Assembly (NCBI GenBank): GCA_021521415.1
Contig: JAIQDT010000295.1
Coordinates: 620,001-684,000 of the forward strand
Direction: 5' to 3'
From: Bidens hawaiensis
Taxonomy: Eukaryota; Streptophyta; Magnoliopsida; Asterales; Asteraceae
DNA: 64,000 nt
The position numbers were made by a program, and so were the translations under genes. Numbering within the stretch: the stretch's first letter is position 1; each line of letters opens with the position of its first letter. Positions 1 through 64,000 of the stretch are shown one piece after another. Below the pieces are notes generated by a model. That model made no database searches, was not told the origin of the DNA, and worked only from the letters and a program-made list of their open reading frames with translations.

Positions 1-599
1 AGTTGTGGTGATATGGCAAAAATCAAATTAAGCTTGAACCGAGATTAGAGGCTGATAGTTTCTGATATTCTGTGCTCTAATTGAACCGTTAATCATATCA
101 GAAAAACACTTGAAATTTGTTATTAGATTTAAGTGGACAACAATACCAATGACCGACTTAACATCAGTCATAATATCGCTGAAAAATAAAACTGTGATGA
201 AAGGGCAATTTGGTCAATATGATTCTCTGCTCAAACTCAACAAAAATACAAAAATATATACTGCTTTTGAAAATCATATTAAACACAAAACGATTTTATA
301 TTTCTCATTTCAGATTCTTTTCAAGTAAATACATTCTTTAAATATTCCAAAATACCAAAAATATCTTTTCATTTCGTTTTACATTTTATTTAAATTCTTT
401 TTAAGTTATGTTTCAAAAATGTGAAACGTTTTAAATTATTCGATTATCAAGATAAAGGTTCTTGATAATTCATTTAATTTTTTATTAATTTAATATATTA
501 TTAATTTAATTTATTACTAATTTATTTATTATTAATTTAATTGATTTATTTATTTTATATATTTATTTTATTTAGAGTTAAAATTAAATAATGTTTAAA

Positions 600-855
600 T
601 CGTTATTTATGGATAACGAATTAAGTGTTTTTAATGAACTACACTCTAGTTCGTTCACCTAATTCGCTTCCGCACTCTGTAACGAAACACTTCTAGTTCG
701 TTATGCATATTTAATGAATCAAGACACGAATCAAGCCTAATTCGCTACTCTGCGCGTTCAAGTTGACTAACGAATTAGCTGATTCGTTATTTAAAATTTC
801 AAACGAATTAGATCTGATTCGTTGCCTCGAGAATCGTGTTTGTTAGTGTATAAAG
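600..855 (+). promoter_or_regulatory. Element B internal promoter: AATTCG(T/C)T motif array and TATA box
   Basis: About ten copies of an AATTCGTTA / TAACGAATT-like motif in both orientations lie between 600 and 840. A TATA box (TATAAAG) follows at 849-855. The next 125 bases contain no ATG and end at a GTAAGG donor-like site at 981. The same order is seen before the accessory ORF of elements A and D. Promoter activity is inferred from layout only. Confidence 0.55.
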
Positions 856-980
856 GACGGCGTGAAATAAATCGTCCTACACTATTCCCTCATCTTCCTT
901 ACACCTAAAGTTACTTTGTTCAAATTTTTCCTAATTTTTTGATCTTCGAAATTCGGACTTTTGAGTATATCATTGTGTTC

Positions 981-3610
981 GTAAGGTATAGATGATCATT
1001 TCTTTGTGATTTTCATCAAAAATGATACAGTTTTGATAGGTGATGTGTTGTAAAACACATTTACATTCCTTATCGTTTTATCACGATTTAATTGCTTTTT
1101 AGTTTAATTATTTTGTTTTTGCTTAATTTTACAAAGATGGATGTTTACTTGTAGGTTATGAGTTTTAATGAAGAAAAGTGGCAAGTTTGAAGACTCTGTG
1201 GGCTTATTTGAGCAACTTTGAAAACTACAACTCAAGGCCCGACCCAAGCCCACAAGTTAGAAGCCTTACATGCATAATATATTCATTAAACAAAAGAAAA
1301 AAGAACCCTAAACAGCCCTAAAATCCCGAAATTCAGCAGCCCCTATTCTGCCCGTATTTGTGATCGGTAGCAAGGGAGAAGAAAGAAGAAAAGCTTGTGG
1401 CGGCTAGGGTTTGGTGGCTGTGACGGCTGGAGAAGAAGAATAACACCCAGGAGGGTTTGTAATAGCAGCTAAGGGTATTATAAACTCATAATCTCAGCTT
1501 ATAATCATAAGTATCCATTCATAAACTTTATCTCTTGTTCAAGTACCCTAACTAGTTGAACTTGATCTTTTTGTTGGATTGTTTTGCAAGTAACTTAGAG
1601 ATTGACTTGTGTTTGATTGTTCTTGATCATTGAATGAGTTTTATTATGTTTATGTTGAGTTATATGATGTTTAATTTGATATATTGCTTCTGTCCAAACA
1701 TAATGTTAGGCTAAACTAGTTAGTTCTACCTAGGTTAGATGATTATTGTTTGGTTTTAGTAAGTAGTTTGGATTGTTGATGATCATGGCTTAAATTGTTA
1801 ATGTAAAGTTTGGTTTAATATTGAATTAGGTTGTGTTTAGTGGCTGTGAATTTGTTAATACACTTATAAACCTCTTGATTTTATTAGTTGAATGAGTTTT
1901 GATTGATTGTTGCTTGTTAGGACTCTTTACTTTGTGTTTAGGGTTTGTTTCCGGGTTGATCAACCATAGGGTTTAAGTGAGTGTAATAATTGAATATAAT
2001 CAGCGGGTAGACACCTTCTTAGAGACCGAGAGGTGATAGGAAGTAAACTCGTCTCATAGCTTTTACTTGTTAGGATTAGGATCGCGCGAGAGCGGGTTCG
2101 GTTCTTGTCGGGTTTGGGTTTGTGAGCGATTAGTTGACCTAATTTAAGTTAAATTGAATTTTTCCTCTATCCTTGGTTGCGTAGTATTCTTCTCCATTAG
2201 GGTAGTGTGTCGGTGAGACCGAGAAGAGAGTCGGCATTAGAGCACGTTAACAATTCGTCACCCGGTTTGTTCTTAAAATCAACTAAGTGTAGGTTAGGGC
2301 TTGTTAGTGTGACCGAGAGGTAATCTAGCTTCCTGAGTGAACCACAGTTGTGTCATTCCTTAGGAGCCGGTGTCGTGAGATTCTACAATCCAGTAGCTTA
2401 CTATACCTTCAATAGGATTCTTACCTAAGTAGACGTTTTTCCCATTGATAAATCGTATTTTCACAGTTTGGTCTAGTTTTCTTAATTTAAGTCTTTTAAG
2501 TTAATTTAAGTTAGGTTAAGTAGTTAATAATTAAAAATCTATTTAAAAAATATATTATTCTTAGGTGAGTCTTATTTAGGGTTAAGTATTAAGTACGTTT
2601 TCTCGTGTCCTTGTGCTCGATACTAGTACTTCCTTAGTGCTATACTATTAGTGATCGGTACACTTGCCGGTTTCGTGTGGTTTCTTTAGGATTTTCGTTT
2701 AATAAATTTAAAGCTTAGTTGTGAGAGCATCATTATACACACATCAATAGGGTTATTGTGTGATCTTGATATCAGGGTTTTTAAGGTTTTTGAAACCTTG
2801 TTTACTTGGATTAATACTCTGTTAATACACTTAAATTGTATATCATTTTGATCGTAATAGAGTTCCGACACCCTTGGTGATCCTTAATCAGATTTTGATT
2901 ATTGAATGCCGGGTTTATTAACTGATTGTTGTTTCGGGTGTTTATACACTGTACACATCCTTAATAATCTAACTTGTTTGTTGGTATAGAACCTCATAAA
3001 CGTTAATGTTTGCTTCGCAATGAGTTTCCGAGACTTGTTAAGTCATTTGTTAGGCTACTCATCGTAAATTATGGAGTAATTGATCTCCGATTTGAAACTT
3101 TGACTTTCTGTGTTCTTGTCAATTTTGACCTTGACCAAGACAATCAAAGATTAAGTCTAATTTTGACCATTCGATAACCTTAGCGAATTGAAACTCCTCC
3201 GTGTCCAATTCATTAAGGATTCACACGAATTAGATTAGCGACCCATTCACTTAACGAATCAAATGTGGATTCGTCAATTTGAAACGGACTAGAAGTTAGT
3301 TCGTTATTTTATAATAGTAGTTCGCTAATTCTACTTCGTTAATCTATTTACTTGATAGCGAATCAGTTGATTCAATAACGAATCAGACTGTGTTTTAACG
3401 AATGACATTTTAAAATTAATTATTTAATTAATGTAACTTAATTTTGTAATTTAATACAATAGTCCAAGGGTCTAACCGCGTCGATACATTGATTATACAC
3501 ACGGGATTAAACCATAATTATATATAGTTTACATCTAAATGCTTAAAGTATATATCACTTGTGTGATTTCTAAACTTCAATATTACTGATATTCAATATT
3601 ATTTATTCAG
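981..3610 (+). other. Predicted 5'-leader intron of the element B accessory gene
   Basis: A GTAAGG donor at 981 and a TTTATTCAG acceptor ending at 3610 bracket about 2.6 kb with no credible coding sequence. The accessory ORF begins 4 bases after the acceptor. Elements A and D have the same donor/acceptor plan with introns of about 366 and 221 bases, so this one is probably swollen by an insertion, roughly 1130-2940. That part is non-coding and contains repeated GACCGAGAGGT phrases (near 2025 and 2315) like the untranslated part of another retroelement. More of B's own AATTCGTT motifs appear at 3180-3415, just before the acceptor. Splicing is unproven. Confidence 0.45.
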
Positions 3611-3614
3611 GATT

Positions 3615-6600
3615 ATGGCTGGTAACATGGGACAAGATCCTCCTATTGATGCACCACCACAAGTTCAAGATGTTGATCAACCAGCTGAGGAAGCTCCTTT
3701 ACTTCCTTATGATCCTCGTCATAATGTGTGTGCTTTCGTTGATACAGACTTTGCTGATGAGGATGTCTTTGGTGATATGCTGGCATTTATACACCGATCT
3801 CGTATCCATTATGTTGTTACTGCTAATCCGGATATTAGATTCAGCATAGTTCGTCAATTCTAGAACACTGCTCAGTATGTAGAAGTGGAGGATCATATTG
3901 CTGTTGTGGTTAATAACAAACCAGTTGTCGTCTCAGCTGAAACAGTTCGAAGAGTGCTACAGTTTGATGATACCATTGATGATCCTAGCGAATAAGATAA
4001 AGAATTGATCAAGGGACTGTTCAGACGTTTGTTTTATGCTAGCAGTCTTACTGCGTCTATGTATAACAAGGCATACTTGTGTCCCCAATACAAGTATTTA
4101 CTACATGTTCTTATTCATTGCCTTGGTGGACTTAAGGCTGGGTTTGACGAATGTCGCGCTGCAAGATCTTCGATCATATGAAAGAAAATTGTATTCCTGG
4201 AAAACGTCGGGTGAAGTTCTTGATGTATCCGCGTTTCATTCAATTGTTTGTCAACGATGCTATCATGGATTTGGTGCTCGAGCCGAATGATGTAAACGAT
4301 AAATTTATTCTGGACAACATGAACGCAGATACCATGAGAAGAATGAAACTGTACCGTCAATCTTGTTCTCCCAGATTTAAGAGATTGATTGGTCATCATG
4401 CTAATCCTGATTATGTATGTCCTCCCGAGGATCGCTTTATCCATGATAACCCGGATTCCGAGTGTGAGGGAGGAGTAGGTGGGAACGATAATGATAATGA
4501 TCGTGATGATGGAGGTGATGGTGGTCATGGTGGAAATGGTGGTAATGATGTTGATGGTGGTAATAGTGATGCAGCTCTTAGAGAGCAACAGGCTGCAGTT
4601 GAAGCTGGGTTGGCTGCTACTATTGCCGCTCAACGAGAACGAAAACGTAAAGGGAAAGAGCTAGCAACTGGAAGTTCTTTGAAGCGGATAGTGTCGGCTG
4701 GGGCTGGCATCTTGTTTGGTGTTCAACCGTCTCGTCCTGTAACTCCTCAACGCCCGGCTGTGCCGCTTACTACTAGCACTCCGGCGCTTACTTTGACGAC
4801 GACGATGGTTCCTCATCACAGGCTTCGTATGATTCCACAAACGGCTTTAGCTGAGATACCAATGCCTTCTTCTACATCTTCTACTGTTCCTCCAACACCG
4901 ATCATGGGGCCTCCTCCACCTAGTGATATCTCATTTATGAGATTTACAAGGCCTCAGGGACCAATCCAACCAGTTTATCCATCGTTGTATGCTATGCCAC
5001 CGAATCGTCGGACAGATATGCTTTTGAATCTTCTTCATTTGTATGAAAATCAAATGTCTGCTGACCGTTTAAATAAAGAACGTCTGATGGAGAACCAGAA
5101 GAAGCTGATCAGCTATGTTTCTTTTTGTCAAAAGGAAACAAAATCCCTCCGTGAGATTGTTGAGTCTCAGGGGGTGAAACTTAAATAACAAGAGGAGCTT
5201 ATTCTGCAACTGACATGCAAAGATGATGCGCTGAAAAAGCTCAAGAATGATTATGAGGATCCAGATGAATCTGATGCTGGTGGTGAGACTAAACAAACTC
5301 AAGACCCAGCTTCTGGTGCGGGTACGAGTTCTGTTGATTATTCGAGCAAACAGATCATTGTTTATCATGACCATTAGGCTGCCAAACCGATTGAGATGAT
5401 TGAGGACGATACGGTTATCTTTGTGGATGAGAAGGGGATGGTAAGGAGTATGGTGAATAGGGAGGAGATTGAAGAAAGGCAGTTTGTTGATAGATCACTG
5501 ACACGAGAGCAGATTGCGATTTTGCTTGGTCTGAATGAAGACGATATGACCGTGTTTGAAGCTGAGCCCGATGTTGAGTTAGTTAATGATGATGAGATAC
5601 TAAATGATCCTACTTTTGATATGAGTACGGATTATATTTGTGCGAATGAGGAGGTTGAGATGGCGGATGTGACTGCTGAGGGTTATCCTGATCTGTTTCA
5701 ACACACTAATGTTGATCAGGGTGCTCCAGTGTTTAATGAAGAAACGGTTAAAGAAGCAGAAGACCATCTTGAGAAGAATTCCAAAGGCAAGAATGTCTTT
5801 GATATGAAATCTAATTCGCTTCTCGACCCATCTCTTGAGGAGATTGAGAGTTGGTTCAGACACAAGAAAGCAAGTAAGATCATCAAGGCATTTAGGATTG
5901 TTGATCAAGAACAGAAAGAAGAAGCTATTGCACGAGCCAAAGCCAACCAGAAGACCTCATTTAAGGCTTTGTCGAAAGTGCAAGGTAATATTGTTTCTTG
6001 GATGTTTGAATCTGATCTTAACGTATACATTGTTAAATGGGAGAAGGGTGTCCAGTACTACGAAAGGATGACTAATCTTCTCTCATTACCGAGATGGGAT
6101 GTGCGCACTTTGTTAAATCGTCCGTTTATTAATCGTGGTGAAGATTATCATGCAAAACGTTTTCACCAACACTTGGTTTTTGAGGTGAATCATGGTTTTA
6201 AGTATTTTAAACCACAAATTCCTATCTGCAAGCGTCTCAATGAGATTGACCCAAGAACGGGATGGAAGAAGTTGGTCCTTAAAATAAAGCCACCGAAGAC
6301 GATGAAGCGTGTACCGGTGAAGACAATGAACCAACACATGAATTTATCTTTCAACCGCTGGTACTACGACAATCGTACTGGCGAGGCCGTTATTGTTCTT
6401 GGTACAGGTTTAAAGACTGAGCTGATCAAGATCATCGATCCGATGTGGCTGGTTAACTTAACAGAGACCGACAATGACGTGCTACACAAGAACAAGATTT
6501 TGATTGAGCGCATTGAAGACTATGATCTGTCTATGCAATTCCAACGCGTTGTGCGTGTTTGTTATGAAAACGGAATTCATAGTTGCAGAGACTGGCAGTC

Positions 6601-6616
6601 CAAGCGTTTCAAGTAA
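3615..6616 (+). pseudogene. Element B accessory protein (ORF3-ORF4 fused), broken
   Basis: The reading frame starts at ATG 3615 and matches the element A protein: HNVCAFVD corresponds to HNIVAFLD, and YLCPQYKYLLHVLIHCLG to NLCPEFKYLAHVVMHCLG. A TAG at 3861-3863 stands where the family has Trp (QFWNTA). A second stop follows near 3992. A deletion with frame change near 4140-4180 removes about 25 residues. From 4151 one frame runs to 6616, broken only by TAA at 5186-5188 and TAG at 5375-5377. In order it carries the N-terminal domain end (YPRFIQLFV), an acidic Gly/Asp stretch, a basic cluster (RERKRKGKE), a Pro-rich part, a coiled coil, a second acidic stretch and the C-terminal domain with DPMWLVNL. 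Here ORF3 and ORF4 are one frame with no intron, unlike element A. It has no membrane segment or signal peptide, so it is not envelope-like. The function is unknown. Confidence 0.75.
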
Positions 6617-6650
6617 AGTAAAGACAAAGAGCTCAAGAAGAGGGGGTGTC

Positions 6651-7200
6651 TGTTAATGCATGGTTTTACGTCTTGAATCTTTGTATTTATCATTATTGTA
6701 TTTGTCGTTTTAGTTTATGTAATAAACATTTAAGTTATCTTGTAATTCGTTAATGTAATAGTCTAGTTCGCTAAGGATGTTTAGCGAACTGATCTATGTT
6801 ATTTCCCTCCTGATTCGTTAAGGATATTTAACTAATCAGGGGGTGATTCGTTAAGCTATTGTCTATTTAATGTATGTAACGAATTGGATGTTAGTTCATT
6901 AGGGGATGTTAACGAACTAACTCCATCGTCTATTTATAGTGACACTGTTCACACATTAATTAAGTGTTTGAGAGTTAATTGACGAACCTCTGTCCGAATC
7001 TCTCTCGATCTTCATCTTAATATTACACATACATACACATACTACTGATAATCTATACACATACATAACATACAATCAATTGTGATAACGAGCTAGATCC
7101 ACATTTAGAGTTAATCGTATATATCATATATGAGATCTGTTTCTTGTTAAGTATTGATTCTAAGGTTCAAACAAAGCTTGATCTCTCGATCCAAGCAAGC
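6651..7200 (+). repeat. Element B 3' LTR (right end uncertain)
   Basis: A purine-rich tract (AAGAAGAGGGGGTGTC) directly precedes TGTTAATGCATGG at 6651, the expected PPT-LTR join. Inside, AATTCGTTA / GTTCGCTAA motifs in both orientations fill 6740-6925 and stop just before a TATA box (TATTTATA, 6931-6938). The end is not visible. It may be cut by the neighbouring element D. Confidence 0.6.
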
Positions 7201-7239
7201 TTTTCATCTTATGTGCTGTATATGTTTCTTTGAAATTAC

Positions 7240-7916
7240 AAGTGTTTTCGGGCAGACCTTGTCTCCCGGGCACACTTTATATATTTCGGGCATACTTTGA
7301 TTCCAATGTTCCCTCAATATACTTGGTAATTCCAAAATTAACTTTCCGAGTACACTTTGTGCTAGGAATCTACTCCAAGCACACTTTTTATTTATTGAAA
7401 GTTTTTCGGGCATACTTTGCATCAAAGTATACTTAACTGAATAATTGTGAATAATTTTCGAGTAAGTTTTGCAATAAGTCAATTTATTCAGGTAAGGTAT
7501 GTGCTTAACTGTGTTATGTTATCCGAGTAAGGTTAGAAGTATGGTTAAAATATTTATTTAGGCATCTTAATTGATTCCTAGCAAGGTTGCCTACTTGATG
7601 TTATATACTTGATTATTCATCTTGTGATTCAGTTCTCAAGCTATCTTGTATTTCAAATAGGACATTCTTCATTTAATTAAATTTACTTTTTAACACTTCT
7701 AATAACCGAGTAAGCTTTGAGTAAGTGGAATATACCGGGCATGCTTTGCAATATCCCCACTTTAAAATTTCCGAGCAAGGTTTGTCAAATTTATTAACTT
7801 GGAGTTGGGTATTTTAAATGTGTAAAAAGTTAAATTGGATAACATTACCGTTTCATAGCTAATAACTCACAAAAAGACAAAATGCATTTAAAACCCACTT
7901 TCAAAAGGTATATAAG
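7240..7916 (+). promoter_or_regulatory. Element D internal promoter: TTTCGGGCATACTTTG-like array and TATA box
   Basis: Ten or more degenerate copies of a 14-16 base motif around TTYCGRGYANRCTTTG are scattered from 7243 to 7790, for example TTTCGGGCATACTTTG near 7288 and 7407. The array is followed by TATATAAG at 7909-7916 and a pyrimidine-rich leader without ATG. This is the same array-TATA-leader plan as in elements A and B, with an unrelated motif. Confidence 0.55.
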
Positions 7917-8056
7917 AGGGAGTGAGAGATATTTTTCAATATTATTTTTCCCTCTCTCTCTCTCCTTCCACTACCTACTCAAAGAAACCCAAACCAACTC
8001 ATTGCATTCTCAATTATTCCAAACCCTAACTTTACCAGCCCTTTAATTCCGACTCG

Positions 8057-8277
8057 GTAAGCAATAATAATATGTTTTCCGATCACGATTAGATGATTTT
8101 GAGCTTTGATTATGTATTTTCGCTAACTCTCTGTTTTGTGTGTAGGTTTTAAATTTGTCGAAGAGCAGGTTGTTAATGAAATTTCTTTCTTTCTTATTCA
8201 TTTTTCCAACTTGAATTGCCTAAAGTAATGAGCTTTATGACTAATTTCATTTTGAATATGTTTAATTGTGTTTTCAG
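8057..8277 (+). other. Predicted leader intron of the element D accessory gene
   Basis: The donor CTCG|GTAAGC is at 8057 and the acceptor GTTTTCAG ends at 8277, giving 221 bases. The leader from the TATA box to the donor is about 140 bases with no ATG. The accessory reading frame begins immediately after the acceptor, although a clear start ATG has been lost. Predicted from sequence signals and from the parallel layouts in elements A and B. Confidence 0.5.
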
Positions 8278-11200
8278 ATATAACGGACGAAAATGCTCCT
8301 ACATATTTGTTTGAGCAAAAGCACAACATGTGCGATATTTTGCAAGTCACACTGAAGAATGAAGATGTTGCCACAATTATACAATGGTTGCAAAGATCAA
8401 ACATCCGTTTTTCACTAACGGAAAATCATGTAATCTACCGGAACCATTCATTGGATTTTTGGAACTCGCAACATTGATTGATCATGTGAATGGCCGACTA
8501 ATATAAGCCACTGTTGCTAGTCATGAAATACGAGTTGATAAGGCTGTGATAAGAAGGTGTCTATAATTGAATGATGATAATCCTAATCCGATCCATCTTA
8601 CAACTGCTCAACTATACAAGATCTTTGTCAAGTGTATGGGTTATAAAGGACACACAAAAGATGGGCAATTCCAAAAGGGGATGTTCCCTACTATTTAAAG
8701 ATTCCTGATACACCACATTATACAGGGTTTTGCACCAAGGAAAGGGTCTTGGACCCTCATGAGCAGAGATTTGGCAAACGCAACTGTTGCAGTGTCGTTT
8801 AACTATCCATTCAACTTTTCAAAAATGATATTTGATGGTTAAGTTAAGAATTTGGAAAAACCAATCAAGCATAAATTTTTGGCTTATCCGAGATTCTTTC
8901 AAATAATTTTCAATCAAGAGTTGGAGAACTTACCAACTACAATAATAACTCATATTCTTCAAAATCCATACATATTTAAAAGAATAGAGAATCTGGCTAC
9001 CACAAGTAGATTTGATCCAGAAGAGGTGTATGAGGATCTGCCCTGGTTAATGTTTGATGATATACTGATACCTTCTTTGAATGTATTGTTATCTGAAGAT
9101 GAAGAGGATGTTTAAGGATGTAACGATGAAGATGATGGAGGTGATGACAGTTCTGATGATGGTAATGATGACGATGGAGATAGAGATGAAGGAGGGGATG
9201 GAGGAGCCATAGTTGATGATGTACTTATTCAGGGAGAAAACCAACCAATCCCAACACCACCATCTACACCTTTAGACTCACCACCTCACTCACCACCACA
9301 TTCACCACCACCCACCCTAAACCAATCACCACCACCCACAACAATTGCCTTACCTACATATTCACCGCAATCCTCTCCACTGTTAAATGAACATATTACT
9401 CAATCACCACCCCAACCTGATATCCAACCACAATCTCAAACCCAAACCCAACCTATCCTTACCCATTCACCACCTCAAACCACAACCCAAACCCCACCAG
9501 AATCAACTACATCACACAAGTCATTACCAAACATTAACACACTACCCTCCACCAATGAAAATATTTTTGAATAAGGAAATCCAATCACCCAACCAGATAA
9601 CTCTGAACCTGAACCATTTCACATGTCACCACCGACTACCCCTCCCCACATTTCAGGCCTCTACAAAAGAAATTTTGAATTGATTATGGAAGTTGTGAAG
9701 TTGAGGAATGAGAATGCATGGTTGAGACTGGAAAATGATGAACTAAAAGCTCAGTTGGATGCTGCTAATGATAAAATTCAAACTTGGAGCAGGAGGTTAA
9801 GAAGATCTCTGCTGCCCCAAAACAGGGGGAGAATATACATGAACCAACTGATGTTTTTGATGTTGCTGGTATCGATGGTACTTTAAATGCTGAAATGATG
9901 GATGTAGGAGGAAGAACAACTGGTGTGGATGGTATGACTTGTTTGTTTAATGCATATGTAGATGATGAGGACAGTGAAGAAAGGAGCATAACTGATGATG
10001 ATTATGAGGCAGATTTGTCTGATAAAGAAGAGCAAAACTATGACGTTAATGATGAAGTTATGCATGTTATATGGAGAGATCATGATGATGAGGTGAGAGG
10101 AGAGGAGACAGAGGATGGAGTTGAAAATGAAACTGAAGTTCAAAATGAAGTGACAAATGTTGAAGAAAATGTGGCTAGCACTGATTTAACCACTAATGTC
10201 TCAACTAAAGCCTTAACTGATGAAATAAATGATGGTAATGCTGCTACTGAGGAGCCTACACCTGCTGAACTTGAACCTGGAAGCTCCAAGAGGGTAGAGC
10301 ATGATGCAGAAATGGAGGCATTGGACAAAGATATTGATGAGTTCCCATCTGAAACTGAAGAAGATTTACAGAAGAGAATGGAAAAAGGAAAGGCAAAGGT
10401 TTATGAAGAAGAGCCTGTTAAGGAAAATCTTGTGAAAGAAAGATTGATTGATGAATAGGAAGAAGCTTCTGCTGCTACCAGAAGAGAATTTGAAAACATG
10501 ATAAGAGAAACAAGGGATAGGGAAATTCTAGCCCAAACCTTGTCTCTTTTCATATTCTTCCATGGTTTCCACTTCCCCAACATCTAATACTTCATGACTT
10601 GAAAATACTGGATATACTGGAATGAAATTCTCATATTCAACTGTTTCAGTCACTTTATTCTTGTTATTTTCTTTGATTCTTTGCAGTATTTTCTTGCTTG
10701 GAGGTCTCACTGGATTATAGCTAACTTTTGACTTTTCACAAATGTCAAATGACACATGTTCTTTTCTAATTCTTTCATACACTTTCTTCATCTTTGGAGC
10801 TACTAGAGGGAGGTGTGGCAATTTTTCAAATGAATTTGGTTTTTTGTACCTCCTACCTTTTTCAGCAGCTTTAATTTCTTCTTCAGTGATTTGATCACTC
10901 ATATCACTTAAGTCATCGGCATTCAAATCCTCAGAATCAAGTCATCCTCAGAGACTTGTATTCCAATTGATTTGTCTTCTTTCACATCTTCCTTCATAAC
11001 ATATTCTCCCCCTTTATTCACCTCAACCTTCTTATACAGATTAACAAGCTCCTCTCTATCTTGAAACACTTCTCTGAACTACTGGAGATAACTATCCCTC
11101 TTCTCTTTGTAAACTTTGGGTAAGAAGTTCTTATTGAATGGAGGCATGATGGAGAAATGGAGGCATTGGACAAAGATATTGATGAGTTCCCATCTGAAAC

Positions 11201-12734
11201 TGAAGAAGATTTAAAGAGGAAGTTGGAAAAAGGAAAGGCAAAGGTTTATGAAAAAGAGCCTGTTAAGGCAAATCTTGTGAAAGAAAGATTGATTGATGAA
11301 GAGGAAGAAGCTTCTGCTGCTACTAGAAGAGAATTTGAAAACATGATAAGAGAAACAAGGGATAGGGAAATTCTAGCCCAAACCTTGTCTCCTGAAGAGC
11401 TGGAAGAGCAGGAAGCCTTGATTAATCAAGCCAATATTGCTAAAATGATAGATGAAGAGGAGGCTGAAGATCAGGTTGTTATTGAAGCTTTGATAAATTT
11501 GAAAAAGAATGTGAAAATGGATAATTCCTTAGCCTTGGTAGAGAGTATGTTCGCCCAATCCTCAATCCAACCTCAACAGGTACCTGAAAAGGAACCTGAA
11601 AAACAAACTAAAGAAACATTTGAGGAAATGATGGATAAGGCTTCAAGGATTCATGAAAATGTAAGAAGATTTGAAAAATTTTATTCAAGAAAAAAGAAAG
11701 GCTTCTGATCAGGCTGGAGGAGCTGAATTAGTGAAGAAGGGAAAATGGGATGAAAAGAACATTTATTATGTTGAGACTCTGATGAGCAGGCAAGTCCTAT
11801 AAGGGAAGTGACTATGCAAACCTTAAAACTAGATGAATTTGTTGAAGGAGTACCAAATGCTCCAATCCCTGAAGATCCAACTCCTGATGAACCAAAGATT
11901 GATGCTGTAGATAAATCTATAGAGAATGAGGATGAATCTGATGATGATGATGCTGAAAGTGATCTGGGAAGAGGTAATGACAATGCCAATGTTGAGGCTC
12001 CTGAAGTGACAATCACTGAAGAACAAAGGAGAAGCATTAAGCATGGTCTGATTGAGGCTAAGAAGAAAAATCCTCTGGTTGTTAAACTAATGAGGTTTGG
12101 AATAAGCTTTGAAACCTTATCTTCTCTGAATGATGATGAATTGCAAAAGAGATTGGAGAAAGAAATTGATACTGTGAAAAATTGATACAACAATAGACTA
12201 GAGATAGCCAAAAATATAGAGACTATCTAAGAAAACATGGCTATTCTGAAAAAGATTTGAGCCAATTCAATTGTGAAAGACTCAGAGATGTTGATAATAA
12301 CACAAGAGAAGAAATCAAAGATAAATTTATAAAAGAAAATGAATTATCTGAGAATTTGGAAGCACTAAAGGAAAAATTTGATGGAAAATGTGGCTACTTG
12401 ATGAATAAGGGAATGGCACCATAGGCAGTGAATAGCCTAACTAAGGCTGATGTTGAGTTACTCTACAACAAATTTCAAAATAAAGATCAATTGAAAAGAG
12501 TGATGCCTGAGTCCTCTACTGTACAAGAAAAGGGAGATCAAGAGAAACCCCCTGCAAAGAAAAGAAAAATCATGACACTCAGGGATAAACAAAAAGCTCA
12601 AACTGAAAAAGAAAAATCAAAAGAGGCAACTGCTGATGAAACCCCAATCCTAGTGGAAGCAAAACCTGAACCAATTGATGAATCTATTGTTCCATGGGAA
12701 GGTGAAGAAATGATCAAGATTTTAAGGGGTATAA
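8278..12734 (+). pseudogene. Element D accessory protein, decayed, 5' part (resumes at 62827)
   Basis: Pieces of one protein lie in shifting frames. First comes HNMCDILQ with WLQRSNIRFSLT (8300-8420). Then a stretch with several stops includes LYKIFVKCMGYKG (about 8610-8650) and FNYPFNFSKMIF (about 8795-8830), followed by KFLAYPRFFQIIFNQ (8870-8920). These align with the N-terminal domain of the A and B accessory proteins. After that come an acidic run (9060-9230), a Pro-rich run (9240-9640), a coiled coil (9660-9790, LRNENAWLRLENDELKAQL), long Glu/Asp-rich stretches, and a basic cluster PPAKKRKIM (about 12549-12575). The order matches A and B, but the acidic linker is much longer. A duplication with an inverted insert lies at 10300-11390. 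Gypsy element F interrupts the gene at 12734. It is non-functional as it stands. Confidence 0.65.
10300..11390 (+). repeat. Direct duplication flanking an inverted coding segment inside element D
   Basis: About 240 bases at 10300-10545 recur at 11145-11390 with a few substitutions; both begin around GAGGCATTGGACAAAG and end at CCCAAACCTTGTCTC. Between them lie about 600 bases whose open frame is on the minus strand (10926 to 10528), encoding a Lys/Glu-rich peptide with VSFDICEKSKVSYNPVRPPS. An inverted segment between two direct copies suggests a repair or strand-switch event. I do not recognise the inverted peptide. Confidence 0.6.
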
Positions 12735-15700
12735 TGTAACACCCCGTAACCGCAGCGGAAACGTGAACGGGATGCAACAGACACGTCTGATATCAACAGC
12801 ATTGCTTATAAAGAAAACACCACTACATAAATTTACGCCATATTACATTGTTCCAAGTTTAGTTAACGTCTAGGCGTTAGCACATAAGTTTTACCAACAG
12901 TAAATTAACATATTTAATACAAAAGATCATTAAGCTTCCACAAAAAAAAGCACGCATCGTCAAGCATGTAGCAATTATTCCAGTTTGGGGGTACCTAAAA
13001 AGCAAGTAAAGAAAACGGGTCAACTACGAATAGTTGGTGAGTTTCACTAATTTAAATAAACAGTGACAAATCATTATAATAATCATATATTAGCGATGTA
13101 ATTATGCTGAGCCCACAAGTGAAACCTCTGACTATCCACACACAACCCCGTGGCATACTCCGCCCACGAACCTGCCCCAAACCGCTATGCCTAACATTAC
13201 ATATCAAAATAAATAACAACAAAATAGACATGTGCAACTGGCTGGGAAACATCAGCAAATCCAAGCCGGACCAGTTGGGTTTGTCAGACCAATAGTACTA
13301 TTCACACTCTACCGGCTTTTAGCTAATCACTCGTGTTGCGGGGCCTTACAATGTTAGCAACTCAGACAATTACCATCTTAGTACATTTCCGTACGATTCC
13401 CGTACAATAAAACATATATAAATACACGCAAATCCATGCGTTCAGTATGTACTTAAACATTTCAATAACAACATGCTTTCCGCCCCGAGAAAATATTTAA
13501 AAACAATTCAGAAAAGGGGCTCGTGAAACTCACCTTATCGTAAGCAAGCAGGTACACAGTACGCAAGCTATTAATCCGGATCTGTAATACGATCCCTAAG
13601 TTCGTTACTATACAATCACTATTAATACAAATTTAACCGTGTTAACTGGTACATCTGGGAACACTGTTAACCCAGTACTGTACCGGTTTTGGGGGCAATG
13701 TTAACCCAGAAACACTTCTCCGGACTCAGATTGTGATATCGTTTAGAGTTCAATAGTTAAAATTACTCTTATTTCATTTTCCCCGTTTTGCGTGCCTAGC
13801 ACGGTTATCCGTTTTCACGTTTCAAAAATGAGTTTGGTCACACACGACCCGAAAATAGTTGTTGACTGATGATTTAATTATAGTTGTGAAATTAGAGCTC
13901 GGTTTAGACGCCCCGATTGGCCGCGGGACCCGTTTCCGTCTTTAGTGTACCGGAAACTGTTAAATCGGATAAAATTACTCAAATCATCCGAATTATTTTT
14001 CGATGATTTATTTTTACTTGTTTAACTCAGTTTTATGGAAATAGTTCATTTTTAGGGTTTTTATACACCAGTCAGCTCGTTTAGGCGAACTTTAACGGTT
14101 TACGCGTTTTAAGCTTTAAAAGTTTGTTTTTATTTTCTTTTTAGCCCGAATAATTATCCGTTTAATATCGGATCTTGAAATTTTGCATAATTCACTTTTT
14201 AACAGTGGGGAATTTTATAAAAATATTTCCAGAATTAATTTTTATATTTAAAATTTATTTATTTATTTTTAAACACCATTTAAACACTAAATATGTCGTA
14301 AATACCAAATGACTTTATAAAAATCCCAAATTTTTCCTGGATGACCCCTACCATCCACATAGTCTCCTGTAATTTTTCCAGAACCAAAATCTATTTTTAC
14401 ATGCCATTTTCACTAAAACCGAGCTAGAAAACCCTAGAACTTGTTTAACCGAAAAGCCTACTTAGACTTCTCCAACTGACTTAAAATTTTGTGTGTGACT
14501 TTTACATGTTATAAAAAGCTTATCTGAAATTTTCCCGAATTTTTCATGATATTTAACTATTTTTCACCATTTTTAGCCAAAACCGAGCATTAAATTCACC
14601 AAATATTCATCCTTTGTCCAAAAATTACCAAAATTTCACAAATATCATATTTTCATGTGTAGATCATCTCTGTGAAATTTCGTAGCCTAACTCTAAACGT
14701 ACCACAATCTGTCCAAAACACTCATAACCGAACATAAACCGAATATACCTTTTGTTTTCCCCCACTACAAGCTACACACTCGTCTTTCCGCCTTATCTAC
14801 CACTAAATACAGAACCTACAACCAACATACCACAATACCAAGCAAGTTACACTCACAATCAAGCCTCTTACACTATAGTTTCAGTTATTGTTTCAAAACT
14901 AAAGTTTAAACCGTAAAAATTCGTTTTTGGTTCGTTTAACTCTTTTCTTTGACCAAGATCCCTTGTATAACCCGTATACATCACTTGATCATGCAAGAAT
15001 CGGTTTCATCTAGGGTTTCACCCTTTTCACTTGAAACCTCATTTTCTTGCAAATACCCTCAAGAAACGAAGATGAACACGTACATAACTCGATTTTTACC
15101 TCGGTTTTCTTGCTAAAATCTCGGGTTTTTAGTTCATGATTTGGAGAGAATTAATGGATGTTGCAATGGATGTTATAAAAAAAGTGATAAGTAAGGGGTA
15201 TAAACCCCTTATCCGATCGGAATAGATAGGGGGGTGGGGTGGGGCCCACCTCTCCATTTTTAGCCACATATTTATATTTTTGAAATCTGGATAACGTTTT
15301 GGATAATCTGGTTCAGTTCGTTTTTCGATTAAATGTTTAATCTAACTTAAAACGAGGCTAAAATGGTCGTTTTCGGCTCAAAAAAAGAAATTTATTTAAA
15401 ACCGATTTGAAAACTTTAAAAACTTAAACCATGACATTTATTATCTTAAAACATCATATTATTAATAATTGCGCATCTTTTTCGTCTTGATCGATCGTCT
15501 CTTGCTTGGTTTGGTATTAAAGGTTTCGTTTAACGTACCGACGTACCATTAAATCGAAATTCTTTTTCTGTGCTTTAATTCACTTATCCCGAAGCATTAA
15601 CACATCGTAAACATCACTAAATATTATATATCTCGTCTATAATGTAATCCTCGATTCGTTCGGGCTTCAATAACCGTTAATCGGTTAATCGTATTTCCAA

Positions 15701-15847
15701 TACGATTAACTGTATAATCGAGTATAATCCGTACTGTGAATCATACATACTCGTATAAACGCAGTATAATTCATATATTCATTATTAAATAACACATAAA
15801 TAGTATATACCGGCTAGGGTATACCTGATTTTGCCGGAATCGTTACA
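12735..15847 (-). repeat. Element F 3' LTR
   Basis: This 3113-bp LTR starts TGTAACACCCC and ends GAATCGTTACA on the plus strand. It aligns along its whole length with 59739-62821, with only a few percent of differences by eye. One indel of about 30 bases lies near 14485-14515. There is no coding sequence inside. The element reads leftward, so this is the 3' copy. Confidence 0.9.
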
Positions 15848-15884
15848 TTCTCCCCCCGTAAAACAAAATTTCGTCCTCTAAATT

Positions 15885-16034
15885 TTACGCGTCGACTACT
15901 TCCTTTTGAGGAAATAGGTGGGGGTATTTCTTCCGGAATTCTTCCTTTCGTTCCCATGTATATTCTGGGCCTCGTTGCGAATTCCATCTAACGTTGACCA
16001 ACGAAATCTTATTGTGTCTAAGTTGCTTGATTTT
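15885..16034 (-). pseudogene. Element F pol C-terminal fragment (chromodomain-like end)
   Basis: The minus-strand frame gives LRHNKISLVNVRWNSQRGPE, then YTWERKEEFRKKYPHLF, then a stop at 15885-15887. The Trp...TWE...YPxLF pattern is the usual C-terminus of Tekay/Del-type gypsy polyproteins, where a chromodomain-like module follows integrase. A polypurine tract and then the 3' LTR follow on the minus strand. The fragment is cut off at about 16035, where copia element C begins. Everything upstream in pol is missing. Confidence 0.75.
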
Positions 16035-16035
16035 C

Positions 16036-16542
16036 TGTTGGTGCATGTTTTTGTAACAGATGATCTTTCGTGTTTGTTAGAGCAACGGTCAAAGGGGAGT
16101 CTGTTGGTGCATTTTGTGACCGTCGCTATGCAATTCTGACCAGCGGAACGCCACAGGCGAAGTTAGAACAACTTCGCCATAGGCGAAGTTAGCACAACTT
16201 CTGCCATAGGCGAAGTTATATCAACTTCGCCATAGGCGAAGTTGTAACAACTTCGCCTACAGGCCCAAGCCCGTGAAGTTTATATATATATATGTGTGTC
16301 GTGTTTAGTTTTAAGGATCTAGAAATCAGAGTATTGTGTGATAAGTTTAATTAGCTAGAGAGAAACCGAGAGAGTGAGCCGTGTGGGACGGCCCGAGGTA
16401 GAGCTCACCTCGGGTCGGCCGTGTCATTTGTTTTCATGTTTGGTATGTAAGTGTTTTGATTATTATATAAGAATCTGCAGATTTGATTATCCCGTTCTTG
16501 TATTTGTTCGTGTACGTGTTTGTGTTCTTCATCTTTACACCA
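16036..16542 (+). repeat. Element C left LTR with GGCGAAGTT array and doubled start
   Basis: The LTR start TGTTGGTGCAT occurs twice, at 16036 and 16102. The second copy is preceded by a polypurine tract (AAAGGGGAGTC), as if a PPT-LTR join had been copied behind a truncated LTR start. At 16156, 16182, 16209 and 16234 there are four inverted pairs GGCGAAGTT...AACTTCGCC, 25-27 bases apart. A TATA stretch (about 16280-16292) follows. From about 16470 the sequence matches, in reverse, the LTR at the right edge of the window, and that match stops near 16542 where gag sequence begins. Confidence 0.65.
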
Positions 16543-16570
16543 ACTTTGGTAATCAAATTCTTTCAGAACT

Positions 16571-16714
16571 CAAAGGTTTGGAAGGCCTCACATTCAATCT
16601 TCAATGAGATATCCTAATGGGACTTACAGGAATTACCGAGATACTAACTTTGGAAAGCCAAAGTTTGGGATGTATAGACCCAAGACCAATTGGTCTTGGG
16701 TCCCTAAATTCTAA
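16571..16714 (+). pseudogene. Element C gag C-terminal fragment
   Basis: The frame reads FGRPHIQSSMRYPNGTYRNY and, further on, RPKTNWSWVPKF before a TAA at 16712-16714. The last residues correspond in position and style to the end of element A gag (RAWVSND then stop). The rest of gag is deleted. As in element A, the stop is followed by a pyrimidine run ending in TGTGCAG just before pol. Confidence 0.6.
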
Positions 16715-16728
16715 TCTTTTGCTTTGTT

Positions 16729-17199
16729 GTGCAGGAACAGTTGAACAGGGCTTCCAATAATCTTTGGGTTGTGGATAGCGGCTGTTCCCGGCACATGACG
16801 GGTAACAAATATTTGTTACACGATTTGAAACCTGTTCAAGGAGGGAGAGTAAGTTTTGCCGGAGAAAGTGGAGGCAATATTACTGGAAAGGGAACGGTGT
16901 CGAACGGAAAGATGACGTTGGAGAATGTCAACTTTGTAGAAGAATTGAAACACAATCTGCTGAGTGTGTCGCAGATTTGTGATAAGGAGTACACCGTTCA
17001 TTTTACAAAGAACGAGGCGATCGTGCTGAAACCGGGTTTTCAGATACCAGAGGAGTGGATTTTGATGAAGGCTCCTCGTGATAGGAATACGTACATTATG
17101 GATATGAGATCAACTGAAATGGCCACGGCAGAGTCATGCCTTTTGACAAAAGCGAGTGAAACAAAGTCCGAATTGTGGCATAGGAGAATGGGACACATT
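16729..17199 (+). pseudogene. Element C pol, 5' part: protease and GAG-pre-integrase
   Basis: The translation gives LWVVDSGCSRHMTGN, which holds the copia aspartic-protease DSG site, then VSFAGESGG, then LWHRRMGHI, the start of the GAG-pre-integrase domain. Element A pol has the same blocks (MWIIDSGASRHMTGN, LWHRRMGHI). The frame is open, but no ATG precedes the protease and gag is in another frame. The gene is cut after GHI by element A; the 5-bp duplication ACATT covers 17195-17199, and the frame resumes at 45408 with HLRKMNHIV. The pol gene therefore read through this point before the insertion. Confidence 0.8.
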
Positions 17200-17648
17200 T
17201 GTCGGACCGGTGCGGGACACGGTTTCCCAACGATTCACGGGGCAACGTGTTAGAGTGCGGAATCCTCTAACACGGCGATTCGGTGGTGATCAACAACGCG
17301 CGGTAACGATTCCTAAGACGGTTTGACACCTAGGGACGGAGGAAAGGACCGACACGTGAAGAACGGGCAGAGAGTATTTCAGCAGAGTGGTGGTTCGTGA
17401 CTGTGTGTAGAATGTGTGCTCTCTTGTGAAATTTCCTAAGTTTCGTTTATATATCGAAAACTGGTTCGATCGAATGAGTCTCTCATTCGATCGAACGAGA
17501 CCTGGTTCGATCGAATCAGTCACTGATTCGATCGAATCAGTTTCTTTTGACATTTTCAGTCCGTTAACTTAGTTTCACGATCGTTATCTTCATATCGAAC
17601 CATCCTGATAGAACTGGGGACATACACATGACATTTCATGTCCTAACA
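17200..17648 (-). repeat. Element A outer 3' LTR and adjacent polypurine tract
   Basis: This 449-bp LTR reads, in the element sense, from TGTTAGGACATG at 17648 to GGTCCGACA at 17200. The complement of its polypurine tract (AACTCCCCCTTGG) lies at 17649-17661. Four ATTCGATCGAAT-type motifs precede the TATA box (plus-strand coordinates 17446-17453). Confidence 0.9.
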
Positions 17649-17996
17649 AACTCCCCCTTGGAGCCAGTTCTATTTACTTACAATCAATCGAGTTCTCTTG
17701 CTCGATCGTAACTCCCCCTTGGAGTTATCTCACTCTCTCTTTTCTCAAAGCTAATGGTGCGCATGTTGCATCCACGAACTCCTTTCATCATGAAGTTCTC
17801 TCAGGATCAAATGGTCCAGTCAGTCAGACTTACCATAGGTTCCGCATATCCTGAGAAGCTGTCAATTGAAACTTTAGATAAACATTTAAGCACAATCTAT
17901 CACAATGTTCCAAAACAAATTACATTCAACTCAAAAACAATTACAACCAGAAGATTAAACCTTTCATTACAACAAGAAACAAAATAAACATGACAA

Positions 17997-18613
17997 TTAA
18001 GCTTCAGTCTCTTGTGCATACTTCTTCTGTTGCTCTTTCCAATTTGATCCTGCATGTATGTCATAGGCAAAGCAGATCCTAATGACATTTCTATACGTTA
18101 AAGCTTGCTCCATGTCTTCGGGGGCGTAGAGAATCTCTGTCTTGTACAGCGTGTAGACGTCCTCCCGTGACAAGTTTGTGAGCCACATAGGATCAAAGAT
18201 ACGAATTGTGCTCCAATTTCCATTGTCGTTGAGCACGATGACTGCTTCATGCAGTCTTCCGTCATAGTACCAATGCCTGAACGCTTTGTAGAAGTCCTGC
18301 GTCATCTTTCTTAGAGGAATCTTCTTCATCGTGAGTGGTGGCATGTACTTCAAAACAATCTTTGGCCTGTTGGTGATCGGATCGATCTCCCTTTTACTTG
18401 TATATCTCTTTGGCCTTTGTGGAGTGATCATCTTCCATTTTGAGCTGTATTCCATTCGCAATACACTCTGATAATACGTTGCAAATGGAGATGAACTTGC
18501 ATAAAGCATATCAAGATAGTTAAGACGGTTTAGATCAAAAATAGGAAGAGTCTTCAAGTCAGTGATACGTTGAAAGTACTCAACCCCTTTTTCTCTCTTG
18601 ACAGCAATGCAAT
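17997..18613 (-). pseudogene. Outer-copy ORF4, C-terminal part
   Basis: The minus-strand frame matches residues of the complete ORF4 (31161-32407) from LNCIAVKREKG to the C-terminus, including DPMWLTNL and NVIRICFAYDIHAG. One substitution changes Lys to Thr in the stretch read as RKMTQDF here and RKMKQDF in the inner copy. Upstream it is joined at about 18614-18620 to spacer DNA from downstream of pol instead of to the rest of ORF4. The two source sequences share TCTT at the join. It cannot encode the full protein. Between it and the LTR (17662-17996) lies the ordinary 3' untranslated part of the element. Confidence 0.8.
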
Positions 18614-18619
18614 TAAGAC

Positions 18620-18895
18620 CCATCAAAACCCGCCCCGATCACTTTCAGTCATCTGGTTAATGGCTATCCTCATAATCTACTAGTAGAAGTAAGGACCAAC
18701 ACACATCCGAAAATGTGTCCATCAAACTGAGGTAACCGACATAATTTTAAGCGATAGTGATGTATAAAAATTTAATATTTGAAAAATGAAAATAAGCTGT
18801 ACAGACATAACAAATCTTTTTGATGTCTCAGTATGATAGCGTCTGTGTACTATCACCTTTCTTGAACAAGATCAACTTCTCAAAATTTTGAAATT
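18620..18895 (-). repeat. Displaced pol-ORF3 spacer segment
   Basis: These 275 bases repeat the segment at about 26839-27113 (and 37190-37466), which normally lies just downstream of pol. Here it sits between the outer ORF4 fragment and the truncated LTR of the inner copy. Both ends are joins with short shared bases (TCTT on one side, AAATT on the other). Confidence 0.8.
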
Positions 18896-19313
18896 TGTCA
18901 TGTGTATGTCCCCAGTTCTATCAGGATGGTTCGATATGAAGATAACGATCGTGAAACTAAGTTAACGGACTGAAAATGTCAAAAGAAACTGATTCGATCG
19001 AATCAGTGACTGATTCGATCGAACCAGGTCTCGTTCGATCGAATGAGAGACTCATTCGATCGAACCAGTTTTCGATATATAAACGAAACTTAGGAAATTT
19101 CACAAGAGAGCACACATTCTACACATAGTCACGAACCACCACTCTGCTGAAATACTCTCTGCCCGTTCTTCACGTGTCGGTCCTTTCCTCCGTCCCTAGG
19201 TGTCAAACCGTCTTAGGAATCGTTACCGCGCGTTGTTGATCACCACCGAATCGCCGTGTTAGAGGATTCCGCACTCTAACACGTTGCCCCGTGAATCGTT
19301 GGGAAACCGTGTC
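18896..19313 (+). repeat. Inner-copy 5' LTR, truncated at both ends
   Basis: It aligns with the complete LTR from its 16th base onward but stops 13 bases before the normal end (CCGTGTC, then foreign sequence). The U3 part holds four ATTCGATCGAAT-type motifs starting at 18992, 19013, 19033 and 19054, at 20-21 base spacing. TATATAAA follows at 19076-19083. This is presumably the main transcript promoter. Confidence 0.85.
18992..19083 (+). promoter_or_regulatory. LTR promoter: four palindromic motifs and TATA box
   Basis: Each motif is ATTCGATCGAAT or a one-base variant, with the palindromic core TTCGATCGAA. The 21, 20 and 21 base spacings place the copies on the same face of the helix. The last copy ends about 11 bases before TATATAAA. 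The same motif recurs in the leader, in the internal promoter and in the ORF3 leader intron. Confidence 0.7.
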
Positions 19314-19357
19314 ATTCGATCACTGTCTTATTCACGTTAGATTCGTGGTATCAGAGC
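19314..19357 (+). other. Primer-binding site with a template-switch scar
   Basis: TGGTATCAGAGC at 19346-19357 is the initiator-Met-tRNA type primer-binding site. In the outer copy it sits 3 bases after the LTR. Here 32 unrelated bases replace the LTR end: the first 20 match 19943-19962 of the leader, and the next 12 match leader sequence just downstream of the site (about 19370). Confidence 0.75.
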
Positions 19358-19759
19358 CTTTGGTTCTTGATTCACGTTAGATTCGTGGTGAAATTCGTGT
19401 TTTTCTCGCGAAAATCGTTATTTTTGCTGGAAAATTCCGAATTTTTGGTGTTTTTGATCTTGGTGTTCGTCGTGTTCTTGTCAAAAACTGTTAAAATTGT
19501 CATATTTTGGTGTTTTGATCTTGGAAAAGTGTGTTAAAAGTTCGAGTTTCGTCAAGAACGTTCTTCGCGTTCTTCGTGTTCTTCGTGTTTTTGGTGTGTT
19601 TGATCCGTTTTTTGGTTGGTGTTCATCTGTTTTTGTGTTAAAAGTCTCATTTTGATCTTACTTTGCTCCTTGATCTTCTAAGATTCGTGTTTGTGGTTCA
19701 AAATTCGAAAATCCGTCAAAATCTCCTAATTTTGGAATTTCCAGATTTTCCGATCGAAC

Positions 19760-20160
19760 CAGTCTATTTTTGGAACTCATTCGATCGAATAGCCCTCCTA
19801 TTCGATCGAACCAGTTTGAACTTGGACCGAATCAGTTTTTCCCGCCTAGAAATACTCCAAGTTCATTCGATCGAACCAGATTCGTTCATTCGATCGAACC
19901 AGTCTCCAGTTGATCGAATAAGTCACACATTCGATCCGTCCATTCGATCACTGTCTTATTCGACTGTCAGAACCCGTTCGATCAAACCATACACTCAATC
20001 GATCGAATCTGTTAACCCATTCGATCGAACCAGTTACACATTCGATCGAATAACTTTCAGAAGATCAGTTCGGTTTTCCAGAGAGACATTCGATCGAATC
20101 AGAACATATTCGATCGAATAAGGCACTCGTCCGATCGAACCAGACTCATTCGATCAACAG
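19760..20160 (+). repeat. Leader array of ATTCGATCGAAT motifs
   Basis: About fifteen copies or near-copies of the motif lie between the primer-binding site and the gag ATG. They are irregularly spaced with variants such as GTTCGATCGAAC. The stretch has a fortuitous open frame of Phe-Asp-Arg repeats, which I do not regard as coding. The stretch before it, 19358-19760, is T-rich leader with no gene. Confidence 0.75.
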
Positions 20161-20185
20161 TTCAAAGTTAACCAAAGGATCAAAA

Positions 20186-23100
20186 ATGGCTTCAAGTTCG
20201 AGTACCAACAAGAGGATCCAATCGATTCTCGAAAGCGATTCTGAATCGGGAAGCTATAACAAGCCACCAAAGCTAATGACTTTAAACGAATTTACAACCT
20301 GGAAGACAAGATTTCAAATTCATATAACAGGTGTAAATCCTGGACTTTGGGAAGCTGTCCAGACAAGTTGGGTGCATCCAACGAATGATGATGGTGAGTC
20401 GTTGAGCTACTTTAGGCTATCTGAAGAACAAAAGATAGCCTTCGATGCTGAGAAGAAAGCCTTCTCCTTACTATCACAAGCACTCTCCACTGATCTTTTT
20501 CATCAGTTTAACCAGTTTACTACAGCGTCAACTCTTTGGAACGCACTGGTTGACCGATGTGAAGGATCTGATTCCCTTAGAGAAATTCACGCACGGGAGC
20601 TCAAGCGTGAATTTGATCTGTTTAGTCCAGAGTCGGGAGAAGATATTGAGTCGTTACTGTCGAGATTTTACCATCTAATGTCAGAACTCAAGTCCTATAA
20701 CGTCAAAACTACAGGGACTGAGAAAGTTAGATGTCTTGCACAAGGACTTCCACCTAGCTGGAGCACCTTCCTGACAGTAATGAGAAGAAGTCATCAGCTG
20801 GAGACGATTCTCCTGTCTGATTTTATTAAAGAAATCAGACACGAAGAGGCTGAACTAAGAGCCTCTTCCAGAAAACCGAGATCAACTTCTGACAAATCAC
20901 TTTACATGTCAAAACCTCCTTTGTCAGATTCAACTGATCATGCTCCGATGAAGACTGCTTTTGTCTCCTCAACGTCAAATCAATCAAAGGGGACTGAAAC
21001 GAGATCTTCCGTCCCACTATCAACTTCTGGAAACTCAAGTACTAACTCCGGACCCAAGTCAACGGAGAAAGCAACGTTGAATACTGAAGGCTTGGGAACA
21101 GTAACAGTGGAGGTTGCCAAAGAACACATGGCAACTCTAGGCACGATAATTGAGTCCTACAGTTTAATGGTGGCGGGTAAGCTAGGAAATAGTCATCTGG
21201 ACAGCGATGACTATGAACAGCTTGACGAAGATGATATGGAACGCATAGACATTATGTGGGCTCTTGGCAGTGCGTTCCGAAGGGCCAGAAAGTGGACGAA
21301 GAAAACAGGTCAGGCCCTCTCAATAAACAACAAATCCAAGTTCGGCTTTGATAAAAACAAAGTAAAATGCTACAACTGTGGCGAACTTGGTCACTTTGCC
21401 AAGGAGTGCTCGAAGCCAAGAAGGGAAGGTCACCAATATCCCTTCCGAACCACTTCATCATCATCCACTCCTGCTGCAGCAGCTGCAACTGTCAACCTTG
21501 AGAGACAACTGGTCCCTCAAAATCAAACCGCAGCAAACAACGTCGACATCAACAACGAAACTGCTCTTGCAGTTCAAGGGGATGAAGGCGAGACATGGAA
21601 CTTGAGCATCAACATGGCTGATGTCACAGTAGTAGATGAAAACTCTGAAACAGAGTCTGTTGTTTCCTCGACCAATGAAGAATATACTGTCGATGAACCA
21701 GCTGCTGAAGTCCATGAAGGAGAACCTGAGGTTGAAGTGGTATCTTTGGAGATTAAGGAGGATCACGAAAAAGAGTCAAATGTTCCTCAAACATCTCCAT
21801 GTTCGACAATTCCCGCAGAGGCTGCTAAAGTTGAAGAAGTCAACGAAGTAGAGTCTAAAGCAACTTCTGCATCGTTTCTGGAAAAAGCTGGGAATCTTTG
21901 CTTTGCATTCATGGCAGAGACATCAAATGCCAAGGTAAGTTCTAACCCATCAACTCCCAAACCAGAAAATGTTAAATGTTTAAAATGTGAATTGTATGAA
22001 CAAGAAATTCAATCTCTAAAAGAGAGAATTGAAGATCTCGAGGCTTACAAACAAGCAGCCTCAAGATCTTTAATGGAACTGACTGACGCGCTTGCACAGA
22101 ATAAGGCTTGGAAGCAGAAAGAGTCTGTTTTTAAAGAAAAGATTGATAGCCTTAAGCGTCAGAACAAGGAACTTGAAATATGTGTTCTGAATCAACAAGA
22201 CTCTATCAATTTTCACATAAATAAGAATAATGTTTTGAAAAAAGAATTGGAAAACTTGAAAGCTGATTTTGAATCATTGAATTTCAAATTAAAAAGTTAC
22301 TCAAATTCATCTTATTTATTAGAACACATCATTCCCGAGTTCCGAGGCAAAAAGGAAAGAGGCGTGGGATATAACAATGTCCCACCCCCGATCCTGAATC
22401 AATTTTCAAGCACACCAGGAGCTGTGCCGGATGATGAATCAAATGATTATATACCCGAGGACACAAACCAAATTTCTAAGTCTAAGGGTAAAGAAGTCAT
22501 TGACCCAGCTCCTGAGTCCAAACAAAATGTTGATGCCACAGACTTAGGTTCCACAACTAAATCGGGCCCACCACCATCTAAGTCAAAGGCAACAACAACA
22601 AGAAGTTCTCAGAAGAAAAAGTTTAATCCTAAATCTGAGAAAGTCTATGTGGAACATAGTACCCAGTTTGTAAAGGAGGGTAACGTTAATGAAAAACATA
22701 ATTTCCCAAAACACCCTCCTAGACAAACTCCACCCCAAAATGTCAAATCCAGGGGGTACTATGATAACAGACAAAACCAGAGTTATTTCTCTCCACCAAG
22801 TCAAAGGGGGAGAAACTACTGTTTTTCGTGTGGAGAGGTAGGGCATATAGCAAGATTTTGCTATAAGTACACGGATCCTAAGCAGTACATATCGACTCCG
22901 GATCCGAGGTATGTCAAGTCACCTCCTAGGAGGCGACCGACCATTGACATTCAAGGTCAAGAACGGTTTCACACACCGAGGTCGGTTTCTCCTCGGAAAC
23001 CTCAGCCAACCTCACCACACCAATCCCCAAACCCCTCAGATCCAAGTATTTCCACTTCGACAAGTGAAACTCAGTCTTCAACCAGCTATCTCAAACATGC

Positions 23101-23263
23101 TGAGAAGAAGACTGACTTTTGGAAACCTAAGAAAACTAACACTGTTGATAACAACGTCAAATCTGAAAACAGTGTTAATGAGGGTAAATGGATTGAATTG
23201 TTCATTCGTGATGAAGATGGAAAACCCAAGACCTTAAGGGCTTGGGTTTCCAATGATATTTAA
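20186..23263 (+). CDS. gag: Copia Gag polyprotein (inner copy)
   Basis: This encodes a 1025-residue capsid/nucleocapsid protein for the virus-like particle. Residues about 1-230 resemble the copia gag fold (LNEFTTWKTRFQIHI near the start, and HARELKREFDLF). CYNCGELGHFAKEC near residue 400 is a CX2CX4HX4C zinc knuckle, and a second, CFSCGEVGHIARFC, lies near 885. A coiled-coil stretch is at about 600-710. Long gag with two zinc knuckles is usual for SIRE/Maximus-type elements. The ATG at 20186 is the first in frame after the motif-rich leader. The TAA at 23261-23263 is followed in the same frame by pol, so stop-codon readthrough would give Gag-Pol. The minus-strand copy has two one-base indels and is broken. 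Confidence 0.9.
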   Translation: MASSSSTNKRIQSILESDSESGSYNKPPKLMTLNEFTTWKTRFQIHITGVNPGLWEAVQTSWVHPTNDDGESLSYFRLSEEQKIAFDAEKKAFSLLSQALSTDLFHQFNQFTTASTLWNALVDRCEGSDSLREIHARELKREFDLFSPESGEDIESLLSRFYHLMSELKSYNVKTTGTEKVRCLAQGLPPSWSTFLTVMRRSHQLETILLSDFIKEIRHEEAELRASSRKPRSTSDKSLYMSKPPLSDSTDHAPMKTAFVSSTSNQSKGTETRSSVPLSTSGNSSTNSGPKSTEKATLNTEGLGTVTVEVAKEHMATLGTIIESYSLMVAGKLGNSHLDSDDYEQLDEDDMERIDIMWALGSAFRRARKWTKKTGQALSINNKSKFGFDKNKVKCYNCGELGHFAKECSKPRREGHQYPFRTTSSSSTPAAAAATVNLERQLVPQNQTAANNVDINNETALAVQGDEGETWNLSINMADVTVVDENSETESVVSSTNEEYTVDEPAAEVHEGEPEVEVVSLEIKEDHEKESNVPQTSPCSTIPAEAAKVEEVNEVESKATSASFLEKAGNLCFAFMAETSNAKVSSNPSTPKPENVKCLKCELYEQEIQSLKERIEDLEAYKQAASRSLMELTDALAQNKAWKQKESVFKEKIDSLKRQNKELEICVLNQQDSINFHINKNNVLKKELENLKADFESLNFKLKSYSNSSYLLEHIIPEFRGKKERGVGYNNVPPPILNQFSSTPGAVPDDESNDYIPEDTNQISKSKGKEVIDPAPESKQNVDATDLGSTTKSGPPPSKSKATTTRSSQKKKFNPKSEKVYVEHSTQFVKEGNVNEKHNFPKHPPRQTPPQNVKSRGYYDNRQNQSYFSPPSQRGRNYCFSCGEVGHIARFCYKYTDPKQYISTPDPRYVKSPPRRRPTIDIQGQERFHTPRSVSPRKPQPTSPHQSPNPSDPSISTSTSETQSSTSYLKHAEKKTDFWKPKKTNTVDNNVKSENSVNEGKWIELFIRDEDGKPKTLRAWVSNDI

Positions 23264-23278
23264 ACCTTTTGTTTTTGT

Positions 23279-26200
23279 GTGCAGGTTGCTCTATATGATC
23301 CAAGATTCAACATGTGGATCATAGACTCAGGAGCTTCCAGGCACATGACTGGAAACATGAATCTCCTTTCAAGTGTCAGACAAATAAAAGGAGGTGCAGT
23401 TTCCTTTGCAGGAAATCAAGGAGGTTATATCACGGCCCAAGGAATGGTGTCTAATGGGCGAATTTCGTTTGAGAAAGTAAATTTCATCAAAGAGTTGGAG
23501 AACAACCTGTTGTCGATAAGTCAAATCTGCGACAAAGGTTTCAAAGTTATGTTTGACGACCGAGATTGCCACATCTTGCCTAAGGATTTCAACTTTCCTG
23601 AAGACAAGGTTTTAATGTCAGCTGCACGCCAGAGTGATCTTTACATTCTGGATATGGCTAAGGCAGGGTCAACGTCTCCAACGGCGACATGTTTCGTGTC
23701 CAAGGCATCCGAACGTGATACTGTCTTATGGCATAGACGGATGGGACACATAAATGTCAGGAACATGAACAAGCTTGTGCACCGCAGACTAGTTGAGGGA
23801 GTTAATCTGAGAAGTTTTCGTCTCCCTGATTCATGTGTGAAGTGCAAAGCCGGAAAGCAGATAAAAAGGTCCCACAAGTCTAAGAGTTTCCACTCAATTG
23901 ATATTCCGTTGGAACTCCTTCATATGGATCTTTTTGGCCCAATAAGCGTCAAAAGTATCTCTGGGCACTCATACTGTCTAGTGGTTACTGATGAATATTC
24001 TAGATTCTCTTGGGTGTTTTTCTTGAAAGTAAAATCAGAAACGTTTGGGTGTATACAACTGCTGGTTACAACTATTGAGTCTCAATACAATCTGAAGGTT
24101 CGAAGAATGCGGTCAGATAACGGTACAGAATTTAAAAATGCGAATGTTGAAAATTTCTGCAAAGAAAAGGGGATCGTTCAGGAGTTCAGTGCCCCATATG
24201 TTCCACAAATGAACGGGGTTGCTGAAAGGAAAAATCGTACGTTAATCGAGACAGCAAGAACAATGTTAGCCGACTCAGTGTTACCTGTTACGTTTTGGAG
24301 TGAGGCAATTGCCAACGCCTGTTTCACATTAAATCGGGTAGGCATCGTCAAGCGCCACGGCAAGACAAGTTTCGAGCTTCTTCAACGACGAAGGCCTAAC
24401 TTAGAGCACCTGGAACCATTCGGGGCTCTTTGCACGTTACTTAAAAGGCAAGTCGATAATAAGTTCGAGGAGAAGATCATCAACGGCTATTTTCTGGGTT
24501 ACAGCATACCTCTCAAAAGGGTCTTCAACAGAACAACAAAATTAGTTGAAGAATGGTACCATGTCGATGTTCAACGCTACACAGAACCAGCCAAGGGGAC
24601 AGGAGAAGACTGGTTGTTTGATTATGACAAACTGTTCAAGTCATTCAATCTGTATGAGATTGCTATTCAAATGATGTATGAGGCGCAAAATGCACCTCCT
24701 GATGAATCTTTGCAATCTTCAACTCATCCTGGTCCGTCATCATCTTCCTCCACAGAGTCTAGCGATCAAGTTCAAGAATCTTCCGAATCTGAATCTGAAG
24801 ATGAATCTCCAGCAGATGATGTACAATCGGCACCAACTCAGGTTACGTCACAACCTTCATCGTCAAATCAAGAAGTGCCGAATGCAGATCAGCCTCTAAC
24901 GTCTACTTCAGAGGCACCACAATCCGCTCCAGTTCCTGAGCCGAACTTAACTAACTTGGAACAAAATGTTGTCGTTTCTGACAATCCGGTTGTTAGGACT
25001 GAACGTGATCATCCACAAGACAACATTATAGGGGACTTTCAACAGGGTGTCAAAACTCGGCGACAGCTGAATTTTGGTCTCTACACAGAAATGATGGAGT
25101 CAGGATCAGTTGCTCTTAATGCCCATGAATGCTTCTTAGCACAAGAAGAACCACACAGCACCACCGATGCGCTGAAAGATTCCAACTGGGTCTCAGCCAT
25201 GCAAGAGGAATTATTGCAGTTTAAAAGACTTGGTGTGTGGAAGCTGGTGGATCTCCCCAAAGGACAGAAGAAAATTGGCACTAAGTGGGTACTAAAATGT
25301 AAACGTGACGATCGTGGAGTGATTGTTCGCAACAAAGCCCGCCTGGTGGTCCAAGGGTTTAGGCAAATCGAAGGCCTAGACTACAATGAGGTATATGCTC
25401 CGGTTGCTCGTTTGGAGGCAATCCGGATGTTCTTGGCGTATGCATCTTTCAAGAAATTCAAAGTATATCAAATGGACGTCAAGAGTGCCTTTTTGTACGG
25501 TCACATCGAAGAGACCGTATATGTGGCACAACCTCCAGGTTTTGAAGACCCATATCACAAGGACAAAGCCTATCTGCTCAACAAGGCTTTGTACGGTCTT
25601 CACCAAGCCCCGAGAGCTTGGTATAAAGAACTATCCAAACACCTTCTGAACAACGGGTTTAGAAGGGGAACCATTGACTGCACACTATTCTCAAAAGAAA
25701 AAGAAGGAGATCTAATTATGGTACAAGTGTACGTGGACGACATCATCTTCGGGTCCACGAATAAAACACTTTGTAAGGAGTTCGAACAAGTGATGAAAGA
25801 AAAATTTGAAATGAGCTCCATGGGTGAGATGAAGTTCTTCTTAGGACTTCAAGTTGATCAAAAAGATTCCGGTATCTTCATTCACCAGACAAAATACGTC
25901 AATGACATCTTGAAACGGTTTGAGATGTTGAGTTCTTCTTCACAGGGAACTCCTTTAGAGGTTAATCATGGGATTAATCCTGACGAGAAGGGTGAATTGA
26001 TCAATCCAACTCACTATAGAGGGATCATCGGATCTCTAATGTACCTGACTGCTTCTCGGCCAGACATAATGTTTGCTACGTGTCTCTGTGCACGTTACCA
26101 GTCAAAGCCGAAGGTCTCCCATCTGATTGCAGTCAAAAGAATTTTGCGTTATCTGAAGGGTACTCCAGATTGGGGTCTTTGGTATCCTCATGATGATAAC

Positions 26201-26698
26201 TTTGATCTACATGCGTACAGTGATTCGGACTATGGTGGTTGTAAACTCGATTACAAATCAACAACAGCAGGATGTCAGTTCTTTGGAAGTCGTTTAGTAA
26301 CGTGGCAATGCAAAAAGCAGACGTCAGTCTCCACTTCAACAGCTGAGGCGGAATATATTGCGGCTGCCAGTTGCTGTTCTCAAGTTATTTGGATTCAGCA
26401 ACAAATGCGTGACTACGGTATTGAATGTTCTACTACTCCCATATATATTGATAATTCTACTGCAATTTCAATTACCAAAAATCCGGTCCATTTTAGCAAA
26501 ACGAAGCACATCGAAATTCGATATCACTTCCTTCGTGATTGCTACGAAAAGAAGTTAATCGATGTGATAAAAATCCCCACTCAGGAACAACGCGCTGATC
26601 TCTTCACTAAAGCATTTGATAAACCACGGTTTTTATATTTACTAGAGATCAACGGCGTTAAACGTATATCAGATGATGTTCCTGAAGATATCATTTAA
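23279..26698 (+). CDS. pol: Copia Pol polyprotein (protease, integrase, RT, RNase H), inner copy
   Basis: The frame continues from gag after one TAA and 15 bases; the first codon shown is GTG, not ATG, so pol probably needs readthrough or another fusion mechanism. Domains in order: aspartic protease (DSGASRHM, about residue 16); GAG-pre-integrase (LWHRRMGHI, about 150); integrase core with the DD35E residues in HMDLFG, RSDNGTEF and GVAERKNRT; an acidic Ser-rich linker (about 475-580); reverse transcriptase with MDVKSAFLYG and the catalytic YVDD (about 820); RNase H with YSDSDYGG, STAEAEYIA and a final KHIEIRYHFLRD. The order protease-integrase-RT-RNase H is diagnostic of Ty1/copia. All catalytic motifs are present. 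The outer copy differs by one residue (Thr/Ala near 1060). Confidence 0.95.
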   Translation: MQVALYDPRFNMWIIDSGASRHMTGNMNLLSSVRQIKGGAVSFAGNQGGYITAQGMVSNGRISFEKVNFIKELENNLLSISQICDKGFKVMFDDRDCHILPKDFNFPEDKVLMSAARQSDLYILDMAKAGSTSPTATCFVSKASERDTVLWHRRMGHINVRNMNKLVHRRLVEGVNLRSFRLPDSCVKCKAGKQIKRSHKSKSFHSIDIPLELLHMDLFGPISVKSISGHSYCLVVTDEYSRFSWVFFLKVKSETFGCIQLLVTTIESQYNLKVRRMRSDNGTEFKNANVENFCKEKGIVQEFSAPYVPQMNGVAERKNRTLIETARTMLADSVLPVTFWSEAIANACFTLNRVGIVKRHGKTSFELLQRRRPNLEHLEPFGALCTLLKRQVDNKFEEKIINGYFLGYSIPLKRVFNRTTKLVEEWYHVDVQRYTEPAKGTGEDWLFDYDKLFKSFNLYEIAIQMMYEAQNAPPDESLQSSTHPGPSSSSSTESSDQVQESSESESEDESPADDVQSAPTQVTSQPSSSNQEVPNADQPLTSTSEAPQSAPVPEPNLTNLEQNVVVSDNPVVRTERDHPQDNIIGDFQQGVKTRRQLNFGLYTEMMESGSVALNAHECFLAQEEPHSTTDALKDSNWVSAMQEELLQFKRLGVWKLVDLPKGQKKIGTKWVLKCKRDDRGVIVRNKARLVVQGFRQIEGLDYNEVYAPVARLEAIRMFLAYASFKKFKVYQMDVKSAFLYGHIEETVYVAQPPGFEDPYHKDKAYLLNKALYGLHQAPRAWYKELSKHLLNNGFRRGTIDCTLFSKEKEGDLIMVQVYVDDIIFGSTNKTLCKEFEQVMKEKFEMSSMGEMKFFLGLQVDQKDSGIFIHQTKYVNDILKRFEMLSSSSQGTPLEVNHGINPDEKGELINPTHYRGIIGSLMYLTASRPDIMFATCLCARYQSKPKVSHLIAVKRILRYLKGTPDWGLWYPHDDNFDLHAYSDSDYGGCKLDYKSTTAGCQFFGSRLVTWQCKKQTSVSTSTAEAEYIAAASCCSQVIWIQQQMRDYGIECSTTPIYIDNSTAISITKNPVHFSKTKHIEIRYHFLRDCYEKKLIDVIKIPTQEQRADLFTKAFDKPRFLYLLEINGVKRISDDVPEDII

Positions 26699-26982
26699 AT
26701 TGTTTTCATTTTTTCTTTTCTTAAAAATTTGAAAAAGTCCAAAAAGATTTTGTTTTTTATAAATTCTAGGGGGAGAAAGGTTTCAAGAAAAACCAAAAAC
26801 AATATAAAATACAAAAACCCAAAAACATTAAAAAATTTCAAAATTTTGAGAAGTTGATCTTGTTCAAGAAAGGTGATAGTACACAGACGCTATCATACTG
26901 AGACATCAAAAAGATTTGTTATGTCTGTACAGCTTATTTTCATTTTTCAAATATTAAATTTTTATACATCACTATCGCTTAA

Positions 26983-27245
26983 AATTATGTCGGTTACCTC
27001 AGTTTGATGGACACATTTTCGGATGTGTGTTGGTCCTTACTTCTACTAGTAGATTATGAGGATAGCCATTAACCAGATGACTGAAAGTGATCGGGGCGGG
27101 TTTTGATGGGTCTTTATTCTTTCGCTGAAAAATAGTCGGTTATACTTAGTTAGAAGGACACATACTCGTATGTGGTCGGTCCAGTTGATCCATTGGATCT
27201 TCAGGATAGCCGTTTACCTGAAGACTTTGACTTGATCGGGGCGAA
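26983..27245 (+). repeat. Imperfect tandem duplication downstream of pol
   Basis: Two diverged units of about 110-130 bases (26983-27113 and 27133-27245) share the order TCGGTTA, GGACACAT, ATGTG, GGTCC, GATAGCC and TGATCGGGGCG. The first unit is the part displaced to 18620-18895. The region is non-coding. The regular order of conserved blocks suggests an RNA structure or cis element, but this is only inference. Confidence 0.6.
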
Positions 27246-27640
27246 ATAATTTAAACGTTATATGTTTTAAAAGACATTCATATATATTCAGAAAATGAGA
27301 AATTGATCCAACCTTGGAAAATGATAGATACACTGATTCTGTGTGCTTAACTAGTGAAGTTATTAGGCTTAAAAGGCTTTAGAACGGTCATTGTGTGTCA
27401 TGGTAGCTTTTTATGGTGCGTAAAAGTAGATGTGATACAAACTAAATCTACTCGATTTTACGTGGAAACTCCTTAAGAGTTTTGTATGTCTTCATATATA
27501 TCTTTCCGAATGATAGGCAGAAAAGCGATTACCCAGTCATACACGAGCCCATAAGTGTTCTGATTCCCGTAAAGATAGTGTGTGAAGAAACTGCAGTGAT
27601 CCAGATTCGGGACTTGCAATTGTTTACTACTCTGAAGTCT

Positions 27641-27645
<5 letters not shown>

Positions 27646-27693
<48 letters not shown>

Positions 27694-28110
27694 ACATTAT
27701 GAGTGATTGAAACATTCTAGAGTTAACAATGTCAAGACTTCTCAATCATGGAGTAAGAAAGAAAGAAAACGGGAAGCAGATGAAGACACTTACAACTTTA
27801 ATCAGACACTATGGGTCAAGGTCAATTCGGGGTGACTTGGGGAAAGCCAAATACGCTTTGAGAATAGATAGGAGGCATCATAATCTCTGAGTTGATACCC
27901 ACTTAAATTTTGAGACATAATTGAACCTAACTCGTATCACAGAAACGATGAAAACCATTTTAAGTTATTTACATGCTCACAACCTGTTTCTTTATGTCAT
28001 AATACAGCTAAACACGGATCTGTGTGACAGTCACGTAATTAGTATGATTCCTGTTCGGATCTTTCTCACAAAAAGAATATTCATTATGTCTTGTTTAACT
28101 TCGTTTATTC

Positions 28111-28161
<51 letters not shown>

Positions 28162-28263
28162 CAGTAGACAGTCATATACGTCTGTATGATTTCTTATTAT
28201 AGATCCTTCTCAACCAAAAATAATGTGTTTTAAAATTTTGTACAGTTGTTTATTTCAGTTTGA

Positions 28264-28314
<51 letters not shown>
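27646..28314 (+). repeat. Three long poly(A) tracts in the pol-ORF3 spacer
   Basis: Pure A runs lie at 27646-27691, 28113-28158 and 28269-28314, each 46 bases by my count. The outer copy has T runs of about 53, 46 and 45 bases at the matching places. No gene lies in 26699-28730 apart from short chance frames. Confidence 0.8.
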
Positions 28315-28320
<6 letters not shown>

Positions 28321-28735
28321 TTCTGAATTAATCTTTTTATTTTTATTTATTTTATTCTGCTTTAATGTTGATGAGAAATCATCGTGACAGGTAGTCTGAT
28401 CCCTGTCTGTTCCTACTAAATGTTTATCCAGTGTGTAGGAATGAAAGAAAACTTCATGCAGGTTGCTAAATGTTCATCTGTGCAACAGGCTGTGCATGAA
28501 AGAAAGAATGAAGTGACAAGAAAACCCAAAGATGTTTGAGCCTGATATTTTTCCATTTGTTACTAATGTATTATGATCTATATGTTCTGTAGGAACGAAG
28601 CTCTCAGGATTGGAAAATGTCTACGAAAACTAACCAAGTGTCAAAAGTTTATGTTTTCGTGCAGGTTCAAAGGCATCACGATCGATGGACGGGAAATAAG
28701 AAATTTAAAAATTTATTTTTCAAATGTTTTCCCTC

Positions 28736-28920
28736 ATTCGATCGAATAGGTTGCTATTCGAACGAATAACTCGATCGAATGAACAGATTCGATCGAATCA
28801 GTGGTTGAGGAATGTAAACAGTTGCGAAGAGACTCATTCGATCGAATAGAATCTCATTCGATCGAATGGTCCAAACGAACAAGTCCGTTCGATCGAATAA
28901 GTCCAAAAATAGTATAAATA
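28736..28920 (+). promoter_or_regulatory. Element A internal promoter: motif array and TATA box
   Basis: ATTCGATCGAAT-type motifs start at 28736, 28756, 28770, 28787, 28836, 28856 and 28887. TATAAATA follows at 28913-28920. Another copy sits just downstream at 28930. The arrangement copies that of the LTR U3 (motifs, then TATA). The following 126 bases have no ATG and end at a GTAAGT donor at 29047. This predicts a separate transcript for ORF3-ORF4. Confidence 0.6.
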
Positions 28921-29046
28921 TTCAAACTCATTCGATCGATCAGTTTTATTCGAAATATTTTACGGATTTTTGCTCTCAAATTGATTTTCCTCAAACCCTC
29001 TTTTTGATCCGATCATATTATTCGATTTTTCACGTAGATCACGAAA

Positions 29047-29412
29047 ATGTAAGTTTTACATGTTTTTAACCGTGTTTTGATCGAGTTCTTGATCGTTTAA
29101 GTTTTCCGGGTTCGGGTGTTCTTCATTTCTGGATTTTGCTTGAATGAGTCGAATCAGTTGATTCGATCGAACGAGTCTCTTGTTCGATCGAATGTGACTT
29201 ATTCGATCACTAGTTCGATCGAATCAGAAGTCAATGGGAAATTCTATCTCATTCGATTGTCTGTAATCGAACCAGATCTCATTCGATCGAATGAATAGCT
29301 CATCCGATCGAATGTGTTACTCGTTCGATCGAACCAGTCCAGAAAATTTGAAAAGTTTAAACGCATTCAGTCGTTTCGATATCTGTTTGTTCTAACACGT
29401 TTATGGTTACAG
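29047..29412 (+). other. Predicted 5'-leader intron before ORF3
   Basis: The donor AAAAT|GTAAGT is at 29047 and the acceptor GGTTACAG ends at about 29412, giving roughly 366 bases. Nine or so further TTCGATCGAA motifs lie inside (29155-29335). ATG of ORF3 comes 6 bases after the acceptor. Elements B and D have the same layout. Confidence 0.55.
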
Positions 29413-29418
29413 ATTTAA

Positions 29419-30996
29419 ATGGCTGAAGTTGCAGAAGTGGTTGTCCCGTACAAAACGTCCATCAAGCACAACATCGTGGCTTTTCTAGACGAAAAGTCGA
29501 GCCACGGGAAAGACTTTGCAACGGTGATAAAGTTTCTGAAGAGGTCGAGGATCTCTGGACCCATCTCTAGGATTATTGAGCCTATCATGTCTATCCAACA
29601 AGAATTTTGGAGAAATGCCACGCACGACAAATCAGTCGTGCCGTCGGTTATTCGCTCCACCGTTAGAGGGCATGCAATTGTTATATCTGCCCAGGTCATT
29701 CGAGAAGTCTGTGGATTTGAAGATGATGAATCAGACCCGACCTCCCTACATCCTGCTGCAACAAGAGGATGTTTCGCACGTATGAAGTATGACGGCGACC
29801 TCAATGCCGGTCTGCTTCATAAGGCCAACTTGTGCCCCGAGTTCAAATATTTGGCACACGTTGTGATGCACTGCTTGGGCCCTCAACGAACCAGCTTTGA
29901 CAAGCTGAGGGAAAGCATGCAGTTCACTGTAGCTGCTTTGGTGATGAACCGACCATACAACTTCTCTCAGATGACTTTCGGTCATATGGTCGAGAACATC
30001 ACGTTGAAGCAAGGGAAAAGTGAGAAGTTTCTACAGTTCCCACGGTTCGTGCAAATGATTGTCGATACTCAAGCACCAGGGTTACTGAAAGAAAACGAAG
30101 GTGATGTGGTGAAACTGGACCACATGAAGAATGAGACTCTCAACCGTCTAAAATCTTACAAAGAACGTCCAACCAGGCCACCACTCAAAAGATGCTTCGG
30201 GCATTTGGTGAATCCGTCTTACAGGGCCCCTCCTAAAAGGAAATGGAGAAATGATACCAGTGACTCAGACGTCGAAAACTTACCTTTGCAGGAATCAAGC
30301 GACGACTCTGACACTGAGGAGGTGGCGGTCCCTGAAGATACAAGGACCGAAGCTGAAAAGGAGGCTGATTCGTTTCTAAATGAAGAAGAGTTGGAAACTG
30401 GTGAGGAAGTCAGAGCCGTGGAAAATCCGGCCGACATAGATGTAGGAGAAGAAAGGCCTGCAAAGAGGCAAAAGAAGAAGGTTACTCGGAAGTATCGAAG
30501 CTTATTTCCCGATCAACCGCGTCCCTCAATGTTACCATCCGTCGGGACTTCTGCTGCTCCTCCTGCTCAACCAGCACAGCCACCAACACCGCAGTCAGCT
30601 CAACAACCTATTCCTCAAGCTCAACCTGAAATGGCCATACCTCAAAAGGTTGCATCCGAACTTGCTGATTTGCACAAGGCGATGATGAAGATGTTACTGT
30701 TCAAGGCAGAGCAAGAAGAACAGAATCGGCTCAGAGATGAGCAGATTGCTAAACTTCAAGCTGAGAACGAAATGCTCAGGCTTGAAAATAGTCAGTTAAA
30801 TGCTACTGTCGCTGAACAGGGATCTTCGATCAATGAACAAGGTTCTTTGATCACCGAGCTGAGAGAGTCAAATCTACGCCTTGAAGCAAGAGTGACTGAG
30901 CTGAAGGGTGATGTTCTTCGTCTGGAAGGTCCAACCAATGTCGATGTGGACACAGACGAACTGGACTCTTCTGATGATGGAGGTGAAGGTAGTTAA
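29419..30996 (+). CDS. Accessory protein ORF3 (first coding exon), inner copy
   Basis: This 525-residue frame belongs to an accessory family downstream of pol in SIRE-like elements of Asteraceae; its function is not known. Regions: globular N-terminal domain (about 1-265, with HNIVAFLD, FLKRSRI, QQEFWRNA, NLCPEFKYLAHVVMHCLG, FPRFVQMIVD); acidic stretch (about 274-345); basic cluster AKRQKKKVTRKYR (about 347-359), which looks like a nuclear localisation signal; Pro/Gln/Ala-rich stretch (about 372-412); coiled coil with heptad Leu (about 415-505, KLQAENEMLRLENSQL); acidic tail. There is no signal peptide or membrane helix, so it is not envelope-like. A GAAG|GTAGTT donor at 30988/30989, just before the stop, allows in-frame splicing to ORF4. 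The start follows an acceptor-like CAG by 6 bases. I read it as a possible nuclear regulator. Confidence 0.8.
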   Translation: MAEVAEVVVPYKTSIKHNIVAFLDEKSSHGKDFATVIKFLKRSRISGPISRIIEPIMSIQQEFWRNATHDKSVVPSVIRSTVRGHAIVISAQVIREVCGFEDDESDPTSLHPAATRGCFARMKYDGDLNAGLLHKANLCPEFKYLAHVVMHCLGPQRTSFDKLRESMQFTVAALVMNRPYNFSQMTFGHMVENITLKQGKSEKFLQFPRFVQMIVDTQAPGLLKENEGDVVKLDHMKNETLNRLKSYKERPTRPPLKRCFGHLVNPSYRAPPKRKWRNDTSDSDVENLPLQESSDDSDTEEVAVPEDTRTEAEKEADSFLNEEELETGEEVRAVENPADIDVGEERPAKRQKKKVTRKYRSLFPDQPRPSMLPSVGTSAAPPAQPAQPPTPQSAQQPIPQAQPEMAIPQKVASELADLHKAMMKMLLFKAEQEEQNRLRDEQIAKLQAENEMLRLENSQLNATVAEQGSSINEQGSLITELRESNLRLEARVTELKGDVLRLEGPTNVDVDTDELDSSDDGGEGS

Positions 30997-31160
30997 GAGT
31001 ATTTTGAGTGAATGTAGTAAGGACTTAAATGTTAAATCTTTTCAATTAATGATTTGTTTGTAAACCTAGTTTCATATGTAATGATATTGTATTTAATGTT
31101 TATGATATTACATATGTTTACTTAAATTTGTTGTTACTTTGTGTTTGTGTAATCAAACAG
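30989..31160 (+). other. Predicted 172-bp intron joining ORF3 to ORF4
   Basis: GTAGTT begins at 30989 and AATCAAACAG ends at 31160. Removing it leaves one base of a Gly codon before and two after, keeps frame and skips the ORF3 stop. The joined product would be about 938 residues. In element B the two halves are one uninterrupted region, which supports the fusion. The interval is AT-rich, as plant introns are. Confidence 0.65.
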
Positions 31161-32407
31161 GTGATGCTGATCCGTTTAATGTCCAACCGCTGCAATCAAA
31201 AACAGCAGCGGAATATTTCACGTTTTTACTGGACAATCCAGATGAGCAGCAATTCTTCGCAAGTGGAGACTTGGAAGAAGGTGAAATTTCTCACAATTTC
31301 ACAGAAGAAGAACTGGAACATATGTTTGAGCTATACAATGAAGAAACAGGCAAGTATCTGGCTTTGCCTTCAACAGAACAAACATCTTCTTCGGCTGCTA
31401 CACCTGACTCAACATCATCCACGGCCGCTGATCCCTCTCAATTCGATGAAGTCGAAATGGAAGACTTGACGCAGGAAGAATATCCAGAGTACTACACGTC
31501 TCAAACTGAAGATCTTCCTAACTCGGCAAGCTTCTTTCAAAATGTAACAGAGGAGGAAATACAGAAGAAGGCTGACGAAAGGTCAAACACAATGAAACAG
31601 CCTTCTGATGCAGATCAAGCCGATTTCGTTGAGAAAACTGAAGAGTGCAAGAAAGCTTTCAACGCTATTCTTGAGAAGATAAGGTCCAGACGACAAGCAA
31701 AGCCGACCATTCCTCACACAATGTCCTATAAGATGAAGGGTCGTAGAACTTCAGGTGAAATAATTGCTTGGGCGTGTCTGAAGGATCTTAATTGCATTGC
31801 TGTCAAGAGAGAAAAAGGGGTTGAGTACTTTCAACGTATCACTGACTTGAAGACTCTTCCTATTTTTGATCTAAACCGTCTTAACTATCTTGATATGCTT
31901 TATGCAAGTTCATCTCCATTTGCAACGTATTATCAGAGTGTATTGCGAATGGAATACAGCTCAAAATGGAAGATGATCACTCCACAAAGGCCAAAGAGAT
32001 ATACAAGTAAAAGGGAGATCGATCCGATCACCAACAGGCCAAAGATTGTTTTGAAGTACATGCCACCACTCACGATGAAGAAGATTCCTCTAAGAAAGAT
32101 GAAGCAGGACTTCTACAAAGCGTTCAGGCATTGGTACTATGACGGAAGACTGCATGAAGCAGTCATCGTGCTCAACGACAATGGAAATTGGAGCACAATT
32201 CGTATCTTTGATCCTATGTGGCTCACAAACTTGTCACGGGAGGACGTCTACACGCTGTACAAGACAGAGATTCTCTACGCCCCCGAAGACATGGAGCAAG
32301 CTTTAACGTATAGAAATGTCATTAGGATCTGCTTTGCCTATGACATACATGCAGGATCAAATTGGAAAGAGCAACAGAAGAAGTATGCACAAGAGACTGA
32401 AGCTTAA
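31161..32407 (+). CDS. Accessory protein ORF4 (second coding exon), inner copy
   Basis: The frame has no ATG at its start; it opens only from a TTG at 31139, so it is probably translated as the continuation of ORF3 after splicing. About 414 residues lie past the acceptor. The first half is acidic (EEGEISHNFTEEELEHMFEL, then a Ser/Thr-rich run). The second half is a compact domain of about 220 residues with LNCIAVKREKGVEYFQRI, MPPLTMKKIPLRKM, HWYYDGRLHEAVIVL, DPMWLTNL and a final NVIRICFAYDIHAG. Elements B and C carry the same domain (DPMWLVNL, DPMHLVNL). No catalytic signature is recognised. The mix of basic and aromatic residues would suit nucleic-acid or protein binding, but this is inference. 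Confidence 0.8.
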
Positions 32408-32755
32408 TTGTCATGTTTATTTTGTTTCTTGTTGTAATGAAAGGTTTAATCTTCTGGTTGTAATTGTTTTTGAGTTGAATGTAATTTGTTTTGGAACATT
32501 GTGATAGATTGTGCTTAAATGTTTATCTAAAGTTTCAATTGACAGCTTCTCAGGATATGCGGAACCTATGGTAAGTCTGACTGACTGGACCATTTGATCC
32601 TGAGAGAACTTCATGATGAAAGGAGTTCGTGGATGCAACATGCGCACCATTAGCTTTGAGAAAAGAGAGAGTGAGATAACTCCAAGGGGGAGTTACGATC
32701 GAGCAAGAGAACTCGATTGATTGTAAGTAAATAGAACTGGCTCCAAGGGGGAGTT

Positions 32756-32948
32756 TGTTAGGACATGAAATGTCATGTGTATGTCCCCAGTTCTATCAGG
32801 ATGGTTCGATATGAAGATAACGATCGTGAAACTAAGTTAACGGACTGAAAATGTCAAAAGAAACTGATTCGATCGAATCAGTGACTGATTCGATCGAACC
32901 AGGTCTCGTTCGATCGAATGAGAGACTCATTCGATCGAACCAGTTTTC
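32756..32948 (+). repeat. Inner-copy 3' LTR, first 193 bases only
   Basis: A polypurine tract (CCAAGGGGGAGTT, 32743-32755) leads into TGTTAGGACATG at 32756. The LTR matches the full copies through the four motifs. It breaks off just before the TATA box at CAGTTTTC and continues as the reverse complement of ORF4 (base 31345 backwards). LTR and ORF4 share TTTC at the join. Confidence 0.85.
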
Positions 32949-33130
32949 TTCATTGTATAGCTCAAACATATGTTCCAGTTCTTCTTCTGTGAAATTGTGA
33001 GAAATTTCACCTTCTTCCAAGTCTCCACTTGCGAAGAATTGCTGCTCATCTGGATTGTCCAGTAAAAACGTGAAATATTCCGCTGCTGTTTTTGATTGCA
33101 GCGGTTGGACATTAAACGGATCAGCATCAC
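32949..33130 (-). pseudogene. Outer-copy ORF4, N-terminal part
   Basis: Reading leftward on the minus strand, this is ORF4 from its splice acceptor to about FELYNEE. It then runs into the inner copy's reversed LTR, and the frame soon stops. Its missing remainder is at 17997-18613, on the far side of the inner copy. The predicted 172-bp intron lies at 33131-33302. Confidence 0.8.
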
Positions 33131-33294
33131 CTGTTTGATTACACAAACACAAAGTAACAACAAATTTAAGTAAACATATGTAATATCATAAACATTAAAT
33201 ACAATATCATTACATATGAAACTAGGTTTACAAACAAATCATTAATTGAAAAGATTTAACATTTAAGTCCTTACTACATTCACTCAAAATACTC

Positions 33295-34872
33295 TTAACT
33301 ACCTTCACCTCCATCATCAGAAGAGTCCAGTTCGTCTGTGTCCACATCGACATTGGTTGGACCTTCCAGACGAAGAACATCACCCTTCAGCTCAGTCACT
33401 CTTGCTTCAAGGCGTAGATTTGACTCTCTCAGCTCGGTGATCAAAGAACCTTGTTCATTGATCGAAGATCCCTGTTCAGCGACAGTAGCATTTAACTGAC
33501 TATTTTCAAGCCTGAGCATTTCGTTCTCAGCTTGAAGTTTAGCAATCTGCTCATCTCTGAGCCGATTCTGTTCTTCTTGCTCTGCCTTGAACAGTAACAT
33601 CTTCATCATCGCCTTGTGCAAATCAGCAAGTTCGGATGCAACCTTTTGAGGTATGGCCATTTCAGGTTGAGCTTGAGGAATAGGTTGTTGAGCTGACTGC
33701 GGTGTTGGTGGCTGTGCTGGTTGAGCAGGAGGAGCAGCAGAAGTCCCGACGGATGGTAACATTGAGGGACGCGGTTGATCGGGAAATAAGCTTCGATACT
33801 TCCGAGTAACCTTCTTCTTTTGCCTCTTTGCAGGCCTTTCTTCTCCTACATCTATGTCGGCCGGATTTTCCACGGCTCTGACTTCCTCACCAGTTTCCAA
33901 CTCTTCTTCATTTAGAAACGAATCAGCCTCCTTTTCAGCTTCGGTCCTTGTATCTTCAGGGACCGCCACCTCCTCAGTGTCAGAGTCGTCGCTTGATTCC
34001 TGCAAAGGTAAGTTTTCGACGTCTGAGTCACTGGTATCATTTCTCCATTTCCTTTTAGGAGGGGCCCTGTAAGACGGATTCACCAAATGCCCGAAGCATC
34101 TTTTGAGTGGTGGCCTGGTTGGACGTTCTTTGTAAGATTTTAGACGGTTGAGAGTCTCATTCTTCATGTGGTCCAGTTTCACCACATCACCTTCGTTTTC
34201 TTTCAGTAACCCTGGTGCTTGAGTATCGACAATCATTTGCACGAACCGTGGGAACTGTAGAAACTTCTCACTTTTCCCTTGCTTCAACGTGATGTTCTCG
34301 ACCATATGACCGAAAGTCATCTGAGAGAAGTTGTATGGTCGGTTCATCACCAAAGCAGCTACAGTGAACTGCATGCTTTCCCTCAGCTTGTCAAAGCTGG
34401 TTCGTTGAGGGCCCAAGCAGTGCATCACAACGTGTGCCAAATATTTGAACTCGGGGCACAAGTTGGCCTTATGAAGCAGACCGGCATTGAGGTCGCCGTC
34501 ATACTTCATACGTGCGAAACATCCTCTTGTTGCAGCAGGATGTAGGGAGGTCGGGTCTGATTCATCATCTTCAAATCCACAGACTTCTCGAATGACCTGG
34601 GCAGATATAACAATTGCATGCCCTCTAACGGTGGAGCGAATAACCGACGGCACGACTGATTTGTCGTGCGTGGCATTTCTCCAAAATTCTTGTTGGATAG
34701 ACATGATAGGCTCAATAATCCTAGAGATGGGTCCAGAGATCCTCGACCTCTTCAGAAACTTTATCACCGTTGCAAAGTCTTTCCCGTGGCTCGACTTTTC
34801 GTCTAGAAAAGCCACGATGTTGTGCTTGATGGACGTTTTGTACGGGACAACCACTTCTGCAACTTCAGCCAT
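33295..34872 (-). CDS. Accessory protein ORF3, outer copy
   Basis: The 525-residue translation is the same as the inner-copy ORF3 at 29419-30996 as far as I can compare: N-terminal domain, acidic stretch, basic cluster AKRQKKK, Pro/Gln-rich stretch and coiled coil. The ATG is at 34870-34872, preceded on the minus strand by the same acceptor-like CAG. Because the outer ORF4 is split, splicing here would give only a truncated C-terminus ending in LTR-derived residues. If the promoter at 35371-35560 works, this copy could still supply the N-terminal, nuclear-signal and coiled-coil portion. Confidence 0.8.
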   Translation of the reverse strand: MAEVAEVVVPYKTSIKHNIVAFLDEKSSHGKDFATVIKFLKRSRISGPISRIIEPIMSIQQEFWRNATHDKSVVPSVIRSTVRGHAIVISAQVIREVCGFEDDESDPTSLHPAATRGCFARMKYDGDLNAGLLHKANLCPEFKYLAHVVMHCLGPQRTSFDKLRESMQFTVAALVMNRPYNFSQMTFGHMVENITLKQGKSEKFLQFPRFVQMIVDTQAPGLLKENEGDVVKLDHMKNETLNRLKSYKERPTRPPLKRCFGHLVNPSYRAPPKRKWRNDTSDSDVENLPLQESSDDSDTEEVAVPEDTRTEAEKEADSFLNEEELETGEEVRAVENPADIDVGEERPAKRQKKKVTRKYRSLFPDQPRPSMLPSVGTSAAPPAQPAQPPTPQSAQQPIPQAQPEMAIPQKVASELADLHKAMMKMLLFKAEQEEQNRLRDEQIAKLQAENEMLRLENSQLNATVAEQGSSINEQGSLITELRESNLRLEARVTELKGDVLRLEGPTNVDVDTDELDSSDDGGEGS

Positions 34873-35370
34873 TTAAATCTGTAACCATAAACGTGTTAGA
34901 ACAAACAGATATCGAAACGACTGAATGCGTTTAAACTTTTCAAATTTTCTGGACTGGTTCGATCGAACGAGTAACACATTCGATCGGATGAGCTATTCAT
35001 TCGATCGAATGAGATCTGGTTCGATTACAGACAATCGAATGAGATAGAATTTCCCATTGACTTCTGATTCGATCGAACTAGTGATCGAATAAGTCACATT
35101 CGATCGAACAAGAGACTCGTTCGATCGAATCAACTGATTCGACTCATTCAAGCAAAATCCAGAAATGAAGAACACCCGAACCCGGAAAACTTAAACGATC
35201 AAGAACTCGATCAAAACACGGTTAAAAACATGTAAAACTTACATTTTCGTGATCTACGTGAAAAATCGAATAATATGATCGGATCAAAAAGAGGGTTTGA
35301 GGAAAATCAATTTGAGAGCAAAAATCCGTAAAATATTTCGAATAAAACTGATCGATCGAATGAGTTTGAA

Positions 35371-35560
35371 TATTTATACTATTTTTGGACTTATTCGATC
35401 GAACGGACTTGTTCGTTTGGACCATTCGATCGAATGAGATTCTATTCGATCGAATGAGTCTCTTCGCAACTGTTTACATTCCTCAACCACTGATTCGATC
35501 GAATCTGTTCATTCGATCGAGTTATTCGTTCGAATAGCAACCTATTCGATCGAATGAGGG
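35371..35560 (-). promoter_or_regulatory. Element A internal promoter, outer copy
   Basis: This is the mirror image of 28736-28920. The TATA box (TATAAATA on the minus strand) is at 35371-35378, with ATTCGATCGAAT motifs upstream in the element sense, to about 35555. Leader and predicted leader intron follow at about 34879-35370. Confidence 0.6.
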
Positions 35561-35970
35561 AAAACATTTGAAAAATAAATTTTTAAATTTCTTATTTCCC
35601 GTCCATCGATCGTGATGCCTTTGAACCTGCACGAAAACATAAACTTTTGACACTTGGTTAGTTTTCGTAGACATTTTCCAATCCTGAGAGCTTCGTTCCT
35701 ACAGAACATATAGATCATAATACATTAGTAACAAATGGAAAAATATCAGGCTCAAACATCTTTGGGTTTTCTTGTCACTTCATTCTTTCTTTCATGCACA
35801 GCCTGTTGCACAGATGAACATTTAGCAACCTGCATGAAGTTTTCTTTCATTCCTACACACTGGATAAACATTTAGTAGGAACAGACAGGGATCAGACTAC
35901 CTGTCACGATGATTTCTCATCAACATTAAAGCAGAATAAAATAAATAAAAATAAAAAGATTAATTCAGAA

Positions 35971-35976
<6 letters not shown>

Positions 35977-36026
<50 letters not shown>

Positions 36027-36128
36027 TCAAACTGAAATAAACAACTGTACAAAATTTTAAAACACATTATTTTTGGTTGAGAAGGATCTATAATAAGAAA
36101 TCATACAGACGTATATGACTGTCTACTG

Positions 36129-36179
<51 letters not shown>

Positions 36180-36596
36180 GAATAAACGAAGTTAAACAAG
36201 ACATAATGAATATTCTTTTTGTGAGAAAGATCCGAACAGGAATCATACTAATTACGTGACTGTCACACAGATCCGTGTTTAGCTGTATTATGACATAAAG
36301 AAACAGGTTGTGAGCATGTAAATAACTTAAAATGGTTTTCATCGTTTCTGTGATACGAGTTAGGTTCAATTATGTCTCAAAATTTAAGTGGGTATCAACT
36401 CAGAGATTATGATGCCTCCTATCTATTCTCAAAGCGTATTTGGCTTTCCCCAAGTCACCCCGAATTGACCTTGACCCATAGTGTCTGATTAAAGTTGTAA
36501 GTGTCTTCATCTGCTTCCCGTTTTCTTTCTTTCTTACTCCATGATTGAGAAGTCTTGACATTGTTAACTCTAGAATGTTTCAATCACTCATAATGT

Positions 36597-36651
<55 letters not shown>
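35977..36651 (-). repeat. Three poly(A) tracts of the outer copy (T runs on plus strand)
   Basis: T runs lie at 35977-36021 (45), 36132-36177 (46) and 36599-36651 (53). They correspond to the three 46-base A tracts of the inner copy. The rest of 35561-37597 is spacer without genes and includes the mirror of the tandem duplication (about 37050-37315). Confidence 0.75.
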
Positions 36652-36656
<5 letters not shown>

Positions 36657-37597
36657 AGACTTCAGAGTAGTAAACAATTGCAAGTCCCGAATCTGGATCA
36701 CTGCAGTTTCTTCACACACTATCTTTACGGGAATCAGAACACTTATGGGCTCGTGTATGACTGGGTAATCGCTTTTCTGCCTATCATTCGGAAAGATATA
36801 TATGAAGACATACAAAACTCTTAAGGAGTTTCCACGTAAAATCGAGTAGATTTAGTTTGTATCACATCTACTTTTACGCACCATAAAAAGCTACCATGAC
36901 ACACAATGACCGTTCTAAAGCCTTTTAAGCCTAATAACTTCACTAGTTAAGCACACAGAATCAGTGTATCTATCATTTTCCAAGGTTGGATCAATTTCTC
37001 ATTTTCTGAATATATATGAATGTCTTTTAAAACATATAACGTTTAAATTATTTCGCCCCGATCAAGTCAAAGTCTTCAGGTAAACGGCTATCCTGAAGAT
37101 CCAATGGATCAACTGGACCGACCACATACGAGTATGTGTCCTTCTAACTAAGTATAACCGACTATTTTTCAGCGAAAGAATAAAGACCCATCAAAACCCG
37201 CCCCGATCACTTTCAGTCATCTGGTTAATGGCTATCCTCATAATCTACTAGTAGAAGTAAGGACCAACACACATCCGAAAATGTGTCCATCAAACTGAGG
37301 TAACCGACATAATTTTAAGCGATAGTGATGTATAAAAATTTAATATTTGAAAAATGAAAATAAGCTGTACAGACATAACAAATCTTTTTGATGTCTCAGT
37401 ATGATAGCGTCTGTGTACTATCACCTTTCTTGAACAAGATCAACTTCTCAAAATTTTGAAATTTTTTAATGTTTTTGGGTTTTTGTATTTATATTGTTTT
37501 TGGTTTTTCTTGAAACCTTTCTCCCCCTAGAATTTATAAAAAACAAAATCTTTTTGGACTTTTTCAAATTTTTAAGAAAAGAAAAAATGAAAACAAT

Positions 37598-40500
37598 TTA
37601 AATGATATCTTCAGGAACATCATCTGATATACGTTTAACGCCGTTGATCTCTAGTAAATATAAAAACCGTGGTTTATCAAATGCTTTAGTGAAGAGATCA
37701 GCGCGTTGTTCCTGAGTGGGGATTTTTATCACATCGATTAACTTCTTTTCGTAGCAATCACGAAGGAAGTGATATCGAATTTCGATGTGCTTCGTTTTGC
37801 TAAAATGGACCGGATTTTTGGTAATTGAAATTGCAGCAGAATTATCAATATATATGGGAGTAGTAGAACATTCAATACCGTAGTCACGCATTTGTTGCTG
37901 AATCCAAATAACTTGAGAACAGCAACTGGCAGCCGCAATATATTCCGCCTCAGCTGTTGAAGTGGAGACTGACGTCTGCTTTTTGCATTGCCACGTTACT
38001 AAACGACTTCCAAAGAACTGACATCCTGCTGTTGTTGATTTGTAATCGAGTTTACAACCACCATAGTCCGAATCACTGTACGCATGTAGATCAAAGTTAT
38101 CATCATGAGGATACCAAAGACCCCAATCTGGAGTACCCTTCAGATAACGCAAAATTCTTTTGACTGCAATCAGATGGGAGACCTTCGGCTTTGACTGGTA
38201 ACGTGCACAGAGACACGTAGCAAACATTATGTCTGGCCGAGAAGCAGTCAGGTACATTAGAGATCCGATGATCCCTCTATAGTGAGTTGGATTGATCAAT
38301 TCACCCTTCTCGTCAGGATTAATCCCGTGATTAACCTCTAAAGGAGTTCCCTGTGAAGAAGAACTCAACATCTCAAACCGTTTCAAGATGTCATTGACGT
38401 ATTTTGTCTGGTGAATGAAGATACCGGAATCTTTTTGATCAACTTGAAGTCCTAAGAAGAACTTCATCTCACCCATGGAGCTCATTTCAAATTTTTCTTT
38501 CATCACTTGTTCGAACTCCTTACAAAGTGTTTTATTCGTGGACCCGAAGATGATGTCGTCCACGTACACTTGTACCATAATTAGATCTCCTTCTTTTTCT
38601 TTTGAGAATAGTGTGCAGTCAATGGTTCCCCTTCTAAACCCGTTGTTCAGAAGGTGTTTGGATAGTTCTTTATACCAAGCTCTCGGGGCTTGGTGAAGAC
38701 CGTACAAAGCCTTGTTGAGCAGATAGGCTTTGTCCTTGTGATATGGGTCTTCAAAACCTGGAGGTTGTGCCACATATACGGTCTCTTCGATGTGACCGTA
38801 CAAAAAGGCACTCTTGACGTCCATTTGATATACTTTGAATTTCTTGAAAGATGCATACGCCAAGAACATCCGGATTGCCTCCAAACGAGCAACCGGAGCA
38901 TATACCTCATTGTAGTCTAGGCCTTCGATTTGCCTAAACCCTTGGACCACCAGGCGGGCTTTGTTGCGAACAATCACTCCACGATCGTCACGTTTACATT
39001 TTAGTACCCACTTAGTGCCAATTTTCTTCTGTCCTTTGGGGAGATCCACCAGCTTCCACACACCAAGTCTTTTAAACTGCAATAATTCCTCTTGCATGGC
39101 TGAGACCCAGTTGGAATCTTTCAGCGCATCGGTGGTGCTGTGTGGTTCTTCTTGTGCTAAGAAGCATTCATGGGCATTAAGAGCAACTGATCCTGACTCC
39201 ATCATTTCTGTGTAGAGACCAAAATTCAGCTGTCGCCGAGTTTTGACACCCTGTTGAAAGTCCCCTATAATGTTGTCTTGTGGATGATCACGTTCAGTCC
39301 TAACAACCGGATTGTCAGAAACGACAACATTTTGTTCCAAGTTAGTTAAGTTCGGCTCAGGAACTGGAGCGGATTGTGGTGCCTCTGAAGTAGACGTTAG
39401 AGGCTGATCTGCATTCGGCACTTCTTGATTTGACGATGAAGGTTGTGACGTAACCTGAGTTGGTGCCGATTGTACATCATCTGCTGGAGATTCATCTTCA
39501 GATTCAGATTCGGAAGATTCTTGAACTTGATCGCTAGACTCTGTGGAGGAAGATGATGACGGACCAGGATGAGTTGAAGATTGCAAAGATTCATCAGGAG
39601 GTGCATTTTGCGCCTCATACATCATTTGAATAGCAATCTCATACAGATTGAATGACTTGAACAGTTTGTCATAATCAAACAACCAGTCTTCTCCTGTCCC
39701 CTTGGCTGGTTCTGTGTAGCGTTGAACATCGACATGGTACCATTCTTCAACTAATTTTGTTGTTCTGTTGAAGACCCTTTTGAGAGGTATGCTGTAACCC
39801 AGAAAATAGCCGTTGATGATCTTCTCCTCGAACTTATTATCGACTTGCCTTTTAAGTAACGTGCAAAGAGCCCCGAATGGTTCCAGGTGCTCTAAGTTAG
39901 GCCTTCGTCGTTGAAGAAGCTCGAAACTTGTCTTGCCGTGGCGCTTGACGATGCCTACCCGATTTAATGTGAAACAGGCGTTGGCAATTGCCTCACTCCA
40001 AAACGTAACAGGTAACACTGAGTCGGCTAACATTGTTCTTGCTGTCTCGATTAACGTACGATTTTTCCTTTCAGCAACCCCGTTCATTTGTGGAACATAT
40101 GGGGCACTGAACTCCTGAACGATCCCCTTTTCTTTGCAGAAATTTTCAACATTCGCATTTTTAAATTCTGTACCGTTATCTGACCGCATTCTTCGAACCT
40201 TCAGATTGTATTGAGACTCAATAGTTGTAACCAGCAGTTGTATACACCCAAACGTTTCTGATTTTACTTTCAAGAAAAACACCCAAGAGAATCTAGAATA
40301 TTCATCAGTAACCACTAGACAGTATGAGTGCCCAGAGATACTTTTGACGCTTATTGGGCCAAAAAGATCCATATGAAGGAGTTCCAACGGAATATCAATT
40401 GAGTGGAAACTCTTAGACTTGTGGGACCTTTTTATCTGCTTTCCGGCTTTGCACTTCACACATGAATCAGGGAGACGAAAACTTCTCAGATTAACTCCCT

Positions 40501-41017
40501 CAACTAGTCTGCGGTGCACAAGCTTGTTCATGTTCCTGACATTTATGTGTCCCATCCGTCTATGCCATAAGACAGTATCACGTTCGGATGCCTTGGACAC
40601 GAAACATGTCGCCGTTGGAGACGTTGACCCTGCCTTAGCCATATCCAGAATGTAAAGATCACTCTGGCGTGCAGCTGACATTAAAACCTTGTCTTCAGGA
40701 AAGTTGAAATCCTTAGGCAAGATGTGGCAATCTCGGTCGTCAAACATAACTTTGAAACCTTTGTCGCAGATTTGACTTATCGACAACAGGTTGTTCTCCA
40801 ACTCTTTGATGAAATTTACTTTCTCAAACGAAATTCGCCCATTAGACACCATTCCTTGGGCCGTGATATAACCTCCTTGATTTCCTGCAAAGGAAACTGC
40901 ACCTCCTTTTATTTGTCTGACACTTGAAAGGAGATTCATGTTTCCAGTCATGTGCCTGGAAGCTCCTGAGTCTATGATCCACATGTTGAATCTTGGATCA
41001 TATAGAGCAACCTGCAC
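37598..41017 (-). CDS. pol: Copia Pol polyprotein, outer copy
   Basis: The 1139-residue frame has all domains of the inner copy in the same order: protease DSGAS, GAG-pre-integrase, integrase DD35E, YVDD reverse transcriptase and RNase H. The only residue difference I noticed is Ala for Thr in the RNase H stretch read as IDNSAAISITK. The first codon is GTG, directly after the polypyrimidine-TGTGCAG sequence, and the frame is again the continuation of gag beyond one TAA. Coding capacity is intact, but the gag upstream has frameshifts. Confidence 0.9.
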   Translation of the reverse strand: MQVALYDPRFNMWIIDSGASRHMTGNMNLLSSVRQIKGGAVSFAGNQGGYITAQGMVSNGRISFEKVNFIKELENNLLSISQICDKGFKVMFDDRDCHILPKDFNFPEDKVLMSAARQSDLYILDMAKAGSTSPTATCFVSKASERDTVLWHRRMGHINVRNMNKLVHRRLVEGVNLRSFRLPDSCVKCKAGKQIKRSHKSKSFHSIDIPLELLHMDLFGPISVKSISGHSYCLVVTDEYSRFSWVFFLKVKSETFGCIQLLVTTIESQYNLKVRRMRSDNGTEFKNANVENFCKEKGIVQEFSAPYVPQMNGVAERKNRTLIETARTMLADSVLPVTFWSEAIANACFTLNRVGIVKRHGKTSFELLQRRRPNLEHLEPFGALCTLLKRQVDNKFEEKIINGYFLGYSIPLKRVFNRTTKLVEEWYHVDVQRYTEPAKGTGEDWLFDYDKLFKSFNLYEIAIQMMYEAQNAPPDESLQSSTHPGPSSSSSTESSDQVQESSESESEDESPADDVQSAPTQVTSQPSSSNQEVPNADQPLTSTSEAPQSAPVPEPNLTNLEQNVVVSDNPVVRTERDHPQDNIIGDFQQGVKTRRQLNFGLYTEMMESGSVALNAHECFLAQEEPHSTTDALKDSNWVSAMQEELLQFKRLGVWKLVDLPKGQKKIGTKWVLKCKRDDRGVIVRNKARLVVQGFRQIEGLDYNEVYAPVARLEAIRMFLAYASFKKFKVYQMDVKSAFLYGHIEETVYVAQPPGFEDPYHKDKAYLLNKALYGLHQAPRAWYKELSKHLLNNGFRRGTIDCTLFSKEKEGDLIMVQVYVDDIIFGSTNKTLCKEFEQVMKEKFEMSSMGEMKFFLGLQVDQKDSGIFIHQTKYVNDILKRFEMLSSSSQGTPLEVNHGINPDEKGELINPTHYRGIIGSLMYLTASRPDIMFATCLCARYQSKPKVSHLIAVKRILRYLKGTPDWGLWYPHDDNFDLHAYSDSDYGGCKLDYKSTTAGCQFFGSRLVTWQCKKQTSVSTSTAEAEYIAAASCCSQVIWIQQQMRDYGIECSTTPIYIDNSAAISITKNPVHFSKTKHIEIRYHFLRDCYEKKLIDVIKIPTQEQRADLFTKAFDKPRFLYLLEINGVKRISDDVPEDII

Positions 41018-41032
41018 ACAAAAACAAAAGGT

Positions 41033-44000
41033 TTAAATATCATTGGAAACCCAAGCCCTTAAGGTCTTGGGTTTTCCATCTTCATCACGAATGAACAATT
41101 CAATCCATTTACCCTCATTAACACTGTTTTCAGATTTGACGTTGTTATCAACAGTGTTAGTTTTCTTAGGTTTCCAAAAGTCAGTCTTCTTCTCAGCATG
41201 TTTGAGATAGCTGGTTGAAGACTGAGTTTCACTTGTCGAAGTGGAAATACTTGGATCTGAGGGGTTTGGGGATTGGTGTGGTGAGGTTGGCTGAGGTTTC
41301 CGAGGAGAAACCGACCTCGGTGTGTGAAACCGTTCTTGACCTTGAATGTCAATGGTCGGTCGCCTCCTAGGAGGTGACTTGACATACCTCGGATCCGGAG
41401 TCGATATGTACTGCTTAGGATCCGTGTACTTATAGCAAAATCTTGCTATATGCCCTACCTCTCCACACGAAAAACAGTAGTTTCTCCCCCTTTGACTTGG
41501 TGGAGAGAAATAACTCTGGTTTTGTCTGTTATCATAGTACCCCCCTGGATTTGACATTTTGGGGTGGAGTTTGTCTAGGAGGGTGTTTTGGGAAATTATG
41601 TTTTTCATTAACGTTACCCTCCTTTACAAACTGGGTACTATGTTCCACATAGACTTTCTCAGATTTAGGATTAAACTTTTTCTTCTGAGAACTTCTTGTT
41701 GTTGTTGCCTTTGACTTAGATGGTGGTGGGCCCGATTTAGTTGTGGAACCTAAGTCTGTGGCATCAACATTTTGTTTGGACTCAGGAGCTGGGTCAATGA
41801 CTTCTTTACCCTTAGACTTAGAAATTTGGTTTGTGTCCTCGGGTATATAATCATTTGATTCATCATCCGGCACAGCTCCTGGTGTGCTTGAAAATTGATT
41901 CAGGATCGGGGGTGGGACATTGTTATATCCCACGCCTCTTTCCTTTTTGCCTCGGAACTCGGGAATGATGTGTTCTAATAAATAAGATGAATTTGAGTAA
42001 CTTTTTAATTTGAAATTCAATGATTCAAAATCAGCTTTCAAGTTTTCCAATTCTTTTTTCAAAACATTATTCTTATTTATGTGAAAATTGATAGAGTCTT
42101 GTTGATTCAGAACACATATTCAAGTTCCTTGTTCTGACGCTTAAGGCTATCAATCTTTTCTTTAAAAACAGACTCTTTCTGCTTCCAAGCCTTATTCTGT
42201 GCAAGCGCGTCAGTCAGTTCCATTAAAGATCTTGAGGCTGCTTGTTTGTAAGCCTCGAGATCTTCAATTCTCTCTTTTAGAGATTGAATTTCTTGTTCAT
42301 ACAATTCACATTTTAAACATTTAACATTTTCTGGTTTGGGAGTTGATGGGTTAGAACTTACCTTGGCATTTGATGTCTCTGCCATGAATGCAAAGCAAAG
42401 ATTCCCAGCTTTTTCCAGAAACGATGCAGAAGTTGCTTTAGACTCTACTTCGTTGACTTCTTCAACTTTAGCAGCCTCTGCGGGAATTGTCGAACATGGA
42501 GATGTTTGAGGAACATTTGACTCTTTTTCGTGATCCTCCTTAATCTCCAAAGATACCACTTCAACCTCAGGTTCTCCTTCATGGACTTCAGCAGCTGGTT
42601 CATCGACAGTATATTCTTCATTGGTCGAGGAAACAACAGACTCTGTTTCAGAGTTTTCATCTACTACTGTGACATCAGCCATGTTGATGCTCAAGTTCCA
42701 TGTCTCGCCTTCATCCCCTTGAACTGCAAGAGCAGTTTCGTTGTTGATGTCGACGTTGTTTGCTGCGGTTTGATTTTGAGGGACCAGTTGTCTCTCAAGG
42801 TTGACAGTTGCAGCTGCTGCAGCAGGAGTGGATGATGATGAAGTGGTTCGGAAGGGATATTGGTGACCTTCCCTTCTTGGCTTCGAGCACTCCTTGGCAA
42901 AGTGACCAAGTTCGCCACAGTTGTAGCATTTTACTTTGTTTTTATCAAAGCCGAACTTGGATTTGTTGTTTATTGAGAGGGCCTGACCTGTTTTCTTCGT
43001 CCACTTTCTGGCCCTTCGGAACGCACTGCCAAGAGCCCACATAATGTCTATGCGTTCCATATCATCTTCGTCAAGCTGTTCATAGTCATCGCTGTCCAGA
43101 TGACTATTTCCTAGCTTACCCGCCACCATTAAACTGTAGGACTCAATTATCGTGCCTAGAGTTGCCATGTGTTCTTTGGCAACCTCCACTGTTACTGTTC
43201 CCAAGCCTTCAGTATTCAACGTTGCTTTCTCCGTTGACTTGGGTCCGGAGTTAGTACTTGAGTTTCCAGAAGTTGATAGTGGGACGGAAGATCTCGTTTC
43301 AGTCCCCTTTGATTGATTTGACGTTGAGGAGACAAAAGCAGTCTTCATCGGAGCATGATCAGTTGAATCTGACAAAGGAGGTTTTGACATGTAAAGTGAT
43401 TTGTCAGAAGTTGATCTCGGTTTTCTGGAAGAGGCTCTTAGTTCAGCCTCTTCGTGTCTGATTTCTTTAATAAAATCAGACAGGAGAATCGTCTCCAGCT
43501 GATGACTTCTTCTCATTACTGTCAGGAAGGTGCTCCAGCTAGGTGGAAGTCCTTGTGCAAGACATCTAACTTTCTCAGTCCCTGTAGTTTTGACGTTATA
43601 GGACTTGAGTTCTGACATTAGATGGTAAAATCTCGACAGTAACGACTCAATATCTTCTCCCGACTCTGGACTAAACAGATCAAATTCACGCTTGAGCTCC
43701 CGTGCGTGAATTTCTCTAAGGGAATCAGATCCTTCACATCGGTCAACCAGTGCGTTCCAAAGAGTTGACGCTGTAGTAAACTGGTTAAACTGATGAAAAA
43801 GATCAGTGGAGAGTGCTTGTGATAGTAAGGAGAAGGCTTTCTTCTCAGCATCGAAGGCTATCTTTTGTTCTTCAGATAGCCTAAAGTAGCTCAACGACTC
43901 ACCATCATCATTCGTTGGATGCACCCAACTTGTCTGGACAGCTTCCCAAAGTCCAGGATTTACACCTGTTATATGAATTTGAAATCTTGTCTTCCAGGTT

Positions 44001-44110
44001 GTAAATTCGTTTAAAGTCATTAGCTTTGGTGGCTTGTTATAGCTTCCCGATTCAGAATCGCTTTCGAGAATCGATTGGATCCTCTTGTTGGTACTCGAAC
44101 TTGAAGCCAT
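41033..44110 (-). pseudogene. gag: Copia gag, outer copy, two one-base indels
   Basis: From ATG at 44110 the frame matches the inner gag for about 660 residues, with the first zinc knuckle (CYNCGELGHFAKEC) intact. An A is missing near 42118 (GAAATATG in the inner copy, GAATATG here) and the frame stops shortly after. An extra G in a run near 41542 (five versus six) gives a second shift before the second zinc knuckle. Both changes lie in short homopolymers, so consensus errors are possible. As given, the copy cannot make full Gag. Confidence 0.85.
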
Positions 44111-44139
44111 TTTTGATCCTTTGGTTAACTTTGAACTGT

Positions 44140-44540
44140 TGATCGAATGAGTCTGGTTCGATCGGACGAGTGCCTTATTCGATCGAATATGTTCTGATTC
44201 GATCGAATGTCTCTCTGGAAAACCGAACTGATCTTCTGAAAGTTATTCGATCGAATGTGTAACTGGTTCGATCGAATGGGTTAACAGATTCGATCGATTG
44301 AGTGTATGGTTTGATCGAACGGGTTCTGACAGTCGAATAAGACAGTGATCGAATGGACGGATCGAATGTGTGACTTATTCGATCAACTGGAGACTGGTTC
44401 GATCGAATGAACGAATCTGGTTCGATCGAATGAACTTGGAGTATTTCTAGGCGGGAAAAACTGATTCGGTCCAAGTTCAAACTGGTTCGATCGAATAGGA
44501 GGGCTATTCGATCGAATGAGTTCCAAAAATAGACTGGTTC
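44140..44540 (-). repeat. Leader array of ATTCGATCGAAT motifs, outer copy
   Basis: Mirror of 19760-20160: about fifteen motif copies between the primer-binding site and the gag ATG. The remainder up to 44938 is leader with no gene. Confidence 0.75.
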
Positions 44541-44938
44541 GATCGGAAAATCTGGAAATTCCAAAATTAGGAGATTTTGACGGATTTTCGAATTTTGAAC
44601 CACAAACACGAATCTTAGAAGATCAAGGAGCAAAGTAAGATCAAAATGAGACTTTTAACACAAAAACAGATGAACACCAACCAAAAAACGGATCAAACAC
44701 ACCAAAAACACGAAGAACACGAAGAACGCGAAGAACGTTCTTGACGAAACTCGAACTTTTAACACACTTTTCCAAGATCAAAACACCAAAATATGACAAT
44801 TTTAACAGTTTTTGACAAGAACACGACGAACACCAAGATCAAAAACACCAAAAATTCGGAATTTTCCAGCAAAAATAACGATTTTCGCGAGAAAAACACG
44901 AATTTCACCACGAATCTAACGTGAATCAAGAACCAAAG

Positions 44939-45402
44939 GCTCTGATACCACTTTGTCGGACCGGTGCGGGACACGGTTTCCCAACGATTCACGGGGCAAC
45001 GTGTTAGAGTGCGGAATCCTCTAACACGGCGATTCGGTGGTGATCAACAACGCGCGGTAACGATTCCTAAGACGGTTTGACACCTAGGGACGGAGGAAAG
45101 GACCGACACGTGAAGAACGGGCAGAGAGTATTTCAGCAGAGTGGTGGTTCGTGACTGTGTGTAGAATGTGTGCTCTCTTGTGAAATTTCCTAAGTTTCGT
45201 TTATATATCGAAAACTGGTTCGATCGAATGAGTCTCTCATTCGATCGAACGAGACCTGGTTCGATCGAATCAGTCACTGATTCGATCGAATCAGTTTCTT
45301 TTGACATTTTCAGTCCGTTAACTTAGTTTCACGATCGTTATCTTCATATCGAACCATCCTGATAGAACTGGGGACATACACATGACATTTCATGTCCTAA
45401 CA
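44939..45402 (-). repeat. Element A outer 5' LTR and primer-binding site
   Basis: The LTR is 44954-45402 (449 bp) and appears identical to 17200-17648. The complement of TGGTATCAGAGC lies at 44939-44950, three bases from the LTR, the standard initiator-Met-tRNA primer site. The TATA box is at 45200-45207 (TTTATATA on the plus strand), with the four motifs upstream in the element sense. Confidence 0.9.
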
Positions 45403-45407
45403 ACATT

Positions 45408-46008
45408 CATCTTCGAAAGATGAACCACATTGTCAGGAATGGGCTTGTGCTGGGCGTTCCCTTGAAAAATTTCAATTTTGAAGATAAATGTATAGCATGC
45501 AAGAAGGGAAAGCAGCACAAGAAATCCCATCTCACCAAGAAAGTAAATTCAATTGCCAGTACTCTAGAATTGCTTCACATGGATCTCTTCGGTCCCGTGT
45601 ATGCAAAAAGTCTAGGAGGTACTTCATACTGCTTGGTGATCACTGATGACTACTCACGATACTCGTGGGTATATTTCCTGAAATCAAAAGATGAAACGGC
45701 TCAGATGGTGAAGAATTTGATTACCAAAGTTGAGAACGTTATGGATAAAAGGGTTAAGTTCATCAGAAGTGACAATGGAACAGAGTTCAAGAATTTTGAG
45801 ATGGAGATCTTCTGTCATCAGAGAGGGATTGAACACCAATACAGCGCTCCTTATACACCGCAACAGAATGGAGTGGCTGAAAGGAAGAACCGAACGTTAA
45901 TTGAAGGAGCCAGAACTATGCTGGCTGACTCGAAGCTTCCTGTGGTGTTTTGGGCTGAAGCTGTTGCTATAGCCTGTTATGTTCTGAATAGAGTCTTAAC
46001 GGTGGTGA
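45408..46008 (+). pseudogene. Element C pol, integrase part
   Basis: It continues in frame from 17199 after removal of element A and one duplication copy: HLRKMNHIV, then the zinc-like C...C region (CIACKKGKQHKKSH), then the integrase core with HMDLFGP, RSDNGTEF and GVAERKNRT, giving the DD35E triad. The protein ends abruptly at VLNRVLT, where a deletion joins it to Gly/Asp/Val-rich sequence from the accessory gene. Reverse transcriptase and RNase H are absent, so C cannot move on its own. Confidence 0.85.
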
Positions 46009-46019
46009 TGATGTGGTGG

Positions 46020-46949
46020 TGGTGGACGTAGAGGAGATGGATGATAGCTTGGCTGGTGATGATGATGTATTGCCAAGTGATGTGATAGAAAAGATTGGTG
46101 GAGATTATTGTGATTGATACAGAGATTGAAGAGGGAGAGATAGTAGAAGAGAATGTGGAGCATGACATTCCAGATGTTGAGAAAGCCGATATGGGTAAAG
46201 AGATGGCAAGTGATGAGTCTGAATGGGAAGAGCAGCCTAGGTGGAAGGAAGGCTATGCTCAGTGGTTCGTCAAAACGAAGAAACCGGCGGTCCCTACAAT
46301 GTTTAAGAAGAGTTACAACATTAAAGGCTATGCTGAAGCGAAGAAAGGGATTATATGTTGGATCTATGATGAGCAGTTGAGGCTCTTCGTGATTAAAAGG
46401 TATGACGGTGTTCAGTATTTTAAAAGAATGTTAAGATCGTTGAATACACTGCCGGAATGTGAAGTGAAAGACTTAGCCAGATTGGGGTTAATCAATCGAA
46501 GTGATGATAATATGGCTAGAGTCATTGGGAAAATTGTATGGAAAGAGAGTATAAAAGAGAAGAAGTTTGAGCTGTTGAAGCCACAGAAGGGAAAACTTGT
46601 TGAAGACAAGGATAGAGGTTTGAGAGCTGATGGAAAGCCTTGGATGGTCATGAAGTATAAACCGATCTGGTGTTTGAAAGAAGTACCTATGAAGCTTATG
46701 CCCAAGGATGTGCTTAAAGACCTAAAGTGGTGGTTTGTAGATTGTGAGACAGCTGAGGCAGTGATGGAAGACGAGGATGAACAAGAGGTACTAAGAGTTT
46801 ACGATCCGATGCATTTGGTAAACTTATCGCAAGCTGATCTGCAGGTGCTCAATGAGAAGAAAATCTTTTATATTCCTGCTTGGAAAGACGAAGCGCGGAA
46901 ATATCAAAGAGTTGTATCTGTTTGTGTTCGAGAAGGAGTGCATGAGTGA
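46020..46949 (+). pseudogene. Element C accessory protein, ORF4 domain
   Basis: After an acidic start in a different frame (GGDDVVVVDVEEMDDSLAG), a frame from 46095 to 46949 gives EEGEIVEENVEH, which matches EEGEISHNFTEEELEH of element A, and then the C-terminal domain: LRLFVIKRYDGVQYFKRM, MKYKPIWCLKEVPMKLM, DPMHLVNLSQADL and a final RVVSVCVREGVHE. The domain itself is uninterrupted. The N-terminal domain, coiled coil and internal promoter of the accessory gene are deleted. This third, diverged copy shows which residues are conserved across elements A, B and C. Confidence 0.75.
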
Positions 46950-47020
46950 AGATACAAGGTTGAAGATTACAAGACACGTGTTTGAAGCTAAAGAGATGAA
47001 GCTACTGCCAAGGGGGAGTC

Positions 47021-47438
47021 TGTTGGTGCATGATGTCAGTAGTTCAGTGTCTAGTGTCTGTAATCGCGTTTGTAATGTTTTATGTTTTGTATAAGCGAAG
47101 TTGCTAACAAGTTCGCTGATATGGGCGAACTTGTTAGACAAGCGAAGTTAGTGACAACTTCGCCTAAACATGCCAGGCGAAGTTGTCGTGATTATATAAG
47201 CCATCTGTTACGGCTTATTCATTAATTCATTCAGTTTTACAGTTTTCGTGTATTCGAGTTAGAGAGAGTCTGTAATCAAGTGATCTTCGTATCACGTGTT
47301 TAAGGTTGGTATACAACGTGTTTGATTATATTATCGTGTGTTAATCGTATTGTCTTCTATACTCGTAACGTCTTACGTAGGGATTCCGCACCTGCGTAGT
47401 ACGCGATATCTCGTTGTAGATCCGGCTGGGAACCTACA
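47021..47438 (+). repeat. Element C right LTR
   Basis: A polypurine tract (CCAAGGGGGAGTC, 47008-47020) precedes TGTTGGTGCATG at 47021. GCGAAGTT / AACTTCGCC-type motifs in both orientations lie at 47094-47186. They are followed directly by TATATAAG at 47193-47200. The LTR end is placed at CTACA, 47438. Confidence 0.7.
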
Positions 47439-48058
47439 GATATTATTAGGGTCTGGTCCTTTTTTTCCATACAACCATACATACATTTCTTTACACATAC
47501 ATTTTATTATATACTTTCATGCATACTCCTAACCTTATACATATATCATTCACATACGTTCACATATCATAAACTTACCACTTAAGGTAAGTGTATTAAC
47601 TAATCACATCGAGTATGCACACAGCCCCGAAAACATAACAAGAAAATTGGGGCTAGAAACTCACCTGGGTCCTGTTCTTCTCTGAGTTAATGGTAACACC
47701 CTTCCTTAGCTGTGCACGACTAACTGTGTGATAAGTTTAAGTATTAATTAGCTAACTATAACTTTAATCAAACTTCTATGTTAGTGAAACCCAAGGCAGG
47801 GGTCATTGTTGTGGTTACATACCAGATTATTCAAAATCGCCAACTGACTTGGAATTTTGCATAGGTTACAGATGTTTGGATGAATGGATGGGATCACTAA
47901 CATGGGGAATACGAAGTCCTAGCTTATTCGGAACTAAAAATCAAGAAACAAGAATTCTAAATACTTCATCATCTAGGAAGAAATCAAGAACATCCAACAA
48001 CGATGTTCATTTCATGATTATTGCAGTTCATTTGATATTCTCCTTACTAAAGTAGTTA
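47439..48058. other. Unassigned segment with a degenerate LTR-like piece
   Basis: The phrase GGGGCTAGAAACTCACC (near 47650) resembles GGGGCTCGTGAAACTCACC in the element F LTR, so part may be a diverged gypsy LTR on the minus strand. The 68-residue frame at 47849-48055 has no recognisable features. No other gene is visible. Confidence 0.3.
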
Positions 48059-48260
48059 TGAGTGAGGATTATGCTACAAGTCTATTCGTGGAGGGTCTCA
48101 AACCTGAAATTAAGTGGTGGGTTAAGTTTTTGAGACCAAAAAACACTTGGAGAGGCTTATGAAATGGCAAAGAAACAAGATAAATTTCTTGCCGCTTGCT
48201 TTAGCAATAAACAATTTAAGAAGGTAGATGATGATTTGAGAGAAAATGGAAAATTATAAT
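48059..48260 (+). pseudogene. Ty3/gypsy-type gag fragment
   Basis: The frame reads MSEDYATSLFVEGLKPEIKW, then, after a one-base shift, LGEAYEMAKKQDKFLAACF and a stop. The LFxxGLKPEI...TLxEAYxxAKxQ pattern is typical of the retrotransposon gag domain (Pfam PF03732-like). The family beyond gypsy is uncertain. Sequence to 48361 may be more of the same element but is not recognisable. Confidence 0.55.
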
Positions 48261-48361
48261 AAGACTGCATTAAAGGTGTTTGATGAAATGCTTGGCTATG
48301 TTAGTAGTGAAATAAAGGAAGTTTTGGGTAATGATTCAAGAAAAGATGTGAAAGAAACTGA

Positions 48362-48427
48362 TACGAACCGTGAAAGCGTGGCCTAACGATCCTTTAGACC
48401 TTCGGAATTTGAAGCTAGAGGTGTCAT

Positions 48428-48459
<32 letters not shown>

Positions 48460-48462
48460 AGC
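48362..48462 (+). pseudogene. 25S rRNA fragment
   Basis: It contains the very conserved large-subunit stretch with GTTACCACAGGGATAACTGG and the preceding GGAATTTGAAGCTAGAGGTG, with small changes. Only about 100 bases are present, and they join 18S sequence of opposite orientation at 48462/48463. Confidence 0.85.
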
Positions 48463-48646
48463 CTTGGATGTGGTAGCCGTTTCTCAGGCTCCCTCTCCGG
48501 AATCGAACCCTAATTCTCCGTCACACGTCACCACCATAGTAGGCCACTATCCTACCATCGAAAGTTGATAGGGCAGAAATTTGAATGATGCGTCGCCGGC
48601 ACGAGGGCCGTGCGATCCGTCGAGTTATCATGAATCATTGCAGCAA
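48463..48646 (-). pseudogene. 18S rRNA fragment, inverted
   Basis: The minus strand gives small-subunit rRNA sequence, including CAACTTTCGATGGTAGGATA and GAGAAACGGCTACCACATCC. Its native 3' edge (CCACATCCAAGG) is exactly where the plus-strand 18S fragment at 48867 starts, so one native stretch was cut there and this half inverted. Confidence 0.9.
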
Positions 48647-48790
48647 CATGCCTTGGACGTGCCTTGGCCTGGCCATGGGCGTGCCTAGGCATGCCTTTGG
48701 CTTGCCTTGGCATGCCTTGGCCGAGCTTTGGCATGCCTTGGACGTGCCTTGGCCTGGCCATGGGCGCCTTGGCCTTTGGCTTGCGGTTCA
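48647..48790 (+). repeat. CATGCCTTGG repeat cluster 1
   Basis: Repeats built from GCATGCCTTGG, GTGCCTTGGCC and CTTTGGCTTGCC link the rDNA pieces. Two longer blocks (near 48650 and 48735) are near-identical. The following 48791-48866 is unassigned. Confidence 0.75.
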
Positions 48791-48866
48791 TCCAATGCCA
48801 CAAAAATGGCACGAGACGAAATCAACTGTAATCAACCAAGACAATCCCATTGCTTAGGTACGCAAC

Positions 48867-48982
48867 GGAAGGCAGCAGGCGCGCAAATTACCCAATCCTG
48901 ACACGGGGAGGTAGTGACAATAAATAACAATACCGGGCTCTGGTAAATTGGAATGAGTACATTCTAAATCCCTTAACGAGGA
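48867..48982 (+). pseudogene. 18S rRNA fragment, direct
   Basis: It holds GGCAGCAGGCGCGCAAATTA and CCTGACACGGGGAGGTAGTG of the small subunit, ending at CCCTTAACGAGGA. A small internal loss after CCGGGCTC (near 48935) shows it is not functional. Confidence 0.9.
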
Positions 48983-49055
48983 GCCGAGTTTTGCATGCCT
49001 TGGCATGCCTTTGGCCGTGCCTTGGCCGAGTTTTGCATGCCTTGGCCGTGCCTGG
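48983..49055 (+). repeat. CATGCCTTGG repeat cluster 2
   Basis: GCCGAGTTTTGCATGCCTTG occurs twice (48983 and 49025), with the same CCTTGGC words as cluster 1, between the 18S and 25S pieces. Confidence 0.7.
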
Positions 49056-49136
49056 CGGGATCCCCCTAGCGGGGTGCACCGCCGACCGACCTTGATCTTC
49101 TGAGAAGGGTTCGAGTGTGAGCATGCCTGTCGGGAT
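49056..49136 (+). pseudogene. 25S rRNA fragment, direct
   Basis: It contains GACCGACCTTGATCTTCTGA and GGGTTCGAGTGTGAGCATGC of the large subunit, then breaks at GTCGGGA. It comes from a part of 25S 5' of the 48362 fragment, so native order is reversed. Confidence 0.8.
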
Positions 49137-49180
49137 ATAGCTCCATTTATGGTTTCTATTGATAAATTGAATCTACACTC

Positions 49181-49582
49181 ATGGTGTGTGACAATGCTTT
49201 GTATACCGATGTTCCATCTGTCGTGTCTGAAATTAGAGCTATAACAGATGCTCCTTACAACCTAAACAATTCAAAAGATTTGTTCCAGATTGAAGTGTGC
49301 AATGGTATGCATGGAAACGATGTTTTGAATCATGATACAAGTGTCAAAGTGGTAGTGCTTAATAATGCGAAAGAATTGGTTCCCATGAATCTCTTTGATG
49401 TAACAGACAAGGATCAAGAAGAAACAGTGTTGCGAAATACAATTTATGAGAGGGTGCAATTCAGCCCTAGGTTTGATGATAATCAAGTTAAACTTGGTGA
49501 AAAGGTTGGAATCTTGGGTTTAACAAAAGAGTTAGGTTTATGGAAAAGGATGAAACAGTTAGATTGGTTAGATACCCGCTAG
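49181..49582 (+). CDS. Hypothetical 133-residue frame
   Basis: The ORF gives MVCDNALYTDVPSVVSEIRA... and ends at LDWLDTR. I do not recognise it. It has no membrane segment, zinc motif or catalytic signature. Related-looking but interrupted sequence continues to about 49700. It lies between the rDNA mosaic and a Tat-like LTR, so it is more likely part of a decayed retroelement than a host gene. 49700-49915 shows nothing further. Confidence 0.25.
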   Translation: MVCDNALYTDVPSVVSEIRAITDAPYNLNNSKDLFQIEVCNGMHGNDVLNHDTSVKVVVLNNAKELVPMNLFDVTDKDQEETVLRNTIYERVQFSPRFDDNQVKLGEKVGILGLTKELGLWKRMKQLDWLDTR

Positions 49583-49915
49583 GTTTGCAACATGGAAGGT
49601 AAAGGTAGAGAGATATCCTTCTATAATTGTAGTGAAGATGATGAAGTCATGAAACTGAAGATGGGTTAGATTTGAAACCATCTTGTATCCACCTGTCAAT
49701 TCAAAAATAACGGATTGCATGTTGGGTTGTTTCCACCAAGGTAACACGGGTATTTCAAATAATGTTTGCAAACAAAACTATTTTGTTAACAAGTCAGAAG
49801 AGGCCGCTATACTCAAAGTGGAGACACCGGTTGCATTGACGTTTGCACAACATATGAACTTTTCCGCCTCATTGGTTCGCCTAGTGGCATTGAGCTTGTC
49901 TTTCGATCTACTAAG

Positions 49916-50399
49916 TGTGGTCGAGTACTGTAGGGGTATGGTACTAAACCCGGCTTACGACCTTAATTTATTATGTTTGGCTTATTTTAGTATATGGACT
50001 AATACAATATTATTGGGCTGATGGGGGTTTTGTGGAGGGTAACCCTAACTGGGCTAGGCCCATTAGGGTACCATGATGGTGGCCATGAGGCTCCCTATAT
50101 AAGGAGGTCTCCACCTCCTTATTAAAGGTTGTTCTCAAGAAGAGCCACCACCATAACCATTTTTGTGTCTGTAAACAAGAGATCCTCGAGATTTCTTAGC
50201 AGTCACCTCCACACCCCCAAAAACCATTGCAGATCTGAGCGAGGAGAGCGAGATTTGGTTACATCATCCCGTAGAAGACGATCCGAGATTTGGTTAGATC
50301 TCAAGCTACCGGAGAGAAGAAGTCGAGTCGTGGTTCGTTCATCTCGAAGACCGGGGAACATCGTCATGGATCAGGTCAGATTCATTTCATGTTTCTTCA
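49916..50399 (+). repeat. Tat-like gypsy 5' LTR with primer-binding site
   Basis: TGGCGCCATCCGTGGGAC at 50401-50418 is the leader start typical of Tat/Retand-type gypsy elements, right after the LTR end TTCTTCA. TATATAAG lies at 50096-50103. The left limit (TGTGGTCGAG, 49916) is a guess. The leader downstream (50464-50800) is rich in CAGATCT words and has no gene. Confidence 0.5.
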
Positions 50400-50989
50400 T
50401 TGGCGCCATCCGTGGGACCGGCAACGAACCACGTCTTGATTTTCGTCTCGGTTCTCAGATCTATCCATGAAATATTCCAAATCTAGGATTTTTTCCTCTC
50501 TAGAAAAATCCAGATCTTGAAGTATAAAAAAAAATATATATTAAAACTACCTGATTCGGACGGTCAAGCCTCCGGATCTATGATGGTTTTAGATCTTCTC
50601 TACTCCAAGCTTCAGATCTGTTTTTACACGATTACAAATCGGAGAATTACAGATCTGGGTTATAGATCTGAGTTTTTTGTGTAATGGAGACCAGATCTGA
50701 TTCAGATTTCTTCATACGCGAGTTTGTTTGAGCAATAATCACGTTTCAGATCTACATTTTTGAAAAAACCCACTGAACTTTGAGTGGTAAATATTCTCGG
50801 AGCTAGAAAAGAGGTGTCACCATCAGTATGAAGATATTTTAAAAGGAAGGGTACAACTCGCATAACACATAGTACAACATGCCTATGCTTTGTATCCTAT
50901 TAAGGGGACAACCTCTGAACCCTTCATACTTTTTCTGCATCGTGACTCCGGAGAACTTTCCCTAAGTCGTACACATGAAACCAACAACG

Positions 50990-53300
50990 GCGGAATACTC
51001 CGATGCCTTGCATGCGCGACCCCGCGGATCAACGACCCGCCATCATGCATGGGCGCCGCCTCGGATGATGTATTCCGCCGCCATGCACAGGCGCCCGGTG
51101 GAACAACTAGCCGCCATGCATGTACGCCCACGGATCACCTTTTTGCTTCCATGCATGCGCCGCATCGGAGGAACACTCGCCATGCATGCGCCGCCTTGGA
51201 GGAAGCCGCATCGGAGGAACACTCCGACGCCATACAAGTGCGCTGCGGACGAACTCTACCGGCCATGCATGCGCCGCATCGGAGGAACACTCCGACGCCA
51301 TACAAGTGTGCTGCGGACGAACTCTCCCGGCCATGCATGCGCCGCATCGGAGGAACACCCCGACGCCATGCATGCGCAGGGTGCCGAGGGTCAAGACTCT
51401 ATTGCCATGCATGCACGCCACCAGAGATCAAGTCTCTGCTTCCATGCATGCGTACTGCCGAGGATCATCACTCCACCGCCATGCATGCACACCACCTCCG
51501 CCGAGGAACCGCGCCTCCCGCTTGTAGATCCACAAAGTCCGCTATGACCGAAAAAGTTTATACACATGCGAAGGATAGACCCGCTTGTACGCTACCGTCA
51601 GGCCGCGGGTCATAACCGAGATCCGCGTATCAACACCTGCGGGTTGGCAATGCCACCCGCGGGTCGTAACCATGCTGCGTGCCGCCACGTATCAACACCT
51701 GCGGGTTGGCAATACCACCCGCGGGTCAACACCTGCGTGCCACCATGCATGCGCGCGCGGCGGGTCCTCTCTCCGCCGCCATGCATGCGCTACGGCCGAG
51801 GATCAAGACTCCGCCGCCATGCATGCGCGTCACCGGAGATCAAGTTTCCGCTTCCATGCATGCACACTGCCGAGGGTCACTTAACACGGGTCTCTTATGA
51901 ACGTCGCGGGTCTTTATGAACGCTAAGGGTCACTTACCGCGGGTCACATGTGTGTTCCTTAGAATAAATTCCAAACAGCTGGAGGTCACCCACACACGCA
52001 TATCGGTGCTCTTCCATCACCAACGGAGCAACTAAAGTTAACAGTCTCGGAAAAACTCCGCCACCGCGGAGATATCCATGCTCCGCCGTGATGCATGCGC
52101 GCCCGCGAGTCATCACTCCGTCGCCATGCATGCGCGCCCGCGGAAACCACCATGTGGGTCGGAAGACGACTCCATGCCTTCGGTTTTACGCAGAAGACTC
52201 CGCCTCAATGCATGCGCGCCCGCGAGTAACCGCTCCGCCGCCATGCATGCGAACCGCGGATCAAAACCCCATGCGGGTTGGAAGACGACCCATGCGGGTC
52301 AAAAATAGTACAATATGAGCTTGGAAGACGACACCATTCATGGACGTCGTGCTCCGACATAACGAACTTCTGACCAAGGCGGGTCACCTGCAAGTTCCGC
52401 AGGTAAACACCCGACCACAGTTCATGTGCGCTGATGGGTTTCAACAATACGTCACCATGCATGCGAGCTAAGGATCATCGCGTCACCGTGCATGCATGCG
52501 TGTCCCGCTGATCAACTCTGCGCCGCCATGCGTGCGCTTCCGCAGATGAACAATCCGCCGCCATGCATGCGCGCCATGCACATGTTGCACTCCACCGACA
52601 TGCTTGCGCGCCGCTGCTGATAGTGCACTACGCCTTCATACATCATGCGCGCAGCCGCGCTCAACACTTTGCCGCCATGCCGCGTGCCGCCACGTATTAA
52701 CACCAGCGAGTTCGCAATGTCACCCAGGTCACAACCGCGATCCGCGTATCAACACCCTGCAGGCCTGCAATGCCACCCGCGGGTCATAACCGCGATCCGC
52801 GTATCAACACCTGCTGGCTGGCAATACCACCCGCGGGTCATAAAAGCGATCCGCCTATCAACACCTGCGGGCTGGAAAATGCCACCCGCGGGTCATAACC
52901 GCGATCCGCGTATCAATTCCTGCGGGCTGGCAATGCCACCCGTGGGTCATAACCGCGATCCGACATTCTGGTGAGTTATAGTTTCGCCAACTTGCAAGCT
53001 TCATTTAATAGTGTATCAATGCCCTTCAGCGAGCCAACACAAATTACCGAGGGTCAAGTGTAAGCACTACCGTCGCCGGTCACGTGCACGCCGCGGGTTT
53101 CTTATGAACACCGCGGGTCGCTTACGCTGGCGGATCCAAAACTAATCAGCGCGGGCAGGTCAGCACCAACTACCGCGAGCTTCATTTGTGCTCTGGCGGG
53201 TCCACGCCGACAACCTCGGGTCTCTGACGCACGCTGGGTTAACACTAGCTCCCGCGGTCTACATCCGCGCCATAGCTGAACAACCCCGATTACCATCGGA
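50990..53300 (+). repeat. GC-rich repeat fields: CCATGCATGCGC words and a 55-bp tandem unit
   Basis: From 50990 to about 52600, CCGCCATGCATGCGC-like words recur more than twenty times at variable spacing. There are local tandem copies, such as a 68-72 base unit around CGCATCGGAGGAACACTCCG at 51165-51360. A second unit of about 55 bases, with CCACCCGCGGGTCATAACCG, repeats about five times at 52738-52980 and partly at 51600-51730. The frames here are long only because they are repetitive. Such fields are common in the non-coding part of Tat-type gypsy elements. Confidence 0.65.
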
Positions 53301-53692
53301 CATCCTTCTGTTGTGTTCGCCATGCTCTGTTTCAACCTTTCAAAGGCAAGTCTGGCTACAGCTGTATTTATATTATTCATATGGATGGCTTGAAGTTGGT
53401 GAAGAAGAATTAGTTTTCAAGTTTCATAAACGGGGACCCTCTAAATTTCATGCTCATTTTTTTTTTTTTTTGAGGAATAAGTTATCAAAGCAAGGGTTTG
53501 ATTTATTTACACTCCACCCCTTCATCTTTGTAACAAGATGGAAGTAAATTATGGAAGCCTTCCCTCGATCAGATGGTGTCGTTTCCACAAAAAAAAAAAA
53601 AAAACGAAAAGTATGAGTATATAGGATTTGCATGAAATGGCACAAAAAGTGCTTATATTAATGCAAAATATATGGTTACGCGCCAAACTTAA

Positions 53693-54095
53693 AGGTTGGG
53701 AATCCTAATAAACCCGCTCGGCTATGCGTCGAATATTAGGTTGGGCACACCTCATAATTCGCCTAAGGAATGGAAGACATGCCGAATATATAGGTTGGGA
53801 ATCCTAATAAACCCGCTCGGCTACGCGCCGAATATTAGGTTGGGCACACCTCATAATTCGCCTAAGGATGGAAGACATCCGAATATATAGGTTGGGAATC
53901 CTCATAAACCCATACGGCTACGTGGCCACACTTAAAGGTCGGGAGCCTAATAATATCCCACATGGCCACGCGCCAAACATAAAGGTCGGGAGCCTAATAA
54001 TATCCCAAACGGCCACGCGCCAAACATAAAGGTCGGGAGCCTAATAATATCCCACATGGCCACGCGCCAAACATAAAGGTTGGGAGCCTAATAAC
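53693..54095 (+). repeat. Tandem repeats, 97-101 bp and 47 bp units
   Basis: Two units of about 100 bases start AGGTTGGGAATCCTAATAAA (about 53693 and 53793). Four shorter units of about 47 bases, AAGGTCGGGAGCCTAATAAT-like, follow from about 53933. The short unit looks like a shortened form of the long one. 53300-53692 holds only a T13 and an A16 run around 53460 and 53590 and no gene. Confidence 0.7.
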
Positions 54096-54177
54096 ATTGC
54101 ATAAATGGGTTACTTAATGATTCCTAAATTCATCTAATAACACCAAGAGTAAACTAAACTGAAATACTCATGAATGT

Positions 54178-54777
54178 ATGGAGAATTATATGCAACCATA
54201 TAGACCTTCAGCAGACACAAAATTATGGGATGGAACAACTTTTTTTTTGTCAACGGATCAATTTGTAAATGGGGTGGTGTTCACAAAACTGCTTATTGAA
54301 GAACTTTCTCAAGATAATTACACTGCATATATTCACTTTCTGTTAATATTGCTGAAGTATTTTAATTTTGTTGGAGATTATAGTGGTGGGAAACTTGGCA
54401 AACTAATGTTCAAGTACAAAAAGGAAGCTGCAAAATAATGGTTAATCATGTGGATTTGGTTATCATATTGCGCACATACTATGTTCAATTTGATTTTGAT
54501 ACTTTTGATAAGGAATTTAGTTTTTTTCTCTTTCCTATTTTGGATTTTTGAGGACAAAAATCTTTTGACGGTGGAGTAATGTTAGGTATCAACTAGTAGA
54601 GGGGGTCAATAGTAATAAGATATTATTATAGGGGGTTGTAAGTGTAATTAGTATTTGTACTTAAAACAACGTCTCCTTGAATGAAAAAGTAGCTATTGAT
54701 TTGTGAGTTTAACTCCTTCTATGATTCTTCTTCTTCTTCTACAATTCTTTATCTCGATTACCTTTTATATCGTAACA
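54178..54777 (+). mobile_element. Remnant of a small gypsy element with 198-bp LTR
   Basis: Near 54551 a GAGGACAAAAATC phrase and GGTGGAG precede TGTTAGGTATCAAC at 54580, resembling the end of a gypsy pol, the PPT and the LTR start. The LTR-like part ends CGTAACA at 54777. An 86-residue frame at 54178-54438 is unrecognised. The assignment is tentative, and no partner LTR or target duplication was found. Confidence 0.35.
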
Positions 54778-54907
54778 TTGATCCAATGTTTTCAGATGTA
54801 GACTTTAGAATTCCATACAGCATGTTCCAAATCCATAATATCATTTGTTAGTGTTCTCAGTATTTGGTGTATATCCGAGTTTTGAGTATGTGAATGGGCT
54901 AGCAGCA

Positions 54908-56863
54908 TTAAACGGATGCACCCGGTTCCCGACCTCTATCCAGCTCCAACCCGGGTACCTTCTTCACCCCCTTTTCTTTCATTATTCTCTTCAAACCAGC
55001 AATTTCATCCCACCACTTATTATGACCATACAAATCACACAATAGAACATAAGTACAATGCTCATAAGGTTCCAATTCCAATAATAACTTCCCCACACGC
55101 GTTGCCATTCAACATCACCGCACAATCTACAAGCCCCTAACAAAGTTTTCAAAACCATTGCATCAGGTTCAAATGGCATTGTTTCAAGCACATTTTGTGC
55201 TCTCTTTTAGAATGCCCGCGCGTCCAAGTAGGTCAGTCACACACGCATAATGTTCCATCCGAGGTGAAATTCCATACTTTTCAAAAAAACTGTAACCTTT
55301 TTCAACCAAACCGTTGTGGCTGCATGCAGTCAGAACCGCAACAAATGTTATGTGATCCATTTTTCACGTTTATTCTTTTCATCTCAGAGAAAAGATCCAA
55401 TGCAACCTGACCTTGACCATGTTGCGCGTATGCAAACATGATGGAGTTCCAAGTAACCGCGTTTTGTTTACATGAAGTTTCAAAGGTTCTTCTAGCAACC
55501 CCAATGCTCCACACTTAGAGTACATCACTATTAAACTACTGGGTACAAATTCATTAGATTCATAGCCTGATCTTAGCGTCAACCCATGAATATGTTGACC
55601 TAACTGTAAGGCTGCCACGTCAGCACACGATCTAAGTACCGCAGAAAACGCGTAATAATCCATCTCCACATTTCCAGAATTCCCGGGATTGCATTATCTG
55701 AAAAGCTTCAACGCATTCTCGCTAAACCCATGCTGCGAGAGTGCGGTTAGCATCGAGTTCCAAGAAACACGGTCTTTGAACTCCGTTTTATCAAATATTC
55801 TTATCACATTATCCATATACACACCATTAGATCCGCTATACATAGCCATTAGCGAATTAGAAACCGGAGTCAAATGGTCAAAGCCCTGTTTGACCACCAA
55901 TGCGTGTAAAGATTGTCCTTGGTTTGTAACTTCTTCTTCAAAGAAATTACTTATCATGCTAGTGTAAGTATAAATATCCGGTTCAAATCCCAAAACTTGC
56001 ATCTCGGAGAAAAGGTTAACCGCGAGGGCTCGTTTATCATGTTCTAGACAAGCCACGAGCATAGCATTCCAAGAAACAACATCCCGCTCACCACTCGCAT
56101 CATTAAAGACCCCTTTTTGCATCTTTAATTGACCCACATCCCGAGTAAGCACTAATTACGGCATTAATCACATAGATATCAAATAATACACCGTGTTTTA
56201 TAATCACGCAATGAAGTTGCACTGTTAGCTTATATAAATCAGGGTTATCTAGTAATGTCAAAAGGGGTGAAAACGTGCCATCGTCAAGGTTTACGCCTTC
56301 TCTATGCATAGATTTAAACAATAACAAAGAACTGAAACGGTCACCGGTTTCAACATATCCCGAAATCAAAGCGTTCCACGAAACAGTATTTCGATCAGGC
56401 ATCGAATCAAAACACTTATGTGCATCCACGACTCGACCACATTTTGCATGCATGTCCAAAAGCGCACTCATCGAGTAGACATTCCGTTCTTCCCCGTTTT
56501 AACAATGCACGCGTGCACTTTTTGTCCAGCAAACAAACACTCATTAGAACCTACACCCTTGAGTATGCTACCAAACGTGTACTCGTCAAACCCGAACTCG
56601 CAATGCTTCATACGCGTTAGGACCGCCCATGTGGCTTGGAGAGTCCCGTGGTTGGCGTATCCAGCGATTAACGAGTTCCACGAGACGGTGTCTCTGTGAG
56701 GCATTTCGTCGAACAGGTTGTGGGCAAGTTTGAGTTTTTGGGTGGTTTTCAGGTAGCATGTTAATAGGTTGTTGGCGGTGTAAGTATGAGTGATGGTTCC
56801 TAACTTGATCAACTGACAATGGGTTGACTCACAAGCGTTGATGATGGTGCGTGATTGCGTCAT
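54908..56863 (-). pseudogene. PLS-class pentatricopeptide repeat gene, broken (At3g25970-like)
   Basis: Minus-strand pieces carry PPR signatures in the correct order: NLFDEMPHRDTVSWNSLIAG; CFDSMPDRNTVSWNALISGY; GERDVVSWNAMLVACLEHD; FSEMQVLGFEPDIYTYTSMI; AFSAVLRSCADVAALQLGQH; EPDAMVLKTLLGACRLCGDV; and MKEKGVKKVPG near the end. This is the usual layout of a mitochondrial or plastid RNA-processing PPR protein with an E-type tail. The order and wording recall Arabidopsis At3g25970, from memory. At least five frameshifts (near 56470, 56110, 55690, 55500 and 55310) split the frame, and no ATG context is convincing. It lies between the LTRs of gypsy element F. Confidence 0.8.
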
Positions 56864-56879
56864 TTATTTAGTTACAGAG

Positions 56880-58713
56880 ATGGAGTTTAAGCCACCTGAT
56901 CATCTGTAATGATAACTGAAACTTGTCAGGGGAAATTCTCAACAATGTCCATTTTATTAAACGAGCCGAGCTCGAAACAAGCTAAGCTTAGAATTGTAAG
57001 CATGATATATTTTTTCATTTATTCCCTTAAAACGGGTCCGCAACAACATCCACAATAAGCATAGATTTGGCTAATGGGTCCTATAGATAGTTTGGTTAAA
57101 TTTGCTCATTTTCGGGTCAGATTTTAATCCATGCTATAAGTCAAAACAAACATTACTTGTTAACATATTTTAAATTAGGAACAAAGGGCAATATAGGAGT
57201 TCAAAGCTCAAAAAGCATATTTTAGTTAACTAAATGTGCAGCGATTATTCCTTTAACAATCTGGTTTTGTTGGTTATTTGCAAATGAATAGTCCCTTTGT
57301 TATGAGTCTTTGCAGTTTTTAAGAGGCTGCCACTCAAGCCTATGAATATTCTTTACATATAGGAGTAACAAGATTACGATGATTTTTTTTATTATGATTT
57401 GTTGTTTTGATTTATGTTTTTATTTATTGGTCCTGGATGGAGGCTATTTTTGCAATCTTCAATTTAATTCACATCTTAGTTCTTAATGGAGGTATGATTT
57501 TTTATAGCTATTTACTTTTATATGCTTGTATGTTGTTTTCAAATCATTTGTGTTTGTGTTTTGAATGAAGCCAAAACAAATTCGTGTGTTGTTGTGTGTG
57601 CGTGTTCAAGAAACGACACTAATGTGTATAAGCTTATGTTCTTTTGATATTATCTGATTTGGTCAAATGGAAAAAGTTTAGATTATAATTGAAGTTTTTT
57701 TTAATATTAATCATAGCCATATTGAAAATTTAAAAGTTTAAGTTTGACATGAAATGTCAACAGAATAATATTATAGCCATCATAAATGAATAAAAGAGAT
57801 GTGTTTTTTGTTGTTGTACGTGTGTCTTATGTGCTCTATGTGGTGCTTAAGAAATAACTTTCACTCATTTTTTAGGGGTGGTAAACGAGCTGAATAGGCT
57901 TGAGCTCGGCTCATGAGTCATTTTTTGAAGCTCGAGCTTGGCCCATGAGTCGTTTTTTCAAGGCTCGAGCTTGGGCCCATGGGGTCGTTTTCTTCAAGCT
58001 CGAGCTTGGCCATGAGTCGTTTTCAAGCTCGAGCTTAGCTGTTATTTATTAATTAATTTATTGATTTTACAAATATATTAGCATGTAAGCTGTTTTATCT
58101 GACCACATCTAATGTTATTTTATTATAAACTATGAACATGATATAACTGCATATCTATTTTTATTTTTCCCATCGTTGCTACTAAAGCTAAGAACACAAA
58201 ATTTAGTCTTATGCTTTCCTGCATTACCTTTACAGATTTGCCAAGTAGACATTTGTCCTTCTATATGCAATTATTATGTTTATTGTTTTTTAATATACAT
58301 TAGTGAACAAATTTGCTACAAGAGGATAACTAATATGCACTTTTTAGGCATAGCTACTATTTCTCTACGCAACATTAGCTTTAAGAGAGAATATTTTGAG
58401 AGTTAATGGAACCAATATACATCCATGGTAATTTACTAATTTTACGTGATTCTCTTCATGTTCTATTAACATTTTATTCTGCAAGTGATGTCATCCGTAT
58501 TAGTTTCTAGGCATGTAAACTAACTGAGCATGAATGGATTATGTAATATGAGCTGGATTGGAACAATGTATCTATAAAGATCACGTGTTTAATTTGAACA
58601 ATGTATTTGTCTTTTTTTAAATGATTCAATTATTAAAAAAACAAAGACTAATTAAGATGACGCGGTTTAAAAGAGACTGCATCAACTATTATTCGGTTTT
58701 TCCATTCTTGCAG
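56880..58713. other. Non-coding stretch with a GCTCGAGCTTGG tandem repeat
   Basis: At 57880-58045 an imperfect unit of about 32 bases (AGCTCGAGCTTGGCCCATGA, then GTCGTTTT) repeats four times. It is preceded by AGGGGTGGTAAACGAGCTGA, a phrase that can mark hAT-type transposon ends. The rest is AT-rich, and I see no gene in it. Confidence 0.45.
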
Positions 58714-58913
58714 GTTGAAGGAAAATGCATTCTTGCTCTACGTGAAACACCTTCTGGTGACGTATTCAAGCTACTCGGTTCATCATCTCTAATTCATCCA
58801 GTTAGGTACAAAATCGAACTTCCTGTTTGTGTGAATTTATCATATGTGATTGCTCGCCCTGGTCCGTTTAATATACATTTTAAACCGGATAATGTAAGGT
58901 TTATAGCTTGTAG
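58714..58913 (+). pseudogene. Exon-like piece of an unidentified gene
   Basis: A 200-base open stretch is bounded by a TTCTTGCAG acceptor and a TAG|GTGAGCC donor. It encodes VEGKCILALRETPSGDVFKL and later VIARPGPFNIHFKPDNVRF. A second candidate exon starts at 59065 after TTATTTTTAG and continues in frame (CIYRLQYILRYSPLW) until about 59100, where element F gag sequence begins. I do not recognise the protein. Since it is cut by a retroelement, it is a fragment, possibly captured. Confidence 0.45.
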
Positions 58914-59099
58914 GTGAGCCACTTATTGTTTTCTTTTGTTTTTCTCTGTTTTTTTAGTTTAGCTTTTTCTGACATTCATAAGTTAAGTATGCGTATCTTG
59001 AAGTAGAATAGAGATACCCTTATGGCCTTATTCTTGATTCATATGTTTTTCTAATTATTTTTAGATGCATTTATCGTTTACAGTATATTCTTCGATACT

Positions 59100-59379
59100 C
59101 GCCCCTGTGGAAAGTAGGTCTGGGTGGGGTAGAGATAGGTGGGACATAGGGGACACTGATTCGCGCCGCGAGGCGGGGTCCAGGTCTGGGAGGGGTAGGG
59201 GTGGCCTGTGGTGCGGGTGGGGTGGGGGATCTGGCAACCCTGGTAGGGGAGGACAGGCTAGCACTCCTACGGCTAGTCTCACTAGGCTCAGTGCTGGATG
59301 CTAGGCATAAGCTCCTAGAGTTCCCGGAACTGGCCTCCTCCGGGTCCTCTTCCACTGACAGACTTCGTGATCTCGACAT
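59100..59379 (-). pseudogene. Element F gag N-terminal fragment
   Basis: The minus-strand frame begins MSRSRSLSVEEDPEEASSGN at 59379 and continues as a Ser/Pro-rich N-terminus of the kind seen in gypsy gag. About 95 residues remain before the join to foreign sequence near 59100. The leader, 59380-59720, has no gene. Confidence 0.55.
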
Positions 59380-59720
59380 CCTTACCTGTACACAAGTTAG
59401 CAAACATATAGTTCCTTCCATAATGTAAATCATAATTAGTATAAACATACTTATACAACTTTGTCACATAAAAATATTATCATATACTTACACATATGTT
59501 GCCGATTTTACCTATTAATGTTCCCCGTGACTTCCCCTGAATTCCCTCGTGCGGAAAAGTCTGTTATTATGTTCCGGACCATAATAACTCACATGTCCAT
59601 CCAAGTTCATCCAAATCTCGTCACTATAAATTATTAGTTGATATTCAGATCCTATAATACTTGAGCTACTGGTTATATTTTAGGTATCTTTTAAAGACAT
59701 CCTAATTCATTATAACCAAT

Positions 59721-62700
59721 GGCTCTGATACCAAGTTCTGTAACACCCCGTAACCGCAGCGGAAACGTGAACAGGATGCAACAGACACGTCTGATATCAA
59801 CAGCATTGCTTATAAAGAAAACACCACTACATTAATTTACGCCATATTACATTGTTCCAAGTTTAGTTAACGTCTAGGCGTTAGCACATAAGTTTTACCA
59901 ACAGTACATTAACATATTTAATACAAAAGATCATTAAGCTTCCACAAAAAAAAGCACGCATCGTCAAGCATGTAGCAATTATTCCAGTTTGGGGTACCTA
60001 AAAAGCATGTAAAGAAAACGGGTCAACTACGAATAGTTGGTGAGTTTCACTAATTTAAATAAACAGTGACAAATCATTATAATAATCATATATTAGCGAT
60101 GTAATTATGCTGAGCCCACAAGTGAAACCTCTGACTATCCACACACAACCCCGTGGCATACTCCGCCCACGAACCTGCCCCAAACCGCTATGCCTAACAT
60201 TACATAGCAAAATAAATAACAACAAAATAGACATGTGCAACTGGCTGGGAAACATCAGCAAATCCATGCCGGACCAGTAGGGTTTGTCAGACCAATAGTA
60301 CTATTCACACTCTACCGGCTTTTACCTAATCACTCGTGTTGCGGTGCCTTACAATGTTAGCAACTCAGACAATTACCATCTTAGTACATTTCCGTACGAT
60401 TCCCGTACAATAAAACATATATAAATACACGCAAATCCATGCGTTCAGTATGTACTTAAACATTTCAATAACAACATACTTTCCGCCCCGGAAAATATTT
60501 AAAAACAATTCAGAAAAGGGGCTCGTGAAACTCACCTTATCGTAAGCAAGCAGGTACACAGTACGCAAGCTATTAATCCGGATCTGTAATACGATCCCTA
60601 AGTTCGTTACTATACAATCACTATTAATACAACTTTAACCGTATTAACCGGTACATCTGGGGACACTGTTAACCCAGTACTGTACCGGTTCTGGGGGCAA
60701 TGTTAACCCAGAAACACTTCTCCGGACTCAGATTGTGATATCGTTTAGAGTTCAATAGTTAAAATTACTCTTAGTTCATTTTCCCCGTTTTGCGTGCCTA
60801 GCACGGTTATCCGTTTTTACGTTTCAAAAATGAGTTTGGTCACACACGACCCGAAAATAGCTGTTGACTGATGATTTAATTATAGTTGTGAAATTAGAGC
60901 TCGGTTTAGACGCCCCGATTGGCCGCGGGACCCGTTTCCGTCTTTAGTGTAACGGAAACTGTTAAATCGGATAAAATTACTCAAATCATCCGAATTATTT
61001 TCGGATGATTTATTTTTACTTGTTTAACTCAGTTTTATGGAAATAGTTCATTATTAGGGTTTTTATACACCAGTCAGCTCGTTTAGGCGAACTTTACCGG
61101 TTTACGCGTTTTAAGCTTTAAAAGTTTGTTTTTATTTTCTTTTTAGCACAAATAATTATCCGTTTAATCTCGGATCTTGAAATATTGTACAAATCACTTT
61201 TTAACAGTGGGGAATTTTATAAAAATATTTCCAGAATTGATTTTTATATTTAAAATTTATTTATCTATTTTTAAACACCATTTAAACACTAAATATGTCG
61301 TAAATACCAAACGACCTTAGAAAAATCCCAAATTTTTCCTGGATGACCCCTGCCATCCACATAGTCTCCTGTAATTTTTCCAGAACCAAAATCTTTTTAT
61401 ACATGCCATTTTCACTAAAACCGAGCTAGAAAACCCTAGAACTCGTTTAACCGAAAAGCCTACATAGACTTCTCCAACTGGCCTAAAAAGCTTATCTGCA
61501 ATTTTCCAGAATTTTTCATGATATTTAACTATTTTTCACCATTTTTAGCCAAAACCGAGCATTAAATTCACCAAATATTCATCCTTTATCCAAAAATTAC
61601 CAAAATTTCACAGATCTCATATTTTCATGTGTAGATCATCTCTGTGAAATTTCGTAGTCTAACTCTAAACGTACCACAATCTGTCCAAAACACTCATAAC
61701 AGAACATAAACCGAATATATCTTTTGTTTTCCGCCACTACAAGCTACACACTCGTCTTTCCGCCTTATCTACCACTAAATACAGAAACTACAACCAACAT
61801 ACCACAATACCAAGAAAGTTACACTCACAATCAAGCCTCTTACACTATAGTTTCGGTTATTGTTTCAAAACTAAAGTTTAAACCGTAAAAATTCGTTTTT
61901 AGTTCGTTTAACTCCTTTCTTAGACCAAGATCCCTTGTATAACCCGTATACATCACTTGATCATGCAAGAATCGGTTTCATCTCGGGTTTTCAACCTTTT
62001 TCACTTGAAACCTCATTTTCTTGCAAATACCCTCAAGAAACGAAGATGAACACGTACATAACTCGATTTTTACCTCGGTTTTCTTGCTAAAATCTCGGGT
62101 TTTTAGTTCATAATTTGGAGAGAATTGATGGATGTTGCAATGGATGTTATAAAAAAAATGATAAGTAAGGGGTATAAACCCCTTATCCGACCGGAATAGA
62201 TAGGGGGGTGGGGTGGGGCCCACCTCTCCATTTCTAGCCACATATTTAGATTTCTGAAATCTGGATAACGTTTTGGATAATCTGGTTCAGTTCGTTTTTC
62301 GATTAAATGTTTAATCTAACTTAAAACGAGGCTAAAATGGTCGTTTTCGGCTCAAAAAAAGAAATTTATTTAAAACCGATTTGAAAACTTTAAAAACTTA
62401 AACAATGACATTTATTATCTTAAAACATCATATTATTAATAATTGCGCATCTTTTTCGGCTTGATCGATCGTCTCTTGCTTGGTTTGGTATTAAAGGTTT
62501 CGTTTAACGTACCGACGTACCATTAAATCGAAATTCTTTTTCTGTGCTTTAATTCACTTATCCCGAAGCTTTAACACTTCGTAAACATCACTAAATATTA
62601 TATATCTCGTCTATAATGTAATCCTCGATTCGTTCGGGCTTCAATAACCGTTAATCGGTTAATCGTATTTCCAATACGATTAACTGTATAATCGAGTATA

Positions 62701-62821
62701 ATCCGTACTGTGAATCATACATACTCGTATAAACGCAGTATAATTCATATATTAATTATTAAATAACACATAAATAGTATATACCGGCTAGGGTATACCT
62801 GATTTTGCCTGAATCGTTACA
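59721..62821 (-). repeat. Element F 5' LTR and primer-binding site
   Basis: The LTR at 59739-62821 (3083 bp) matches 12735-15847. The complement of the initiator-Met primer site (GGCTCTGATACCA) is at 59721-59733. The LTR ends GTTACA at 62821 and is followed by the TATAA duplication at 62822-62826. Confidence 0.9.
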
Positions 62822-62826
62822 TATAA

Positions 62827-63797
62827 TGTTGAACCAAAGAGGTATGGATGAAGATACTTTTAATGCCTTGAGTAAAGAAGATTTGAAAGAACTGTTTTAT
62901 CTGCATAAAGCTGAATGAGAAAAGGTTCTGATGGAGGGTGATAACCCTAGAAGTTTTGTTGATGGCAGATTTGTACCTGCAGGACTGATGAACAATCCAA
63001 GTGTAGTGAATATGATTATTAAATTGTGCAAAGATGCAGGTAAAAAATTTGCAGACCTCATCCTTCTTCCTACTGAACTGATTGAAGGAATGTATATGAG
63101 AGCTTTTGCTATATGTAGGCCTATCAAACCTATGAAGTCTATCCCATTCAGGCCTCCCATTTCAAGGCAACACATAGCAGCAGGCAGAGGTGAATCAATT
63201 AGAGCTGGATCTCAAAGAATAGCAAGACCACAAACCAATGTGGATCTACCAAGAACTCTCTACATTGATTCAGTATCTGAGTCTCTAAAGGTGATCATGA
63301 AAAGTAGACAGTTGAGAGACATGATTATTAGAGGTGATTTTGCTGAATTCGCTCAAGAACAATTGAAGAAAATGGCCACACTCAATCTTTATGATTATCA
63401 AGATACAACCAAGTTGGCTGGGATACAGTAGAATGAACTCTCTAAGTACCTTAAGGATGAAGCTCACAACGGATTCCCATTCTTGAAAGAGAAAAAAAGC
63501 TGGATGATGATCAAACATGATAGAACAAGAAGGGCTACTAGATTAAAGAAGATAGCCAGTGCAGAATTGAACTACCAGTTTTCAATAAGAAATAAGAATC
63601 CAGTATCAAACATGAATACTTGCATAAGTCCTGAAAGAAGAATGACACTCCCCAATTACACAGTTTAGAAGAATGGCATCATAGCTGAAATTGAGTACAA
63701 AGAAAATGATGGCCACTATGTGCTTAGCAATTATGAGGGCTTATTTTGGGGGTAATTAGAAGAGATCAATACATGACCTATTTGCACAACGAAGATC
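62827..63797 (+). pseudogene. Element D accessory gene, 3' part
   Basis: It continues the coding sequence interrupted at 12734: LSKEDLKELFYLHKAE, a stop, then an open frame 62931-63431 (MEGDNPRSFVDGRFVPAG ... DYQDTTKLAGIQ), then further pieces to VLSNYEGLFWG, with stops at about 62916, 63429 and 63666. LSKEDLKELFYLHKAE weakly resembles LSREDVYTLYKTEILYAPED of element A ORF4. The rest is not recognisably the DPMWL domain, so the relationship of this C-terminus is uncertain. The sequence ends where another LTR starts at 63798. Confidence 0.5.
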
Positions 63798-64000
63798 TGT
63801 AAGTCCCCACGGGGCGTCGCTGTTCGATACGAGATCCGCACGAGGTCTAGGAGTGCGGAATCCTCCTAGACTCGTTTAATGGTGTAGAAGACGAAGAACA
63901 CGATTACACACGAACAAACACACGAACGGGATAAACAAATCTGCAGATCTTTTATATAAAACCAAACCACGTTACAAACCGAACACAAACAAAGACACGA
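63798..64000 (-). repeat. Element E: LTR end, minus strand, running off the window
   Basis: The complement reads towards GTGGGGACTTACA at 63798. Part of it, with CTGCAGATTTG and ATCCCGTTC, matches the left LTR of element C (about 16475-16542), so it is the same subfamily. The target duplication cannot be tested because the other end is outside the window. Confidence 0.65.

Follow-up and report, generated by a model that had tools for sequence, protein, structure and literature searches.

Short-motif arrays in SIRE-type retrotransposons of Bidens hawaiensis and an accessory protein that may read them

The role of the "envelope-like" gene of Sireviruses has been in question since it was named (1998), and that of the motif arrays called RM boxes since 2010. 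If the accessory protein made from this gene reads RM-type arrays, both questions would close together. The window studied here is DNA from Bidens hawaiensis (64,000 nt; contig JAIQDT010000295.1, 620,001-684,000 of the forward strand) in which arrays and accessory genes occur in several elements, here called A to D. All coordinates below are positions in this window. Our main reading, to which we give a probability of about 0.5, is that the accessory ORF3-ORF4 protein is a regulator that reads family-specific arrays at the LTR and at the internal promoter, and we favour such an element-encoded binder over a host factor.

Judged by their sequence, A, B, and C belong to the SIRE (Sirevirus) lineage of Ty1/copia. 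In A, pol has integrase before reverse transcriptase (rve, RVT_2) and gag is of copia type, which is the copia order; the B pol, lying just upstream in L012, matches that of A at 54%, and the C pol pieces match it at 49 and 59%. The polypurine octamer AGGGGGAG begins 10 bp 5′ of the 3′ LTR in A (32746-32753, LTR from 32756) and lies at 47011-47018 before C LTR 2 (from 47021), with one-base variants at equal distance in B (6641-6648) and before C LTR 1 (16092-16099). An extra ORF downstream of pol, found in 74% of SIRE elements (PMC6317226), is present as ORF3/ORF4 in A and B and as the C-terminal domain in C, and D carries an accessory gene related to these. Element A is laid out as follows.

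18993-19064, plus strand: 5′ LTR array, four TTCGATCGAA palindromes at spacings of 21, 20, and 21
19076-19083, plus strand: LTR TATA box TATATAAA, 21 bp after the start of the last motif
19749-20139, plus strand: leader array 5′ of the gag ATG; 12 sites, none with more than one mismatch
20186-23263, plus strand: gag ORF (Retrotran_gag_2, zinc knuckle)
23279-26698, plus strand: pol ORF (rve, RVT_2)
28737-28940, plus strand: internal-promoter array; of its 8 sites, 5 are exact and the rest have one mismatch
28913-28920, plus strand: internal TATA box TATAAATA, 25 bp after the start of the last exact motif
29162-29333, plus strand: second array, in the probable 5′ UTR intron of ORF3, 6 sites in the matrix
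29419-30996, plus strand: ORF3, 525 aa, with PF20167, basic cluster RPAKRQKKKVTRKYR, Pro-rich and coiled-coil-like stretches
30989-31160, plus strand: candidate 172-bp intron, placed by eye and by the open joint frame
31139-32407, plus strand: ORF4 open frame, 422 aa, the C-terminal domain common to A, B, and C
32868-32939, plus strand: 3′ LTR array, within an LTR that starts at 32756 and is cut near 32948
32945-45402, minus strand: second A copy, inverted relative to the first, carrying an LTR (about 44954-45402) and arrays of its own

A single one-mismatch site at 28931 lies beyond the internal TATA box. The probable 5′ UTR intron of ORF3 has a donor GTAAG at 29049 and an acceptor TTACAG at 29407-29412, both found by eye, and removal of the candidate intron at 30989-31160 would give a single 938-aa protein from ORF3 plus ORF4. 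Since the window holds two A copies in opposite orientations, raw A counts are doubled. The other three elements are represented by these features.

598-824, plus strand: B internal-promoter array of TTCGYTA-like half-sites, 5 exact RTTCGYTA; TATAAA at 849
3169-3403, plus strand: B third array, probably intronic, 5′ of the B ORF3 start (3615)
3615-6616, plus strand: B accessory gene, ORF3 broken, ORF4 open (5396-6616)
6745-6917, plus strand: B 3′ LTR array; LTR from 6651, TATTTATA at 6931
7249-7784, plus strand: D array, CGRGYAWRCTTTG-like, 11 sites with at most two mismatches (4 exact); TATATAAG at 7909
8277-9112, plus strand: D accessory gene, frames broken; its N-terminal domain matches A ORF3 at 29% (8498-8932)
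16156-16257, plus strand: C-type LTR 1 array, AACTTCGCC/GGCGAAGTT; LTR from 16102, TATA at about 16281
46095-46949, plus strand: C-terminal domain of the C accessory gene, a 29% match to A ORF4
47094-47184, plus strand: C-type LTR 2 array; LTR from 47021, TATATAA at 47193

The two C-type LTRs look like different families with a common motif type, because they share no match of at least 60 bp at E 1e-5. In A, B, and C, some 130-460 bp separate the stop of ORF4 from the beginning of the 3′ LTR array.

The matrix of motif against element is strictly diagonal. With ten array regions and four motifs, which we wrote from these same arrays with a mismatch limit for each motif, all 30 off-diagonal cells are zero; own-motif counts in A are 4 (LTR), 12 (leader), 8 (internal promoter), and 6 (intron), and elsewhere they are 7, 5, and 7 in B, 7 and 6 in C, and 11 in D. 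Markov-1 resampling (300 per region) gave at most 3 sites. The arrays that the earlier note had named at LTR and internal sites are indeed there, beyond chance. Three arrays were absent from that note, namely the A leader array, the array in the probable 5′ intron of A, and the B array at 3169-3403. Sites occur in the LTR arrays alone in C and in the internal array alone in D. Across the arrays of A, B, and C the shared core is an inverted TTCG...CGAA pair.

Arrays of this kind could be neutral tandem repeats made by slippage or gene conversion, and Tandem Repeats Finder does list those of A and C as imperfect repeats, mostly of 21-26 bp. However, the B arrays are not among the reported repeats, and their half-sites are irregularly spaced and point either way. 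One motif also recurs at four separate places in A (its LTR, gag leader, internal promoter, and probable 5′ intron) and at three in B, with different flanks. The motif columns are also far better conserved than the flanks. Between A and its sister family, identity at sites exact in A is 97.5% in the LTR, 97.5% in the leader, and 96.0% in the internal promoter plus intron, versus 83.2, 73.8, and 84.1% outside the masked sites, in a comparison that skips gapped columns (31 in motif, 181 off motif). Likewise, B half-sites are 91.3% identical across six relatives versus 58.7% between and beside them with B2 as the reference, and 94.9-97.3% versus 76.2-79.5% whichever of the other six serves as the reference. 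A neutral origin is therefore very improbable in our judgment.

The earlier note had placed each array immediately before a TATA box. Measured from the start of the last motif to the start of the TATA box, with the TATA pattern picked by eye for each element, the distance is 21 bp (LTR) and 25 bp (internal) in A, 21 bp (LTR) and 66 bp (internal) in B, where one-mismatch half-sites lie nearer the internal TATA, and 32 and 16 bp in the C LTRs. The distance is thus 16-66 bp for A, B, and C, and in D it is 137 bp. With its loose sites, long TATA gap, and broken frames, and with recognition of the N-terminal protein domain only, D is the weakest case. Because the arrays are conserved relative to their flanks, lie near TATA boxes, and stand at both the LTR and the internal promoter, they look functional.

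They might function as RNA, small-RNA, or methylation targets (hairpins, siRNA hot spots, CpG clusters) instead of protein sites. The palindromes lie in presumably transcribed stretches, including the leader, the probable introns, and a gypsy LTR downstream of its TATA box, the motifs contain CpG, and CpG islands around Sirevirus arrays have been published. A short distance to TATA in both the LTR and the internal promoter argues against this reading, as do the conservation of the short B half-sites with more variable columns between them and a preferred spacing of 20-21 and 31 bp. Exact A sites are 20-23 bp from their neighbour in 25 of the 48 intervals measured and 31 bp in 5, with related copies entered separately; sites with up to one mismatch also show intervals of 13 bp (6/87) and 18 bp (8/87). 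We consider RNA or methylation targets unlikely, and protein-binding sites the better account.

The layout itself is known. In 2010 Bousios et al. (PMC2829016) described Sirevirus arrays both within the LTR and 5′ of the envelope-like gene, and the suggestion that such a system would be new for LTR retrotransposons does not survive for the array layout. The published elements share with ours many element-specific palindromes in the LTR shortly before TATA, more copies 5′ of the envelope-like gene, the lineage, and the position of the polypurine tract; an LTR array before TATA together with an array 5′ of the envelope-like gene is found in both A and B. In contrast to the published CGG-CCG core (Tnd-1 excepted), which is absent from the A, B, and C arrays, the cores here are TTCG...CGAA, and further arrays occupy the gag leader and probable 5′ introns of the accessory gene. 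In the parts of that paper on which we draw, the envelope-like product is not put forward as the reader of the RM boxes. What is new here is the proposal that the accessory protein may read the array motif, along with the better conservation of motif sites than of flanks, the success of accessory-protein type in predicting the LTR motif of five B relatives, and the protein features set out below.

The accessory protein had been described as combining a basic nuclear-signal-like cluster with acidic and Pro-rich stretches and a coiled coil in A, B, and D. In A ORF3 we find the basic cluster (net +9 within 15 residues) along with Pro-rich and coiled-coil-like stretches, whereas in D only the N-terminal domain is recognised; C keeps the C-terminal domain, as had been stated. 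By hydropathy alone, the A, B, and C pieces contain no membrane-like stretch and no transmembrane segment of the kind that a retroviral envelope has, the highest 19-residue Kyte-Doolittle means being 1.09 in A ORF3, 0.97 in A ORF4, 1.06 and 1.17 in the B pieces, and 0.61 in C. For one pair, dN/dS is 0.086 in ORF3 and 0.101 in ORF4 (pol 0.105, gag 0.139), and thus the accessory protein is under purifying selection. ORF4 of A is open in 99/99 scored copies, which are the best of 37,947 candidates and, being near-identical, too alike to inform on divergence.

A ORF3 matches PF20167 (Transposase_32, putative plant transposon protein) with 46.6 bits against a curated cut-off of 45. PF20167 is a name without a tested function. 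Searched with hmmscan at E up to 10, six proteins or pieces gave no DNA-binding family above the Pfam cut-off, in a search whose HMMER filters can lose weak matches; TMF_DNA_bd in a coiled-coil-like stretch (8.6 bits, cut-off 35) we read as chance. A large protein collection yielded no ORF3 homologue at E<=0.001 among the best 7,994 word-sharing candidates, PDB had no sequence match for ORF3 or ORF4, and NCBIfam searches gave nothing of use. Two triosephosphate isomerase matches of an A/B/C ORF4 profile in PDB (E 0.46 and 0.83) are likewise read as chance, and two AlphaFold models have mean pLDDT of 38.5 and 42.5, a confidence too low for use. A genome search with PF20167, in which the best 150 of 3,279 candidates were scored and five matches read, was dropped as a route to further SIRE families: four loci (L014-L017) match neither A ORF3 nor the B piece, the fifth (L013) has a 30% match, and all five contain zero A, B, or C motifs.

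Does motif type follow protein type? The palindrome accompanies the A-type accessory protein in A and its sister, TTCGYTA accompanies the B-type protein in B, B2, and five B relatives, the C LTR 2 motif accompanies the C-type C-terminal domain, and D has a motif of its own. The five B relatives were taken from the ORF4 match list before their DNA was read, and protein type predicted the LTR motif in 5/5: all have TTCGYTA LTR arrays and none has an A or C motif, although they form one clade with homologous LTRs and are not five independent tests. The two types thus go together in the sampled elements with both array and accessory gene, which amount to only three or four independent types.

In the 3.47 Gb genome as a whole, exact ATTCGATCGAAT has 28,201 copies versus 94 for the reversed control, which is also a palindrome. 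Outside the SIRE elements, TTCGATCGAA arrays lie downstream of TATA in the LTRs of two Ty3/gypsy elements (L005 and L009) and of a gag-only element (L006). The latter LTR also has two C-type half-sites, and the 10 kb retrieved for L005 and for L009 contain no match to A ORF3/ORF4. The claim that each motif is private to its element therefore holds within the window and not in the genome, where the A palindrome is arrayed in unrelated gypsy-type LTRs; for the published arrays, PMC2829016 gives the motif as Sirevirus-specific and absent from the classic copia elements compared there.

Because the A motif occurs in these unrelated LTRs, one host transcription factor, or several related ones, may instead bind the arrays, with copia and gypsy families having built them independently and the accessory protein doing something else. 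Envelope-less Sireviruses retain LTR arrays (PMC2829016 Table 3), and Bousios et al. discuss host nuclear factors. Yet related elements lying in a single window each use a motif that the others lack, motif type tracks accessory-protein type in the sampled elements, and in published Sireviruses 77/79 linker copies are located 5′ of the envelope-like gene, although an internal promoter bound by a host factor would look alike. We regard a host factor as possible and as the strongest rival.

For an element-encoded binder speak the diagonal matrix, the conservation, the TATA position, the link of motif to protein, the purifying selection, and the lack of a membrane-like stretch in the A, B, and C pieces; against it speak the A palindrome downstream of TATA in gypsy LTRs without an A ORF3/ORF4 match in the retrieved 10 kb, and the lack of a DNA-binding family above the Pfam cut-off in the six proteins or pieces. 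Under such a binder, the LTR and the accessory-gene internal promoter of A and B would both be controlled by one regulator, whose family-specific, TTCG-containing site would be set in arrays, as inverted pairs in A, B, and C. The protein would be expressed from a putative internal start site, with ORF3 probably spliced to ORF4, would reach the nucleus through its basic cluster, and would dimerise through the predicted coiled coil and bind the arrays side by side. Once bound, it may raise or protect transcription from both promoters (activation or anti-silencing) in a feed-forward loop; gypsy-type LTRs with the A motif would exploit the A regulator. Given the LTR arrays of envelope-less Sireviruses, an array does not need its partner protein in cis. 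If this is true, families in a genome full of elements could be kept apart by private promoter codes, parasites could take over such a code by acquiring its site, and each accessory protein should prefer its own array.

More tentatively, at somewhat less than even odds, the Sirevirus "envelope-like" gene may encode a sequence-specific nuclear regulator and not an envelope, its specificity having radiated round a TTCG core along with matching arrays in the LTR, the leader, the internal promoter, and the intron of the gene itself, as a form of self-recognition parasitised by gypsy and gag-only elements. TnpA of the DNA transposon En/Spm is an element-encoded protein that binds arrays of a 12-bp motif near its own promoter. 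The self-recognition system would be convergent with foamy-virus Tas and VANDAL VANC. Tas resembles the proposed protein as an accessory regulator acting on an LTR and an internal promoter, but it belongs to vertebrate retroviruses, its binding is experimental in the bovine case (e.g., PMC4929722), and we claim no homology. VANC (Hosaka et al. 2017, PMC5735166) shares more: a fast-evolving accessory protein encoded by a transposable element, short motifs in tandem repeats 5′ of genes and in accessory-gene introns, and different motifs in related elements. However, VANDALs are DNA transposons. Their VANC proteins contain DUF1985 and DUF287, two domains that hmmscan did not list here (E up to 10, six proteins or pieces), although its filters can lose weak matches. 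VANC binding and methylation loss are demonstrated, whereas binding by the proteins described here is a prediction.

A minor observation concerns the phasing of the A sites. In a helical-phase fit that counts related copies repeatedly, and from which we therefore take no more than the simple preference in spacing, the best period is 9.85 for exact sites and 9.8 without the two-turn class, and for a looser set it lies at the 9.5 edge of the scan; the best period is thus below 10.5 bp.

Several copia elements lie within the window (G000:C295:620001-684000) of this 3.47-Gb genome, and A, B and C are classed by pol and polypurine tract as SIRE/Sirevirus-type. The earlier note had placed before the TATA boxes of A, B, C and D an array of one short motif, different in each element. 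We scored the four motifs in ten array regions against a Markov-1 resampling background. Own-motif counts per region were 4, 12, 8 and 6 for A, 7, 5 and 7 for B, 7 and 6 for C and 11 for D, and all 30 foreign-motif cells were zero (resampling maximum 3); because the motifs were written from these same arrays, the zeros are the informative part of the matrix. In seven control stretches of the window (A gag-pol, A ORF3-4, A gap, B gap, B ORF3-4, D ORF and 50-64 kb) motif A was absent even at one mismatch, and the B, C and D motifs occurred 0-3 times each. With TATA patterns assigned by eye, the TATA comes 16-66 bp after the start of the last motif in the A, B and C LTRs and in the A and B internal promoters, but 137 bp after it in D, so that the placement is upheld for the first three elements and is looser in the fourth. 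Genome-wide, exact ATTCGATCGAAT occurs 28,201 times versus 94 for its reversed control. The array observation thus stands with corrections, among them further arrays that had been overlooked: in the A leader before gag, upstream of the B ORF3 start and in the probable 5′ intron of A ORF3.

The sites of A, B and C are all inverted TTCG/CGAA pairs, arranged as TTCG-2-CGAA in A, TTCGYTA-8-TARCGAA in B and AACTTCGCC-3-GGCGAAGTT in C, and these differing distances would fit a dimeric reader that has altered its flanking contacts and its dimer spacing. A 2016 paper reportedly described palindromes in the LTRs of maize Sireviruses. Excerpts of PMC2829016 (Bousios et al. 2010) describe palindromic LTR boxes in 13 Sireviruses, in most of which a conserved TATA follows shortly, and linker boxes in the nine that have an envelope-like gene, 77 of 79 of them upstream of that gene; nuclear factors and an internal promoter are discussed there (lineage background, also in excerpt, in PMC3599292). 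The array layout is therefore an already published Sirevirus trait, and what is new is the proposal of the accessory protein, the product of that envelope-like gene (ORF3-ORF4), as its cognate reader. In the open-licence papers covered, by title and beginning of abstract, we found no proposal of the envelope-like product as the box reader. In an excerpt of PMC6317226 (Neumann et al. 2019), 74% of SIRE elements have an extra ORF, a very heterogeneous one whose function is speculative. According to the excerpted PMC5735166, the tandem repeats that lie upstream of VANA21 in VANDAL21 contain VANC21 motifs, as do introns of VANC21 and VANB21, an arrangement close to that of A and B; passages of PMC4929722 describe Tas, the regulator of bovine foamy virus, as binding LTR and internal promoter alike, and in part of PMC12844716 VANC is discussed beside LTR retrotransposons and a sunflower Tekay extra ORF is cited for its likeness to dsRNA-binding proteins.

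The proposed pairing of motif type with accessory-protein type is borne out as co-segregation, but in few independent types. C LTR2 lies directly 3′ of a C-type C-terminal domain. B2, a divergent B relative (L006) whose accessory gene we read as B-like, has nine TTCGYTA half-sites in its 3′ LTR array, 19 bp before the TATA. From a search with B ORF4 in which 102 of 42,621 candidates were scored, five B relatives were picked across 89-76% identity before their DNA was seen, and the 401 bp downstream of each were read. All five carry 7-9 TTCGYTA half-sites, and none has the A palindrome or C half-sites there; since they form one clade, they confirm a family rule and are not five independent events. 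In four (L019-L022) the distance from the last upstream half-site to a TATA is 21-36 bp, with one half-site past the TATA in L020 and L022; L018 has its nearest TATA-like word 69 bp past the last half-site. Half-sites defined in B2 are 91.3% identical across six relatives versus 58.7% between or beside them (94.9-97.3 versus 76.2-79.5% with the other six as reference in turn).

The array layout of A recurs in a sister family, L007/L008 (LTR 85%, ORF3 79% and ORF4 88% identical). In that family, sites that match the motif exactly in A keep 97.5 (LTR), 97.5 (leader) and 96.0% identity (internal promoter plus intron), versus 83.2, 73.8 and 84.1% in the columns beyond the masked sites. With sites defined from both sequences, a mask that leans towards conservation over columns that are not independent, the pooled figures are 355/380 versus 1,283/1,611. 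ORF3 has diverged between the two families and the motif is unchanged. For this one pair, dN/dS is 0.086 in ORF3, 0.101 in ORF4 (one stop in the sister), 0.105 in pol and 0.139 in gag, and dS spans fivefold (pol 0.21, ORF4 0.50, gag 0.53, ORF3 1.05), which suggests modular recombination between lineages. All 99 scored A copies (99-100% identical, with the window's among them) keep ORF4 open; as the best 99 of 37,947 candidates, they are biased to young copies.

A ORF3 (525 aa) matches PF20167 at 46.6 bits (cut-off 45) and has a Pro-rich stretch, a basic cluster of net charge +9 in 15 residues, and a putative coiled coil read from weak matches to several such families. Removal of a 172-bp GT-AG interval, a candidate intron, would fuse ORF3 and ORF4 in frame into 938 aa. 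No 19-residue stretch of the accessory proteins has a mean hydropathy above 1.2, so an envelope protein is unlikely, and no recognised DNA-binding domain was found in the accessory protein. D has only the related N-terminal domain. Genome-wide, PF20167 gave 3,279 candidates, 150 of them scored; five places (L013-L017; 1.1 kb) lack the A, B and C motifs. On the minus strand of L014 a copia-like LTR carries a further motif type, TATACG/CGTATA, the last copy of the cluster lying 32 bp before TATAAATA, which is followed by a TGGTATCAGAGC primer site.

That each motif is private to its element is not borne out, as the A palindrome is also arrayed in Ty3/gypsy LTRs (L005, L009) and in the LTR of a gag-only element in L006. 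In all these LTRs a TATA-like word stands about 430 bp upstream of the first motif. The gag-only element (3656-9636 of L006; LTRs of about 2 kb, five zinc-knuckle matches, flanking repeat GGCCG) sits inside B2 ORF3, its LTR has two C-type half-sites as well, and the ORF3 matches in L006 belong to the interrupted copia. No A ORF3/ORF4 match was found in 10 kb of L005 or of L009 (E 1e-5). Either a host factor reads the sites or gypsy-type elements borrow A's regulator, and the data fit both equally. These shared arrays, with the lack of a recognised DNA-binding domain, weaken the cognate reading, which draws support from co-segregation across a small number of independent types, from site conservation and from protein features; on sequence evidence we give about even odds that the accessory protein would be the cognate reader, and place the host factor behind it. 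The L005 and L009 LTR arrays of TTCGATCGAA have partly a 20-bp period, and near L005 the array recurs along the contig at steps of about 8.3 kb.

Element A has copia gag and pol, two accessory frames, an LTR of ~450 bp and a polypurine tract, AGGGGGAG, starting 10 bp before the 3′ LTR. Its surroundings are as follows.

18889-32948, plus strand: A copy
45402-32945, minus strand: A copy, 99.7% identical to the first over 12.5 kb
17200-17649 and about 44954-45402, minus strand: A LTRs, outer limits of the two-copy block
17195-17199 and 45403-45407: ACATT on both sides of the pair, read from sequence
27646-27691, 28113-28158 and 28269-28314: three 46-A runs in the A linker (pol to internal promoter)
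12735-15848 and 59739-62822: direct repeat of 3.1 kb, about 97% identical

The pair is flanked by two parts of one pol gene, 49 and 59% identical to A pol. Because two minus-strand LTRs bound the block (17195-45407), a nested insertion into another copia element's pol seems likelier than an inverted duplication; the two-copy block may also be an assembly error. One internal junction, about 32945, coincides with the end of a palindrome array, and the 3′ end of the plus-strand 5′ LTR (19314-19344) is unlike both minus-strand LTR copies, which have another terminal sequence beside the primer site. In our reading, the gag-pol of B is in L012, immediately outside the window.
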